From positions 1 to 46,605 of IMG/VR virus record IMGVR_UViG_3300036766_001049: 46,605 nucleotides of DNA. The stretch is one strand, 5' to 3'. This stretch comes from a virus. The notes under the pieces are model-generated. The model was not told the DNA's origin and ran no database searches. It saw only the letters and a program-made list of their open reading frames with translations. Of this stretch, positions 1-46,605 are shown piece after piece; the stretch's first letter is position 1, and the number at the start of each line of letters is the position of its first letter. The position numbers and the translations under genes are program-made.

Positions 1-80
1 CATGCCAACCATTATCCCAACTATCCGTAACGTAAGTCTTACAACCCTTTTCATGCAAATCTTTAGTTTCCCCAATTATC
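1..80. repeat. 80-bp exact direct repeat, left copy
   Basis: Bases 1-80 are identical to 46400-46479. After one mismatch at base 81 the similarity continues at a lower level into the same reading frame on the minus strand. The repeat lies inside a coding region that occurs at both edges of the window. An overlap this long suggests either contig ends of a circular or permuted genome meeting at a variable gene, or two paralogous genes with a shared conserved core. Confidence 0.9.
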
Positions 81-241
81 CCCTCCACCTCTGCCTGTAA
101 GCGAGATTTATATAATGCTTCTAGGGCATCAATTTGATCGTTACTCAAAAGATAGCCAGATGTACCTTCACCCAATTCACTGTGGTAGGTAATTATCTTT
201 TCGATCTCTTGGCGTACCCCAGAAGGCTTGGTTTGTTTCAT
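1..241 (-). CDS. Hypothetical protein, cut by the left edge (N-terminal 80 residues)
   Basis: The minus strand reads openly from an ATG at 241 to the window edge, giving about 80 residues that begin MKQTKPSGVRQEIEK and end in DSWDNGWH. The start overlaps the stop of the upstream gene as ATGA. The protein is acidic, probably mostly helical, and I recognise no family. Its last 27 residues match exactly the protein encoded at 46320-46605, whose C-terminus continues to a stop. The left copy therefore probably continues off this edge in the same way. The N-terminal halves of the two copies are clearly related but diverged. Confidence 0.75.
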   Translation of the reverse strand, partial: MKQTKPSGVRQEIEKIITYHSELGEGTSGYLLSNDQIDALEALYKSRLQAEVEGIIGETKDLHEKGCKTYVTDSWDNGWH

Positions 242-504
242 TTGTTTAGATTATGTACGTCTTTATCTCCTAATTTCCAAATATGCGAATATATTTTTCC
301 ATTTAAACCCAAGTGCCAATGTAAGTTACAACGTGGGCAAACAGAATGTGCTTTAGAGTTATCTAAAAACGCTGGTTTTAAAAACGTAATCTTGTGACCA
401 CACTTACACATTACAAAAGTAAAGCGTTCTTTTCGCTCTTTTACTACAAACCGTGATCCTTTATATTTATTTCTTATTTCGTATTTACTAGGGTGGTGTA
501 ACAT
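238..504 (-). CDS. Small zinc-ribbon hypothetical protein
   Basis: Read from the ATG at 504 the protein has about 88 residues and two Cys pairs, CKCGH and CPRCNLHWH, typical of a zinc ribbon. I chose this ATG because GAAAGGAAG sits at ribosome-site distance. An in-frame ATG at 555 would extend it by 17 residues and overlap the upstream gene by 28 bases. The gene ends in an ATGA overlap with the next gene of the leftward operon. It might bind nucleic acid or a partner protein, but there is no direct sign of the role. Confidence 0.65.
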   Translation of the reverse strand: MLHHPSKYEIRNKYKGSRFVVKERKERFTFVMCKCGHKITFLKPAFLDNSKAHSVCPRCNLHWHLGLNGKIYSHIWKLGDKDVHNLNK

Positions 505-527
505 ATATTTCTTCCTTTCAACTTCTC

Positions 528-1004
528 TCAAATCAAAGTTCCACACATTGGACATAACTTTTTAACTTCACTCATTACGCCTTTTTCTTTTAGAGTTATC
601 CCTTGCTTTTTACCATGTTGAACTTCAATATATCCCTTTTTTTCTAGGCTGAATAACTTGTCTGCTACTGTCTGGTTGGAAGCAAACATAAAGTCCTTTT
701 TAATTTGAGCATAAGTTGGACTAATACTATATTTGTTTAGGTATTCCAGCAACTCAAGCTCTTTTAGTGTGATTTCTTTCATACTTCTCTTTAAAGGGTG
801 TCCATTAAGTGGTACTGATGGCAAACACTGCACACAAGCAGGTTCAGACCCTTTCGCCTTTACTTTAACTCTTTTATGCCTGAATTCTTCTTTTAAAACT
901 TTCCGTTCTAGTTCTTGTATCAGAAGTGTTGTTTCAATGTCTTTAAAAAAACACTCTACATATCTTCCCTGATTAAAAGCCTCATCAAGTTTCTTAGGTT
1001 TCAT
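528..1004 (-). CDS. Winged-helix protein with LexA-type DNA-binding domain
   Basis: 158 residues. The N-terminal 70 residues are charged, with a CVQC pair. Residues about 75-130 (ITLKELELLEYLNKY to LEKKGYIEVQ) resemble the N-terminal winged helix of LexA-type repressors: a first helix, a SPTYAQIKKDF turn, a recognition helix and a LEKKGYI wing start. The C-terminus CPMCGTLI gives another Cys pair, so a zinc site may join CVQC and CPMC. There is no LexA peptidase domain, so it is not a self-cleaving repressor. The start overlaps the previous stop. An internal ATG before the winged helix (codon 74) is preceded by TTTAAAGAGAAG and could make a short form. Likely a phage transcription regulator. 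Confidence 0.65.
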   Translation of the reverse strand: MKPKKLDEAFNQGRYVECFFKDIETTLLIQELERKVLKEEFRHKRVKVKAKGSEPACVQCLPSVPLNGHPLKRSMKEITLKELELLEYLNKYSISPTYAQIKKDFMFASNQTVADKLFSLEKKGYIEVQHGKKQGITLKEKGVMSEVKKLCPMCGTLI

Positions 1005-1216
1005 TTAAGTTTCTCCCCTACTTTTAAAATATGTCCTTTACGGAAAAACCACCATTGTTTTATTCTCCAGATTGGGTTAAGTCTGTACTTCCAAGACACC
1101 TTAAAGCCTCCAAAGCCCCAGACTTCTTTGATAGGGTCTTTTTGCCAGTAATACATAACTAGATTCCCATCATTATCGTAGCCTTCCATTACATTTGATT
1201 CTATTATCTTCTTCAT
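1001..1216 (-). CDS. Hypothetical basic aromatic-rich protein
   Basis: 71 residues when started at the ATG at 1216 (MKKIIESNVMEGYD). This start has a strong GGAAGGAAG ribosome site; a TTG codon at 1231 is the only longer alternative and lies inside that site. The protein is basic and rich in Trp, Tyr and Phe (for example WRIKQWWFFRKGH), with no known domain that I can see. It lies just downstream of a tRNA-like element in the leftward operon and overlaps the next gene's ATG. Confidence 0.6.
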   Translation of the reverse strand: MKKIIESNVMEGYDNDGNLVMYYWQKDPIKEVWGFGGFKVSWKYRLNPIWRIKQWWFFRKGHILKVGEKLK

Positions 1217-1231
1217 ATATCTTCCTTCCAA

Positions 1232-1350
1232 CTTCTCTTTAAAAGTGGGGCGGGAGGGAATTGAACCCTCCTGCTCGGTGTTACTACAACGTAACCTCCA
1301 AGTTCCACAGCGGATTATTTGTTCCCGCTACCTCCCCTTCTCTTTAAAAG
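1232..1350. repeat. 14-bp direct repeats flanking the tRNA-like element
   Basis: CTTCTCTTTAAAAG occurs at 1232-1245 and again at 1337-1350, exactly bracketing the tRNA-like segment. A shorter version (cttctctttaaa) lies near 785. On the coding (minus) strand each copy reads CTTTTAAAGAGAAG just upstream of a gene. It may be a repeated expression signal, a processing site, or a footprint of insertion or recombination. Confidence 0.7.
1246..1337 (-). tRNA. tRNA-like element, probably degenerate
   Basis: The minus strand carries a 92-nt segment with an almost complete acceptor stem (GGGGAGG against CCGCCCC, one mismatch), a 4-bp GCGG/CCGC D-type stem, and a perfect T arm GAGGG-TTCAATT-CCCTC followed by CCGCCCCA. 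A GTTAC/GTAAC hairpin sits in the middle. I cannot form a normal 7-base anticodon loop, and the D loop lacks the GG pair. I therefore cannot assign an anticodon or amino acid. It is either a decayed tRNA, a long-variable-arm tRNA that I fold wrongly, or a tRNA mimic. Confidence 0.45.
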
Positions 1351-1355
1351 GTTAT

Positions 1356-1535
1356 TTAAGCCACTCCTCCGATATTATTAAATGCCTTCACAAAGTTTTT
1401 TACTTTTTCTTTTGCGTGATTTTCACAGTACCAAATACCATCAATAGTGCATAAAACCTTACAAAGGTTAAGACAACCTTTCACGTTGCAAATACCACCT
1501 TTTATAGAATACTTTGGTAATCCTTTTTCCTTCAC
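1356..1535 (-). CDS. Small Cys-rich hypothetical protein (GTG start)
   Basis: A 59-residue frame starts with GTG at 1535 after AGGCAGGAG and ends at TAA 1356-1358. It contains CNVKGC, LCKVLC and a WYCENHAKEK segment, so a small zinc-binding fold is likely. The GTG overlaps the TGA of the upstream microgene (GTGA), a translational-coupling arrangement also used by its neighbours. I recognise no family. The evidence is the good ribosome site, the coupling and the Cys pattern. Confidence 0.55.
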   Translation of the reverse strand: MKEKGLPKYSIKGGICNVKGCLNLCKVLCTIDGIWYCENHAKEKVKNFVKAFNNIGGVA

Positions 1536-1639
1536 TTACTCCTGCCTTTCTTTGAAGAGAGGTTATTTAACATTTTCATAGTGTCAGGGAACATTCTTTT
1601 CCAAGCCTTGTCTATAGTTTTTTTACTTGTTTTCTTCAT
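1532..1639 (-). CDS. 35-residue basic microprotein
   Basis: An ATG at 1639 opens a 35-residue frame beginning MKKTSKKTIDKAWKRMF and ending KKGRSK. It is very basic and could bind nucleic acid. Its last codons contain the AGGCAGGAG ribosome site of the next gene, so its C-terminal GRSK is dictated by that site. The gene at 2229-2441 ends with the same GRSK for the same reason. The upstream gene ends only six bases before this start. Confidence 0.45.
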   Translation of the reverse strand: MKKTSKKTIDKAWKRMFPDTMKMLNNLSSKKGRSK

Positions 1640-1644
1640 TTTCT

Positions 1645-2232
1645 TTAACCGCCTAATTTCCTTAAAAACAACTTCCCTATCTTTGTCTGGCTCAAATATG
1701 TTTCAAGATATTCCCAATCAGTTTGGGGAAATTCAAAGTGTCTAAGAGTCAAAGTGTCAGAAGCTAAAGGCTTAAGTTTCAAAGTTTTTGACTTGCGGAG
1801 AGAGAAAACGAACTCATCCCCGGGACCCCAAGCATTGCCAGGCTTCGCCCACGCGTCGCTGAGCCACAACCCACCGCCACTGTGCTCCAAGCGGAACACG
1901 CTCGGACGGCCGCCGGAAGCAGTAATAGGTTCCATTGCAATGGATAGCCACTCGTTCAAAGGTTGGTCAGTGTAATCCACTCTAAGCTGTAATCCTACTT
2001 GAGGCGGACATAGTTCTAGGCCTTCTTTTTTAGCCTTGGCAAATAATTGTGTAGTCAATACCTTTTCCGTAAAACCCAGATCACTCGCTTTAACTCTAAC
2101 TAAATCAATAGTCTCATTTTTACCCCACTTAACTATATCAAGTATACTTTGGGCATAATTACTAATATTTATACCTGTTGTGTCAGGTTTCTTGCCTATT
2201 GTAATTGTTTTCCAAACTTTATATTCCTTCAT
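1645..2232 (-). CDS. Hypothetical protein with a GC-rich conserved C-terminal half
   Basis: 195 residues, ATG at 2232 after AGGCAGGAG and in ATGA overlap with the upstream gene. The first third (MKEYKVWKTITIGKK) is lysine-rich. The region around residues 75-150 (ELCPPQVGLQLRVDY, then SVFRLEHSGGGLWLSDAW) recalls a small family that I associate with candidate-phyla bacterial genomes; this is from memory and unverified. I do not know a function. Bases 1801-1920 are 60-70 % GC by hand count, while 1981-2040 is about 42 %. Part of the gene may therefore have come from another source. Confidence 0.65.
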   Translation of the reverse strand: MKEYKVWKTITIGKKPDTTGINISNYAQSILDIVKWGKNETIDLVRVKASDLGFTEKVLTTQLFAKAKKEGLELCPPQVGLQLRVDYTDQPLNEWLSIAMEPITASGGRPSVFRLEHSGGGLWLSDAWAKPGNAWGPGDEFVFSLRKSKTLKLKPLASDTLTLRHFEFPQTDWEYLETYLSQTKIGKLFLRKLGG

Positions 2233-2441
2233 TTACTCCTGCCTTTATTTTGTTGGCTAAAAAACTCTAGTGCTTTTTCTAGTTTCTTGTACAAAGGTTT
2301 ATTTATTTTCCAACCCTCACTCATACTATTATTCATACTACTCAACAAACCCGCTATCTCCTCCACGTCTAGTTTTACATAGGCGTTATCCTTGCCACCC
2401 CACATAATATCTGTATCTATGTTTCCTGTAAAAGCTGTCAT
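2229..2441 (-). CDS. Hypothetical protein
   Basis: 70 residues, beginning MTAFTGNIDTDIMWGG and ending NKGRSK. It is mostly hydrophilic, with a likely helical second half. It abuts the transglycosylase gene upstream (stop at 2442) and overlaps the next gene by ATGA. No family recognised; support comes from gene packing and the ribosome site it provides to its downstream neighbour. Confidence 0.6.
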   Translation of the reverse strand: MTAFTGNIDTDIMWGGKDNAYVKLDVEEIAGLLSSMNNSMSEGWKINKPLYKKLEKALEFFSQQNKGRSK

Positions 2442-2993
2442 TTATAAGTTGCCAAGATAAGCTCCCGTATTCCAAGTTACCCAGGCGTTCCATTTGTTGC
2501 CGGATGCTTTGTAGATATTATAGGCACAATCTGTAGCTCTTATCGGGTCTAAAACTTCCTTTAAGGAGCAACCTGGTTGCTTGAAGTGTATCGAATTTAT
2601 CTGCCAAAGGCCTACGTCTATTGTGCCGTTTGTGTTTATATTCCATGCTTCCTCATTGAATCCGCTTTCAGCCTGGACTATACCTAAAGCTATTTTCGCA
2701 TCATATACACCAAACTTGTCAGCTATATACTTTTTAACAGGAGAATCAATTTCCCCCGTGAATTCAGGGAATGGTGCTATCTTTTCAACAACCTTGTCTT
2801 GCCTCAACTCTACCTTTAACGGCCAGTGCCAGATCATGGCAAACGTCCGTTGTTTCTTGATTTCATATTTCTGGTTAAAGTCGATTGCCTTCATCAGGCT
2901 AAACCAGCCTAAAGCTAAAAGGATAATTATGGACAGGAGCCAGAGGTAGCCATAACTGGATTTCTTTTTAGGTAAAGTATTTATTGTTGCCAT
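2442..2993 (-). CDS. Membrane-anchored lytic transglycosylase / lysozyme-like protein
   Basis: 183 residues. A single hydrophobic segment at about residues 15-35 follows a short Lys-rich N-terminus, so it should be anchored in the inner membrane with the enzyme outside. Residues 95-183 show the SLT/lysozyme-like fold: IVQAESGFN with the likely catalytic Glu109, then GLWQIN and a late ATDCAYNIYK and NTGAYL. This family cleaves the glycan strand of peptidoglycan. In phage it can aid DNA entry or lysis. GGAGG lies seven bases before the ATG, and the start overlaps the upstream gene by 13 bases. Its place in the early-type leftward operon, far from the lysis genes, is unusual. Confidence 0.8.
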   Translation of the reverse strand: MATINTLPKKKSSYGYLWLLSIIILLALGWFSLMKAIDFNQKYEIKKQRTFAMIWHWPLKVELRQDKVVEKIAPFPEFTGEIDSPVKKYIADKFGVYDAKIALGIVQAESGFNEEAWNINTNGTIDVGLWQINSIHFKQPGCSLKEVLDPIRATDCAYNIYKASGNKWNAWVTWNTGAYLGNL

Positions 2994-3205
2994 GTTGCAT
3001 CCTCCTCACAATGATGACAAAAATTAGTCAAACCATCAGCCATTGCAGGTTCAATAGCCTCATTACAACTATATGAAGCGTCAAAATGATCTGATAATGG
3101 GTGGGAGCAAAAATAACATCCACCAGCTTTTTTGCGTGCTATTTTGTACGCTTCATTGGCTGAGATAAATCTTTTTTCTTTTCTTGGTATGGTGTTAATT
3201 GTCAT
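2981..3205 (-). CDS. Zinc-finger-like small protein
   Basis: 74 residues. Cys and His are arranged as CYFC...H..H, a single Cys in the middle, and CHHC near the end, which fits one or two zinc sites. AAAAGGAG precedes the ATG. It follows the QV-repeat gene directly and overlaps the transglycosylase start. Its N-terminus MTINTIPRKE resembles that of the transglycosylase MATINTLPKKK, perhaps by chance or local duplication of the start region. Function unknown. Confidence 0.6.
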   Translation of the reverse strand: MTINTIPRKEKRFISANEAYKIARKKAGGCYFCSHPLSDHFDASYSCNEAIEPAMADGLTNFCHHCEEDATWQQ

Positions 3206-4051
3206 TTAGTTAAGCTCCTTTTCGTCATATTCACCTAAATATTTACCACGTTTACCAAACACTTTTACTTTACCTTGAACAAAAACTATCATTACACCTA
3301 ATTTAAGGAAATCAAAAAACCAGTGTTTTATTGGTAAACCTAATTGGATTTTAACAGCCCAATAAGAAGTAGCCCCGACTTGAGCCCTGACTTGAGCCCT
3401 GACTTGATCCCCGACTTGAGCCCTGACTTGAGCCCTGACTTGAGCCCTGACTTGATCCCCGACTTGAGCCCAGACTTGAGCCCAGACTTGAGCCCTGACT
3501 TGATCCCCGACTTGATCCCCGACTTGATCCCTGACTTGATCCCCGACTTGATCCCAGACTTGGTCCCAGACTTGAGCCAATTTATATTTCCTTAATTGTT
3601 TTAGTGTAGGCAATTTGGTTGCTAGGTATGGATTAAACTTTTTATCGGAATACTTAAAACTTTTAATCTTTTTAGAGTATAAAATCAATTTGGGATTTAC
3701 TTTTTTGGCTAGACTCTCAAACTCAGGCTCCAATAACTTGTCCCACTCATCGGGTACACCTTTAAGCCATTTAGCCAATTTAATATTGGTGTTAAATTCC
3801 TTTTTGATTAAGGCTTTTGCTAATTGGTCTGCTTTATCGGGATTGATTTTCTTTAAGATATCCTCGGCAGTTTGGTCATAATGGGCATTAATAAGTTTTT
3901 TCTCCCACCAAAGATATTCAAACTTGCGGTATTTATCCTCATCTATTTTCAACTGTCCGGCACTTTCAGTGTGGGAACTAGTACCCTTACCGTAAAGAGC
4001 TTTTTTGTTATTGGCGAATATCGGTATACCTTGACACATATTAGTATCCAT
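3206..4051 (-). CDS. Protein with tandem DQV/AQV repeats
   Basis: 281 residues. The first 155 are Lys-rich and helical. Residues about 158-228 consist of a 4-residue repeat (xQVx, as in [12 protein letters not shown]) built on a 12-bp DNA repeat. The tail (about 230-281) has a hydrophobic stretch near [19 protein letters not shown]. Similar QV repeats occur in scattered bacterial and phage proteins of unknown function. Regular four-residue spacing suggests a fibrous or superhelical segment rather than a coiled coil. The start at 4051 has no clear ribosome site; another ATG lies four codons later. A GC-rich inverted repeat sits just upstream. Confidence 0.6.
3377..3580. repeat. 17 copies of a 12-bp tandem repeat
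   Basis: GACTTG recurs every 12 bases without break from 3377 to 3569 (17 starts). The variable half is mostly AGCCCT, ATCCCC or AGCCCA. It is in frame with the QV-repeat protein on the minus strand, so copy-number change keeps the frame. There are no spacers, so it is not a CRISPR array. Confidence 0.9.
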
Positions 4052-4054
4052 ATT

Positions 4055-4119
4055 AAATGGGCGCAGCTTACCCGGTTACACACAAGATACGCTTGCGCTA
4101 GGTCAGGCCGGGCGCCCAT
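4055..4119. other. GC-rich inverted-repeat element
   Basis: ATGGGCGC at 4055-4062 pairs with GCGCCCAT at 4112-4119, and inner CCGG motifs can also pair. The 65-bp block is much richer in GC than its surroundings. It covers the 3' end of the HTH gene and the leader of the QV-repeat gene. It could be a regulatory RNA structure, a protein-binding site or a small inserted element. Confidence 0.45.
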
Positions 4120-4312
4120 CTCCTTGCAAACTTATATCTTCTTGTTTATGAATCCAACTAAAAACTTCCAAGAAGTCATAACGCGGTATTTTACCAATGC
4201 CAACATGAATTACCGGCAATCCGACTTTTTCCCAGCGGGCAACAGTCTGTGTGGAACATCCAAGTAACTCACTTAAATGCTGGCGCGTTATTAAATTAGT
4301 ATAATCAGCCAT
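4103..4312 (-). CDS. Small HTH protein, excisionase/MerR-like
   Basis: 69 residues. Residues 5-50 (NLITRQHLSELLGCS, then TVARWEKVGLP and IPRYDFLEVFSWI) match the helix-turn-helix 17 / excisionase type: a helix pair followed by a short wing and a positioning helix. Such proteins bind DNA as regulators or recombination factors. No integrase is present in this window, so a regulatory role is more likely. The gene ends inside the GC-rich inverted repeat, which supplies the final DGRPA codons. Confidence 0.7.
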   Translation of the reverse strand: MADYTNLITRQHLSELLGCSTQTVARWEKVGLPVIHVGIGKIPRYDFLEVFSWIHKQEDISLQGDGRPA

Positions 4313-4324
4313 GTTTATACACTA

Positions 4325-4603
4325 TCATAAACTATCAGGAATTGTCAAGCCCTGAACTTCACCATTGACCATTTGATAGCAAATTTGCCAATCAGTTCCA
4401 AAACTATAGATGCACATAGAAAATGTACGGTTGATACCAAGCAACTCTAACTCATCACACCAGCCTTCTACAGCCGGCACAATGACATCGCGGTGTTTAT
4501 CAGGGTATTCTATCGCCGGATGGCTCTCAACCCACCTGTGAGCGTCGTAGAGCTTCTTAAAGAGGACTTTTATTTGCTCTAACTGCTCAGGCGTTCTTGG
4601 CAT
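4325..4603 (-). CDS. Hypothetical protein
   Basis: 92 residues beginning MPRTPEQLEQIKVLFKK. It has a helical N-terminal half and a C-terminal part rich in Cys and aromatic residues (SMCIYSFGTDWQICYQM). No family recognised. It overlaps the 3' end of the broken HNH gene by 17 bases, as expected if that gene was inserted into the operon. Confidence 0.6.
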   Translation of the reverse strand: MPRTPEQLEQIKVLFKKLYDAHRWVESHPAIEYPDKHRDVIVPAVEGWCDELELLGINRTFSMCIYSFGTDWQICYQMVNGEVQGLTIPDSL

Positions 4604-4980
4604 TATTATAAGTATTTTTTAAATAAGTATCAGTAGTTTTATGACAATTAATGCAGAGTGTTCGACCATTAGATAATATGAAACGTAGCTTGGGAAAAAA
4701 CGCAAAAGGTTTTATATGATCAGCTTGCAATTTTCCTCCTCTTTTAAAACATAATTGACAAATGTAATTATCACGTTCAAATATTTTCACTCGCCTCGGA
4801 ATGTTTTTTACCCAACATCCCTCTAGGATGCTCATGTGTTTTATAGTAATTCTTACGACCTTCACTGATATTTTTCTTTTCTTGCGCAGTTCTTAAAACT
4901 CCTTTATTCCAGGGTTTTGCCCCTTTTTGTGCCAATTTGCCTAGATTCAAAACTCTGTTGTATTTTTTGTGTTGTTTCAT
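4587..4980 (-). pseudogene. NUMOD/HNH homing endonuclease split by a frameshift
   Basis: Two minus-strand frames make one protein. The first, from ATG 4980, gives MKQHKKYNRVLNLGKLAQ, then EHPRGMLGKKHSE, a NUMOD3-type DNA-binding motif. The second gives VKIFERDNYICQLC, QADHIKP and NGRTLCINCHK, a standard HNH nuclease. The frames switch at a run of six A bases; removing one A joins GMLGK to NIPRRVKIFERD. It may be a real mutation or a read error. The start lies inside the 3' end of the upstream nuclease gene, which suits a mobile intruder. A shorter relative remains at 45930-46139. Confidence 0.7.
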
Positions 4981-5686
4981 AAAGTTTTAATGCAGCTAAA
5001 AATCCTTCTCGGAAAATACTATTATCTTCAAATTTCCATACCTCAAACGCTCCATCTCTCCCAATTCTAATAATTGCTCCACCGGTATATTTTTCTTTAG
5101 GGAATTCTTCTTCGCGTGCCATTTGATATGCTGTTACTTGCATACCATATTCATTATAGTATATTCCACTACTGGTTTTCAAGTCGCCAAGATAGAGTTT
5201 CCCACTAATTTCACATATAAAGTCAAGAGTGCCACAATAGTTATATTTCTTGCTATAAACTACCTGTTCACTAGCCAAAAACTTCACCTTGTAGTCTTTT
5301 TGCCACTTCATAAATTGTTCAGTAGACTCTTTAAGCTGATCGTTAAATGGCGGAGGAGGATTTTTAGCTTTTATATAATCACTAACCCACTGATGTATAA
5401 ACGTTCCAATATCCCCAGTCTCAACCTTCTTCTTATAATGGGCAGACCTGGCCTCTTTCCAAATAGTGTTAATTTGAATCTCATCATAGGCAATTCCAGG
5501 TTTAATGTTTTCTTTCCAATAGTCTGTAGCCATGCCAGCTGCCCAATTTATGAGCGCAGGCTTCGCCAAAATTCCTATGGCACTAGTCACACTTGGCACT
5601 TTTCTACCTTCATAATAGTAAGAGTGTTTAAACTCCTCAAAAGTCAATTTGACTTGTTTGTTATATAAATAGTTATCGTATGTCAT
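4904..5686 (-). CDS. PD-(D/E)XK nuclease, RecB/Cas4-like
   Basis: 260 residues from the ATG at 5686. Motifs of RecB-family nucleases are visible: GTFIH at 94-98, ASEQVVYS near 140, GTLDF with Asp155, YLGDLKT with Asp168 and Lys170, and QVTAY at 183-187. Such enzymes are phage exonucleases used in recombination or DNA processing. The next upstream gene encodes a likely ssDNA-binding partner, which fits a recombination pair. A GTG codon at 5749 would extend the frame, but that stretch lies inside a strong inverted repeat, so I prefer the ATG. The 3' end is overlapped by the HNH gene. Confidence 0.75.
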   Translation of the reverse strand: MTYDNYLYNKQVKLTFEEFKHSYYYEGRKVPSVTSAIGILAKPALINWAAGMATDYWKENIKPGIAYDEIQINTIWKEARSAHYKKKVETGDIGTFIHQWVSDYIKAKNPPPPFNDQLKESTEQFMKWQKDYKVKFLASEQVVYSKKYNYCGTLDFICEISGKLYLGDLKTSSGIYYNEYGMQVTAYQMAREEEFPKEKYTGGAIIRIGRDGAFEVWKFEDNSIFREGFLAALKLYETTQKIQQSFESRQIGTKRGKTLE

Positions 5687-5695
5687 TTTAAAAAT

Positions 5696-5809
5696 AATGT
5701 TGGGGCTAAGAAACTCGGGGCAGAGACCAGCGAGCTTTTTGCACTGCACTCTTATCCTTAGCTACGAGATATTGTCTGCTCGGCGACTCACTCGAATCCC
5801 CCCAACATT
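5696..5809. ncRNA. Candidate structured RNA closed by a perfect 10-bp stem
   Basis: AATGTTGGGG (5696-5705) and CCCCAACATT (5800-5809) are perfect inverted repeats enclosing 94 bases. Inside, CTAAG (5705-5709) can pair with CTTAG (5757-5761), and GGCAGA with TCTGCT. The block is GC-richer than its flanks and is the main gap between two tightly packed genes. The minus strand contains GGATTCGA, as in tmRNA 5' ends, and the plus strand contains ACTCGAATCC, like a tRNA T loop, but neither gives a full tRNA or tmRNA. The strand is undecided. It may act as a leader element of the nuclease gene. Confidence 0.45.
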
Positions 5810-5819
5810 AACACCTCAC

Positions 5820-6410
5820 TTACTCTTTCTCTTTTTTATCCTTCTCCAGTCCTGCAATAAAATCGTCTGATTCTTTATCTTCCATTTTATCTATAACCGG
5901 TTCGGATACTTTGTCTTCACCTTTCGCGCTCTTGTCATTCTCGAAAGGGCTTAATTCTTTGGCAGTTTTAGCAAAAGAAATTATATTGTTATATAAATTC
6001 CCTGCGTTCTTGCCCTGTCCTTCTTGGATCTCAACCATAACGTCGCACTGTTTATCGATTATGGATTCCGGATCAAAAGACAATTTCTGATCTTTAGTCA
6101 TTTCACCAAGAACAGCCTCAGCAAGTTTACCCAACCAGCTCTTTTGCCCTAAGTTCTGGCTCATGCGCTTCCAGAGTTTGCGTCCCCGGATAGACTCAAT
6201 CACGTCTTTGTCATTCTCATCTTTGACAGTCATAGTTTTATTGTCCAAGACAGTGAACTCATAATTTAGCAGATCTTCTTCTATCTGTTTGAAGCTGTTA
6301 AATTGAGTTTTTAGGTTGACATCAGTGATTTGTACTGTGTATTTGTCCATAGGCAGGACGCTGAAAGTACCTTCGTTCACTTTTATGTTTGTTTTTGCAC
6401 CATTTAGCAT
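5820..6410 (-). CDS. Likely ssDNA-binding protein (DUF669-like)
   Basis: 196 residues. Residues 15-130 (MDKYTVQITDVNLK, YEFTVLD, RGRKLWKRMSQNL, LGKLAEAVLG, DVMVEIQEGQ) follow the pattern of phage DUF669-type proteins, which have an OB-like fold and are linked with single-strand binding in recombination modules. The C-terminal 50 residues are highly acidic (DKMEDKESDDF), as in many SSBs. The ATG at 6410 is preceded by AAAGGAGGTGA, the strongest ribosome site in this half. Its neighbour is the PD-(D/E)XK nuclease. Family placement is by pattern only. Confidence 0.55.
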   Translation of the reverse strand: MLNGAKTNIKVNEGTFSVLPMDKYTVQITDVNLKTQFNSFKQIEEDLLNYEFTVLDNKTMTVKDENDKDVIESIRGRKLWKRMSQNLGQKSWLGKLAEAVLGEMTKDQKLSFDPESIIDKQCDVMVEIQEGQGKNAGNLYNNIISFAKTAKELSPFENDKSAKGEDKVSEPVIDKMEDKESDDFIAGLEKDKKEKE

Positions 6411-6417
6411 TATTTGT

Positions 6418-6612
6418 TCACCTCCTTTGATAATTCTTTTTCATAGCAATCGCCACAATAAGATACTTCAGACTTTTTGAATTAACTTTTGTTTTATCCT
6501 TGATACACTTTAGGGGCTTTTTTGACATCAGACATTTTTGTATTTTATCGTTGCATTTTTTACATAAATGCAATTCGTTGGGTAAATTATTATCTATACC
6601 TAATATATTCAT
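6418..6612 (-). CDS. Small Cys/Lys-rich hypothetical protein
   Basis: 64 residues. CKKCNDKIQKC near residue 17 suggests a zinc site, followed by a Lys-rich stretch. The 3' end runs to the ribosome site of the SSB-like gene. It overlaps the stop of the upstream gene by four bases. No family recognised. Confidence 0.5.
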   Translation of the reverse strand: MNILGIDNNLPNELHLCKKCNDKIQKCLMSKKPLKCIKDKTKVNSKSLKYLIVAIAMKKNYQRR

Positions 6613-6800
6613 TTAATCTCCTCAAACCATTGAGGCTTGTCTTCAACTCCTTCTTTCTCTATTTGCCAGTGCCGTTTAACATTCGGTTGAAGTCCGCGCG
6701 GCTCAACACAATTGCAATAGTAATTTCTATCCTCGCTTTGCATAAATACTACGCCGGAGCGGATAGTAGGCAGATCTTTAATCAGCTTATATTTTTTCAT
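6609..6800 (-). CDS. Hypothetical protein
   Basis: 63 residues beginning MKKYKLIKDLPTIRSG. The sequence SGVVFMQSEDRNYYC and a Trp-rich end (KPQWFEEIK) resemble small phage proteins of SH3-like or beta type, but I cannot place it. It overlaps both neighbours by a few bases in the leftward operon. Confidence 0.55.
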   Translation of the reverse strand: MKKYKLIKDLPTIRSGVVFMQSEDRNYYCNCVEPRGLQPNVKRHWQIEKEGVEDKPQWFEEIK

Positions 6801-6984
6801 TAGTCTCTAGCCATTCAATAAAACTTTGTTTATTAACCCGAATAATCTTAGGGGAAATCATAATAGCCGGCAGAGGATTAACTTCGCGATTGATATAGCC
6901 CCGAATAGTCACAACATCCACACCCAAGAATTGAGCTATCTCTTCAGAAGTAATCAGGTCGGGTAGACTCTCAAGCGAAAACAT
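6787..6984 (-). CDS. Small HTH protein, first gene of the leftward operon
   Basis: 65 residues. LITSEEIAQFLGVDVVTIRG is a clear helix-turn-helix of the HTH_17/excisionase type, and RVNKQSFIEWLET forms the following helix. It is the first gene after the leftward promoter and faces the replication ATPase gene across only 89 bases. This is a classic place for a regulator of a divergent promoter. The -10 lies six bases before the ATG, so the transcript is probably leaderless. It is related in type to the protein at 4103-4312. Confidence 0.7.
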   Translation of the reverse strand: MFSLESLPDLITSEEIAQFLGVDVVTIRGYINREVNPLPAIMISPKIIRVNKQSFIEWLETNEKI

Positions 6985-6990
6985 AAAACC

Positions 6991-7019
6991 ATCTTAAAAC
7001 ATCCATATATTTATGTCAA
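6991..7019 (-). promoter_or_regulatory. Leftward sigma70-like promoter
   Basis: On the minus strand TTGACA (7019-7014), a 17-base spacer and TAAGAT (6996-6991) precede the ATG at 6984 by only six bases. The start of transcription would fall on or next to the ATG. Confidence 0.7.
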
Positions 7020-7038
7020 TAGACCAAAATATACTATC

Positions 7039-7067
7039 TTGACAGAGAATAGCAAACGATCTATTAT
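7039..7067 (+). promoter_or_regulatory. Rightward sigma70-like promoter
   Basis: TTGACA (7039-7044), a 17-base spacer and TATTAT (7062-7067) precede the ATG at 7074 by six bases. AGGAG lies too close to the ATG (one base) to act as a normal ribosome site. The -35 elements of the two divergent promoters are only 19 bases apart, so one regulator could control both. Confidence 0.75.
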
Positions 7068-7073
7068 AGGAGA

Positions 7074-8357
7074 ATGTCCGAATTATATCCAGCACAAGTC
7101 CAACATTTTCTTGATAAGTCGCCGGAAGATCTGGCCGAATCATTCCAAAAACAATCGAGTGGTAAACTAAGCGCGTTTTTGGTTTCCCTCAAAGAAACAC
7201 TTATTAAATTTCCGAAATCCCCAAGTCTCTTAAAACTCCAACAATATCTGGTTGATGAGCTTATGAATAGAGAGCGCAAATTAGATATTATCCACAAATC
7301 AGAAGAATATCTGGACGAAGATATGGAAGAAGAAGCGCCTAATGATACCCATGAAGCAATAACCGGCAAAGCGTTAATGACAATGGAGTTTCCAGAAGAA
7401 GAATGGCTTATTGATAAAATAGTGCCTCAAGCCGGTATCACTATGTTTGTTGGTGAAGCCGCAGCCGGCAAATCGTTTATTGCGCTTGACGCTGTCCGGG
7501 CGCTTACAGGCGACTCTAAGTTTTTGGATAACTTTGAGGTCAAGACAAAATGTAAAGTTCTCATTATTGATAAAGAGAACGGTCTTCGCAGAATTCAAAA
7601 GCGCATGAAGGGTATGCAGTTTGGCGATAGCGAAGATATATTTCTACTCAAATATCCGGAGCATTTTGACCTCAAGAACGGGAAGTTTATGCAGTCAGTC
7701 AGTCAACTTATAACTACAAATAACATTAAGTTAGTGGTTATGGATTCGTTTGTTGATGTTCTTATCGGCTCAGAAAATGACGCCGGAGACACTAATGAGG
7801 TTTTTAACCTATTAAGATCAATTTCAAGTAATGTAAATTGGTTTATACTCCACCATGATTCCAAACCAATGCCACAAACTCAAAGATCTGCCGGCCAGAA
7901 AACTAGAGGCTCAAGTAATATAATCGCTCAGGTTGATAATCAATTCTATATAGAGAAGACAAAGAATCCAATGGTTATAAATATTGAACAGGGAAAATCC
8001 AGAGATAATGAGCCAGTCAAAAAGTTTCAACTGGAGTTTATAAACGAAAATGACCAAATGTCTGGATTTAAATATTTAGGGGAAGTTCAAGACGAAGTGG
8101 CTAAAGTTGATGAGGCTGCCGATTTTATAATCAACTATTTAACACAAACACCATATTCTCATAGAAAAGATATGATTGAAAATGCCACCGGCACTTGTTC
8201 AAAAACTGCTATAGACAGGGCAATTAAAATGTTGAAAGAAAAACAAGTAATAGATTCAAAGGGTGAAGGAAGAAACAAGACATTTTTTGTAACTCAAGAA
8301 ATAATTGAGGAACCAGAAGAAACATGGACAGAACCACCACTATTCGAGTTTGGATAA
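7074..8357 (+). CDS. RepA-like RecA-fold replicative ATPase/helicase
   Basis: 427 residues. After a helical N-terminus of about 100 residues there is an AAA_25/RepA-type ATPase: Walker A GEAAAGKS at 127-134, a KVLIIDKEN strand, Walker B KLVVMDSF near 220, and ILHHDSK near 258-264, followed by QKTRGSSNIIAQVD. The C-terminal 80 residues (TPYSHRKDMIEN to KMLKEKQVIDSKG) look like a winged helix. RepA-type hexamers unwind plasmid and phage origins. The iteron region directly downstream fits an origin role. No phage DNA polymerase or primase is visible, so replication probably uses host enzymes. Confidence 0.75.
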   Translation: MSELYPAQVQHFLDKSPEDLAESFQKQSSGKLSAFLVSLKETLIKFPKSPSLLKLQQYLVDELMNRERKLDIIHKSEEYLDEDMEEEAPNDTHEAITGKALMTMEFPEEEWLIDKIVPQAGITMFVGEAAAGKSFIALDAVRALTGDSKFLDNFEVKTKCKVLIIDKENGLRRIQKRMKGMQFGDSEDIFLLKYPEHFDLKNGKFMQSVSQLITTNNIKLVVMDSFVDVLIGSENDAGDTNEVFNLLRSISSNVNWFILHHDSKPMPQTQRSAGQKTRGSSNIIAQVDNQFYIEKTKNPMVINIEQGKSRDNEPVKKFQLEFINENDQMSGFKYLGEVQDEVAKVDEAADFIINYLTQTPYSHRKDMIENATGTCSKTAIDRAIKMLKEKQVIDSKGEGRNKTFFVTQEIIEEPEETWTEPPLFEFG

Positions 8358-8396
8358 TGAAATTGTCGTGGTATTCCTTCTCAATTACTGGCGTTC

Positions 8397-8562
8397 TGAC
8401 AACTGACAACGTATTGACAACTAACATTAATATTCTATTGTAATAGGCTAATCGTGTATTTAGGCATGATTATTGTTGTCAATGATGGGGAAAAGAAAGT
8501 TGGGGTATTGACTTATTGTTGTCAACTACCTTATGATGCCTTTGGCATCAAGGTTTGACAAC
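8397..8562. repeat. Six TGACAAC iterons (candidate origin or operator)
   Basis: TGACAAC occurs at 8397-8403, 8404-8410, 8415-8421 and 8556-8562, and in inverse orientation (GTTGTCA) at 8475-8481 and 8518-8524. That is six copies of a 7-mer in 166 bases, partly extended to TTGACAAC. They lie directly after the helicase gene and in no convincing gene. Iterons beside a RepA-type ATPase suggest a replication origin; an operator is the alternative. Confidence 0.7.
8534..8550. other. Perfect 7-bp hairpin within the iteron region
   Basis: TGATGCC (8534-8540), loop TTT, GGCATCA (8544-8550). There is no T run after it, so it is not a terminator. It sits between two iterons. Confidence 0.6.
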
Positions 8563-8569
8563 GATAATC

Positions 8570-8597
8570 AAGACCCCTAAATTTGGGTCTTTTTTTA
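8570..8597 (+). terminator. Rho-independent terminator
   Basis: AAGACCC (8570-8576), an 8-base loop, GGGTCTT (8585-8591), then T bases to 8596. It ends the helicase transcript before the packaging genes. The small minus-strand gene at 8595-8720 converges on it. Confidence 0.85.
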
Positions 8598-8720
8598 TTG
8601 GGATTTCTTAGCATTTCTTATCAGTAATTTTTTACTATTATAATTTAATAGCGCTTTATAAGTTTTGGGGTATCTGTTCTGTAACATTCTTAAAAGATCT
8701 AATGTTGTTAGTTTTTGCAT
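8595..8720 (-). CDS. 41-residue microprotein on the opposite strand
   Basis: The frame starts at ATG 8720 with GAGGTGAT at good spacing and ends with TAA at 8595-8597. The protein starts MQKLTTLDLLRMLQN and is basic and helical, with no known family. It is the only minus-strand gene between 7074 and 21680 and points toward the iterons. Its leader contains a GC-rich hairpin (8735-8771). A regulator of replication is possible but unproven. Confidence 0.5.
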   Translation of the reverse strand: MQKLTTLDLLRMLQNRYPKTYKALLNYNSKKLLIRNAKKSQ

Positions 8721-8734
8721 AATATAATCACCTC

Positions 8735-8771
8735 ATTTATTTGGGCGCTTCCGCCGGTAGGCGAAATAAAT
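8735..8771. other. GC-rich hairpin in an AT-rich leader
   Basis: ATTTATTT (8735-8742) and AAATAAAT (8764-8771) are inverted repeats around a GC-rich core, GGGCGCTTCCGCCGGTAGGC, that can pair imperfectly. It lies just upstream of the ribosome site of the 41-residue gene, so it may control it, or it may be a REP-like palindrome. Confidence 0.5.
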
Positions 8772-8850
8772 TTAACTACGGTCATTTAATTTGTATATAT
8801 TTAATAACTTTGTTTTTATATTTAATGGCTACTAATTTCATTTAGTTATT

Positions 8851-8932
8851 GTGATAAATAATTATTGACTTACAAGCTAAAAATTATTGTTTGTGCTAAG
8901 CAATAACTATTTATTTATTCATAGAATATCAC
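8851..8932. other. AT-rich nested inverted repeat
   Basis: Three nested pairs share one centre: GTGATA/TATCAC (8851, 8927), TTATTG/CAATAA (8862, 8901) and CTTA/TAAG (8869, 8897). The region 8780-8940 is extremely AT-rich and holds no gene. It lies just before the packaging operon. It may be an easily melted origin part, a cruciform or an operator of the terS promoter. Confidence 0.5.
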
Positions 8933-8945
8933 AGCTTATCATCAG

Positions 8946-8972
8946 TTGTTAAGTAGTGAAATGGTGTATAAT
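8946..8972 (+). promoter_or_regulatory. Promoter of the packaging operon
   Basis: A consensus TATAAT (8967-8972) is preceded by TG. A TTGTTA at 8946-8951 has a short 15-base spacer. The ATGs at 8977 and 8980 follow after four and seven bases, so the message is probably leaderless. Confidence 0.6.
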
Positions 8973-8976
8973 TTTT

Positions 8977-9423
8977 ATGATGCCTAATATTGTAAAACCT
9001 ACAATTAAACAGCGCGTTGCTTATGATAATTTAGTGGCAAATGGCGGAAATGTCAGTAAAGCGATGCTAGATGCGCATTATTCTAAACAAACTGCCAAAA
9101 CTCCACAGAAATTGACAAATTCAAAAGGTTGGGGTCAATTGCTCGAAGAAAAAATTCCGGATCATAAACTTTTGCAAAAGCATAATGAATTATTGGATAA
9201 AAAAGAGTTCATGGCTGTTGGTGAACGTGGCGATAGACATATTGAACCGACTGGCGAAATTGATCCGATGGCTGTTGCTCGCGGACTTGACATGGCATAT
9301 AAGTTAAAATCGAAATATCCTGCAACCGCTGTCGATGTTTCCGGCGCGATTGCTGTTGTCAAGGTTGTTGATTATGCAAAAGCGCCGATTGAGGCTGAAA
9401 TTGTTCCCGACGTCGCAGAATAA
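8977..9423 (+). CDS. terS: Terminase small subunit
   Basis: About 148 residues from 8977 (MMPNIVKPTIKQRVAYD). The N-terminal TIKQRVAYDNLVANGGN with SKAMLDAHYSKQTAKTPQKL is the DNA-binding helix-turn-helix typical of phage small terminases, and the gene lies directly upstream of terL. It recognises the packaging site and regulates the motor. An ATG at 8956 would extend the frame, but it lies upstream of the TATAAT box. The exact start (8977 or 8980) is open. Confidence 0.75.
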   Translation: MMPNIVKPTIKQRVAYDNLVANGGNVSKAMLDAHYSKQTAKTPQKLTNSKGWGQLLEEKIPDHKLLQKHNELLDKKEFMAVGERGDRHIEPTGEIDPMAVARGLDMAYKLKSKYPATAVDVSGAIAVVKVVDYAKAPIEAEIVPDVAE

Positions 9424-9469
9424 TGATTATGCGACGCGTTTTTGTGCCTAAAGTGTTTATTTCACTACT

Positions 9470-10804
9470 ATGAGCCAACAAGAGCCATTATCAATTACCC
9501 TTCCATATAACTACACGCCGCGACCTTACCAGTTGCCGGTGCTTGAAGCGCTGGATAACGGCTACCGCCGTGCTGTTAGTGTCTGGCATCGTCGGAGTGG
9601 TAAGGACAAGACCTTCCTTAACTATATGTTTAAGTCGATGTATAAACGGATAGGGGCTTACTACTACTTCTTTCCTACCTACCGGCAGGGGCGGAAGGTC
9701 ATATGGCAGGGGGCGGATAGGTCGGGTATGCGTTTCCTAGACCACTTGCCTAAGGCGCTCAGGAAGCGCGTTAACGATCAGGACATGTTGATCGAGACAA
9801 AGAACGGTTCGATCTTTCAAGTCGTCGGTACTGACAATATAGACGCCGTTGTCGGTGCTAACCCCGTCGGGTGTGTCTTCTCCGAGTGGTCATTGCAGAA
9901 CCCTGCCGCGTGGGACTTCATACGGCCTATACTGGCCGAGAACAAGGGTTGGGCGGTGTTCGACTACACGCCGCGTGGTAAGAACCATGGGTGGACACTA
10001 CTGGAGGCCGCCCGTGAGTACCCTGAGTTCTGGTATAGCGAGGTGCTGACAGTGGAGGATACAAAGGCCATAGACCCCGGTACGCTGGCGCAAGAGCGCC
10101 GGGAGATCATAAGGAAGGATGGCAACGACGCCTTCTATCAGCAGGAGTACATGTGCAACTTCGACGTACCGATACAAGGCGCGTACTATGGCGCTCAGAT
10201 GATGGTAGCCGAGGAGGAGAAGCGCATCGGCGCCGTACCCTATGACAAAGGCGCCCTGGTACATACCGCGTGGGACTTGGGTATAGACGATTCAACAAGT
10301 GTCTGGTTTTTCCAAGTAGTTGGGCAAGAGTTAAGATTTATTGATTATTACGAGAACAACGGCGAGGGGTTGGAACACTACATTAAGTTCCTACAGGACA
10401 AGGGGTATACCTACGGTGACCATTACGCACCCCATGACATAGCTGTGCGGGAACTTGGGACAGGTAAGAGCCGACTGGAAACAGCAAAAGCACTGGGTAT
10501 CCACTTTGAAGTGGGTAAGATGCTACCCATTGAAGACGGCATAGATGCCGTCCGTACCGTCCTTAACCAGTGTTGGTTCGATAAAATTAAGTGTAGCAAG
10601 GGTATAAGCGCCATGATTAGTTACCATAAGGAATGGGACGAAAACAACCAAGTCTTTATGAAGAAACCTGAACATGACTGGTCATCTCATGCCGCCGACG
10701 CCTTCCGGTCATTTGCTACCGGCTACCGCCGGAGGGTTTTTGATATAACGCCGGATGATGTGGGCGGAGTAAATCCGTACTTTCCAGAGATGGGAATTGC
10801 ATGA
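9470..10804 (+). CDS. terL: Terminase large subunit
   Basis: 444 residues. The ATPase part has WHRRSGKDKT (39-48, an adenine-motif/Walker A variant), CVFSEW (135-140, Walker B) and FDYTPRGKNHG (coupling motif near 165). The nuclease part has AWDLGIDDST (Asp269), HDIAVRE (Asp323) and SHAADAFR (Asp410), the acidic triad of the RNase-H-like fold. It packages DNA into the prohead. A hand count gives 58 % GC for 9841-9900 against 33 % for 11461-11520 in the portal gene. The gene therefore differs sharply in composition and codon use and was probably acquired separately. No good ribosome site precedes the ATG. Confidence 0.93.
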   Translation: MSQQEPLSITLPYNYTPRPYQLPVLEALDNGYRRAVSVWHRRSGKDKTFLNYMFKSMYKRIGAYYYFFPTYRQGRKVIWQGADRSGMRFLDHLPKALRKRVNDQDMLIETKNGSIFQVVGTDNIDAVVGANPVGCVFSEWSLQNPAAWDFIRPILAENKGWAVFDYTPRGKNHGWTLLEAAREYPEFWYSEVLTVEDTKAIDPGTLAQERREIIRKDGNDAFYQQEYMCNFDVPIQGAYYGAQMMVAEEEKRIGAVPYDKGALVHTAWDLGIDDSTSVWFFQVVGQELRFIDYYENNGEGLEHYIKFLQDKGYTYGDHYAPHDIAVRELGTGKSRLETAKALGIHFEVGKMLPIEDGIDAVRTVLNQCWFDKIKCSKGISAMISYHKEWDENNQVFMKKPEHDWSSHAADAFRSFATGYRRRVFDITPDDVGGVNPYFPEMGIA

Positions 10805-11055
10805 AGACTGTCTATACTAACTTATCGGAAATTAACGACTTACAGACCGCTATTATGCGTTTTGTGGATAATTGGGCAAGAGTTGAAAAAACTCCCATAC
10901 CGCTTCGCGAGATCATTAATGGCATGACAATGCAGGGTATCCATGACTTTACCACCATCAAGGCAATTAAAGTATTATTGAATAAAGGTTATATACGGCG
11001 CGCTATAGTTATAAGTAACAAGAGTTCTTTTGTGCAGTTGCGGGGTGTATTATGA
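10801..11055 (+). CDS. Small winged-helix-like protein
   Basis: 84 residues, starting in ATGA overlap with terL. Residues 15-70 (DLQTAIMRFVDNW, PLREIINGM, TTIKAIKVLLNKGYIRR) fit a winged helix with a final LLNKGYIRR turn into the wing. Its base composition is AT-rich like the rest of the genome, unlike terL. It could be a regulator or a packaging accessory protein. Confidence 0.6.
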   Translation: MKTVYTNLSEINDLQTAIMRFVDNWARVEKTPIPLREIINGMTMQGIHDFTTIKAIKVLLNKGYIRRAIVISNKSSFVQLRGVL

Positions 11056-11201
11056 GTGGTCGGGTTCATAAACTATTAAGAAAAACTGCTAATGTTATGG
11101 GAGTTTCTGCTAATAGACTTAAAAAGGGTTATCAGAATAAAAATCGGATAGAAAAAGCGGAAGTGCAAAAAGGATTAAAAGAATCGTTACACTTGCCATA
11201 A
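11052..11201 (+). CDS. 49-residue basic microprotein
   Basis: An ATG at 11052 overlaps the previous stop as ATGA and opens a 49-residue frame beginning MSGRVHKLLRKTANVMG and ending in SLHLP. It is strongly basic and helical. The final codons contain the -35 element of the portal promoter. No family recognised; coupling supports it as a real gene. Confidence 0.55.
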   Translation: MSGRVHKLLRKTANVMGVSANRLKKGYQNKNRIEKAEVQKGLKESLHLP

Positions 11202-11220
11202 AATAAAAATAGTATTTAAT
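11193..11220 (+). promoter_or_regulatory. Portal promoter
   Basis: TTGCCA (11193-11198), 16 bases, TTTAAT (11215-11220), then eight bases to the ATG at 11229. The same geometry (TTGCCA, 16 bases, -10, 8 bases, ATG) is found at 38052-38088. No ribosome site lies between. Confidence 0.5.
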
Positions 11221-11228
11221 ATATAAAT

Positions 11229-13025
11229 ATGCCGGGAATCTTACTGGAAAATTTAGAACTTCAAAGTCTACTTAATATAAAAGAGGAAGGTTATAACTAC
11301 CGCCAAAGGCGCGAAGAAGACTGGCGGGAAAACTACGAACTCTATCGGGACAAAGTTACTATTAATAGATTGACTCAACGGCAATCAGTGAATCTTCCAC
11401 TGATGAAAACTACGCTGCGCACTTTATTAAAAGATATTGATGATATGCCGGTTATTGAATTTGAGAATTTGGATAATGATAAACAGGCAGAAGTTTTCCA
11501 GAATGAGTATTGGAAATGGACTCTTGAGTTAAATAACGCTGAAATACAGGATATTGTTGATAAAAAACAGAACTTCTTCTATGGTAGGAGTTTTGATTCT
11601 TGGCAGATTGAAGACGGAAAAATAATATTTGATATTGAGGATACTGAAGATATATTGGTTCCGCGGTTTTTGAATCCTTACGATATTGACTCTGCGCGTT
11701 CTCTGGTACATTTACATATTTTCCCTCCTTTAACAAGTCTGAAAAATAATCCTAATTATGACCAGGATGAAGTTGCAAAATTGGAAGAGTTCTTTAAAAG
11801 TCAACTTGGGATTATAAAAGCTAAAGATAATGAAAGTTCCTTGCAACAGAAAAACAAAAAACTGGCTGAGATGGGTGTTTCGGATACTGAAGACCCCGTT
11901 TTAGGTGAAACTTATGTGGAACTTACCATGTACTATGTTTTTAAGGATAAAGGTGAAGAGTGGATTGATAATCGGGATAGGTCTAAGAATACTACCGATG
12001 ATGAGCAGATATTCCACTATGTTGAAGCTGAAAACCAGTGTATTTTACAAAAAAAGCCTCAAGAAAAAATAATTGGCACTACTTCAGATCATTATTGGCG
12101 CAACCATTATAGGTATAACACTTGGGGGGATGACATTGATAAACAGGACTTTTGGACGGATGGAATTGCCGATATCGTCAGAGTACCTAATAAAGTCCTC
12201 AATTCTTGGTTCTCACAGTTAGTTGAAAACCGCACGCTCCGTAATTTTGGGATGCACTATTATGATTCTTCCTTAAAGGCTGAAGGTTTTATTCCCGGTA
12301 CTTTTAATCCTGTCCCGTGGGGATGGTATCCGGTTCCCGGTAGACCACAAGATGTATTGCAGAAAGTAGATATCCCTGATTTATCTGAATCGTTGGATGA
12401 AATGAATTTTGTCACCGAGATGACTGAAAAAGCTACGGGTGCAACATCAACTCAACAGGGAGTTGTGCAAACTTCCCAGAAGACACTTGGGGAAGTTCAG
12501 TTGGCACAAGCCGAAGCTAAAGCAAGAACGCAAGGGATGTCCAAGTTTTATACTCATGCTTGGAAAGACAGGGCAACCAAATTCTTAAAACTTATTGAAG
12601 CGGCATCTGACAAATTGGATGCAATGAAGATATATAAAGAAGGTAAAAACAGCAGTAATATCTTTCAAAGGGAGATATCCCCTAAAGACTGGATGACTAA
12701 GGCCGGTTACAGAGTCAAAGTCTGGAGCCAGGATGAGAAAAAGGCCAATGATGCTGATAAACTTAAAAAACTTCAGACATTGAGATTGGAAATGTTTGAT
12801 AATCCAAAGGTTTTGGAAATATATCAAAGGAAGTTGGCTGAATATTCTGATTTGACACCAGATGAAATAGGTGAGATTATGCAATTTGAAGAACAGAAGA
12901 GACTTGCAATGGCGAATAATCCGCCAATAGCTATGCAACCTGGACAACCTAATATTAACGGACAACCAATGCCTCCGCAATCTCCAATGGAGATGACCGG
13001 ACAGGTTCCACCAATAGCAGCATGA
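11229..13025 (+). CDS. Portal protein
   Basis: 598 residues, a typical portal length. The N-terminus (DWRENYELYRDKVT, QSVNLPLMKTTLRTLL) and the centre (DGIADIVRVPNKVLNSWFSQ) fit portals of short-tailed phages. The ATGATSTQQGVVQTSQKTLGE region resembles the clip and crown part. The C-terminal 50 residues are Pro/Gln/Met-rich. It forms the dodecameric ring for DNA passage at one capsid vertex. Gene order (terS, terL, portal, scaffold, capsid) supports the call. Confidence 0.85.
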   Translation: MPGILLENLELQSLLNIKEEGYNYRQRREEDWRENYELYRDKVTINRLTQRQSVNLPLMKTTLRTLLKDIDDMPVIEFENLDNDKQAEVFQNEYWKWTLELNNAEIQDIVDKKQNFFYGRSFDSWQIEDGKIIFDIEDTEDILVPRFLNPYDIDSARSLVHLHIFPPLTSLKNNPNYDQDEVAKLEEFFKSQLGIIKAKDNESSLQQKNKKLAEMGVSDTEDPVLGETYVELTMYYVFKDKGEEWIDNRDRSKNTTDDEQIFHYVEAENQCILQKKPQEKIIGTTSDHYWRNHYRYNTWGDDIDKQDFWTDGIADIVRVPNKVLNSWFSQLVENRTLRNFGMHYYDSSLKAEGFIPGTFNPVPWGWYPVPGRPQDVLQKVDIPDLSESLDEMNFVTEMTEKATGATSTQQGVVQTSQKTLGEVQLAQAEAKARTQGMSKFYTHAWKDRATKFLKLIEAASDKLDAMKIYKEGKNSSNIFQREISPKDWMTKAGYRVKVWSQDEKKANDADKLKKLQTLRLEMFDNPKVLEIYQRKLAEYSDLTPDEIGEIMQFEEQKRLAMANNPPIAMQPGQPNINGQPMPPQSPMEMTGQVPPIAA

Positions 13026-13336
13026 GTGTAACTGATGAAATAGAAGCAAGAGGGATTAATATAGAAACCCTTAACAACGCCGAAAAGGAAACTTACTTCA
13101 AAATGCTGGAGGAAGTTCAAAAGGCTCAAATGTCCCCGGAAAAACTTAGAATTTATATTCTTGACTTGAAGACAGCGGTTGAACAGGAACTTGTCAAAGT
13201 TGATTTAACTTCAGATCAAGACCTCTTTTTAAAGGCAAGACTTAAAAACTATATATTATTAGAAGCATTTCTATCTTCACCAGAACGGGCAAAACAGGCA
13301 CTTGAAGAGATGATAACAAGGGTGGTGAAAGAATAA
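13022..13336 (+). CDS. Hypothetical helical protein after the portal
   Basis: 104 residues, all helix-forming (EIEARGINIETLNNAEKETY, KQALEEMITRVVKE). It overlaps the portal stop by four bases. Small helical proteins here often serve in head assembly, but I recognise no family. Confidence 0.65.
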   Translation: MSVTDEIEARGINIETLNNAEKETYFKMLEEVQKAQMSPEKLRIYILDLKTAVEQELVKVDLTSDQDLFLKARLKNYILLEAFLSSPERAKQALEEMITRVVKE

Positions 13337-13491
13337 TGCCATATAAATCAAAGGCTCAAGTTGGATTTATGCATGCAAAACATCCGGGAATTGCTAAAAA
13401 GTGGGATAAAAAGTATGGAGTTTCTAAGGGGATGCCAATGCATGTTGCCAAAAAGACTACGACTGTTAAGAAAAAAAAGAAGAAGAAGTAG
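13336..13491 (+). CDS. 51-residue basic phage protein
   Basis: The frame starts at ATG 13336 in TAATG overlap with the previous gene. MPYKSKAQVGFMHAKHPGIA resembles a widespread family of tiny phage proteins that begin MPxKSKAQ and lie near capsid genes, with unknown function. The end is a run of Lys residues encoded by AAA/AAG. It may bind DNA inside the head. Confidence 0.65.
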   Translation: MPYKSKAQVGFMHAKHPGIAKKWDKKYGVSKGMPMHVAKKTTTVKKKKKKK

Positions 13492-13493
13492 AT

Positions 13494-13522
13494 TTGACAA
13501 AAGATAAGTATATATATTAATC
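13494..13522 (+). promoter_or_regulatory. Possible promoter of the scaffold operon
   Basis: TTGACA (13494-13499) is followed by AAAGATAAG and an AT-rich stretch; TTAATC at 13517-13522 has a 17-base spacer but is a weak -10. The ATG at 13531 follows after eight bases with no ribosome site. Confidence 0.4.
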
Positions 13523-13530
13523 TATATTTA

Positions 13531-13779
13531 ATGGATCCTGCATCTCAAGAAGCTTTAAATGTAATCCTTGCAAAAAATCCTGAAACTTTGAATGAAGATG
13601 ATATAGAGTTTTTAAGGGCAAGACAATCTTATCTCAAAAAAGCACAATTAGATGAATATGATGGTATACTTAATCCAGTAGAGATTGAAAAAGCGCCTTT
13701 ATATGTAGCCCAAAAAGATCGAAAGAACCAAACCTCCGATACAATGGAGCCGGTAAAAGAAAATGCCACAACACCATAA
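13531..13779 (+). CDS. Hypothetical protein upstream of the scaffold-like gene
   Basis: 82 residues beginning MDPASQEALNVILAKNPETL. It is acidic and helical, with no known domain. It overlaps the following gene by 17 bases, so the two are likely translated together. A role in head assembly is suggested by position only. Confidence 0.6.
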   Translation: MDPASQEALNVILAKNPETLNEDDIEFLRARQSYLKKAQLDEYDGILNPVEIEKAPLYVAQKDRKNQTSDTMEPVKENATTP

Positions 13780-14566
13780 ACCAACTAAAGAAGAGTTAGA
13801 AGCCCAGGAAAAAGCTGCACTTGAAGCTAATCCGTCTGAACCGGAACCTTCAGAACCAGCACCTGAACCTGAACTGGAGTCAAGTGAACCCGCGCTGTCT
13901 GAACCGGAACCTTCAGAACCAGCACCTGAACCTGAATTACAAACTGAACCTTCAGAAGAAGAAAAAGAGAAACTAAAAAAGAAGTTGTCTGCTTCCGCGC
14001 GGGAGAATCAGAAGATTTATGCTAAAAATAGGGTAATTAATAAGGCTTTGGCTGATGCCGAGGATGTTCCGGAACCAACAGAAGAAGAGTTATTGAAAGA
14101 ATTTGGAGAAATTGAATGGGATGTAATGAGTGATACGGAAAAAATGTTGGCTAAAGAAACCTTTATTAGCCGAAAATGGCGAAAAGTAATATCAACAGCT
14201 AAAGAACAAGCTACTAAAATTGAAAAGTGGAATGAGTCAGTAGAAGAATTTGTAGATGATCCTAAAACCTTAATTGATAATCCGGACTTAGAAAGTAAAA
14301 CTACTGAATTTAAGGAATTTGCTCTTCAAGAAACCAACAATAGTGTCCCAATGAATATTCTTGTTTCTGCTTTTTTACATGAGCAGACAAAAAATAAGTC
14401 AACTAATAAAAGTCAAATGTTCGAAAGAGGGAAGGGTGGATCAAATGAAAAACCAATACCGAAAGATGGAACAATAACTTTAGAAGAAGGACGTAAATTA
14501 AGAGAGACAGATTACAATAAATGGAAAGAAATGTTAGCAGCCGGTAAGATAAAATCTGATCTTTGA
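13763..14566 (+). CDS. Scaffold-like protein
   Basis: 267 residues directly before the capsid gene. Residues 20-70 are Pro/Glu/Ser repeats (EPEPSEPAPEPELESSEP). The rest is charged and helical, with possible coiled coil (EKEKLKKKLSASARENQKIY). High charge, low complexity and position fit a scaffolding protein that shapes the prohead and is then lost. No protease gene is visible nearby. Confidence 0.6.
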   Translation: MPQHHKPTKEELEAQEKAALEANPSEPEPSEPAPEPELESSEPALSEPEPSEPAPEPELQTEPSEEEKEKLKKKLSASARENQKIYAKNRVINKALADAEDVPEPTEEELLKEFGEIEWDVMSDTEKMLAKETFISRKWRKVISTAKEQATKIEKWNESVEEFVDDPKTLIDNPDLESKTTEFKEFALQETNNSVPMNILVSAFLHEQTKNKSTNKSQMFERGKGGSNEKPIPKDGTITLEEGRKLRETDYNKWKEMLAAGKIKSDL

Positions 14567-14591
14567 AGCTATTTTGCTTTTATTTCTCCTA

Positions 14592-14620
14592 TTGACAAGG
14601 GATAAAAAATCTTATTATAG
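14592..14620 (+). promoter_or_regulatory. Capsid gene promoter
   Basis: TTGACA (14592-14597) is followed by GGGATAAAAA and TTATTATAG, giving a -10 at 14613-14618 (15-base spacer) or 14615-14620 (17-base spacer). The upstream string CTATTGACA also occurs at 17105 and, on the minus strand, near 7020. Confidence 0.6.
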
Positions 14621-14642
14621 TTAAAAACAGATAACTCCAAAC

Positions 14643-14678
14643 CCCTAACGGGACGGTAAAGAAATCTACAACTTTACC
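14643..14678 (+). promoter_or_regulatory. Two hairpins in the capsid gene leader
   Basis: CCC/GGG around TAAC (about 14643-14652) and GGTAAAG (14655-14661) with CTTTACC (14672-14678), ending three bases before the ATG at 14682. No normal ribosome site is present. The second hairpin would place the start codon at the foot of a stem, which may stabilise the message or control translation. Confidence 0.55.
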
Positions 14679-14681
14679 AGA

Positions 14682-15791
14682 ATGTCAGCATACGGAACAA
14701 AATTAGCAGAAGGTTTTTCAAGCAAAGTCATGCAGTTTGTGTATGATAAGAATTTGCTTGATTCTATCGTTAACAGAAATTTTGAAGGCGAGATTAACGC
14801 AATAGGTTCCAAATTAAATATCCTCGATTTTGATAAAATTTCAGAAAAGACTTACGCGAATGCAGCCTTAACGGCAGACATCCTTACGGAAAATAATGGT
14901 CAGTTAATAATTGACCAATACAGGTCATTTTACTGGAAAGAAAAAGTCCTTGCAAAATGGCTTTCTTATATTAAACAGCCACATCCTTATATAGTTACTC
15001 AGGTCGGAAACGAAAGAGATAAAAATCTTGATACTTTTGCTCTAGGTTTTTATGGAGATATTGGAGCAGGGAATAGGATTGGAACTGATGCCAATGATGC
15101 AACTACTATAGATATAGTAGCGACCACAGGAGCTTTCACAATTTCAGGCGGAACACCGGCAGACCAGACATGGGTGGGTCGCGGAATTAAAACAGTTGGT
15201 GATTCAACGTGGCGCAGGGTTAAAACAGTTACAAATACTACAACTGGATTCATTGAAGATGACTTGGATGATGTAACTTCCCAATATAGCGGAGGTACAA
15301 TTTCCAGTGCTTCTTATGTAGTTGAGGCGATTAGTGCAGTTGCTATAACGACAGCAAATATTTTGAATAAGGTTGCTACTGTAAGACAGAAACTTGATCT
15401 TGCAGAGAAAAATGGAAATTCAGCAGTACCGGATTCAGACAGATTTGCAATTTTGCCTCCTGAGTTTTTCACAATACTTACTCAGGGAACTGGAATTGCC
15501 CTTCATGTAGACGAAGCTTTTCAGGATCTGGTTAAAAAAGGTTACATGGGCGAATTACAATCATTCAAACTTTTCAAGAGTAACAGACTTACCGGTAATA
15601 ACACAGATGGTTATCACTGCATCTTCGGACATCAGAATTGGCTTACATTTGCAGAAAAAGTGCTTGATGCCAGAATGGAAGAAGACCTACCCGGAGATTT
15701 TGGTACAGCTTACAAAGACTTGTTTGTATACGGAGCTAAAGTTAAAGATATAGCCAGACACCAAGCAGCGGAATTATTCGCAACATTCTAA
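14682..15791 (+). CDS. Major capsid protein
   Basis: 369 residues. N-terminal part (AYGTKLAEGFSSKVMQFVYD), an internal IGAGNRIGTDANDATT insertion-type region and a C-terminal LFVYGAKVKDIARHQAAELF suit phage coat proteins of the HK97 fold, closest in style to P22-like coats. It has its own promoter and leader, as expected for the most abundant virion protein. Upstream is the scaffold-like gene; downstream a terminator-like structure may lower read-through. Confidence 0.8.
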   Translation: MSAYGTKLAEGFSSKVMQFVYDKNLLDSIVNRNFEGEINAIGSKLNILDFDKISEKTYANAALTADILTENNGQLIIDQYRSFYWKEKVLAKWLSYIKQPHPYIVTQVGNERDKNLDTFALGFYGDIGAGNRIGTDANDATTIDIVATTGAFTISGGTPADQTWVGRGIKTVGDSTWRRVKTVTNTTTGFIEDDLDDVTSQYSGGTISSASYVVEAISAVAITTANILNKVATVRQKLDLAEKNGNSAVPDSDRFAILPPEFFTILTQGTGIALHVDEAFQDLVKKGYMGELQSFKLFKSNRLTGNNTDGYHCIFGHQNWLTFAEKVLDARMEEDLPGDFGTAYKDLFVYGAKVKDIARHQAAELFATF

Positions 15792-15816
15792 AGCTTGGTA
15801 GATAAATAATTAATAC

Positions 15817-15879
15817 AAGCCTAAAGCTTAAAGCCTAAAGCTCAACAAAAGCATTAGGTTTGGAGAATAGGCTTTTTTT
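15817..15879 (+). terminator. Terminator or attenuator after the capsid gene
   Basis: AAGCCTAAAGCT is repeated at 15817-15828 and 15831-15842. AGCCTA (15832-15837) can pair with TAGGCT (15868-15873), which is followed by seven T bases. The loop is long (30 bases), so strength is uncertain. It would reduce transcription into the next gene. Confidence 0.45.
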
Positions 15880-15889
15880 AGAGGAAAAA

Positions 15890-16798
15890 ATGGCAACATT
15901 TGAAATAAAAGAAAATTTATCAAGAGAGAATCGGGATGAACTCACTAGGATTGAGGCAATTGCCAGTGCATTTAGAAACACAATAGAAGCAGCTTTTATT
16001 GCTGCACTTGACCCTTATGTAGCGAATAGGGTTTTGAGATGGGACACACAACTTGTCCAGGGTTCTACAAATCCAACTCATTTGTCAACAGATTTAATTT
16101 TGGAAGCGGAAGGGAATACACTCCCTACGGGATATTCCGGGTTCAGAAAAGGTGCAGTTTTCTATCTTTTAAGTAGAACTGGTGGAAATGTCTATATTAA
16201 TACAGGCACATCAAGTGTAGCCCAATGGTCTAACCCGCAACCGGAAGTAGCATCACCATCTACATCTATGAGTCCATCACCATCTTTAAGTCCTTCACCA
16301 TCCGTATCGCAGAGTCCAAGTGTTTCCGGTTCGGCATCAGGTAGCGCGAGTGGTTCACGATCAGCAAGTGCCAGTGCTTCACGATCAGCAAGTGCCAGTG
16401 CTTCAGCTTCCCTTAGTGCATCAGCATCTGTCAGTGCCAGTGCTTCAGCTTCCCTTAGCCCATCAGGTTCAGTATCATCCAGTGTTTCAAAGTCAGCGAG
16501 TCCATCAGGTTCAGTATCATCCAGTGTTTCGGCATCTGCTTCGCCTAGCGGCTCAAATTCAGCCAGCGCCTCTGCATCAATTTCAGCAAGTGCATCTGCA
16601 AGCGAATCAAGGTCACAATCGCCTTCTAAGAGTCCATCATCAAGTCCGTCACGCTCGGTATCTAGATCACTTTCACCATCTGGTAGCGCAAGTCCGTCCG
16701 GTAGTGCATCAAGATCATCTAGCGCATCTCTTAGCCCGTCACCATCGCTTTCACCGTCGCAGAGTGCATCGCCAAGTGCATCAATATCATTTCCTTAA
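15890..16798 (+). CDS. Virion protein with beta domain and Ser-rich repeat tail
   Basis: 302 residues from the ATG at 15890, which has GAGG just upstream; a TTG at 15860 would extend it. Residues 1-115 form a compact domain ([37 protein letters not shown]), probably a capsid decoration or fibre base. Residues 120-300 are almost only Ser, Ala, Pro, Gly with rare Arg, Lys and Gln, as in [15 protein letters not shown]. Both AGY and TCN serine codons are used. This tail resembles those of three later virion proteins and could carry dense O-glycans. Confidence 0.65.
16250..16793. repeat. Ser/Ala/Pro-coding low-complexity repeat
   Basis: Imperfect repeats of short units such as TCAGCAAGTGCCAGTGCT. 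A 24-bp unit is tandem near 16362-16410, and a block containing CCATCAGGTTCAGTATCATC recurs at about 16461 and 16501. All are in frame with the Ser-rich tail. Confidence 0.8.
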
Positions 16799-16801
16799 TA
16801 T

Positions 16802-17104
16802 ATGAATAAAACAGATTACAATTCTAATTTAAGCTTAAATTTAAAAGCAAATGGTGATACAGTAATTGCCGGTAAATATGATTTGATTGCTGTGGTTATA
16901 AATACTAAGGGCGGATCTTCTAATACATTAAAGATTTATGATAATACTGCTGGGACAGATGGAATTAGGGCAAGTATTGATACAACTGCCTCTGTTGGAC
17001 GATTAGAATATGGTATTCCTTTTCTGGATGGTATTCATATAGTTATAGCAACTGGCACAGCCCCAGACATTACTGTTATCTACAGAGAATCAATTCACGC
17101 TTAA
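16802..17104 (+). CDS. Small beta-rich structural protein
   Basis: 100 residues beginning MNKTDYNSNLSLNLKANGD. Alternating hydrophobic strands (YDLIAVVINTKGG, TLKIYDNTAGTDG, GIHIVIATGTAPD) suggest a beta-sandwich of the small head-decoration or fibre-linked type found after capsid genes. It follows the Ser-rich protein by three bases. No exact family recognised. Confidence 0.55.
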   Translation: MNKTDYNSNLSLNLKANGDTVIAGKYDLIAVVINTKGGSSNTLKIYDNTAGTDGIRASIDTTASVGRLEYGIPFLDGIHIVIATGTAPDITVIYRESIHA

Positions 17105-17107
17105 CTA

Positions 17108-17137
17108 TTGACAGGAGATAAAACTCTTGTGTAAATT
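17108..17137 (+). promoter_or_regulatory. Promoter at the head of the sugar operon
   Basis: TTGACA (17108-17113), 18 bases, TAAATT (17132-17137). An ATG lies directly after the -10 (17138) and another at 17144, where transcription would start. The sequence TTGACAGGAGATAAAA closely resembles the capsid promoter TTGACAAGGGATAAAA. Confidence 0.55.
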
Positions 17138-17143
17138 ATGTGT

Positions 17144-17344
17144 ATGAGGCGTGTTGACTTCCTTCTTCCCGAGGATTCCCTTAATTTCCTTAAATCACGC
17201 GAAGGAACACTTTCTGAACATATTAGATGGGCAATTGATCAATATATCCATAAATTAAGACAAGAAGAAACAAGACTCGCCCAAAATGCGAGTTCTTCGG
17301 CTTCTTTAAAAGGAGGTGACGATGGACAAACAACAAATAGTTGA
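17144..17344 (+). CDS. Ribbon-helix-helix-like regulator
   Basis: About 66 residues from 17144 (MRRVDFLLPEDSLNFLK); an ATG two codons earlier lies against the -10. VDFLLPEDSLNFLK is a ribbon-type strand and turn, and TLSEHIRWAIDQYIHKLRQE the following helices, as in CopG/Arc-like DNA-binding proteins. The C-terminal 25 residues are flexible. Being first in the glycan operon, it may repress its own promoter. The 3' end overlaps the next gene and contains its ribosome site. Confidence 0.6.
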   Translation: MRRVDFLLPEDSLNFLKSREGTLSEHIRWAIDQYIHKLRQEETRLAQNASSSASLKGGDDGQTTNS

Positions 17345-17594
17345 AGGGGAAATGTTGACACCTATTCCAAGGGAACAAGGTGAATCAATAACTATGGATT
17401 TTCCTGACGCTATACGCGAAGTTGTTAGTGGTAAAAAAGTAACTCGGATTGAATGGGCAAATACTGATTATGGTTTTGTGAAAGATGAATGGTTGACGAT
17501 TTCTAGGGATGGTAAATTTCATACATGGCTTATATCTCAAGGTGACATGGACGCAAATGATTGGATAGTGGTGATAGATGCAACAAAAAATTGA
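17322..17594 (+). CDS. DUF2829 family protein, Tad2-like Thoeris antagonist candidate
   Basis: 90 residues from the ATG at 17322, with AAAGGAGGTGA immediately upstream; a GTG at 17316 lies inside that site. Residues 26-85 match the DUF2829 pattern: MDFPDAIREVVSGKKVTR, then W, a WLTISRDGK strand, and WLISQGDMDANDW. Members called Tad2 bind and remove the cyclic ADP-ribose-type signal of the Thoeris defence system. DUF2829 proteins occur widely in phages and not all have been tested, so anti-defence function here is inferred. The N-terminal 25 residues are an extension compared with a typical member. Confidence 0.7.
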   Translation: MDKQQIVEGEMLTPIPREQGESITMDFPDAIREVVSGKKVTRIEWANTDYGFVKDEWLTISRDGKFHTWLISQGDMDANDWIVVIDATKN

Positions 17595-18459
17595 TTTAAC
17601 AGTTTGTATTCCTAATCGTAATTCACCTTTCACTGCTAAAACCATAGAAGATGTACTTAAAAATGCTGGTTGTAGTGTTGAAGTTATTGTGAATGTAGAT
17701 GAACAGTGGCCTGAACCACTTTCAGAGGATGAAAGAGTCCACTATATCCATCCAAGCGCCCCTGTGGGGCTTAGAGCGGGTGTTAATGCCTGTGTAGCGA
17801 TGGCAAAGGGTAAATACATCCTGAAAACAGACGATCATTGTGCTTTTGGAGAGAACTTTGGCAAAATCTTAATTGAAAATCATAAAGAGGATAACTGGGT
17901 GCAGATTCCAAGACGTTATGCATTGGATGCTGAAAACTGGCAGATTGAAGAACAAAACAATAATAAATACCCGGTTGACTATATGTATATTGATTTTCCG
18001 CGCAAAGGGAAAGATCATGATGATGGGATGCATGGAGTTCCTTGGAAAAGGGATAGGATAGAAGAGATAGATGATACTCCTAGTATGCAAGGTTCTTGTT
18101 ACTTTATGTTAAGAGATTATTTTTACAAGTTAGGATTAATGAGTGAAGAGGGATATGGACAATTCGCTCAAGAAGCTCAAGAGATAGGTTTTAAGACATG
18201 GTTAGGTGGCGGCGCTCTGAAAGTAAATAAAAAGACGTGGTATGCACATCTTCATAAGGGGAATAAATATGGGCGATTCTATAATTTTCCGGGTGGGACA
18301 GTAGAAGCATCGAGTTGGAGCGCTTCCCATTGGTTAAATGATGAAGAACCCAATATGGTTCATAAATTTGAGTGGTTTATAGATGAGAAGTTCCCAGGTA
18401 TGCCAACGTGGCCTTTGGATTGGAAAGAGCAAATAAAGGAGATGGGATGGACGAGCTAA
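17578..18459 (+). CDS. GT2-type glycosyltransferase
   Basis: 293 residues with a GT-A fold. LTVCIPNRNSPFTAKTIEDV is the nucleotide-sugar-binding start, VGLRAGVNACVAMAKGKY the middle helix, and KTDDHCAF (83-90) replaces the usual DxD metal site. SMQGSCYFM, WLGGGALKVNKKTWYAHLH and a Trp-rich end (MPTWPLDWKEQI) are shared with three other GT2 proteins of this island. It transfers a sugar from a nucleotide donor, probably in the cytoplasm; no membrane helix is seen. It overlaps both neighbours. Confidence 0.85.
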   Translation: MQQKIDLTVCIPNRNSPFTAKTIEDVLKNAGCSVEVIVNVDEQWPEPLSEDERVHYIHPSAPVGLRAGVNACVAMAKGKYILKTDDHCAFGENFGKILIENHKEDNWVQIPRRYALDAENWQIEEQNNNKYPVDYMYIDFPRKGKDHDDGMHGVPWKRDRIEEIDDTPSMQGSCYFMLRDYFYKLGLMSEEGYGQFAQEAQEIGFKTWLGGGALKVNKKTWYAHLHKGNKYGRFYNFPGGTVEASSWSASHWLNDEEPNMVHKFEWFIDEKFPGMPTWPLDWKEQIKEMGWTS

Positions 18460-18977
18460 GTAAATTGGGGATTAAATACGGCACAGACAAAATAGGCAAG
18501 CACAATTACTTGCCTGTCTATTATGACCTATTCAAAGATAGACGAAATACGGTCAAAAAAGTTCTTGAAATAGGTACGGCTGAAGGTGCAGGATTATTTA
18601 TGTTTAGAGAGTTCTTCCTTGCAGCGACAATTTACGGAGCTGAAATTGATCAAAAGCGTGTTGATCTTATGAAAGGTGAAGATCGAATAGAAGTATATAA
18701 GTGTGATCAGACAAATGAAAATGATCTTGATTCAATAATTGAAAAGATCGGTTCAGATATTGATTTTGTCATAGATGACGGTTCTCATAAACCAGAAGAT
18801 CAAGTATTTACCTGTTTGGAACTAATGCCTTTATTAAATAAAGAGGTTACTTATGTAATTGAGGATGTTGCTAAACCTGAAATTGCAGAATTTTTGCGTA
18901 ATAAATATGAATGTGCAGTAGTTGAAGTCGGTAAGCGCTATGATGACAGGTTAATAATAGTGAGGCACGAAAAATGA
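18447..18977 (+). CDS. Class I methyltransferase, sugar O-methyltransferase type
   Basis: 176 residues from the ATG at 18447 with AAAGGAG upstream. LGIKYGTDK, then VLEIGTAEGAG (SAM-binding loop), IYGAEIDQKRV and DFVIDDGSHKPEDQ are the marks of the mycinose/rhamnosyl O-methyltransferase-like group, where the DDGSH segment lies at the metal and sugar site. The same domain is fused to a GT2 in the gene at 19374. It probably methylates a hydroxyl of the phage glycan. It lies in a tightly overlapping operon. Confidence 0.8.
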   Translation: MDELSKLGIKYGTDKIGKHNYLPVYYDLFKDRRNTVKKVLEIGTAEGAGLFMFREFFLAATIYGAEIDQKRVDLMKGEDRIEVYKCDQTNENDLDSIIEKIGSDIDFVIDDGSHKPEDQVFTCLELMPLLNKEVTYVIEDVAKPEIAEFLRNKYECAVVEVGKRYDDRLIIVRHEK

Positions 18978-19387
18978 CAATCGGATTTACCTGTGGCACA
19001 TTCGACCTTTTTCATGTAGGGCATATTCTTATGCTAAAAGAGGCTAAAAGTGTCTGTGATTATCTAATTGTAGGGATTCAGACAAATCCTCAACTTGATA
19101 GAAAAAATAAAAGAAAACCTATTCAGTCTTTATTTGAAAGAATAGCACAAATAAAAGCTTGTAAATATGTTGATAGAATTGTTGTTTATGAAACTGAACA
19201 TGATCTAGAGGATTTATTAAATTTTATGGATATAGATATTAGAATAGTTGGAGAAGATCATGAGGGTAAATCAATAACAGGACAAGAAATTTGTAAAAAA
19301 AGAAATATACCAATTTATTACAACTCTAGAAAACATAATTTTTCAACAACAGAACTTATAGAAAGGATTAAAAATGGCAAAACTTAG
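18974..19387 (+). CDS. HIGH-type nucleotidyltransferase (sugar or glycerol phosphate)
   Basis: 137 residues. GTFDLFHVGH (8-17) is the HxGH-containing nucleotide-binding motif of cytidylyl/adenylyltransferases. FERIAQIKACKYVDRIVVYE and a late NFSTTELIERI complete the family pattern. In HldE-type enzymes the last motif is GYSTTxII, so the protein may activate heptose 1-phosphate. Glycerol 3-phosphate cytidylyltransferase (TagD type) is the main alternative. The presence of GmhA- and HddA-like genes nearby favours the heptose route. Overlaps: ATGA with the upstream methyltransferase, 14 bases with the downstream gene. Confidence 0.75.
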   Translation: MTIGFTCGTFDLFHVGHILMLKEAKSVCDYLIVGIQTNPQLDRKNKRKPIQSLFERIAQIKACKYVDRIVVYETEHDLEDLLNFMDIDIRIVGEDHEGKSITGQEICKKRNIPIYYNSRKHNFSTTELIERIKNGKT

Positions 19388-20843
19388 TATTTTAATTCCA
19401 TGCCGGAATGAACCCTATTTGAAAAAGATGGTAGATGACATCTTTGTAAAAGCTTCTGGTGAAATTGAAGTTATAGTTGTTTTAGATGGTTTAACGATAC
19501 ATCCACTACCAGATGAAAGGCCAAATTTGGTCTTTATCAAAAAACCAGTATCAGAAGGTTTAAGACCTGCTATCAATGATGCTGCCAAAATTGCGACAGG
19601 TAAATACATAATGAAAGCAGATGCTCATGTAGCATTTGCTTCCGGATTTGATGAAGAACTTCAAAAGGATTGTGAAGATAACTGGATTGTAATTCCGCGC
19701 CGTTACGATTTAGATCCTATTGAGTGGAAACCAATACCAAATACAGATATAGATTATTACTATTTAGGTTTCCCCTGGGGTAGACCGGATTTTATAATGT
19801 CTGATTTACGTTGGTTTACAAGAGCAATTGGGAGAAAAGATATTATGATTGACGATACTATGACTTTTGGAGGAAGTGTTTGGTTTACATCAAAAGATCA
19901 TTTTAATAATTTAGGTGGGATGAGTAGTGAAGGTTATGGCACGTTTAATTTAGAACAACATGAATTAGGATTAAAAACTTGGTTAGGCGGAGGACGTGTG
20001 GTAGTTAATAAGAATACTTGGTATGCCCATTTTGGGCAGGATTATCGTTTACGGCCATATCATAATACTACTGATTCTAGTATTAGTATGGGTGTAACCA
20101 TACAAGCAGGAATATGGTCAACTCATTATTGGATTGAGAATAAATGGAAGGATAGAATACATGATTTTGATTGGTTAGTTGAGAAATTTTGGCCTTTACC
20201 TACTCCGGGTCATCGTACTGGAAAAGAAAGACATACATGGCCTTTAAATTGGAGAGATTATTACGAAGGGAGAATTACAGAACTTTGTGGTTTAGCTAAT
20301 AAATACGGTTCTGACAAATGCCCACCGACTCATCAATATACTCCGCGTTATTTTGAAGTCTTAAAAGATAAACGGGATTTAATTAAAAAAGTATTGGAAA
20401 TTGGTGTGGGGAATCCGGAGACCATGACTCACATTGAAAATTATACAGTAGGAGCAAGCTTACGGATGTGGAGAGACTTTTTTCCAAATGCGCAAGTTTA
20501 TGGTGCTGATAATGATCCGGCAGTCATGTTCAAAGATGATCGGATTGAAACATTTTTGGTTGACCAAAGAAGTAAAAAGGATTTAGAAAACTTAATTGCA
20601 AAAATAGGCAATGATATTGACTTAGTAATTGATGATGGTTCTCATCTCTTAGAAGACCAAATATTTAGTTGTAAAACATTGATGCCGCTACTTAAAAAAG
20701 ATGTAATTTACGTTGTTGAGGATATTGCAGATCATAATGCTTTAATGCAGGGACTCAGTGATTATGACTGCGAATACAAAATGTTTAAAGAAAAAAGCGG
20801 TTTTACTGATAGATTAGTTTTTATAAAGCATAAAAATGAGTAA
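19374..20843 (+). CDS. GT2 glycosyltransferase fused to a sugar methyltransferase
   Basis: 489 residues in two domains. Residues 1-295 are GT2: LSILIPCRNEPYLKKMVDD, EGLRPAINDAAKIATGKY, KADAH (81-85), GGSVWFTSKDHF and WLGGGRVVVNKNTWYAHFG. Residues 300-489 are a methyltransferase like the gene at 18447: LANKYGSDKCPPTHQYTPRY, VLEIGVG, VYGADNDPAV and DLVIDDGSHLLEDQIFS. Fusion suggests that a sugar is added and methylated on the same complex. It overlaps both neighbours and uses the same AT-rich codons. Confidence 0.85.
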   Translation: MAKLSILIPCRNEPYLKKMVDDIFVKASGEIEVIVVLDGLTIHPLPDERPNLVFIKKPVSEGLRPAINDAAKIATGKYIMKADAHVAFASGFDEELQKDCEDNWIVIPRRYDLDPIEWKPIPNTDIDYYYLGFPWGRPDFIMSDLRWFTRAIGRKDIMIDDTMTFGGSVWFTSKDHFNNLGGMSSEGYGTFNLEQHELGLKTWLGGGRVVVNKNTWYAHFGQDYRLRPYHNTTDSSISMGVTIQAGIWSTHYWIENKWKDRIHDFDWLVEKFWPLPTPGHRTGKERHTWPLNWRDYYEGRITELCGLANKYGSDKCPPTHQYTPRYFEVLKDKRDLIKKVLEIGVGNPETMTHIENYTVGASLRMWRDFFPNAQVYGADNDPAVMFKDDRIETFLVDQRSKKDLENLIAKIGNDIDLVIDDGSHLLEDQIFSCKTLMPLLKKDVIYVVEDIADHNALMQGLSDYDCEYKMFKEKSGFTDRLVFIKHKNE

Positions 20844-21705
20844 AGTATCAATTATTATTCCGGCTAGGGCTGAGAAGTTTGAGAATCTTTCAAGAACTAT
20901 TGAAAGTATACGCCAAAATGCAACTGGTGAATATGAAATTATTATTGGTTTTGATGGATTACCACATTTTCAATTCTTCGATGCAAAAGTTATTAATTTC
21001 CCAAATGTTGTTGGTATTAAAACTAATATCAATGCTATGTGTGCAATGACTACTGGTAAATATATTTACAAATCAGATGCTCACTGTTCTTTTGGTAAAG
21101 GCTTTGATGAGATCTTACAAGCTGATATGCAAGATGATTGGATTGTTATGCCTCGTTTTTATATTTTAGATGGTAAAACTTGGCAGTGGCAGGATGAGCG
21201 GTTTTATGATTATTTCTATCTTTCCTGCCCCTTCACAGACCCTAGAGGGTTTAGATTTAAAGCCGGTGGGCATTGGCCGGAAATGACACAAGAACGTCTT
21301 ACAAGTCATCCCACAGTCGATGAGACACCACAGATACACGGTTCTGGATGGTTTATGACAAAAGACAGGTTTTTTGAACTTGGTGGTTTTCCGAATATTG
21401 ATCCTTATGGTCACGCGCAAGAACCTATATGGCTTGCTTTGAAAAATTGGTTGATAGGTGGCAAAGTTATGGTCAACAAAAAGACATGGTACGCTCATCT
21501 GCATCAACAGGGGAATAAACGTGGATACCAGATGGACAAAGAACAGGAGAACAAGAGTTACGATATTGCTGCCCGACATTTTGTAAGAGATAAAGGTAAT
21601 TATTTACACAATTTTGAGTGGTTTGTTGAGAAATTTTATCCAATGCCAACGTGGAATCCAAATTGGAAAGAACAACTTATTAATTGGCAGAAGGAGAACG
21701 CTTAA
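20836..21705 (+). CDS. GT2-type glycosyltransferase
   Basis: 289 residues, third member of the local GT2 set. VSIIIPARAEKFENLSRTI, KSDAHCSF (79-86), HGSGWFMTKDRFFELGG, WLIGGKVMVNKKTWYAHLHQ and the NPNWKEQLINWQ end are clear. The DxD motif is again DAH. Its 3' end is overlapped for 26 bases by the HNH endonuclease gene on the other strand. Acceptor and donor unknown. Confidence 0.85.
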   Translation: MSKVSIIIPARAEKFENLSRTIESIRQNATGEYEIIIGFDGLPHFQFFDAKVINFPNVVGIKTNINAMCAMTTGKYIYKSDAHCSFGKGFDEILQADMQDDWIVMPRFYILDGKTWQWQDERFYDYFYLSCPFTDPRGFRFKAGGHWPEMTQERLTSHPTVDETPQIHGSGWFMTKDRFFELGGFPNIDPYGHAQEPIWLALKNWLIGGKVMVNKKTWYAHLHQQGNKRGYQMDKEQENKSYDIAARHFVRDKGNYLHNFEWFVEKFYPMPTWNPNWKEQLINWQKENA

Positions 21706-22132
21706 TATGTTTTCTAATACGTCTTTTTTCAGTTTTCTCATAAATACGCATACATTCTTTGCATTTTCGATGGCCTCTATTGTCAGAGCTAAGTGGATGT
21801 CCATATTTGCAAAGAGTTTTTCTAGCATTTATAGCAGTTACACCATTTCCTTTGAGAGTATTTTCCTTATGACTTATAAGTTGAAGATGATTGGGGTTAA
21901 CACAAGCTCTGTTATTGCAAATATGGTCAAGTTCTTTATCAGCAAAACTTTTCCATTGAGGTATCTCACCATTCTCCCAAATATAGAGAAGTCTATAAAC
22001 TCGCCATATTTTGCCTCTAAACGAAATTCTTCCATAACCATTATCCAATTTTCTAGTCCAATTCCAGCATTTAGTACTTGGATCAACAGAAATATACGAA
22101 AAAATACGTTTAGCTTCTTTTTGTGTGAACAT
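21680..22132 (-). CDS. HNH homing endonuclease inserted in the glycan operon
   Basis: 150 residues from the ATG at 22132. CWNWTRKLDNGYGRISFRGK is the usual N-terminal part of HNH_3-type phage endonucleases. LDHICNNRACVNPNHLQLIS holds the HNH core, and CKYGHPLSSDNRGHRKCKEC is a C-terminal zinc finger. It lies on the opposite strand to 20 surrounding genes, separates GT2 from the GmhA-like gene and has its own promoter, as expected for a free-standing mobile gene. An ATG-like codon at 22207 would extend the frame but lies upstream of the promoter. Confidence 0.85.
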   Translation of the reverse strand: MFTQKEAKRIFSYISVDPSTKCWNWTRKLDNGYGRISFRGKIWRVYRLLYIWENGEIPQWKSFADKELDHICNNRACVNPNHLQLISHKENTLKGNGVTAINARKTLCKYGHPLSSDNRGHRKCKECMRIYEKTEKRRIRKHIKRSPSAN

Positions 22133-22159
22133 ACGCAAATTATACCATATTATTTGCGT
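22133..22159 (-). promoter_or_regulatory. Palindrome around an extended -10 promoter of the HNH gene
   Basis: ACGCAAAT (22133-22140) and ATTTGCGT (22152-22159) are perfect inverted repeats. On the minus strand they enclose TGGTATAAT, an extended -10, with TATAAT six bases before the ATG. A protein bound to the palindrome would block the promoter. The message would be leaderless. Confidence 0.6.
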
Positions 22160-22179
22160 GATTGTAAGGAGGGAATTAT

Positions 22180-22683
22180 ATGAAGACTTTAGCGCATAAG
22201 AAGGCATTAGATATTTTAATTGATTGTTACAAGCGAAAAGGTGTGGTATTTACAATGGGTTGTGGCGGATCAGCTTCAACTGCTTCCCATTTTGCTGCTG
22301 ATTTAGCTAAAACGGTGGGTGGATTTAAAACAATTTCACTGGTAGATAATACTCCTTTAGTCAGCGCTATAACTAATGACTTAGGATGGGATAGAGTATT
22401 TGATTTCCAACTAGATTCTTGGCTTACAAAAAATGATGTTTTAGTTGGATTTTCCGTACATGGTGGCAGTGATGATTGGTCACAAAATCTGGTTAGGGCT
22501 ATGAAACTCGCCAAGGAAAGAAAAGCTAAGATTATTGGGTTTACAGGTAGAAGTGGTGGAAAAATGAAAGAGATGGCTGATGCTTGTCTTACCGCTCCAG
22601 GTGATACATGGGATACAGTAGAAGGGGTACATAGTGTTCTTGCTCATGACGTAATATTTGACTTAAAGGAGAGGTTAAAATGA
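22180..22683 (+). CDS. gmhA: Phosphoheptose isomerase-like SIS protein (GmhA type)
   Basis: 167 residues. GCGGSASTASHFAADL (27-42) matches the GmhA signature GxGGSAxxxxHFAxEL. GFSVHGGSDDWSQNLVRAM is the second SIS sugar-phosphate loop, and EGVHSVLAHDVIF contains the late catalytic-region His. GmhA converts sedoheptulose 7-phosphate to heptose 7-phosphate. GGAGGG lies before the ATG. The next gene, a transaldolase that could supply sedoheptulose 7-phosphate, overlaps by ATGA. Another SIS sugar isomerase is the alternative. Confidence 0.75.
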   Translation: MKTLAHKKALDILIDCYKRKGVVFTMGCGGSASTASHFAADLAKTVGGFKTISLVDNTPLVSAITNDLGWDRVFDFQLDSWLTKNDVLVGFSVHGGSDDWSQNLVRAMKLAKERKAKIIGFTGRSGGKMKEMADACLTAPGDTWDTVEGVHSVLAHDVIFDLKERLK

Positions 22684-23375
22684 GTGGTATATTTTATGAC
22701 TCTGCAAATCTTGTTGATTTTAAAAAGTGGTTTGATGCCGGGATACTTGGAGGGGTAACAACTAACCCAGTAATTTTACAAAAAGAGGGAGTATTTAATA
22801 TACCGGAACATATTTCAAAAATGATTGATATTTGTGGTATAAATTTTCCGATATCAATTGAAATTCCAGATTCTACTTGGTCTATAGGGCAAATGGTTGA
22901 TCTTGCACGTTTATATAATAAAAAATTTCCTACTAATGCTGTGATTAAAATCCCTATGGATTGTAGGGATTCACAAAAATCATTTGAAGTTATGAATATT
23001 TTAAATTATGAAGGTTTACAAGTTAATGCTACTTTAGGGTTAACAACTGGACAGTTAATTGGGGCTATGGAAACCCATGCTACTTATATCAGTCTGTTTT
23101 GGGGAAGATGTGAGGAGACAGGGGGCATTGGGGCTGAAAAAACTTTAACTACAGTATTAAAATACCGCGAAGTACATAATTTAGATTCAAAGATAATTAT
23201 TGGCAGTATACGAAATGTAAATCAAATTGATACTGCTTTTCTACTGGGAGCAGATATAGTCACCATCCCGCCAAAATTATTAGAAGAATGGATGTTTACA
23301 AAAAGAGGTGTAGAAACAGCAGACCAGTTTAACAATGCCTATCTGGAAATTAAGGATAAAGTGACTTTAATATGA
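22680..23375 (+). CDS. Transaldolase, FSA/TalC type
   Basis: 231 residues, usual length for the small transaldolase/fructose-6-phosphate aldolase group. IFYDSANLVDFKKW and GVTTNPVILQKEG form the start, NAVIKIPM holds the Schiff-base Lys (about residue 90), and IIIGSIRNVNQIDTAFLLGA and DIVTIPPKLLEE complete the barrel. It can make sedoheptulose 7-phosphate from fructose 6-phosphate. Similar genes occur in cyanophages for carbon metabolism, but here the gene is coupled to a GmhA-like isomerase, which suggests heptose supply. Confidence 0.85.
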   Translation: MSGIFYDSANLVDFKKWFDAGILGGVTTNPVILQKEGVFNIPEHISKMIDICGINFPISIEIPDSTWSIGQMVDLARLYNKKFPTNAVIKIPMDCRDSQKSFEVMNILNYEGLQVNATLGLTTGQLIGAMETHATYISLFWGRCEETGGIGAEKTLTTVLKYREVHNLDSKIIIGSIRNVNQIDTAFLLGADIVTIPPKLLEEWMFTKRGVETADQFNNAYLEIKDKVTLI

Positions 23376-24019
23376 ATACTTACGAATATATTGTAAATAA
23401 ATACAAGATTAATGTTGGGCATCAACATTTAATTGATGTTGAAGGAATGGTTGGAAGTGTTGCGCTTTCAAAGTTGTTTGCAGAACTTAATTTTAACTTA
23501 GGTGCTGAAATTGGGGTTGATAAAGGTGAATTTTCAGAAGTTCTTTGTAAAGATAATCCAAACTTACACCTTTATAGTGTTGATCCTTGGATGAAAATTG
23601 CCTATGAAGATGGTAATCCGTATCGGGATCAACAAGAAAATTTTGATTTAGGTTATGAAGAATCAACTAAAAGACTTGCGCCATATAATTGCACTATCAT
23701 GCGAAAAACTTCGATGGAAGCCCTTGCAGATTTTGAAGATAAATCACTTGATTTTGTCTATATTGACGCCAACCATGACTTCCCCAATTTTACAATGGAT
23801 TTACATTATTGGATAAAGAAAGTAAGGCCGGGAGGAATTATTTCAGGACATGATTATGCTTATTTTTCATATAGTAAATTTAATCATGTTAAAAGGGCAT
23901 TAATCGCTTATGCTCGTTCTTACAGAATGATTCCTCTCTTCGCTGTTATGTACGACGTAAATGGATTGAAACGGGATCATTTCAGGAGTTGGTTTTATGT
24001 TATACCCGATAACGCTTGA
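23372..24019 (+). CDS. Class I methyltransferase (Methyltransf_24 type)
   Basis: 215 residues. GAEIGVDKGEFSEVL is the SAM loop, LHLYSVDPWMK the acidic strand, LDFVYIDANHDFPNFTMDL the metal-site-like IDANH, and VRPGGIISGHDY the following strand. These are marks of the small-molecule O-methyltransferase group common in polysaccharide loci. The next gene is a close relative and overlaps by 23 bases, so the pair likely arose by duplication and modifies different positions. Confidence 0.8.
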   Translation: MNTYEYIVNKYKINVGHQHLIDVEGMVGSVALSKLFAELNFNLGAEIGVDKGEFSEVLCKDNPNLHLYSVDPWMKIAYEDGNPYRDQQENFDLGYEESTKRLAPYNCTIMRKTSMEALADFEDKSLDFVYIDANHDFPNFTMDLHYWIKKVRPGGIISGHDYAYFSYSKFNHVKRALIAYARSYRMIPLFAVMYDVNGLKRDHFRSWFYVIPDNA

Positions 24020-24560
24020 ACATTTCGGTAGACGCACTGCTTTAATAGATCTTTTTAGAGATCTTAATTTTAAGGTAGGTGTTGAAATTGGGACAGATCA
24101 TGGTGATTATGCCAGAAATTTGTGTGCTGGGATTCCAGATTTAAAGTTGTACTGTATTGATCCTTGGGTTGCTTATACAGAAGGTAATGATGTTAAGAGC
24201 CAACAAGATGTAGAAGTAATCTACCAACACGCTCAAAAGAAACTTGAACCGTTTAATTGCCATATTATTAGGGAAACAAGTATGGATGCGCTTAAATATT
24301 TCACACCTAACAGTATGGATTTTGTGTTTATTGACGGAAATCATGAGTATGACCATGTTTTAGAAGATATTACGGCATGGGAGAAGATTGTTAGGCCGGG
24401 CGGGATTATTTGTGGACATGATTATAAAGTAGATCCAGTTAATAAATATGGAGTTATAGAGGCAGTTCAAAAATATACAACTGATAACAGGATATGGCCT
24501 TGGTTTATTCTAAGTGCTGGTGGTCGATTAGTTGATTGTTGGATGTGGAGGAAAATATGA
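23997..24560 (+). CDS. Class I methyltransferase, paralogue of the upstream gene
   Basis: 187 residues. GVEIGTDHGDYARNL, LYCIDPWVAYTEG, MDFVFIDGNHEYDHVLEDI and VRPGGIICGHDY align motif by motif with the preceding protein, which starts about 30 residues earlier. A methyltransferase of sugars or other small hydroxyl compounds is likely. It overlaps the next gene as ATGA and shares the operon. Confidence 0.8.
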   Translation: MLYPITLEHFGRRTALIDLFRDLNFKVGVEIGTDHGDYARNLCAGIPDLKLYCIDPWVAYTEGNDVKSQQDVEVIYQHAQKKLEPFNCHIIRETSMDALKYFTPNSMDFVFIDGNHEYDHVLEDITAWEKIVRPGGIICGHDYKVDPVNKYGVIEAVQKYTTDNRIWPWFILSAGGRLVDCWMWRKI

Positions 24561-25414
24561 TAAGTATATTTGCAAAACGGGCTTTTTTGAATACTAATCC
24601 TTATAGCGCTTTTGAATCAAAAGAAAAGTCATATAAAGGGTATGGGCATCTTCAGCGTGTATCTTCAATGATTCGGGCAGATCAAATAGCTAATTATCTT
24701 GGAGCAAAACTTAATCCCGAAAACGGATATGAAAATGATATATGTATTTACGTTAAACCAATGGTCAGAAAAGATGAGGATTTTAAATTTGAAGGTAAAA
24801 GATCTTATTTAGATATTGTAGATGGTCATAATTTAGGACAATTAATGTTAAAACATCCGGAAGTCGGAGTTATCGTCTGTTCACAAGCAGATTATGAAAT
24901 TATGTCAAAAGAACTACCTAACAAAGTAGTTTTAATTCCTCAACACCATTGTAATTTTGAAAGAATTAAAAGAAATTTAAATGGAATTAAAACAGTCGGA
25001 GTTATTGGTACAAAAAGTGCATTTGTATTTCTTCCTACAGGATTGAAAGAGGCATTGGCGAATAGGGATATAAAACTTTTGGAATATTCAAATTTTTTCT
25101 CTAGAGAAGATATTATAGATTTTTACTCAAAAATTGATATTCAAATTGTTTGGAGACCATATAAAATGAGACTTTCAAATCCATTAAAATTAGTAAATGC
25201 TGCTTCTTTTGGAATACCTACTTTTGCTCTTGATGAAAATACTTTTAAAGAGATTCAATGGTATGCCCCGGTTGAAAATTTGAATCAATTTTTAGATAAA
25301 TTAGATGCGTTTATGGCATTTCCACAACTTTATGAAGATTTTTCCGAACATTGTTTTAAAGAAGCTGAAAAATATCATATAGATAATATTACAAAGTTAT
25401 ATAAAAATTTATGA
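24557..25414 (+). CDS. Putative GT-B-type glycosyltransferase
   Basis: 285 residues from the ATG at 24557 (GGAGGAAAAT upstream; the frame is open further up to a TTG). The N-terminal part contains SYLDIVDGHNLGQLM and VIVCSQADYEIM. The C-terminal part has RLSNPLKLVNAASFGIPTFA, close in style to the nucleotide-sugar site of GT4-like enzymes (KLxNAxAxGxP). It is shorter than typical GT-B proteins (350-400), so one domain may be reduced. The context of sugar genes supports the call. Confidence 0.6.
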   Translation: MISIFAKRAFLNTNPYSAFESKEKSYKGYGHLQRVSSMIRADQIANYLGAKLNPENGYENDICIYVKPMVRKDEDFKFEGKRSYLDIVDGHNLGQLMLKHPEVGVIVCSQADYEIMSKELPNKVVLIPQHHCNFERIKRNLNGIKTVGVIGTKSAFVFLPTGLKEALANRDIKLLEYSNFFSREDIIDFYSKIDIQIVWRPYKMRLSNPLKLVNAASFGIPTFALDENTFKEIQWYAPVENLNQFLDKLDAFMAFPQLYEDFSEHCFKEAEKYHIDNITKLYKNL

Positions 25415-26370
25415 TTATAACGCAAACACCTTTAAGAATTAGTCTATTCGGAGGAAATACAGATTTTCGGGAGTATTTTCTTAATTATGGGGGGTTAGTT
25501 CTGACTACAACCATAGATAAATATATCTATTGTATAGTTAAAGAAAGATTTGATAAAAAAATTATTATAAATTATTCAGTTAAAGAATCCGTTGACGATA
25601 TAAAAGATATCAAACATGAATTAGTAAGAGAAGCATTAAAATTATTAGGAATAACACATGGGATAGAAATTTCATTTATGGCTGATATTCCAAGTGAAGG
25701 AACGGGTTTGGCATCTTCCAGTAGTGTGTTAATTGGACTTTTAAATGCTTTGCATAATTATTTAGGAGAAAATGTCAATCCTAAACAATTAGCTGAAGAA
25801 GCTTGTTACATTGAGATAGATATTCTCAAAAAACCTATTGGAATACAGGATCAATACGAAATTGCCTATGGAGGATTAAGAAAGTTTGAATTTAATAATG
25901 AAATAAAAACTGAAAGAATTAATATTTCAGATTCTCTAAGAGAAGATTTAAATAACAGTTTAATGTTATTTTATAGTGGAATTACTCGTGAAAGTAATAA
26001 AGTCTTATCGACTTTTGATGTGGTAAAAAATAAGCTATTATTAGATCAAACCAAGAAATTGGCTGATGATGCAATTATAACTTTGTTAAAAGGTGATTTA
26101 AAGAGAATAGGACAGCTTCTTGATATTTCTTGGGAGTTAAAAAAGAAAACAAATAATAAAGTTACCAATGATGGAATTGATTTAATGTACCAAAAAGCTA
26201 AACAAGCTGATGCAATTGGAGGAAAGATAATTGGAGCCGGGGGTGGTGGATTTTTATTAATAATGTTTCCTGCTAATAAGAGAGCAAAAATTAGAGAAGC
26301 ATTAAAAGATTATAAAGAAATGCCTTTTAGATTTAGTAAATTTGGGAGTAGAGTTATTTTAAATATATAG
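25411..26370 (+). CDS. hddA: GHMP kinase, HddA-like heptose 7-phosphate kinase
   Basis: 319 residues. TPLRISLFGGNTDF and LVLTTTIDKYIY are typical of the HddA branch. GTGLASSSS (97-105) is the GHMP ATP loop, PIGIQDQYEIAYGG is conserved in HddA, and GGKIIGAGGGGFLLI is the C-terminal GHMP motif. HddA phosphorylates D-glycero-alpha-D-manno-heptose 7-phosphate at position 1. With the GmhA-like gene 2.7 kb upstream this gives a plausible nucleotide-heptose path. Fucokinase-like or other sugar kinases are alternatives. ATGA overlap with the gene before. Confidence 0.8.
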   Translation: MIITQTPLRISLFGGNTDFREYFLNYGGLVLTTTIDKYIYCIVKERFDKKIIINYSVKESVDDIKDIKHELVREALKLLGITHGIEISFMADIPSEGTGLASSSSVLIGLLNALHNYLGENVNPKQLAEEACYIEIDILKKPIGIQDQYEIAYGGLRKFEFNNEIKTERINISDSLREDLNNSLMLFYSGITRESNKVLSTFDVVKNKLLLDQTKKLADDAIITLLKGDLKRIGQLLDISWELKKKTNNKVTNDGIDLMYQKAKQADAIGGKIIGAGGGGFLLIMFPANKRAKIREALKDYKEMPFRFSKFGSRVILNI

Positions 26371-26386
26371 TTGAAAGGATTTATAT

Positions 26387-27343
26387 ATGAGTTCAATTTT
26401 AGTTACAGGTGGCGCTGGCTTCATAGGAAGTCACTTAGTCGATCGCCTTCTGCGTGAAAATAATTGGGTAACATCTATAAGTGGGCATAGTGATAAAGTC
26501 ACTGTTATTGATGACTTTTCTATGGGCAAGAGAGAAAACCTTCCCAAACACCCCCGTTTAAAAATTGTTGAGGCTTCTATATTAGCTGATATTGGTTATT
26601 TATTTAAAGGGATTGATATAGTTTTCCATCTGGCTGCTTTAACTAAACCTACATGGTCATTGCTTCATATACCGGAAACTAATCACATAAATATAGATGG
26701 AACAGTTAAGATTTTGGAACATTGTAGAGATTATAAGATTAAAAGATTGGTTTTTGTATCAAGTTCAGCAATTTATGGTGAACAGAAGAAATATCCGACA
26801 AGTGAAGATGCTATCCCTAATCCTATGAATCCTTACGCGCTCACAAAGTTGATAGGAGAACAGTATTGCAAACTTTTCCAGTTAATGTATGGATTGGAAA
26901 GTAATTATATACGACCTTTTAATGTTTATGGGAAAAGACAAAGTCCTGTGGGAGAATATGGCGCTGCTGTGCCAAAATTCATTGATAGGATAAATTCGAT
27001 TAAAAATGATATAGAAACAGGCGAAATTCCTTTCATTACTGGTGATGGGGAACAGACAAGGGACTTTATTTATATAGATGATGCTGTAGATATTATGATT
27101 CGGGCATCAAAGTCAAAGGTGTTTGGAAGGGCGTTTAATGCAGGAAGTGGAAAAAATATCTCAATAAATAAATTGTATGACAAAGTAACAACGATAATGA
27201 ATGAAAAAGTTAAACCTTTCTATGCAGATGCAATTTTTGAACCAAGACAAACATTGGCAGATATGACACAAGTTAAAAAGATATTAGGTTGGAAACCAAA
27301 AATCAGTCTTGAAGAAGGGTTAAGAAGAACTATTAATGGATAA
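26387..27343 (+). CDS. NAD-dependent sugar epimerase/dehydratase
   Basis: 318 residues, extended short-chain dehydrogenase. TGGAGFIGSHLVDRLL is the NAD site, VFVSSSAIYGE holds the catalytic Ser/Thr region, NPYALTKLIGEQY the Tyr-xxx-Lys pair, and DGEQTRDFIYIDDAVDI the substrate part. It resembles UDP-glucose 4-epimerase and related nucleotide-sugar enzymes; the exact sugar cannot be told. GAAAGGA lies upstream. It could remodel the activated heptose or supply a different donor. Confidence 0.85.
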   Translation: MSSILVTGGAGFIGSHLVDRLLRENNWVTSISGHSDKVTVIDDFSMGKRENLPKHPRLKIVEASILADIGYLFKGIDIVFHLAALTKPTWSLLHIPETNHINIDGTVKILEHCRDYKIKRLVFVSSSAIYGEQKKYPTSEDAIPNPMNPYALTKLIGEQYCKLFQLMYGLESNYIRPFNVYGKRQSPVGEYGAAVPKFIDRINSIKNDIETGEIPFITGDGEQTRDFIYIDDAVDIMIRASKSKVFGRAFNAGSGKNISINKLYDKVTTIMNEKVKPFYADAIFEPRQTLADMTQVKKILGWKPKISLEEGLRRTING

Positions 27344-27656
27344 ATTAATAAAAATACTTTGTGTTTGTAATAAAGGTGAATGTCGAAGTGTTGGGGCTAG
27401 AATGTGTCTTAATGAACGCGGGTATACAAATGTAATCGCTATCGGCGTAACTAATACATCAATGAAAACATTGGCTATGCTTTGGAATTGGGCTGATTTA
27501 ATTTTGTTGGCAAAACCTACACATAATGTATTTTTTCCTATATCAGATAAAGTTTATACAAAATTTACCATTGGTGAAGATAGGTGGCAAGACCCTTATA
27601 ACAAAGAATTACATAAAATTATAAATAAAAAATTAGATTTGGTAGGGTTAAAATGA
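27336..27656 (+). CDS. Low-molecular-weight phosphatase-like protein
   Basis: 106 residues, short for the family (about 150). CNKGECRSVGA contains the C(X)5R phosphate loop with Cys11 and Arg17, and RWQDPYNKEL supplies the Asp-Pro loop (Asp86) that gives the general acid. LMW phosphatases act on phosphotyrosine or small phosphates. The heptose route needs a 1,7-bisphosphate phosphatase, and no HAD-type GmhB is visible, so this protein is a candidate replacement. That role is inference. Overlaps by eight and four bases with the neighbours. Confidence 0.6.
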   Translation: MDKLIKILCVCNKGECRSVGARMCLNERGYTNVIAIGVTNTSMKTLAMLWNWADLILLAKPTHNVFFPISDKVYTKFTIGEDRWQDPYNKELHKIINKKLDLVGLK

Positions 27657-28423
27657 AAGTAGGAATTGTCGGATATGGCTGGGTAGGAAAAGCGATGCAT
27701 AAATTATTTCCGGAAGCATTGATTCATGACTCTGTTCCTACTTTTGCATCAAGATGGACAAAAGAACAGATTAATGAGTGTGATATTGCTTTTGTTTGTG
27801 TCCCTACGCCAGCAATTGATGAAGGCAAACTTGATACTTCTATTGTTGAGGAAGTAATTGTGTGGTGCGAATGTCCTTTTCTTGTTATTCGTTCAACTGT
27901 AAATCCGGGCGATTGTGACAAGTGGATTAAAAAATATAATAAGAAGATTTTGTACCAACCGGAATTTTTAGGGGAGACACCAAATCATCCACTCTTAGAT
28001 CCCAAAACAAGGCAGTGGTTGGTAATTGGTGGGCAAGATTATAAAACAAGAAGAAAGTTAATCGAACTCTATACAACAGTCTATAATGCCAATATAACAA
28101 TCAGACAACTTTCTCTTTTGGAAGCTGAGATTGTAAAACTTTCGGAGAATAGAGCAATTTCGTTTAAGGTTGCACAAATTCAAGAGCTATACGATGTATG
28201 CGAAAAAGCAGATGTAGATTTTTATGTTATCCGCGAGGCGGTTTATGGTGATGATTCCCGTTTTGATCTGTGGTGGTCGTTCATATTTCCAGATAAAAGA
28301 GGATTTCAGAGTAAGTGTTTGCCAAAAGACGTTTATGCTTGGTGTGCATGGGCAGAAAGTCTAGGTTATAAACCAGAAATTACAAGAGCAATTTTGGAGA
28401 AAAATAAAGAATGGATACGATAG
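27653..28423 (+). CDS. UDP-glucose/GDP-mannose dehydrogenase-like protein, shortened
   Basis: 256 residues; usual enzymes have about 430. GIVGYGWVGKAM is the NAD fold, VIRSTVNPGDCDKW and YQPEFLGETPNHP are typical of UGD, AEIVKLSENRAISFKVAQIQ is the central dimer helix, and CLPKDVYAW carries the catalytic Cys222. The C-terminal nucleotide-sugar domain is missing. It may oxidise a smaller sugar substrate or work with a partner. No frame break is visible, and the stop overlaps the next gene by 13 bases. Confidence 0.75.
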   Translation: MKVGIVGYGWVGKAMHKLFPEALIHDSVPTFASRWTKEQINECDIAFVCVPTPAIDEGKLDTSIVEEVIVWCECPFLVIRSTVNPGDCDKWIKKYNKKILYQPEFLGETPNHPLLDPKTRQWLVIGGQDYKTRRKLIELYTTVYNANITIRQLSLLEAEIVKLSENRAISFKVAQIQELYDVCEKADVDFYVIREAVYGDDSRFDLWWSFIFPDKRGFQSKCLPKDVYAWCAWAESLGYKPEITRAILEKNKEWIR

Positions 28424-30045
28424 AACTTAGTATATTGATTCCGGCCAGAAATGAAGAATTTCTGGGTCGCACTATTCAAGATATATTTGAAAATAGTGAA
28501 GCAGATACTGAAGTAATTGCCATCTTAGATGGTTATCTTCCTGATCCTGCTCTTAAACCAGACCCAAGATTAACAGTTATTTATAATCCGGTTTCAGTAG
28601 GCCAACGTGCTGGAACAAACCAAGCTGCCAAAATAGCTAGAGGTAAATACTTAATGAAGGCAGATGCTCATCTGGCTTTTGATAAAGGTTTTGACAGGAA
28701 AATGTTAGAAGCCTTCAAAGAAACAGGTGATAACGTAATTATGATTCCTATGATGCGCAATCTTCATGTGTTTGATTGGGTATGTCCGGAAGGCCATAGG
28801 CGCTATCAAAGTCCTTCAGGCGCTTGCGAGACGTGTGGTAAACCAACGGTAAAAGATATTGTTTGGATTCCTAAAAAGAGTCCAACTACTCATTCTTTTA
28901 CTTTTGACAAAACGATGCATTTTCAATACGATTCAGCATATTCTAAAAGACCAGAAGTACAAAAAGGCATAGAAATTAATGGAGTTTACAATCCAGACTT
29001 GCGGGAATCTATGAGTATTCAAGGATCCTGTTTCATGGTCTCCAAAGAAAAATACTTTGAACTAGATATTTGTAGTGAAGATTTCCATTCATGGGGACAG
29101 CAAGGTGTTGAAGTGGCTTGTAAGACGTGGCTTTCTGGAGGACGAGTATTAGTTAATATGAAGACTTGGTATGCTCATATGTTCCGAACTCGCGGTGGCG
29201 ACTTCGGCTTTCCCTATTCTAACCCTCAAGACAAAGTTAATGAGAACCGGGAATTATCGCGGGAATTGTTTCAAAAAGATCAGTGGCCTCTTGCTACCCG
29301 GAAGTTTCAATGGCTACTTGATAAGTTTAATCCGCCAGACTGGGGAGTCAGCAAGGGGGGTATATTTTATACTGATTCGCAGTTAGATGAGAAGATTGCC
29401 AAACCTGTCAGAGATAGGCTCCAAAAAATAAGTCAGGATAAAAAGATTAACATAGTCAGTGCCTCTTTAAAGAAAATGGATTTCGGAGTTAAAAATGTGC
29501 GCTTCCCGTCACTCACGAAAGGATATTATGCTATGCATAAACAGATTTTGGGAGCTTTGGAGAATAGTAAGGATGAGATTATATTTTTTACTGAACATGA
29601 CGTACTTTATCATCCTTCACACTTTGACTTTGAACCAAAGGATAAAGAAACCTTTTATTACAATCAAAATTGTTGGTATCTTAGAGATGATGGACACGCT
29701 TTGCACTATGACGTTAATCAATTATCAGGGCTTTGCGTATGGAGAGAAACTGCAATTATTCATTTTAGGGAGAAGCTCGCAAGAATAGAAAAAGAGGGTT
29801 TTTCGCGTAATATCGGTTTCGAGCCAATGACTCATCATAGAGTCCAATGGGAAAATGAGTTTAAAATGGACACTTGGAAATCTGAGTTTCCCAATATTGA
29901 TATTAGATTTGGTATTAACTCTACCGGTATGCGCTGGAAGAAAGATCAATACAGGAATCAACAGTTACTTATTAATTGGCAGGAAACAGATAATGAGATT
30001 CCTGGTTGGGGCAAAACTTCGGAAATTCTTCTTGTCTTTAAGTAA
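28411..30045 (+). CDS. Two-domain GT2 glycosyltransferase with a zinc-ribbon insert
   Basis: 544 residues. Residues 1-320 are the fourth local GT2: LSILIPARNEEFLGRTIQDI, VGQRAGTNQAAKIARGKY, KADAH (83-87), IQGSCFMVSKEKYFEL and WLSGGRVLVNMKTWYAHMF. A Cys-rich insert (CPEGHRRYQSPSGACETCG, residues 125-143) looks like a zinc ribbon and is absent from the three relatives. Residues about 355-544 (NIVSASLKKMD, IIFFTEHDVLYHPSHFDF) resemble a second GT-A-like domain with EHD in the metal-site position. Last gene of the sugar operon. Confidence 0.8.
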   Translation: MDTIELSILIPARNEEFLGRTIQDIFENSEADTEVIAILDGYLPDPALKPDPRLTVIYNPVSVGQRAGTNQAAKIARGKYLMKADAHLAFDKGFDRKMLEAFKETGDNVIMIPMMRNLHVFDWVCPEGHRRYQSPSGACETCGKPTVKDIVWIPKKSPTTHSFTFDKTMHFQYDSAYSKRPEVQKGIEINGVYNPDLRESMSIQGSCFMVSKEKYFELDICSEDFHSWGQQGVEVACKTWLSGGRVLVNMKTWYAHMFRTRGGDFGFPYSNPQDKVNENRELSRELFQKDQWPLATRKFQWLLDKFNPPDWGVSKGGIFYTDSQLDEKIAKPVRDRLQKISQDKKINIVSASLKKMDFGVKNVRFPSLTKGYYAMHKQILGALENSKDEIIFFTEHDVLYHPSHFDFEPKDKETFYYNQNCWYLRDDGHALHYDVNQLSGLCVWRETAIIHFREKLARIEKEGFSRNIGFEPMTHHRVQWENEFKMDTWKSEFPNIDIRFGINSTGMRWKKDQYRNQQLLINWQETDNEIPGWGKTSEILLVFK

Positions 30046-30059
30046 AATTATATTCTAAT
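30032..30059 (+). promoter_or_regulatory. Possible fibre gene promoter
   Basis: TTGTCT (30032-30037), 16 bases, TCTAAT (30054-30059), then eight bases to the ATG at 30068. The string TATTCTAATCTT recurs eight bases before another head gene at 38088. Confidence 0.45.
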
Positions 30060-30067
30060 CTTTAGAT

Positions 30068-31165
30068 ATGACTTTACTTGATAATCTTAGTGCTTATTGG
30101 AAACTTGAAGATTTAGTTGATTCTACGGGCAATGAAACGGCACTAACAAATAATGCCGTAGTTACTTTTATTGCAGGTAAAATTAATAATGCTGCCCATT
30201 TTGTCGCCGCTTCTTCCCAATATTTAAGTCACGCCTCAACCGCTAATTTACAAACAGGTGATATAGCTTGGACTATGAATCTTTGGGTTAAATTAACAGA
30301 TGAAACTGCTAATCAAGTCTTTATTTATAAAGGTGATGCTAATAACAGTACTTTTGAGTATGTAATTTATTATCAGTCCTCTGGTGACCGTTTTAAATTT
30401 AATGCAGCGGCAACTACAGTTACGGCTGACAATTTTGGCTCTCCAACAGCGGGTGTCTGGTATATGATAACTGTCCAACACGCAGGGGCGGGTGGCGCAA
30501 TCACTATTCAAGTTAATAATGGTACGGCGAATTCTGTGGCGGGCGTTACGGGAGTGTCTAATGTAACACCGTTTCAAATAGGAGTTGATGGTTTAACTAT
30601 ACCCCATGCCTACATGAATGGCGACATTGACGAGGTAGGTTTCTGGAAACGGGTATTGACGGCTGCCGAAATTACTCAGCTTTACAATAGTGGGGCAGGT
30701 CTTCCTTATGAACAATTTGGTGGTAGTCCTTCTCTTTCATTCTCAGCCAGTCTTTCACCTTCAGCATCTTTAAGTCCATCAGCCAGTGCATCAGCTTCTG
30801 CCTCAGCGTCTATTAGTAAATCTGCTTCCGCCAGTCTTTCTCCAAGCGCCAGCGCCTCAGCATCTGAATCAAAGTCCCTCAGTCCGTCAGCCAGCGCCTC
30901 AGCATCTGAATCAAAGTCCCTCAGTCCGTCAGCCAGCGCCAGTCCATCAGAAAGCCCTTCATTTAGTCCTAGCGTCTCAGCATCGTCATCAGTTAGCGCT
31001 TCTGCCAGTGCCTCTTTAAGTCCCTCACGTTCACTATCCCCTTCCGCTAGTAGTTCAGCTTCTCTATCCCCCAGCGCTTCTGCCTCTCCGTCCCCGGCAG
31101 AATATGTAAATAAATATTCAATAGTAGGGAATACCTATACAGATAAATATACGAGTACGCTATGA
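30068..31165 (+). CDS. Fibre protein: LamG-like domain plus Ser-rich repeats
   Basis: 365 residues. Residues 5-215 are a concanavalin/LamG-like beta sandwich: [59 protein letters not shown] and [20 protein letters not shown], a standard carbohydrate-binding fold. Residues 219-345 are Ser/Ala/Pro repeats. The end, [20 protein letters not shown], is shared with the next fibre gene. Likely a tail or head fibre that binds host glycan. It may itself be glycosylated by the island upstream. Confidence 0.75.
30724..31100. repeat. Ser-rich coding repeat with a recent 42-bp duplication
   Basis: Low-complexity Ser/Ala/Pro coding DNA. A unit beginning AGCGCCTCAGCATCTGAATC and spanning 42 bp occurs twice in tandem, exactly repeated, from about 30851 to 30934, which shows recent expansion. 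Confidence 0.8.
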
Positions 31166-31641
31166 ACTCTGTTAATCCTTGTACCAAATATCTAACCAAT
31201 GGCTGTTGGATATATATGGTTCCTCAATTTAAACCGGAAAATGTTCTTGTTTTGGGTTTTGCTGGGGGAACAGTTGCGGGACTTATTAAATTAATTTACG
31301 GAGATATTCCTATTACAGCAGTTGATATTAAAGAGTGTATAGATAATTATGGAGTAAATTTAATAAAAGCCGATGCTGAAGAGTATATTAAAACTGCTCC
31401 TAAATTTGATGTAGTTATAGTTGACCTTTTTAAAGATTTTAAGATGTGTGATTGTGTACTAACAAATGAATTTGTAGCGGATTTAAGTAAGATTTCTAAT
31501 TATATTATATTAAATACTTTAAAAGAACCTGATTTAAGAGCTTATAGAAACTTAAATAGATATGGTTCAAATAAACCTAATAGGGGAGCAAATAGAATAT
31601 ATTACTTTGGAGTTAAACAGTATGACAATCTAATTATATGA
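31162..31641 (+). CDS. Spermidine-synthase-like Rossmann methyltransferase-fold protein
   Basis: 159 residues. [20 protein letters not shown] with [26 protein letters not shown] and [13 protein letters not shown] follow the spermidine-synthase-like subgroup of the methyltransferase fold. It is short and lacks the N-terminal beta domain of true spermidine synthases. It sits between two fibre genes, overlapping both as ATGA, so it may modify a fibre or its glycan. The Cys residues near KMCDCVL are unexplained. Confidence 0.65.
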
Positions 31642-34600
31642 AATTAATAGCTTTTATTGTAAATTTCTTAACTCTTAGTATAGGTTCTTTTATTAATCTA
31701 TTTATAAATATAGAAAAATGGAAACCTATTCATCTATGTTGGTGGTTTGAGAAGAATAATCTACCAATTCCTAAATATTTTATTGGGTTACAATCTCCTT
31801 CGCTTTCTCCAAGTGCATCTGCTTCAGCCAGTGCTTCTAAATCTTTAAGCCCATCGGCTTCTGAGTCTAAAAGCGCATCTAAGTCTCTTTCTCCTTCGGC
31901 TTCTTTAAGTCCGTCAGCTTCTAAGAGTCCTTCTGCTTCCTTGAGTCCATCGGCTAGCGCTTCTCCCAGCATAGCAGCCGCAGAAGCTAAATTTTTAGAA
32001 CCTGGCGGAGATGCCGATTTCGGATTTAATCTGTGGGCTTCTACAGTTGGCTCTCCGACAATAGTTACAGATTTTGTTAACGGCAGTCATATTAAATCCA
32101 TAAAGTTCGCTCCCAACGTCAGTCAAAAAGTTGTAACCGCTTTTGGAATTTTAGCTGATTCGGGCGCCAGGTTTAGCGTTTGGATATATTTAGTTGCCTT
32201 ACCCAGCGCTACGGCAACCATTGTCCAATTCCAAGACGGGGTGGGAAGCACCTCTTTTCAAATTAGGCTTACTAGCGCCGGTGTAATAAATCTAGCCGAT
32301 GCTTCCCTTAACCAGATAGGGGCTAACGGAGCAACCCTTTCAACGGCAATCTGGTACAGAATTTCGGTAGCCTACACCATCACTTCGACAACTGTTAACA
32401 GAATTGAATTATATGTTAATGGGACTTCTAGTATTTCTGTAACCAACGGGACAGTCTCTAAAACAGGGACAAGCAGATTCCTGATGGGCAATAATGATCC
32501 TGACTCTTCACTTGATTTTCGTTCGAGCGACCATTATGTAGACAATAGCTCTTCCCTTCTTGATCCAGGAAATATTTGGGTTACAGCTAAAAGACCTAAT
32601 GCAAATGGAACAACAAATGGATTTACTACTCAAATAGGTAGTGGTGGTTCAGGATATGGTACAGGACATTCACCTCAAGTAAATGAACGGGCTTTAAGTA
32701 CTGTTAACGGGTGGGAATTAAATACTTCTTCTGCTGTAACTGAAGAATATTCTATAGAAAATGCTGCAACAGGGGATATAAACCTGACTGGGGCAACAAT
32801 TGTTGATTTTATGGGTTGGGTTTATGCAAAAGCTACTGCTGCTAGAACAGGAAAAATAATTGTTGCAGGAGTTAGTTCAAATATTGCTCTTACAAGTGCA
32901 GCAGGAATGTTTACCAAGATGGCTAATTCCGTTACTTATCCAGCTGGAAGTACTGATATAGGAATAATAAGCCAAGCAGCTAGTGATACATATAGTTTAT
33001 ATGAAGCAGGAATTATTGTAGCTTATGTTCCTGTTGCTGGATCATCCTCAGTTAGTCCAAGCGTCTCTCCCAGTGCTAGCGAAAGTAAGTCTTTAAGTCC
33101 TTCAACTTCTCAAAGCCCCTCAGGCTCCCAATCCCCCTCAGCTAGTGAATCCAAATCTGCCAGTAAAAGTGCAAGTGCTTCGGAGTCAAAAAGCGAGAGC
33201 AAATCTCAAAGCCCATCTGGTAGTTTAAGTCCTTCTGCTTCAGTTTCAGCCTCTGAATCTAAAAGCCAAAGCCCTTCAGCTAGTTTATCGCCTAGTGCCA
33301 GCCAATCACCGTCAGGCTCTCAATCTCCATCAGCCTCAGAGTCTAAAAGCGCTTCTAAATCAGTATCAGCCTCTGAGTCTAAATCAGAAAGTAAATCTCA
33401 ATCTCCTTCTGGCTCTTTATCCCCTTCTGGGTCTCTTTCTCCAAGCGCTAGTCAATCCCCCTCAGGTAGTCAAAGCCCTAGTGGTTCAGAATCTAAGTCC
33501 CAAAGCCCCTCAGCTAGTGAATCTAAATCAGAATCCAAATCAGAATCTAAATCACAGAGTCCGTCAGGAAGCCTCTCCCCTAGTGCTAGTGCTTCTGCTT
33601 CAGAGTCTAAGTCTCAATCCCCTAGTGGGTCATTGAGTCCTTCTGGTTCACTAAGTCCATCAGGAAGTGAGTCTAAATCACAATCCCCTTCTGCCAGTGA
33701 AAGTAAAAGCTTGTCTCCTTCCGCAAGTTTAAGTCCAAGTGCGAGTCTTTCCCCTTCAGCATCAGAGAGTAAAAGTCAATCACCGTCAGGTTCACAAAGC
33801 CCAAGCGCTTCAGTAAGCGCCTCTCAATCTCCGAGTGCTAGTGAGAGCAAGTCTCTTTCGCCTAGCGCTAGTCAGTCACCTTCGGCAAGTTTAAGCCCTA
33901 GCGCTTCAGAATCTAAATCTCAAAGCCCTTCAGCCTCCCTTAGTCCCTCGGCAAGTGCATCTAAAAGTTTGTCTCCAAGTGCATCTCTTTCCCCAAGCGC
34001 TTCAGAGTCAAAGTCTCTTTCTCCGTCTGCTAGTTTGAGTCCTTCATCCAGCCAATCTGCAAGTCAAAGCCCATCTACTAGTGAATCTAAATCACAATCG
34101 CCATCTGCTAGCTTAAGTCCTAGTGCATCGTTGTCACCCTCAGCGAGTTTGTCTCCTTCAGCATCCCTTAGTCCATCAGCAAGTGCAAGTGCCTCACTCA
34201 GCCCATCAGCTAGTGGTAGTGCATCTTTGTCCCCCAGTGCTTCTCTAAGCCCCTCGGCTTCACTTAGCCCTAGCGCCTCAGCAAGTAAATCTTTAAGTCC
34301 TAGCGCAAGCGCTTCACCATCAGGAGGGAGTGAGTCGCCTTCACAAAGTCCGAGCGCCAGTGAATCTAAATCTTTAAGCCCGTCAGCTTCTTCTAGTGCT
34401 TCAGAGTCTAAATCTGCTTCGGCAAGTGAGTCCAAGTCCGCCAGTGCTAGTATGTCAGCGTCAGAAAGCAAAAGTGCTTCGGCTTCGGAATCTAAATCAT
34501 TAAGTCCGTCCGCGAGTGCAAGCGCTTCTTTAAGTCCATCAGCAAGTGAAAGTGCGTCAGCATCTGCTAGTGCTTCAAAATCGGCTAGCGCATCTTTAAG

Positions 34601-34775
34601 CCCCTCAGCTTCACCTTCAAAATCTGCCAGTGCTTCGCCTTCCCGATCACCTATAGAATACTCCGATAAGTATTCAGTAACAGGAAATTCATTTGGTGAT
34701 AAGTATTCGGATGTTGGCAATGACTGGACTTGGAAATATCGGGAGTGGGATGCTTTACCAAGTTCACCGGAATAG
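31638..34775 (+). CDS. Giant fibre protein: LamG-like domains and about 530-residue Ser-rich region
   Basis: 1045 residues. Residues 3-24 are hydrophobic ([20 protein letters not shown]) and could be a membrane helix or a hydrophobic virion anchor. A first Ser repeat (about 52-112) is followed by a LamG-like sandwich (about 115-315) and a second beta domain (320-465, [21 protein letters not shown]). Residues about 470-1000 are nearly pure Ser/Pro/Ala with Lys, Glu, Gln and Leu, in blocks such as [17 protein letters not shown]. The end [19 protein letters not shown] and a Trp-rich tail resemble the fibre before. Over 200 Ser residues in one stretch make it the best acceptor candidate for O-glycosylation. 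Confidence 0.75.
33048..34640. repeat. 1.6-kb Ser/Pro/Ala-coding repeat region
   Basis: Imperfect repeats of 12-18 bp coding for SPSAS, SESKS, SQSPS and SLSPS. Serine is coded by AGT, AGC, TCA, TCT, TCC and TCG in mixed order, so the protein composition has been kept by selection rather than by fresh DNA slippage alone. Confidence 0.9.
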
Positions 34776-34801
34776 ACATAAAATAAAATTGTAAGTTAAG
34801 C
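34773..34801 (+). promoter_or_regulatory. Weak possible promoter
   Basis: TAGACA (34773-34778), 17 bases, TTAAGC (34796-34801), seven bases before the ATG at 34809. The match is modest. No ribosome site precedes the ATG. Confidence 0.3.
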
Positions 34802-34808
34802 TAAAATT

Positions 34809-36410
34809 ATGAAGACATTAGAAGATAAATTTTTTGAAGGCGGAATTTCCAGTTTTTCAGATCGCGGTTCTCGCGGCGCTGCTAAATTTACCAGCGGTAT
34901 CGATATTCGCAAATCTGTTGATACTCTTTCTTGTCAACAAGCTTTGAAAGAAGAAGGTCTTATAGGAGTAAGTCATTCAAGTTCACCATCTCTTTCACCA
35001 AGTCCTTCACTTTCACCAAGTGGAAGCGCTAGTCCATCAATTAGTCCTACAACCTCATCTTCGGCTTCACTATCGCCTTCGGGGTCAGCATCAAGAAGTG
35101 CTTCTAATAGTCCAAGTCCTTCAGGTTCAGCTTCACCATCTGGTTCTGAAAGTGCTTCACCTTCAATTTCAGCCGGACTTAATAATGTTTATACTGATCT
35201 TGTTTTGTTTTGGGTTAAAGCGACGGACGGGGCAACGTATGGGTTCGGAAATGCAGGGCATATTTACAGAAGATATTCAGACGGATTTACAAAAATGGTC
35301 TATACGGATCCAAATGGATCAATCAAAGGAGCAGTGGAAAAACCTTCAAGCGCCGGAGGCACTTACCTTCAATGGGCGACTGACACAAAAGTAATGCAGA
35401 AACCGCTTCCCGGTGCTGGCAATTGGACTGATACAACTATAGTAGCTGAAAACTTAACAGGCGCCGATTGGCATACTATGAAGCAAGTTGGCGGGGCAAA
35501 CTATATTGCCAATGGTTCTAAATTAGCACTTGTTGGTTATGACGATTCTTGGACAAACGAAGCTCTTGATTTGATTCCGGGTAATATTGCCAAAACTTTA
35601 CTTGAACGGAACGGTCGCGCAGTTATTGGAACCCACAAAGCCGGTTACCCAAACAAAGGGGTAAACGGCATGATTGATAGTGAAGTGCCACTTTCGCAAA
35701 TTGGGGATGATGGGGAACTCTTCTTTGCCAATTTTACAGATTCCATGCCAATTAAAAGGTTTCCCGGCGGTGGCAGGGTTAATCCAGGCGGGGTGGCAAA
35801 CGAAGTAGACCAAATTGAGATATTCGATTGGGTTTTTGGAGCAGACTCTTGGGTAGATAAACAGACAATGGGGAATATGTCACTTTGGGGAGTATTTGAT
35901 GCAGATTCAGGCAAGAACGGCATATATACCTACGGCAGGCGTAACAAAGAGCAACTTTTCACCATGAACCTAGAATACACTATGGATGTAGATGAGATAG
36001 GCGCGGTAGCGACGGTAGAAGGCGTGACTATTGCAAGTTATAGGGATGGTACTGATTTTGGTGTTCGGGCAGTAGATAGTACTACAAAAGCTCAGGGCAT
36101 ATGGGAGTCACTTGAATTTAGGATGCCTGTTAAAAAAGCTGAGCAAATTACAAAAGTTGATTATGCTGAAGTGTTTATGGATGAACTACCAGTTGGCTGT
36201 AGTGTCTATTTTTACTATCAGAAAAATAAATCAGGCACTTGGGTACAAGCATACACGGCAGATGGAAATGCTGCTTACACTACAACAGGTGGTAAAAAAG
36301 CAGTTTTTAGAATTGGGGAAGAAATGGATATATATGAAAGACGGATTTTAATGGTTCCTAGTAGCAATACTACACCAGAAATTTTCAGAATACGATCATA
36401 TTTTGTTTAA
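34809..36410 (+). CDS. Large virion protein with Ser-rich linker and beta-propeller-like part
   Basis: 533 residues. Residues 1-53 (DKFFEGGISSFSDRGSRGAA) form a short head, 54-122 a Ser/Pro-rich linker, and 125-533 a beta-rich body. The body has repeated motifs such as GATYGFGNAGHIYRRYSDGF, GGTYLQWATDTKVM and KNGIYTYGRRNKEQL, followed by a jelly-roll-like end (IWESLEFRMPVKKAEQ, GCSVYFYYQKNKSGTWVQAY). It suits a tail hub or spike protein. The linker is the fourth Ser-rich segment in this genome. Confidence 0.65.
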   Translation: MKTLEDKFFEGGISSFSDRGSRGAAKFTSGIDIRKSVDTLSCQQALKEEGLIGVSHSSSPSLSPSPSLSPSGSASPSISPTTSSSASLSPSGSASRSASNSPSPSGSASPSGSESASPSISAGLNNVYTDLVLFWVKATDGATYGFGNAGHIYRRYSDGFTKMVYTDPNGSIKGAVEKPSSAGGTYLQWATDTKVMQKPLPGAGNWTDTTIVAENLTGADWHTMKQVGGANYIANGSKLALVGYDDSWTNEALDLIPGNIAKTLLERNGRAVIGTHKAGYPNKGVNGMIDSEVPLSQIGDDGELFFANFTDSMPIKRFPGGGRVNPGGVANEVDQIEIFDWVFGADSWVDKQTMGNMSLWGVFDADSGKNGIYTYGRRNKEQLFTMNLEYTMDVDEIGAVATVEGVTIASYRDGTDFGVRAVDSTTKAQGIWESLEFRMPVKKAEQITKVDYAEVFMDELPVGCSVYFYYQKNKSGTWVQAYTADGNAAYTTTGGKKAVFRIGEEMDIYERRILMVPSSNTTPEIFRIRSYFV

Positions 36411-36411
36411 C

Positions 36412-36900
36412 ATGGAAGACAAAGTTTACACATCAGAAATTGTCCAAGATGCTCCTTTTCCAGGTGATACGGTTGTTTTAGATACTCAAAGTCCATCTGC
36501 AACAGGAGATAACCATTCTCCAACTGAAGCAAAAGAAAAGACTTTTCCTGTCAAAAGTACAGCCGTTGAACTTTTAAGTACAGCACTAAATACAAGAACT
36601 AGAAAAATTCTAGAAAGTTTTGATTTGGAACAACGAGGTGGAATACAAATTGGAGATTTTGAAGATGGTATTTCAGGAGATATTACACTTACTCGAAATG
36701 GAATCCTTGGACGGAATGTTTCTGGTAATACCACCTTTGGCCTTGATACTAATGGAAATTTAATTTTGGTAGGACAATTAAGAGCAGGTTCTACTATTAT
36801 TAATGAGAATATAATAACTGAGGCTGCGAGTAGTGGTAATGGCCGCACAGTCTATTACAATGATGGCATACCGGCAATTGTAATAGGAGATCCAAACTAA
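36412..36900 (+). CDS. Tail-associated protein
   Basis: 162 residues from the ATG at 36412; the TTG at 36403 is inside the previous gene. STAVELLSTALNTRTRKILE and QRGGIQIGDFEDGISGDITL followed by GNTTFGLDTNGNLILVGQLR are phrases common in phage tail-fibre or baseplate-type proteins, with small repeated beta motifs. It ends in contact with the next gene (TAATG). A fibre-binding adaptor or tip is likely, without proof. Confidence 0.55.
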   Translation: MEDKVYTSEIVQDAPFPGDTVVLDTQSPSATGDNHSPTEAKEKTFPVKSTAVELLSTALNTRTRKILESFDLEQRGGIQIGDFEDGISGDITLTRNGILGRNVSGNTTFGLDTNGNLILVGQLRAGSTIINENIITEAASSGNGRTVYYNDGIPAIVIGDPN

Positions 36901-37250
36901 TGGGAAATGTTATGCGAGTTGCATTGCCCGGATATAACGCATTAACTGATACTGATACAGACCATTTTGCTTTATATTCAGATCAGGATAATGTTTTGAT
37001 TAAAGAATTTATTAGAGGAACTGTGAATGTTCCCACAGGTAGCAGTGCTGAAATTACTCATAATTTAGGGTACATTCCCTTTTTTGCTTTTTTTGTAGAT
37101 AGAGGAGGTGGACTACGTCAATTGGGTTGGTTATACAATCCAGATAGCGGATATAATGCTTATGCCACAACTTCTGTTATACATTTTTCTCATACTGATG
37201 GTAGCGATCATACTTTTCTTTATTATATTTTTTACGATCAACAAGTTTAA
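36900..37250 (+). CDS. Small tail protein, first of three paralogues
   Basis: 116 residues. PGYNALTDTDTDHFALYSDQ begins a domain that recurs in the two following genes. EITHNLGYIPFFAFFVDRGG and HTFLYYIFYDQQ finish it. The HNLGY.PFF motif is typical of small beta-rich phage fibre-tip or receptor-binding proteins. Tandem paralogues at this position often give alternative or complementary receptor tips. Confidence 0.6.
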   Translation: MGNVMRVALPGYNALTDTDTDHFALYSDQDNVLIKEFIRGTVNVPTGSSAEITHNLGYIPFFAFFVDRGGGLRQLGWLYNPDSGYNAYATTSVIHFSHTDGSDHTFLYYIFYDQQV

Positions 37251-37251
37251 A

Positions 37252-37623
37252 ATGCAAATAAAAGTAGCAAAATCAGGTAAAGACGCTTTAACAGCAACAG
37301 ACCCAAACGACTTTATATTTCATAGTGCCTATAATACTTTCAAAATTATTGCAACAGGAACTTTTTCTCCAACAGTACCATCAGGAGGTAATTCACATTC
37401 AATCGCTCATGGCCAATCATTTATTCCATTTGTCTTTACGTTTATTAAATTTACAGATAGTAGAGTAGGCTTACCCGGAGATAGATCAACCGCAGTCACT
37501 GGTTTGGGAATTTGGTTGACAAAAGTAGAAGTTGATGCTACAAACATCACTTTTTGGTTTACCAATAATACAAGTTCTTATGTGCCAGTTTTAAGATATT
37601 ATATTTGTGAAGCACCATTATGA
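37252..37623 (+). CDS. Small tail protein, second paralogue
   Basis: 123 residues from the ATG at 37252, one base after the previous stop; an upstream in-frame start would overlap the whole end of that gene. KSGKDALTATDPNDFIFHSA matches the first paralogue, and SHSIAHGQSFIPFVFTFIKF replaces HNLGYIPFF. LRYYICEA matches the LYYIFYD end. It shares the beta-rich design. Confidence 0.6.
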   Translation: MQIKVAKSGKDALTATDPNDFIFHSAYNTFKIIATGTFSPTVPSGGNSHSIAHGQSFIPFVFTFIKFTDSRVGLPGDRSTAVTGLGIWLTKVEVDATNITFWFTNNTSSYVPVLRYYICEAPL

Positions 37624-38051
37624 CAAATAAAATAATTATTGCAAAACCCGGATTTAATGCTTTAACTGAAACTAATCCTGATAACCTTATTTTTAGTTCA
37701 GATTATAATACTTTAAAATATTATGCCTCAGGTAATACGACTGTCAATTTTACTAATCCTACGCCTTGGTTAATAATAACTGACCCTTTCCATGATCCAG
37801 TCAAAGAAGAACACGTTATTGCAACTCACAATTTAGGATACTATCCATTTTTTACTGCTTCAATTGGTGGAGTGTTATCAGCCGGAAAATATATAAACTT
37901 GCCCTATCAAACTGGATCTGATTTTGCTCCTCACGAATATTTACTAATTTATTGTTCAACTACTGAAATAATAATGAAAATTGATTCTACTCTTGCCAGT
38001 AAGACTCTGGTAATTTATTATAAAATCTTTAAAAACAATCTTAATGTATAG
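37620..38051 (+). CDS. Small tail protein, third paralogue
   Basis: 143 residues, ATGA overlap with the second copy. KPGFNALTETNPDNLIFSSD and VIATHNLGYYPFFTASIGG match the other two, and VIYYKIFKN matches their ends. It has about 20 extra residues between the two motifs. The three proteins may form a mixed tip or recognise different ligands. Confidence 0.6.
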   Translation: MTNKIIIAKPGFNALTETNPDNLIFSSDYNTLKYYASGNTTVNFTNPTPWLIITDPFHDPVKEEHVIATHNLGYYPFFTASIGGVLSAGKYINLPYQTGSDFAPHEYLLIYCSTTEIIMKIDSTLASKTLVIYYKIFKNNLNV

Positions 38052-38079
38052 TTGCCAATAAATAAAAACATATTCTAAT
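38052..38079 (+). promoter_or_regulatory. Promoter of the connector operon
   Basis: TTGCCA (38052-38057), 16 bases, TCTAAT (38074-38079), eight bases to the ATG at 38088. Same layout as the portal promoter at 11193-11220. No ribosome site in between. Confidence 0.5.
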
Positions 38080-38087
38080 CTTGAAAT

Positions 38088-38813
38088 ATGGATACACTTG
38101 GAGATATTCGGGTAGCAGCACAGGATGATTTAACCATCGGGGATGAAAGCACTCTTTATTCTCCTAATCTCATTGATCGCGCTATCAACCGCGCTTACCG
38201 CAAGGCAGCCGGACTTTTTCCTTGGCCGGAACTTCAGGATGCTAAAAAGACTTCAACTCAAGCTAATCAAGAATATTATGATTATCCTCAAAACTGGCGG
38301 TCAAATTCTATCTGGAGGCTAGCAATAATAGGGGAGGATGAAGTAGATCCTAGATATGGTGAAGACCCCGATGGATCACCTCTTTCTTTTGATGACTATT
38401 TGAACTGGAAGGAAGATTATCCCGATTCAACTGATAAAAAGTGGGCAAACCAATGGAGACGGTTTTTCATCTGGCCTGTACCTACTATTCAAGGAAATAA
38501 TAATATTCTTGTTTGGGGAATAAAAGTCGTTTCGACTCTGGTAAATGATAATGATACGACAGTTTTCTCTTACTCTACTCCTGAAGCCAATGAAGCGATA
38601 GAACTTGAGGCGGTAGCCATTTTAAAAGCTAAAAGTGATGATGACAAGTCTGCCCAATTCAGAAGTGCGGAAGCAAAACAAATACTTGCAGTTGCATGGG
38701 GTAAGATAGCAAGAGAACAAGCAAAATATGAAAAGAATCAACCATTCTTTGAAGTTAATGATATGTTCGGAAATGGTAATAGTAGAGATTTAAGAGGGAG
38801 GTTTGATATTTAA
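38088..38813 (+). CDS. Head-tail connector (adaptor) protein
   Basis: 241 residues. LGDIRVAAQDDLTIGDESTL and LIDRAINRAYRKAAGLFPWP look like the N-terminal helices of gp6/gp4-type adaptors that dock under the portal. DEVDPRYGED, SFDDYLNWKEDYPDS and the final NSRDLRGRFDI are typical of this group in short-tailed phages. It is 25 kb from the portal, since the glycan island and fibres lie between head and tail genes. Confidence 0.65.
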   Translation: MDTLGDIRVAAQDDLTIGDESTLYSPNLIDRAINRAYRKAAGLFPWPELQDAKKTSTQANQEYYDYPQNWRSNSIWRLAIIGEDEVDPRYGEDPDGSPLSFDDYLNWKEDYPDSTDKKWANQWRRFFIWPVPTIQGNNNILVWGIKVVSTLVNDNDTTVFSYSTPEANEAIELEAVAILKAKSDDDKSAQFRSAEAKQILAVAWGKIAREQAKYEKNQPFFEVNDMFGNGNSRDLRGRFDI

Positions 38814-39916
38814 TGGCTCAAGTTATTTCAGGATCACAAGTAAAGTTACAAAATGGACAAACGATAAACGCCCAACAGGGCGGATGGTACGATGGTCAAC
38901 AATTCTGGGGTGGGACACTTTCTGCTCCGGGCGTAATTAATTCTCAATCTAGCCAGCAAGGCGCAGGACAGGCAGTCTCCAATGAAGTAATAGCTCAAAC
39001 TAATCCGGCTAATGTTGCCTATATTCAACAGCAACAAGCGGCCTACAAGCCCAGCGCGACTTCCCAACCGATGCCTAGTAGTAATACTGCTGGAAATATT
39101 CCAGGGGGTACAAGTGGCGCAGGTATAGGTTTCCAAGCACCTCAGGATACATTCGACCCGACTAAATTCTATGAAACTGCCTATAATAATTCAGGCATTA
39201 GAAATCTTGAGGCTGATTTAACTGCTAAATCTAATGCCCATAACGAAGCAGTTGCCAAAATTAAAGACAATCCCTACCTATCGGAAGCAACAATGACGGG
39301 AAGAATTAAGAAATTAGATGAAAAGTTTGACGCTGATAATCAAACTGCCCAAAATGATATTGCTATGAAGAAAGCTGATGTTGAGACTCAACTTAATCTT
39401 CAGCTTAAAAAACTGGATATTAATAATGCAGCTACAAAGATGGCTATGGATCAATTTAACACTTTACTGGCGTCTGGCGCGCTCTCAGGGGCTAATGGAC
39501 AGGATATTGCCAATATTACCAGAGCCACTGGAATTAGTAGCAATATGATCCAGAGTGCTATAAGCTCTCAAAAAGCAAAAGATGTTAAAACAAATGTTAT
39601 TCCCTTTGACGATGGCACTAACCAAGGATTTGCGGTTATTAATGAGAGAACAGGGGAGATTATAAATAAGCAGAATGTGGCGGCAAGTAAGCCGGCAGCG
39701 GCAAAACAAGCAACAGAAGCAGAGCAAAAAGCATATTACCTTGATAGATTAAGAGATGTCGCTTCAAGTGGTGCGTATACAGTACCAGATATTTTTAGAC
39801 TATTTAGTGGATACGTAGACCCAAATCAAATTCTTTCAATATATAATTCTAATTCAATTTATGGCCCCGCTACAGAAGACAAAAAATTGTTAAAAAGCTA
39901 TGGGGTAACATTTTAA
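38813..39916 (+). CDS. Hypothetical virion protein with coiled-coil centre
   Basis: 367 residues. The N-terminal 115 residues are Gln/Ser/Gly-rich and likely disordered. Residues 120-220 (EADLTAKSNAHNEAVAKIKD, DIAMKKADVETQLNLQLKKL) form a long helix or coiled coil. The end is a compact helical piece (DVASSGAYTVPDIFRLFSGY). It shares its start with the preceding stop (TAATG). Position after the connector suggests an internal or ejected protein. Confidence 0.55.
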   Translation: MAQVISGSQVKLQNGQTINAQQGGWYDGQQFWGGTLSAPGVINSQSSQQGAGQAVSNEVIAQTNPANVAYIQQQQAAYKPSATSQPMPSSNTAGNIPGGTSGAGIGFQAPQDTFDPTKFYETAYNNSGIRNLEADLTAKSNAHNEAVAKIKDNPYLSEATMTGRIKKLDEKFDADNQTAQNDIAMKKADVETQLNLQLKKLDINNAATKMAMDQFNTLLASGALSGANGQDIANITRATGISSNMIQSAISSQKAKDVKTNVIPFDDGTNQGFAVINERTGEIINKQNVAASKPAAAKQATEAEQKAYYLDRLRDVASSGAYTVPDIFRLFSGYVDPNQILSIYNSNSIYGPATEDKKLLKSYGVTF

Positions 39917-41652
39917 TGCCTTTTTCAGATCCTACCTTTGAAGCTCGATTAAATAAAATTTCAGGGGTTCAAGGCCCAAATAAGCCTATTGTTAGTTCTG
40001 GTTATTCTAATCCTGCTTTTGAGAAACGATTGCAACAAATTGTTCAAAGTCCTAAACCTCAAACTTCTCAAGTTTCTCAACCAGTTCAAATATCTCCAAA
40101 TCAGACTTTTATATCTAAAGCTAAGCAAACAACAACTAATTTTATTGATAGCGCATTTAAGACTGTAAAATCTATTGCCAAACCTGTAACAAAACAAGTA
40201 AGCAAGATATTAGATAAACCTGTACCCAAAAAAATTGCGCTGGCTTATGCGAAATTAAGCCCCAACGAGCAAGGCAGAGAGTTTGAAAGAAAAATTAAGT
40301 CAGGCGAAGTTAAAAGTATAAGTGATGTTTTCGCTATTCCAAGAAATGTAACAGGGCAACAAGCAGCAACCATGATTGAAGAGGGGTTAAATTCACTTTT
40401 TTTTGCGCTTCCGGCAACCTCTTCACTCAAGGGTGCGACAAAAACTTTTGGTGACTTTGTTAAATCTGGATTAATTGGGGGAGGTATACTTGCTGGTACA
40501 CAAGCAGGTATTACTAAATTAAAAGGAGAAAAACAAGATGTCAAAGGTCTTGCTGAATCTTTTGCAATAGGTACAGCTTTTGGGTTTGCAACTCCAAAGC
40601 AATTTCCCAAAAAAGGCAAGAAAATTACTATTACCCCCGATGAAGCAATAAATAAAGTAATTAATACTGATTTAGAAAATACTCCTGTAGGTAAAAAGAT
40701 AATAAAAACTTCTTTTGAGGCTAAAGCTAAAGATACTAAGATTGAAATTACTTATGATGAAATCAGTAAACTTAAAACTCAAAGCGGTGTAGGGGTTAAG
40801 GTTGAATTAGAAACAATAAAAGCAGAAGGTAATTATACTAGAGTTATTTCAGACAGGGAATTAAAAACTCTGAATGAAACAGGAAAGTTACCAGCGAATA
40901 AAGAAGGGTATGTCAATGTTATAAATCCAGGTGAAAAGTCCCTTAAAGTGGGCGAGAATAAAACCCATGTCGTTACTTTTAAACCAGAAGTTAAAGGTTT
41001 AATTGAATCAGAAGCAAAAGGACAATCAGTAATTAAAGGTGAGATACCTAAAACTTATGTCCAAAGTATTAAAGAAAATGTAATTAAGCCAAAAACTGAG
41101 AAGAAACCACAAAGCAGAGTATTCGAGCGCCTACAGCAAGAACACCCAGAACAATTAAAAGGTGAATTACCTTATGACCGCGCCGTTCTAAAAAAAGAAT
41201 TTGATGAGGCAGCAGGACGTATTGTCAAAGATAAACAAAAGGCATACGAACTTGCTATGGGTAGAGAGCAAGGAACAACTGAAATTAAATCAGTTACCAC
41301 AAGTATAGAATTAGCTGAACAAGCATTAAAAGAAGGTAAAAATGAATTATATGAAAAACTTACGAGAAACAGAAGTATTGCACAAACAAGACGTGGGCAA
41401 GCTGTCGTTGCTGAAAAAGGAAGTGTTATAGATAACAGCGTCTCAAGGTATGTCAAAGAATTAGTTTCATCGAGACTTGAGACTCTTGGGAAGAAATATT
41501 TATCAGGATTAAAAGAAGGGGATAGTATTAAAAAACGTGCGGTAGAAGTATTAGACGGTAAAGTTGAGCAATTAGAAACGAAAATTGCAAAAGGTAAACT
41601 TGATGTTAAAACAGCCTTAAAATTATTAGATGAACTTGCCTGTTTAACATGA
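39916..41652 (+). CDS. Candidate ejection (internal virion) protein
   Basis: 578 residues. The N-terminus repeats a short motif (DPTFEARLNKISGV, NPAFEKRLQQIVQ). Residues about 150-220 are Gly/Ala-rich and partly hydrophobic (GLIGGGILAGTQAGITKLKG). A beta part (GYVNVINPGEKSLKVGENKT) and a long Lys/Glu-rich helical tail follow. Large helical proteins after the connector in short-tailed phages usually enter the host with DNA. It overlaps the next gene by four bases. Confidence 0.5.
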   Translation: MPFSDPTFEARLNKISGVQGPNKPIVSSGYSNPAFEKRLQQIVQSPKPQTSQVSQPVQISPNQTFISKAKQTTTNFIDSAFKTVKSIAKPVTKQVSKILDKPVPKKIALAYAKLSPNEQGREFERKIKSGEVKSISDVFAIPRNVTGQQAATMIEEGLNSLFFALPATSSLKGATKTFGDFVKSGLIGGGILAGTQAGITKLKGEKQDVKGLAESFAIGTAFGFATPKQFPKKGKKITITPDEAINKVINTDLENTPVGKKIIKTSFEAKAKDTKIEITYDEISKLKTQSGVGVKVELETIKAEGNYTRVISDRELKTLNETGKLPANKEGYVNVINPGEKSLKVGENKTHVVTFKPEVKGLIESEAKGQSVIKGEIPKTYVQSIKENVIKPKTEKKPQSRVFERLQQEHPEQLKGELPYDRAVLKKEFDEAAGRIVKDKQKAYELAMGREQGTTEIKSVTTSIELAEQALKEGKNELYEKLTRNRSIAQTRRGQAVVAEKGSVIDNSVSRYVKELVSSRLETLGKKYLSGLKEGDSIKKRAVEVLDGKVEQLETKIAKGKLDVKTALKLLDELACLT

Positions 41653-43685
41653 AAGCTTGTATACCAAAAGCGATAGTTGAAAATCTTAAAATTCAGCTCT
41701 CAAAGGGAGAAATTGATGCTAATACAATAGCCAAAATGCTGCCGGAAGAAAAAGTAGCATTGAAATCTATATTAGAAAGTGTTGTCTCAGAAGGCTTAGG
41801 AGTAAAAGTTTCTTCTGAAGAAATAGCAAGCATAAGTAAAATCTCTAAAAAAATAGATACAGCACAAAAAACTCTTGGTGATGATTTAGGTAATCCAAGT
41901 AAATTACAAGAAAACATTGACTTTTTTAAAGCGCACAAAGAAATGGATAACTATTTACAATCACGATCTCCTGCTCCAGTGTTAAAAGTTTTAACAAGTA
42001 CAATAGGTCGTGGAATGATGTTATTTTCTGTTAAATCACCAGTTTTGAATATTGGATCAAACGTGGAGATTGGATTAACCGAAGCATTATCAAGAAGAAT
42101 AGCTGGCTTCCAGATTTTAGGCACCGATTCTAAATTGGCTCGTAGTTACATAAGAATGGTTAATAAAATTTACCAAAAATCCGGATATGATATTTCGAGG
42201 ATGGAAACCTTGAGAGATACTGGCGCCAGCGGAGAAAGGGTTTTAGGTCACATAGTGACTGCACAAGGTAAAGGCAAGGTAAGAGCGGTTGGTAGAGCGG
42301 TTGAAGATGTAGTTTTCAAACAATTAATGGGTGCGCCAGACGTCGCTTTTTCTTCAGCCCATTTTGCAGATAGTGTAAACCTAAACGCTAGAAAACTTGC
42401 AAAGGGTGACAAAACTTTAGCTCGCACATGGATGGAAGATTCAATGAGAATTAATCCGACTACCCCTCAAGGTGAAATATTAAGAACCCAAGGAAGACTT
42501 GACGCAATGAAAGCTACTTGGACAGATACGAGTTGGGCTTCAAAGGTTTCAAATGGAATTAGAAACATATTAAATGAAGTAAGTGGTGATTTAAGAGCCG
42601 GTGATTATTTACTCCCATTTATAAAAACTCCAGCAAATGTTATTGCTACCGGGATGGAATATGCCGGGCTTGGAATACCTAAAGCATTTTTTAAATTAGC
42701 TAATGCAGTTAGAACAGGTGAATTGGGTAGTCCCGGAACAATGCGAAGTATTTCCAGAGATTTAACAAGAGCAGGTTTTGGAATTACTGGAGGATTACTT
42801 ATTACGAGTCAATTAAAAGATGATGATTTTGTTGGTGCGTATGATCCAGCAAGGGCGCAAATAGAAGCACTAAGAAATTCAAATTATAATGCAATCAGAA
42901 TTAAGGGCAAATGGATTTCAACTGATTGGCTTGCGGCATTGGCAGTACCAGTAACAGCTATAATGTATGCCAGAAAATATGGCAAAACGGGTGGCGAAAG
43001 AACATTCCAGTATAGTAAAGGTGTTCTACAATCTGCATTACAAATTCCTGGTGTTTCTGATATTTATGATGCGGTGAAAACTGATGCTTACAAAACTAAT
43101 CAGTCCTTAGAAGAAATGACTGGTGAAACAGTAAACTATATAAGTTCACAAATATATAGTCGATTAATACCAAGTTTTCTATCAGATGCTGCAAAAGCTT
43201 TTGACCCTAAAGTTAGACAATCGGTAAAAGGATTTGAAAGTATTAAATCCAAAATACCAGGGTTAAGTCAAACATTACCCGTTAAAAAGAACATTTTTGG
43301 AGAAGAAGTGCAGGGTGAATCAGCACTATCAGATATATTCTTTGGAGCAAGAATTAAAACAGATAAAACAGATCCTTTAATAAAAGAGGTTAATACAATT
43401 TCTCAAACTACTGGCAAGGGGATAAGTTTCACCGATTGGGATAGAAGTTCAAGTAAACAGTTAGCACAGTTTAAAGAACAAAATGGCGCAGGAGAATTTA
43501 ACAAGGCAAAAATAGACTATGGTAAAGAATTAAAGAGTTTACTTGATGAACTTATTTCAAGTTCAGATTATGAAGACATGACAGATGAAGATAAATTAAA
43601 TGCTATCAGAAATCAGGATACTAAAGCTATTCAGACAATATTTGACGATTATGGATTTGAATATGAAAAACCTACTAAAGACTAG
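41649..43685 (+). CDS. Candidate ejection protein, large helical
   Basis: 678 residues. The middle (LNIGSNVEIGLTEALSRRIA, SARTW-type helices, LLPFIKTPANVIATGMEYAG) and the segment AIRIKGKWISTDWLAALAVP are like the C-terminal parts of large polyvalent or internal phage proteins. Hydrophobic helices around residues 360-450 could insert in a membrane. It lacks a visible catalytic motif. Probably packaged in the virion and injected, together with the preceding product. Confidence 0.55.
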   Translation: MKACIPKAIVENLKIQLSKGEIDANTIAKMLPEEKVALKSILESVVSEGLGVKVSSEEIASISKISKKIDTAQKTLGDDLGNPSKLQENIDFFKAHKEMDNYLQSRSPAPVLKVLTSTIGRGMMLFSVKSPVLNIGSNVEIGLTEALSRRIAGFQILGTDSKLARSYIRMVNKIYQKSGYDISRMETLRDTGASGERVLGHIVTAQGKGKVRAVGRAVEDVVFKQLMGAPDVAFSSAHFADSVNLNARKLAKGDKTLARTWMEDSMRINPTTPQGEILRTQGRLDAMKATWTDTSWASKVSNGIRNILNEVSGDLRAGDYLLPFIKTPANVIATGMEYAGLGIPKAFFKLANAVRTGELGSPGTMRSISRDLTRAGFGITGGLLITSQLKDDDFVGAYDPARAQIEALRNSNYNAIRIKGKWISTDWLAALAVPVTAIMYARKYGKTGGERTFQYSKGVLQSALQIPGVSDIYDAVKTDAYKTNQSLEEMTGETVNYISSQIYSRLIPSFLSDAAKAFDPKVRQSVKGFESIKSKIPGLSQTLPVKKNIFGEEVQGESALSDIFFGARIKTDKTDPLIKEVNTISQTTGKGISFTDWDRSSSKQLAQFKEQNGAGEFNKAKIDYGKELKSLLDELISSSDYEDMTDEDKLNAIRNQDTKAIQTIFDDYGFEYEKPTKD

Positions 43686-43730
43686 TCAACAGATAAAAGA
43701 AACTACTACAATTAAATCATTGACACCAAA

Positions 43731-43994
43731 ATGACAAAACCAGATGGTGAACGTATTGCAGCAATGGAACAAAAAATGATTGATGTATCGGCACAACTTA
43801 CAGAGGTCGCTTTAGATGTTAAAGATATTAAAGAAAAGTTATCTTTTAAATTGGCAGACCACAGGGAATTTGAAGATAGGCTTAAAAGACTGGAACAAAA
43901 AGAAGGATTATGGCGATGGTTATCCCCAACATTGGCAGCAGTTTTTGGTTCGATAGGGACTTTTCTAATTATTGAATATTTTAAGACACACTAG
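43731..43994 (+). CDS. XhlA-like holin or lysis accessory protein
   Basis: 87 residues. Residues 5-60 form a coiled coil (IAAMEQKMIDVSAQLTEVAL, DRLKRLEQKEG) and 65-83 one membrane helix (WLSPTLAAVFGSIGTFLIIE). This is the layout of haemolysin XhlA-type proteins, which work with a holin and an endolysin. It opens the lysis block. No ribosome site is obvious before the ATG. Confidence 0.7.
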   Translation: MTKPDGERIAAMEQKMIDVSAQLTEVALDVKDIKEKLSFKLADHREFEDRLKRLEQKEGLWRWLSPTLAAVFGSIGTFLIIEYFKTH

Positions 43995-44285
43995 ATGGTG
44001 ATTGAACATTCACGATTTGTAGGCAATCCGGAACTGGAAAGCAAAATCCAACACAACCTTAAAGTTGCAGGGGAAAATAACTACGCCGTCAGGCTAAATA
44101 GACTTCAACTTGTAGAGGGAATGAAATTGTGGCGGGCGTATGACGAGCAAACGTGGACAGTGGTTAGGAAACTCCCTAACGGTCAGGTATGGATGGTACA
44201 CGATTATGAAGCAGAAGGGCATAGGCCACATGGAGAGATTTGGGGTTCCAGAAGACTTGTCCGTGTGCCTCGGGGGTTAATCTAG
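43995..44285 (+). CDS. Hypothetical protein in the lysis block
   Basis: 96 residues, starting directly after the previous stop (TAGATG). AVRLNRLQLVEGMKLWRAYD and QVWMVHDYEAEGHRPHGEIW give a compact alpha/beta look. No family recognised and no export signal. Confidence 0.55.
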   Translation: MVIEHSRFVGNPELESKIQHNLKVAGENNYAVRLNRLQLVEGMKLWRAYDEQTWTVVRKLPNGQVWMVHDYEAEGHRPHGEIWGSRRLVRVPRGLI

Positions 44286-44286
44286 T

Positions 44287-44550
44287 GTGGAACGCCACAG
44301 AGTACGGGTAGCCGAAACTCAAATAGAACTGATGCTATCGGGGTTCCGAATGGTTTTACGAGATTTGGTACGGGAGGATTTGGAGCCACAGCACAGAGAA
44401 TATGTGAAGGAAACCCTAGATGAGATAGCCCTTCATTGTGTAGACGCAGGGTTGGGGGTTCGGCTTGCGGAAATACAGGAGAATGTTTTGTGTGAAGAAA
44501 GGTTAATTAAATTAAAAAAGGCATGGGATGATGGGGAGATTGCGTTATGA
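44287..44550 (+). CDS. Hypothetical helical protein (GTG start)
   Basis: 87 residues starting with GTG one base after the previous stop. Nearly all helical and acidic (REDLEPQHREYVKETLDEIA, EIQENVLCEERLIKLKKAWD). Function unknown. A 6-codon frame overlapping its stop (about 44547-44567) holds the AAAGGAG site for the endolysin. Confidence 0.5.
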   Translation: MERHRVRVAETQIELMLSGFRMVLRDLVREDLEPQHREYVKETLDEIALHCVDAGLGVRLAEIQENVLCEERLIKLKKAWDDGEIAL

Positions 44551-44574
44551 ATGAAAAAGGAGTATGACTAATCT

Positions 44575-45462
44575 ATGACATTTACTGAATTTAAAAACCA
44601 GTACAATGGTCAATCCAACGTAGGTAATACTGCTGCTAATCGTGGACAGTGTGTAGGTTTAGTATCACTTTGGATGGATAACTTTAAAATCGCCCATGTT
44701 TGGGGCGATGCCAAAGACCTTTATGCCAATGCTTCCGATAAAGACTTCGCAAAGATTCCCAACGACCCCACCGCAATTCCTCAGCAAGGCGATATTATAG
44801 TTTGGTCTAGTGCTTTTAATGGTGGTGTCGGACATACAGGTATTGCTTCGGGTAAAGCAGATGTTAATACTTTTGAATGTTTTGAACAAAATGACCCTAT
44901 CGGCTCCAGCCCCCACTTAAAGACCTACAACTATGCTTATGTAACAGGATGGCTTAGGCCGATTGTAGCCCAAACTACCGCTACAGACGCTATCAGCGTC
45001 CCAAAAGCGACGTTTGAAGACCTCGTGAGAAAAGCTACAGCGTTTGATATTGTCTGTGATTACCTGAAATTTGACAAGAGTACTACGGATGGTAGTAGAA
45101 TAACCATTGTCCTTGAAAACTTCAAAGACGAACTCCTCGCAATTAACAAATCCCTTGCAAAAGTGGAAGCAGAAAACCTCGACCTACAAGCCAAACTTAA
45201 CCAGACGGCAACAGTTCCACCTTCGGATATTCCAACTGGTGGTATGGCTGGTTCTGGGGATAGTACTGCTTATGATATTACTGGCGGGGGTGCAGCAGTA
45301 CCAAACGGAAGTACTACTAATACCACCTCTGTTGGTAACGCTGGCAGTGGTGATAGCCCCGAAGTGGTGCCGCAGGAAGCTCAAGGAATTCAATTCCTTG
45401 CACCTATTTTCTATAACATTGTAAATTGGTTTAAATCTATCTGGAAAAAGATAATGGGATGA
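44575..45462 (+). CDS. CHAP-domain endolysin
   Basis: 295 residues. Residues 1-115 are a CHAP peptidase/amidase: ANRGQCVGLVSLWM with Cys26, QQGDIIVWSSAF, GGVGHTGIASG with His87, and a final YAYVTGWLRP. It cuts peptide or amide bonds of peptidoglycan. A helical middle (150-215, probable coiled coil) and a Gly/Thr/Ser-rich linker lead to an end with FYNIVNWFKSIWKKIMG, an amphipathic basic helix that might bind membranes or cell wall. AAAGGAG lies upstream. Not exported by itself; depends on holin. Confidence 0.85.
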   Translation: MTFTEFKNQYNGQSNVGNTAANRGQCVGLVSLWMDNFKIAHVWGDAKDLYANASDKDFAKIPNDPTAIPQQGDIIVWSSAFNGGVGHTGIASGKADVNTFECFEQNDPIGSSPHLKTYNYAYVTGWLRPIVAQTTATDAISVPKATFEDLVRKATAFDIVCDYLKFDKSTTDGSRITIVLENFKDELLAINKSLAKVEAENLDLQAKLNQTATVPPSDIPTGGMAGSGDSTAYDITGGGAAVPNGSTTNTTSVGNAGSGDSPEVVPQEAQGIQFLAPIFYNIVNWFKSIWKKIMG

Positions 45463-45713
45463 AACCACGATTCTATTTAAAACTATATAAAAAAGGGCAT
45501 ATGGTGTATAAGACGTCCAGGGCATCAAAAAGACGTTTATTGGCAAAAGCTACGCACGCTTTATTGTCAGAATCAATCGATAAAGCCTATCTTAAGGTTG
45601 AATATAGTAAGGGTAAAATAAACGAAGGGATATATATCACTTTAGCCGGATTTCAGCAAGCGTATGAAGCTTTTACCAGCCAATCGTTAATTGATTATGT
45701 GAAAGGAGCGTGA
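45459..45713 (+). CDS. Hypothetical protein after the endolysin
   Basis: 84 residues, ATGA overlap with the endolysin. Basic N-terminus (KPRFYLKLYKKGHMVYKTSR), then a helix and a small beta part (YLKVEYSKGKINEGIYITLA). No family seen. Its 3' end holds the AAAGGAG site of the next gene. Confidence 0.55.
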   Translation: MKPRFYLKLYKKGHMVYKTSRASKRRLLAKATHALLSESIDKAYLKVEYSKGKINEGIYITLAGFQQAYEAFTSQSLIDYVKGA

Positions 45714-45717
45714 TGAA

Positions 45718-45915
45718 ATGAAAGACTTTTTCAAGACTACACTTGGCCGCTTTGTTATATCAGTAGGTTTTGCAGTGGTGGCGGTTATCGTTAATATGGT
45801 AATTGCCTTTGTTGCACAGAATCCTGCTTTCTTTACGCCTACAACGGTATTATTTGTTAATGCGGTATTATTCGGGATTAAGAACTTTGCAGATAAACGA
45901 ATCGACAACATTTAG
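45718..45915 (+). CDS. Holin-like protein with two membrane helices
   Basis: 65 residues. Two hydrophobic helices, about 10-33 (RFVISVGFAVVAVIVNMVIA) and 37-55, with a short polar link and a charged end (KNFADKRIDNI). Size and site beside the endolysin suit a class II holin that opens the inner membrane. With the XhlA-like gene 2 kb upstream, the phage may carry a holin and a partner. Confidence 0.65.
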   Translation: MKDFFKTTLGRFVISVGFAVVAVIVNMVIAFVAQNPAFFTPTTVLFVNAVLFGIKNFADKRIDNI

Positions 45916-45929
45916 TAATAAATTAAATA

Positions 45930-46139
45930 ATGCCAAAAGGAATTTACGAAAGAAAAATAAACCCCGTTCTTAATCTAGGTAAATATGCCATAGAAGGTAA
46001 TCCGTGGCGTAAAGGCAAGAAATTAAGATTAGAACTATTTAATGGTAGGACTTTATGCCACAATTGTCATATTAAAACAGAAAATTGGGGGATGAAAAAC
46101 AAAAGTCATCCTCATTGGACGAGAATGTGTGACCTCTAA
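45930..46139 (+). pseudogene. Remnant of an HNH homing endonuclease with internal deletion
   Basis: 69 residues. MPKGIYERKINPVLNLGKYA matches the start of the HNH gene at 4980 (VLNLGKLAQKG...PWNKG), and LELFNGRTLCHNCHIKTENW matches its end (LSNGRTLCINCHK). The middle with the first HNH His/Asp and the NUMOD motif is missing, so the nuclease should be inactive. The deletion keeps the frame. Confidence 0.65.
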
Positions 46140-46157
46140 ATTTCACGAGTTAGAGGT
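46132..46157. terminator. Hairpin between converging operons
   Basis: ACCTCTAA (46132-46139) and TTAGAGGT (46150-46157) form a perfect 8-bp stem with a 10-base loop at the end of the rightward unit. No T run follows on either strand, so it is only a possible terminator or RNA-end protector. Bases 46158-46227 hold nothing else convincing. Confidence 0.4.
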
Positions 46158-46227
46158 GTAAGTGGTTGATACAAAGACGTGTGGAAAAGGGTGGTGGAGA
46201 GTTGACTTTCAGCTTACCATTACTATT

Positions 46228-46323
46228 CTACCCCGTCTTTGTTCTTTTAGGCAAATAAAGATATAAAACCACTAACGGCCAGATGATAAATAGAAATATA
46301 ATTCCACCCAGTATTTGTTTCAT
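46228..46323 (-). CDS. 31-residue single-helix membrane microprotein
   Basis: From ATG 46323 to TAG at 46228. MKQILGGIIFLFIIWPLVVL is a membrane helix, followed by a short basic tail (LPKRTKTG). The ATG overlaps the stop of the upstream minus-strand gene (ATGA). It would be the last gene of the leftward operon if the genome is circular. Function unknown; small membrane proteins of phages may act in lysis or superinfection control. Confidence 0.5.
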   Translation of the reverse strand: MKQILGGIIFLFIIWPLVVLYLYLPKRTKTG

Positions 46324-46605
46324 CCCTCTTGTTTACCCCGCTTGAGGGGTTGTTTGGTTAAGCGTGATACTAACAATTCTTCAACTGCAAATAGTGCTTC
46401 ATGCCAACCATTATCCCAACTATCCGTAACGTAAGTCTTACAACCCTTTTCATGCAAATCTTTAGTTTCCCCAATTATCTCCTCCACCTCCCGTTGTAAG
46501 TGAGATTTAAATAATGCTTCAATTTCGTCTATAGCGTCATTTAATTCTGAGGTATTAGCTATCCCATAACCTAGTGAATTAGTTAAAATTATTTCTTTGA
46601 TCGAA
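46320..46605 (-). CDS. Hypothetical protein, cut by the right edge (C-terminal part)
   Basis: The minus strand is open from the window edge to TGA at 46320-46322, giving about 94 residues. The centre (IIGETKDLHEKGCKTYVTDS) is identical to the protein at the left edge over 27 residues, while the first half differs (DAIDEIEALFKSHLQREVEE against DALEALYKSRLQAEVEG). The end, SRLTKQPLKRGKQEG, shows how the left copy may finish. No family recognised. Confidence 0.75.
   Translation of the reverse strand, partial: SIKEIILTNSLGYGIANTSELNDAIDEIEALFKSHLQREVEEIIGETKDLHEKGCKTYVTDSWDNGWHEALFAVEELLVSRLTKQPLKRGKQEG
46400..46479. repeat. 80-bp exact direct repeat, right copy
   Basis: Identical to bases 1-80; see the left copy. 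The window continues for another 126 bases past the repeat with diverged but homologous sequence, so this is not a simple end overlap of one circular molecule. Confidence 0.9.

What the first reader, a model, noticed from the sequence alone, without database searches (positions are those of the whole stretch)
17144..36410. Candidate phage-encoded mucin-like glycosylation system
A continuous operon of sugar-activating enzymes, four related GT2 transferases, a GT-B-like transferase and about five methyltransferase-fold domains is followed directly by virion proteins with extremely long Ser/Ala/Pro regions. The regions occur in four virion-type genes, one of them before the island. Ser-rich, Pro-containing segments are the usual substrate for dense O-glycans. 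The simplest reading is that the phage builds its own activated and methylated sugars and coats its fibres with them. A glycan aimed at the host surface is the alternative.
Basis: partly seen in the sequence, partly recalled or inferred. Interest (0 to 1): 0.9.

Follow-up and report, generated by a model that had tools for sequence, protein, structure and literature searches.

The report
Phage enzymes that sugar-coat its virion
This uncultured phage, probably one that infects ultra-small Patescibacteria, carries its own relatives of the animal enzymes that start mucin glycosylation, next to virion proteins with long strictly alternating serine tracts, so it most likely builds a mucin-like sugar coat on its own particle; hundreds of related phages carry the same transferases and nearly all of those examined carry the same pairing.

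Summary
Four virion-side genes carry strict (Ser-X)n tracts, with unbroken runs up to 428 aa. Next to them lies an island with four paralogous GT2-type transferases, O-methyltransferases and heptose-type sugar enzymes. The transferases are not generic GT2. Their profile and an AlphaFold model (pLDDT 94) match eukaryotic polypeptide GalNAc-transferases (GT27, the mucin initiators) above everything else solved. The GT27 metal triad DxH...His is essentially invariant in 260 relatives. The pairing with Ser-X proteins holds in both directions: 69 of 80 transferase-bearing phage contigs also encode them (median gap to the next Ser-X gene 44 bp where measured), and 31 of 38 large Ser-X records found without using the transferase carry it (controls 1 of 15). 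In the P22-gp10/T7-gp12-like nozzle protein the tract sits at a fixed insertion site and is missing from related phages. Sporadic Patescibacteria chromosomes carry the same pair, sometimes with TatC; phage versions lack TatC. Best reading: cytoplasmic O-glycosylation of virion Ser-X tracts by phage GT27-like enzymes, with methylated glycans. The phage's own sugar supply (heptose module) is an accessory of this clade. It works like streptococcal SRR glycoproteins but is not a member. Chemistry is inferred.

The parts
14682..15791 (+). major capsid protein
   Evidence: PHROG 267 major head protein, E 2.7e-9
15860..16798 (+). virion-side protein encoded just after the capsid gene; N-terminal domain plus (SX)n tail
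   Evidence: (SX)n at aa 132-311; N-terminal homologues in 17 of 80 related phage loci, 16 of which also hold the MCP
16253..16792 (+). (Ser-X)n tract of the 15860 protein
   Evidence: 180-aa strict run; shuffled maximum 32
17578..18459 (+). GT27-like glycosyltransferase a
   Evidence: PF00535; member of alignment A2, whose profile hits GalNAc-Ts
18408..18977 (+). MycE-like sugar O-methyltransferase
   Evidence: 3ssm E 7e-12, 8ia9 E 5e-9
18974..19387 (+). nucleotidyltransferase, RfaE domain II / cytidylyltransferase-like
   Evidence: PF01467; TIGR02199 below cut-off; 3elb/1coz
19374..20843 (+). GT27-like glycosyltransferase b fused to a MycE-like methyltransferase domain
   Evidence: PF00535, A1/A2; C-terminal similarity to the 18408 protein seen in sequence
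20836..21705 (+). GT27-like glycosyltransferase c
   Evidence: PF00535, A2
22180..22683 (+). phosphoheptose isomerase (GmhA-like SIS)
   Evidence: 1tk9 E 6e-22; TIGR00441, below curated cut-off
22680..23375 (+). transaldolase / fructose-6-phosphate aldolase-type enzyme, possible source of sedoheptulose-7-phosphate
   Evidence: PF00923 E 5.7e-28
23372..24019 (+). Methyltransf_24 O-methyltransferase
   Evidence: PF13578; homologues in 61 of 80 phage and 37 of 47 genome loci
23997..24560 (+). Methyltransf_24 O-methyltransferase
   Evidence: PF13578; homologues in 61 of 80 phage and 38 of 47 genome loci
24536..25414 (+). possible GT-B transferase, unconfirmed
   Evidence: no family match; homologues in 18 of 80 phage loci
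25411..26370 (+). HddA-like heptose-phosphate GHMP kinase
   Evidence: 3k85, 4n3o, E <= 9e-32; NF049969 best, below cut-off
26387..27343 (+). NAD-dependent sugar epimerase/dehydratase
   Evidence: PF01370 E 1.9e-51
27653..28423 (+). short UDP-glucose/GDP-mannose dehydrogenase-like protein
   Evidence: PF00984, PF03721
28411..30045 (+). GT27-like glycosyltransferase d with a second C-terminal domain; the most conserved enzyme, usually just upstream of the Ser-X gene
   Evidence: AF2 pLDDT 94.4; top 50 Foldseek PDB hits all polypeptide GalNAc-Ts
30068..31165 (+). LamG-domain virion-side fibre candidate with (SX)n tract
   Evidence: PF13385 E 1.5e-16; 124-aa SX run
30725..31096 (+). (Ser-X)n tract of the 30068 protein
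31162..31641 (+). possible methyltransferase-fold protein, unconfirmed
   Evidence: no significant family match
31638..34775 (+). giant fibre candidate: short SX tract, LamG domain, long SX tract
   Evidence: Laminin_G_3 E 3.8e-7; SX runs of 60, 428 and 108 aa
33042..34652 (+). long (Ser-X)n tract of the 31638 protein
   Evidence: 428-aa strict run followed by 108 aa
34809..36410 (+). tail nozzle protein (P22 gp10 / Sf6 gp8 / T7 gp12-like) with (SX)n insertion
   Evidence: AF2 model and Foldseek hits 8eap, 9jg6, 8u10, 7sg7, 7boy
34971..35174 (+). (Ser-X)n insertion in the nozzle protein; modelled as disordered
   Evidence: present at the same site in 10 aligned homologues, absent in 6 (A4); residues 54-125 pLDDT < 50
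38088..38813 (+). tail tubular protein A-like, marks the podovirus tail module
   Evidence: by position, gene order as in MW202510; homologues in 14 of 80 loci; no PHROG match

Best explanation
The island is a phage-encoded O-glycosylation system. GT27-like GT-A transferases (a-d) use a metal-bound nucleotide sugar to attach sugars to serines of the (Ser-X)n tracts in the infected cell's cytoplasm, before or during virion assembly. Paralogous transferases, including the second domain of enzyme d, extend or vary the glycan, and MycE-like and Methyltransf_24 enzymes O-methylate it. In this clade a heptose-type module (transaldolase, GmhA, HddA-like kinase, nucleotidyltransferase, epimerase) adds an own sugar supply. 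The modified tracts form stiff sugar-coated stalks on the tail nozzle, on LamG-domain fibre candidates and on a protein encoded after the capsid gene. Shown by computation: the anatomy, GT27-like fold and metal triad, two-way linkage, modular insertion into a virion protein. Inferred: serine O-linkage, sugar identity, cytoplasmic timing and biological purpose (shielding, stalk rigidity or host-surface mimicry).
For: GT27 relation: the A2 profile's best PDB matches are polypeptide GalNAc-Ts, E 5e-13, over the whole domain; model pLDDT 94.4; top 50 Foldseek hits all GalNAc-T; an unrelated GT2 control hits chondroitin synthase and others, no GalNAc-T. Metal triad D85 260/260, H87 258/260, H256 252/252, aligned with Asp209/His211/His344 of GalNAc-T1 (ligands from PMC4202792). 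Linkage: 68 of 80 GT contigs have SX proteins within the stretch, one more in the full record; median 44 bp from enzyme d to the next SX gene in the 41 loci measured. Reverse: 31 of 38 SX records >= 30 kb carry the GT, 1 of 15 controls does, Fisher p 6e-7. Relatives by terminase: G001 and G007 have both, G006 and MW202510 neither. SX inserted in a nozzle protein at one site. No TatC in phage loci, TatC in about a quarter of cellular loci, as expected if the phage product stays in the cytoplasm. Ser fixed in spite of mixed TCN/AGY codons.
Against: No glycan, peptide or activity data exist. GT-A/GT2 enzymes can use many acceptors, and fold does not fix acceptor or donor. About six small or incomplete contigs (L049, L057, L079, L094, L095, L096) carry the GT beside phage genes with no SX protein seen. 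Seven of 38 large SX records lack this GT; some of them carry other PF00535 transferases, others none detected. The ricin-like lectin domain of GT27 is missing. Contigs found through shared GT patterns are not independent of one another.
Confidence: 0.8

Rival explanations
1. The island makes or modifies a host-surface glycan (superinfection exclusion or receptor change); the Ser-X tracts are unrelated flexible stalks.
For: Heptose, epimerase and UDP-sugar dehydrogenase genes are typical of surface polysaccharide pathways; phage GT2 genes often serve that role (general knowledge).
Against: No polymerase, flippase or lipid-carrier transferase was seen among the island ORFs. The constant part is the GT27-like enzyme, not the polysaccharide genes. 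The SX gene follows enzyme d at a median of 44 bp, SX and GT are present or absent together in terminase relatives, and the closest solved enzymes all glycosylate polypeptides.
Confidence: 0.08
2. The transferases glycosylate virion proteins, but not mainly the Ser-X tracts, which act as bare stalks.
For: About six contigs have the GT beside phage genes without SX; known phage glycoproteins such as mycobacteriophage capsids are not known as Ser-X proteins (literature lead, PMC11256854 abstract).
Against: Strong two-way co-occurrence; alternating Ser is the established acceptor layout of SRR glycoproteins (PMC6973325).
Confidence: 0.09
3. Linkage without function: the GT island is cargo that hitch-hikes beside fibre genes.
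For: The island varies in content and carries an HNH homing endonuclease.
Against: Pairing recurs in divergent phages and in Patescibacteria chromosomes; the metal triad is conserved under wide divergence.
Confidence: 0.03

Closest known systems
Serine-rich repeat glycoproteins (SRRP: GspB, Fap1, PsrP) with their accessory-Sec glycosylation loci in Gram-positive bacteria
   Same: Tracts of serine alternating with another residue, and a cluster of several transferases next to the substrate gene (PMC6973325).
   Different: The transferases are GT27-like GT-A enzymes, with no GtfA/GtfB seen; no accessory Sec genes seen; the carrier is a virion protein. Cellular relatives in Patescibacteria have TatC nearby in about a quarter of loci instead.
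Polypeptide GalNAc-transferases, GT27 (animals, Toxoplasma), initiators of mucin-type O-glycosylation
   Same: Best sequence-profile and fold match; DxH...His metal triad; WG....E.....W..GG...H.FR stretch in enzyme d.
   Different: Prokaryotic virus; no ricin-like lectin domain, instead a second unidentified domain in enzyme d; Pfam assigns PF00535; donor and stereochemistry unknown.
Mycobacteriophage virion glycosylation
   Same: Phage-encoded transferases thought to decorate the particle (PMC11256854 abstract).
   Different: The two transferases tested (c and d) had no match in 50,697 deposited phage records; substrate type differs.
MycE/TylE macrolide sugar O-methyltransferases
   Same: Sequence match of the 18408 protein.
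   Different: Here part of a phage island; the acceptor is presumably a protein-linked sugar.
HddA/GmhA heptose activation pathway (capsule, S-layer, LPS)
   Same: Isomerase, kinase and nucleotidyltransferase relatives.
   Different: No recognised GmhB phosphatase; all below NCBI curated cut-offs; accessory only.

Membership tests
GT27 polypeptide GalNAc-transferases | GT-A catalytic domain most similar to GalNAc-Ts | tested here: met
   control
GT27 polypeptide GalNAc-transferases | DxH plus third His metal ligands | tested here: met
   ligands from PMC4202792
GT27 polypeptide GalNAc-transferases | C-terminal ricin-type lectin domain | tested here: not met
   C-terminal half of 28411 has no Pfam match at E 5; enzymes a and c end after the catalytic domain
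GT27 polypeptide GalNAc-transferases | Retaining transfer of GalNAc from UDP-GalNAc to Ser/Thr | not testable with these tools
   needs an enzyme assay
SRRP glycoprotein loci | Repeats of serine alternating with another residue | tested here: met
SRRP glycoprotein loci | Two or more transferases encoded beside the substrate | tested here: met
SRRP glycoprotein loci | SecA2/SecY2 accessory secretion genes and long signal peptide on the substrate | tested here: not met
   none recognised among the window ORFs that were read or scanned; substrate includes a tail nozzle protein
SRRP glycoprotein loci | GtfA/GtfB priming O-GlcNAc transferase | tested here: inconclusive
   the only GT-B candidate, 24536, has no family match
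Known phage virion glycosylation systems | Phage-encoded GT with glycan on virion protein shown by mass or antibody | not testable with these tools
   uncultured phage

The most novel reading that the evidence does not exclude
Phages and some chromosomes of Patescibacteria hold a true prokaryotic counterpart of mucin-type O-glycosylation: GT27-like enzymes that put alpha-linked, often methylated sugars densely on (Ser-X)n proteins, exported by Tat in cells and mounted on virions in phages, exchanged repeatedly between the two.
Probability: 0.5. Interest if true: 0.92.

Novelty: new variant of a known kind. Interest (0 to 1): 0.84.

Why it matters
Mucin-type initiation by GT27 enzymes is described in the papers read here for animals and protozoa; a large viral and Patescibacteria family with the same fold and metal site, paired with its likely substrate, would put this chemistry into prokaryotes. 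It gives a testable enzyme-substrate pair, suggests a role for the long Ser-X proteins of uncultured phages, and gives a handle on phages of Patescibacteria, about which little is known. None of the 50,697 deposited phage records matched the two transferases tested, so culture-based work has missed it.

Tried and rejected
Generic GT2 reading: rejected because the profile and fold favour GT27 and a control GT2 does not. + ORF 21614-22183: spurious, overlaps a minus-strand HNH gene. 31162 as methyltransferase and 24536 as GT-B: not confirmed. SX search by DNA pattern in the GT contigs without SX covered TCN codons only and was weak, so full records were read instead; this added one positive, G288. 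Patescibacteria-wide prevalence: only 3 of 192 genomes, one of them the query centre, so it is not a general Patescibacteria trait. Literature searches for a description of this pairing found none in the open-access library; subscription papers and preprints are not covered. PHROG search of the tail and fibre proteins gave nothing useful.
Full report
What the window is. The 46.6 kb record is an uncultured virus record with a podovirus-type plan: terminase 9470, portal 11229, capsid 14682, tail genes 34809-38813 and endolysin 44575 (gene order as in MW202510). The portal and tail-tubular assignments rest on position and relatives, not on a family match in the window itself. The terminase has relatives at 67-82% identity in IMG/VR and about 50% in deposited Manatee Spring podoviruses.

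The Ser-rich regions. Four proteins (15860, 30068, 31638, 34809) carry tracts in which every second residue is serine. The longest unbroken runs are 180, 124, 428 and 40 residues; shuffling the same composition never exceeds 32 (28 for the shortest). Serine is written with both TCN and AGY codons, which cannot interconvert by one silent change, so the alternation is maintained at protein level. X is mostly Ala, Pro, Leu, Lys, Glu, Gln or Gly. This is the layout of streptococcal SRR glycoproteins, described as serine alternating with other residues (PMC6973325), rather than a general Ser/Ala/Pro-rich tract.

They sit on virion proteins. The 34809 protein models as a beta-rich fold (pLDDT 76.5, the SX segment 54-125 disordered). 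Its best solved matches are P22 gp10, Sf6 gp8, cyanophage and T7 gp12 nozzle proteins. In an alignment of 17 relatives the SX segment is present at one fixed site in 11 sequences (the window's included) and missing in 6, among them those of G006 and G007. It is therefore a modular insertion in a tail protein. 30068 and 31638 carry LamG domains; 15860 follows the capsid gene, and its N-terminal domain recurs in 17 of 80 related loci.

The enzymes. The four GT2 proteins are paralogues. A profile of nine such proteins has polypeptide GalNAc-transferases as its best solved relatives, E 5e-13 over the whole catalytic domain; other GT2 structures match only the N-terminal third. The AlphaFold model of 28411 (71 natural relatives, pLDDT 94.4) has only GalNAc-Ts among its 50 best PDB matches. 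Their metal ligands, Asp209/His211/His344 in GalNAc-T1 (PMC4202792), align with D85, H87 and H256, which are kept in 260/260, 258/260 and 252/252 family members (8 more have a gap at the last site). An unrelated phage GT2 used as control does not match GalNAc-Ts. The C-terminal lectin domain of GT27 is absent, so I call them GT27-like, not members.

Two-way linkage. Searching IMG/VR with the GT alignment gave at least 560 relatives; of the best 80 contigs, 68 hold an SX protein in the fetched stretch and one more in the full record. In 41 loci the next SX gene starts a median of 44 bp after enzyme d. Conversely, contigs found by an SX DNA pattern alone carry the GT in 31 of 38 records of at least 30 kb, against 1 of 15 pattern matches that lack a long SX protein (a weak partial hit), Fisher p 6e-7. 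Terminase relatives G001 and G007 have both features, G006 and MW202510 have neither. Of the 11 GT contigs without SX, several end right at the GT, as expected if repeats break assembly, but about six have room and show none.

Core and accessory. Homologues of the GT are in 80 of 80 loci (by construction of the search), the second domain of enzyme d in 78, the two Methyltransf_24 proteins in 61 each, the UDP-sugar dehydrogenase in 35, GmhA and GHMP kinase in 14 each (most loci shared), transaldolase in 2. The heptose-type pathway is thus a clade accessory, and most such phages would use host sugar nucleotides. The 18408 methyltransferase matches MycE and demethylmacrocin sugar O-methyltransferases, fitting methylation of a sugar.

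Hosts and cellular relatives. Of 47 genome-collection loci nearly all are Patescibacteria MAGs, one in a contig titled as a chromosome. Many carry giant SX proteins beside the GT. TatC (Pfam E 1e-41 in the one tested) lies in about a quarter of these loci and in none of the phage loci. A draft tree nests several cellular groups among phage sequences, suggesting repeated exchange. Only 3 of 192 sampled genomes of the phylum carry it. A Patescibacteria host for this phage is likely but rests on binning and gene kinship.

Mechanism. Most likely the phage modifies Ser-X serines in the cytoplasm of the infected cell, extends and methylates the glycans, and assembles sugar-coated stalks on tail and head. 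Missing TatC fits a product that never needs export. Sugar identity, linkage and purpose are inferred.

Novelty. Phage glycoproteins, SRR glycoproteins and GT27 are each known; this combination was not found in the open-access library and the two transferases tested have no match in deposited phage genomes. I class it as a new variant of a known kind.

Noticed in passing
17316-17594 (+): Protein with a Tad2-like (Thoeris anti-defence 2) domain, Pfam PF11195 E 3.6e-10, directly upstream of the first GT; homologues in 19 of 80 related loci.
   Followed up: no
21680-22207 (-): HNH homing endonuclease gene on the opposite strand inside the sugar island, between GT c and GmhA.
   Followed up: partly
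3206-4051 (-), repeat 3371-3578: Gene with 17 copies of a 12-base repeat coding for degenerate [12 protein letters not shown]-type repeats.
   Followed up: no
C-termini of 30068-31165 and 31638-34775: Short shared motif EYxxKYSxxGNxYxDKYS after the SX tract; found in 13 of 118 complete SX ORFs, one of them a doubtful match. Possibly an attachment or folding tag.
   Followed up: partly
28411-30045, residues 125-142: Cys-rich insertion (C125, C139xxC142), conserved in about half of the GT family members, looks like a zinc ribbon.
   Followed up: no
L260, L265, L245: Patescibacteria chromosomal loci with GT27-like enzyme, giant Ser-X protein and TatC side by side: a candidate dedicated export route.
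   Followed up: partly
L049, L095, L096: Phage contigs with the GT27-like transferase beside virion-type genes but no Ser-X protein; a different acceptor is possible.
   Followed up: no
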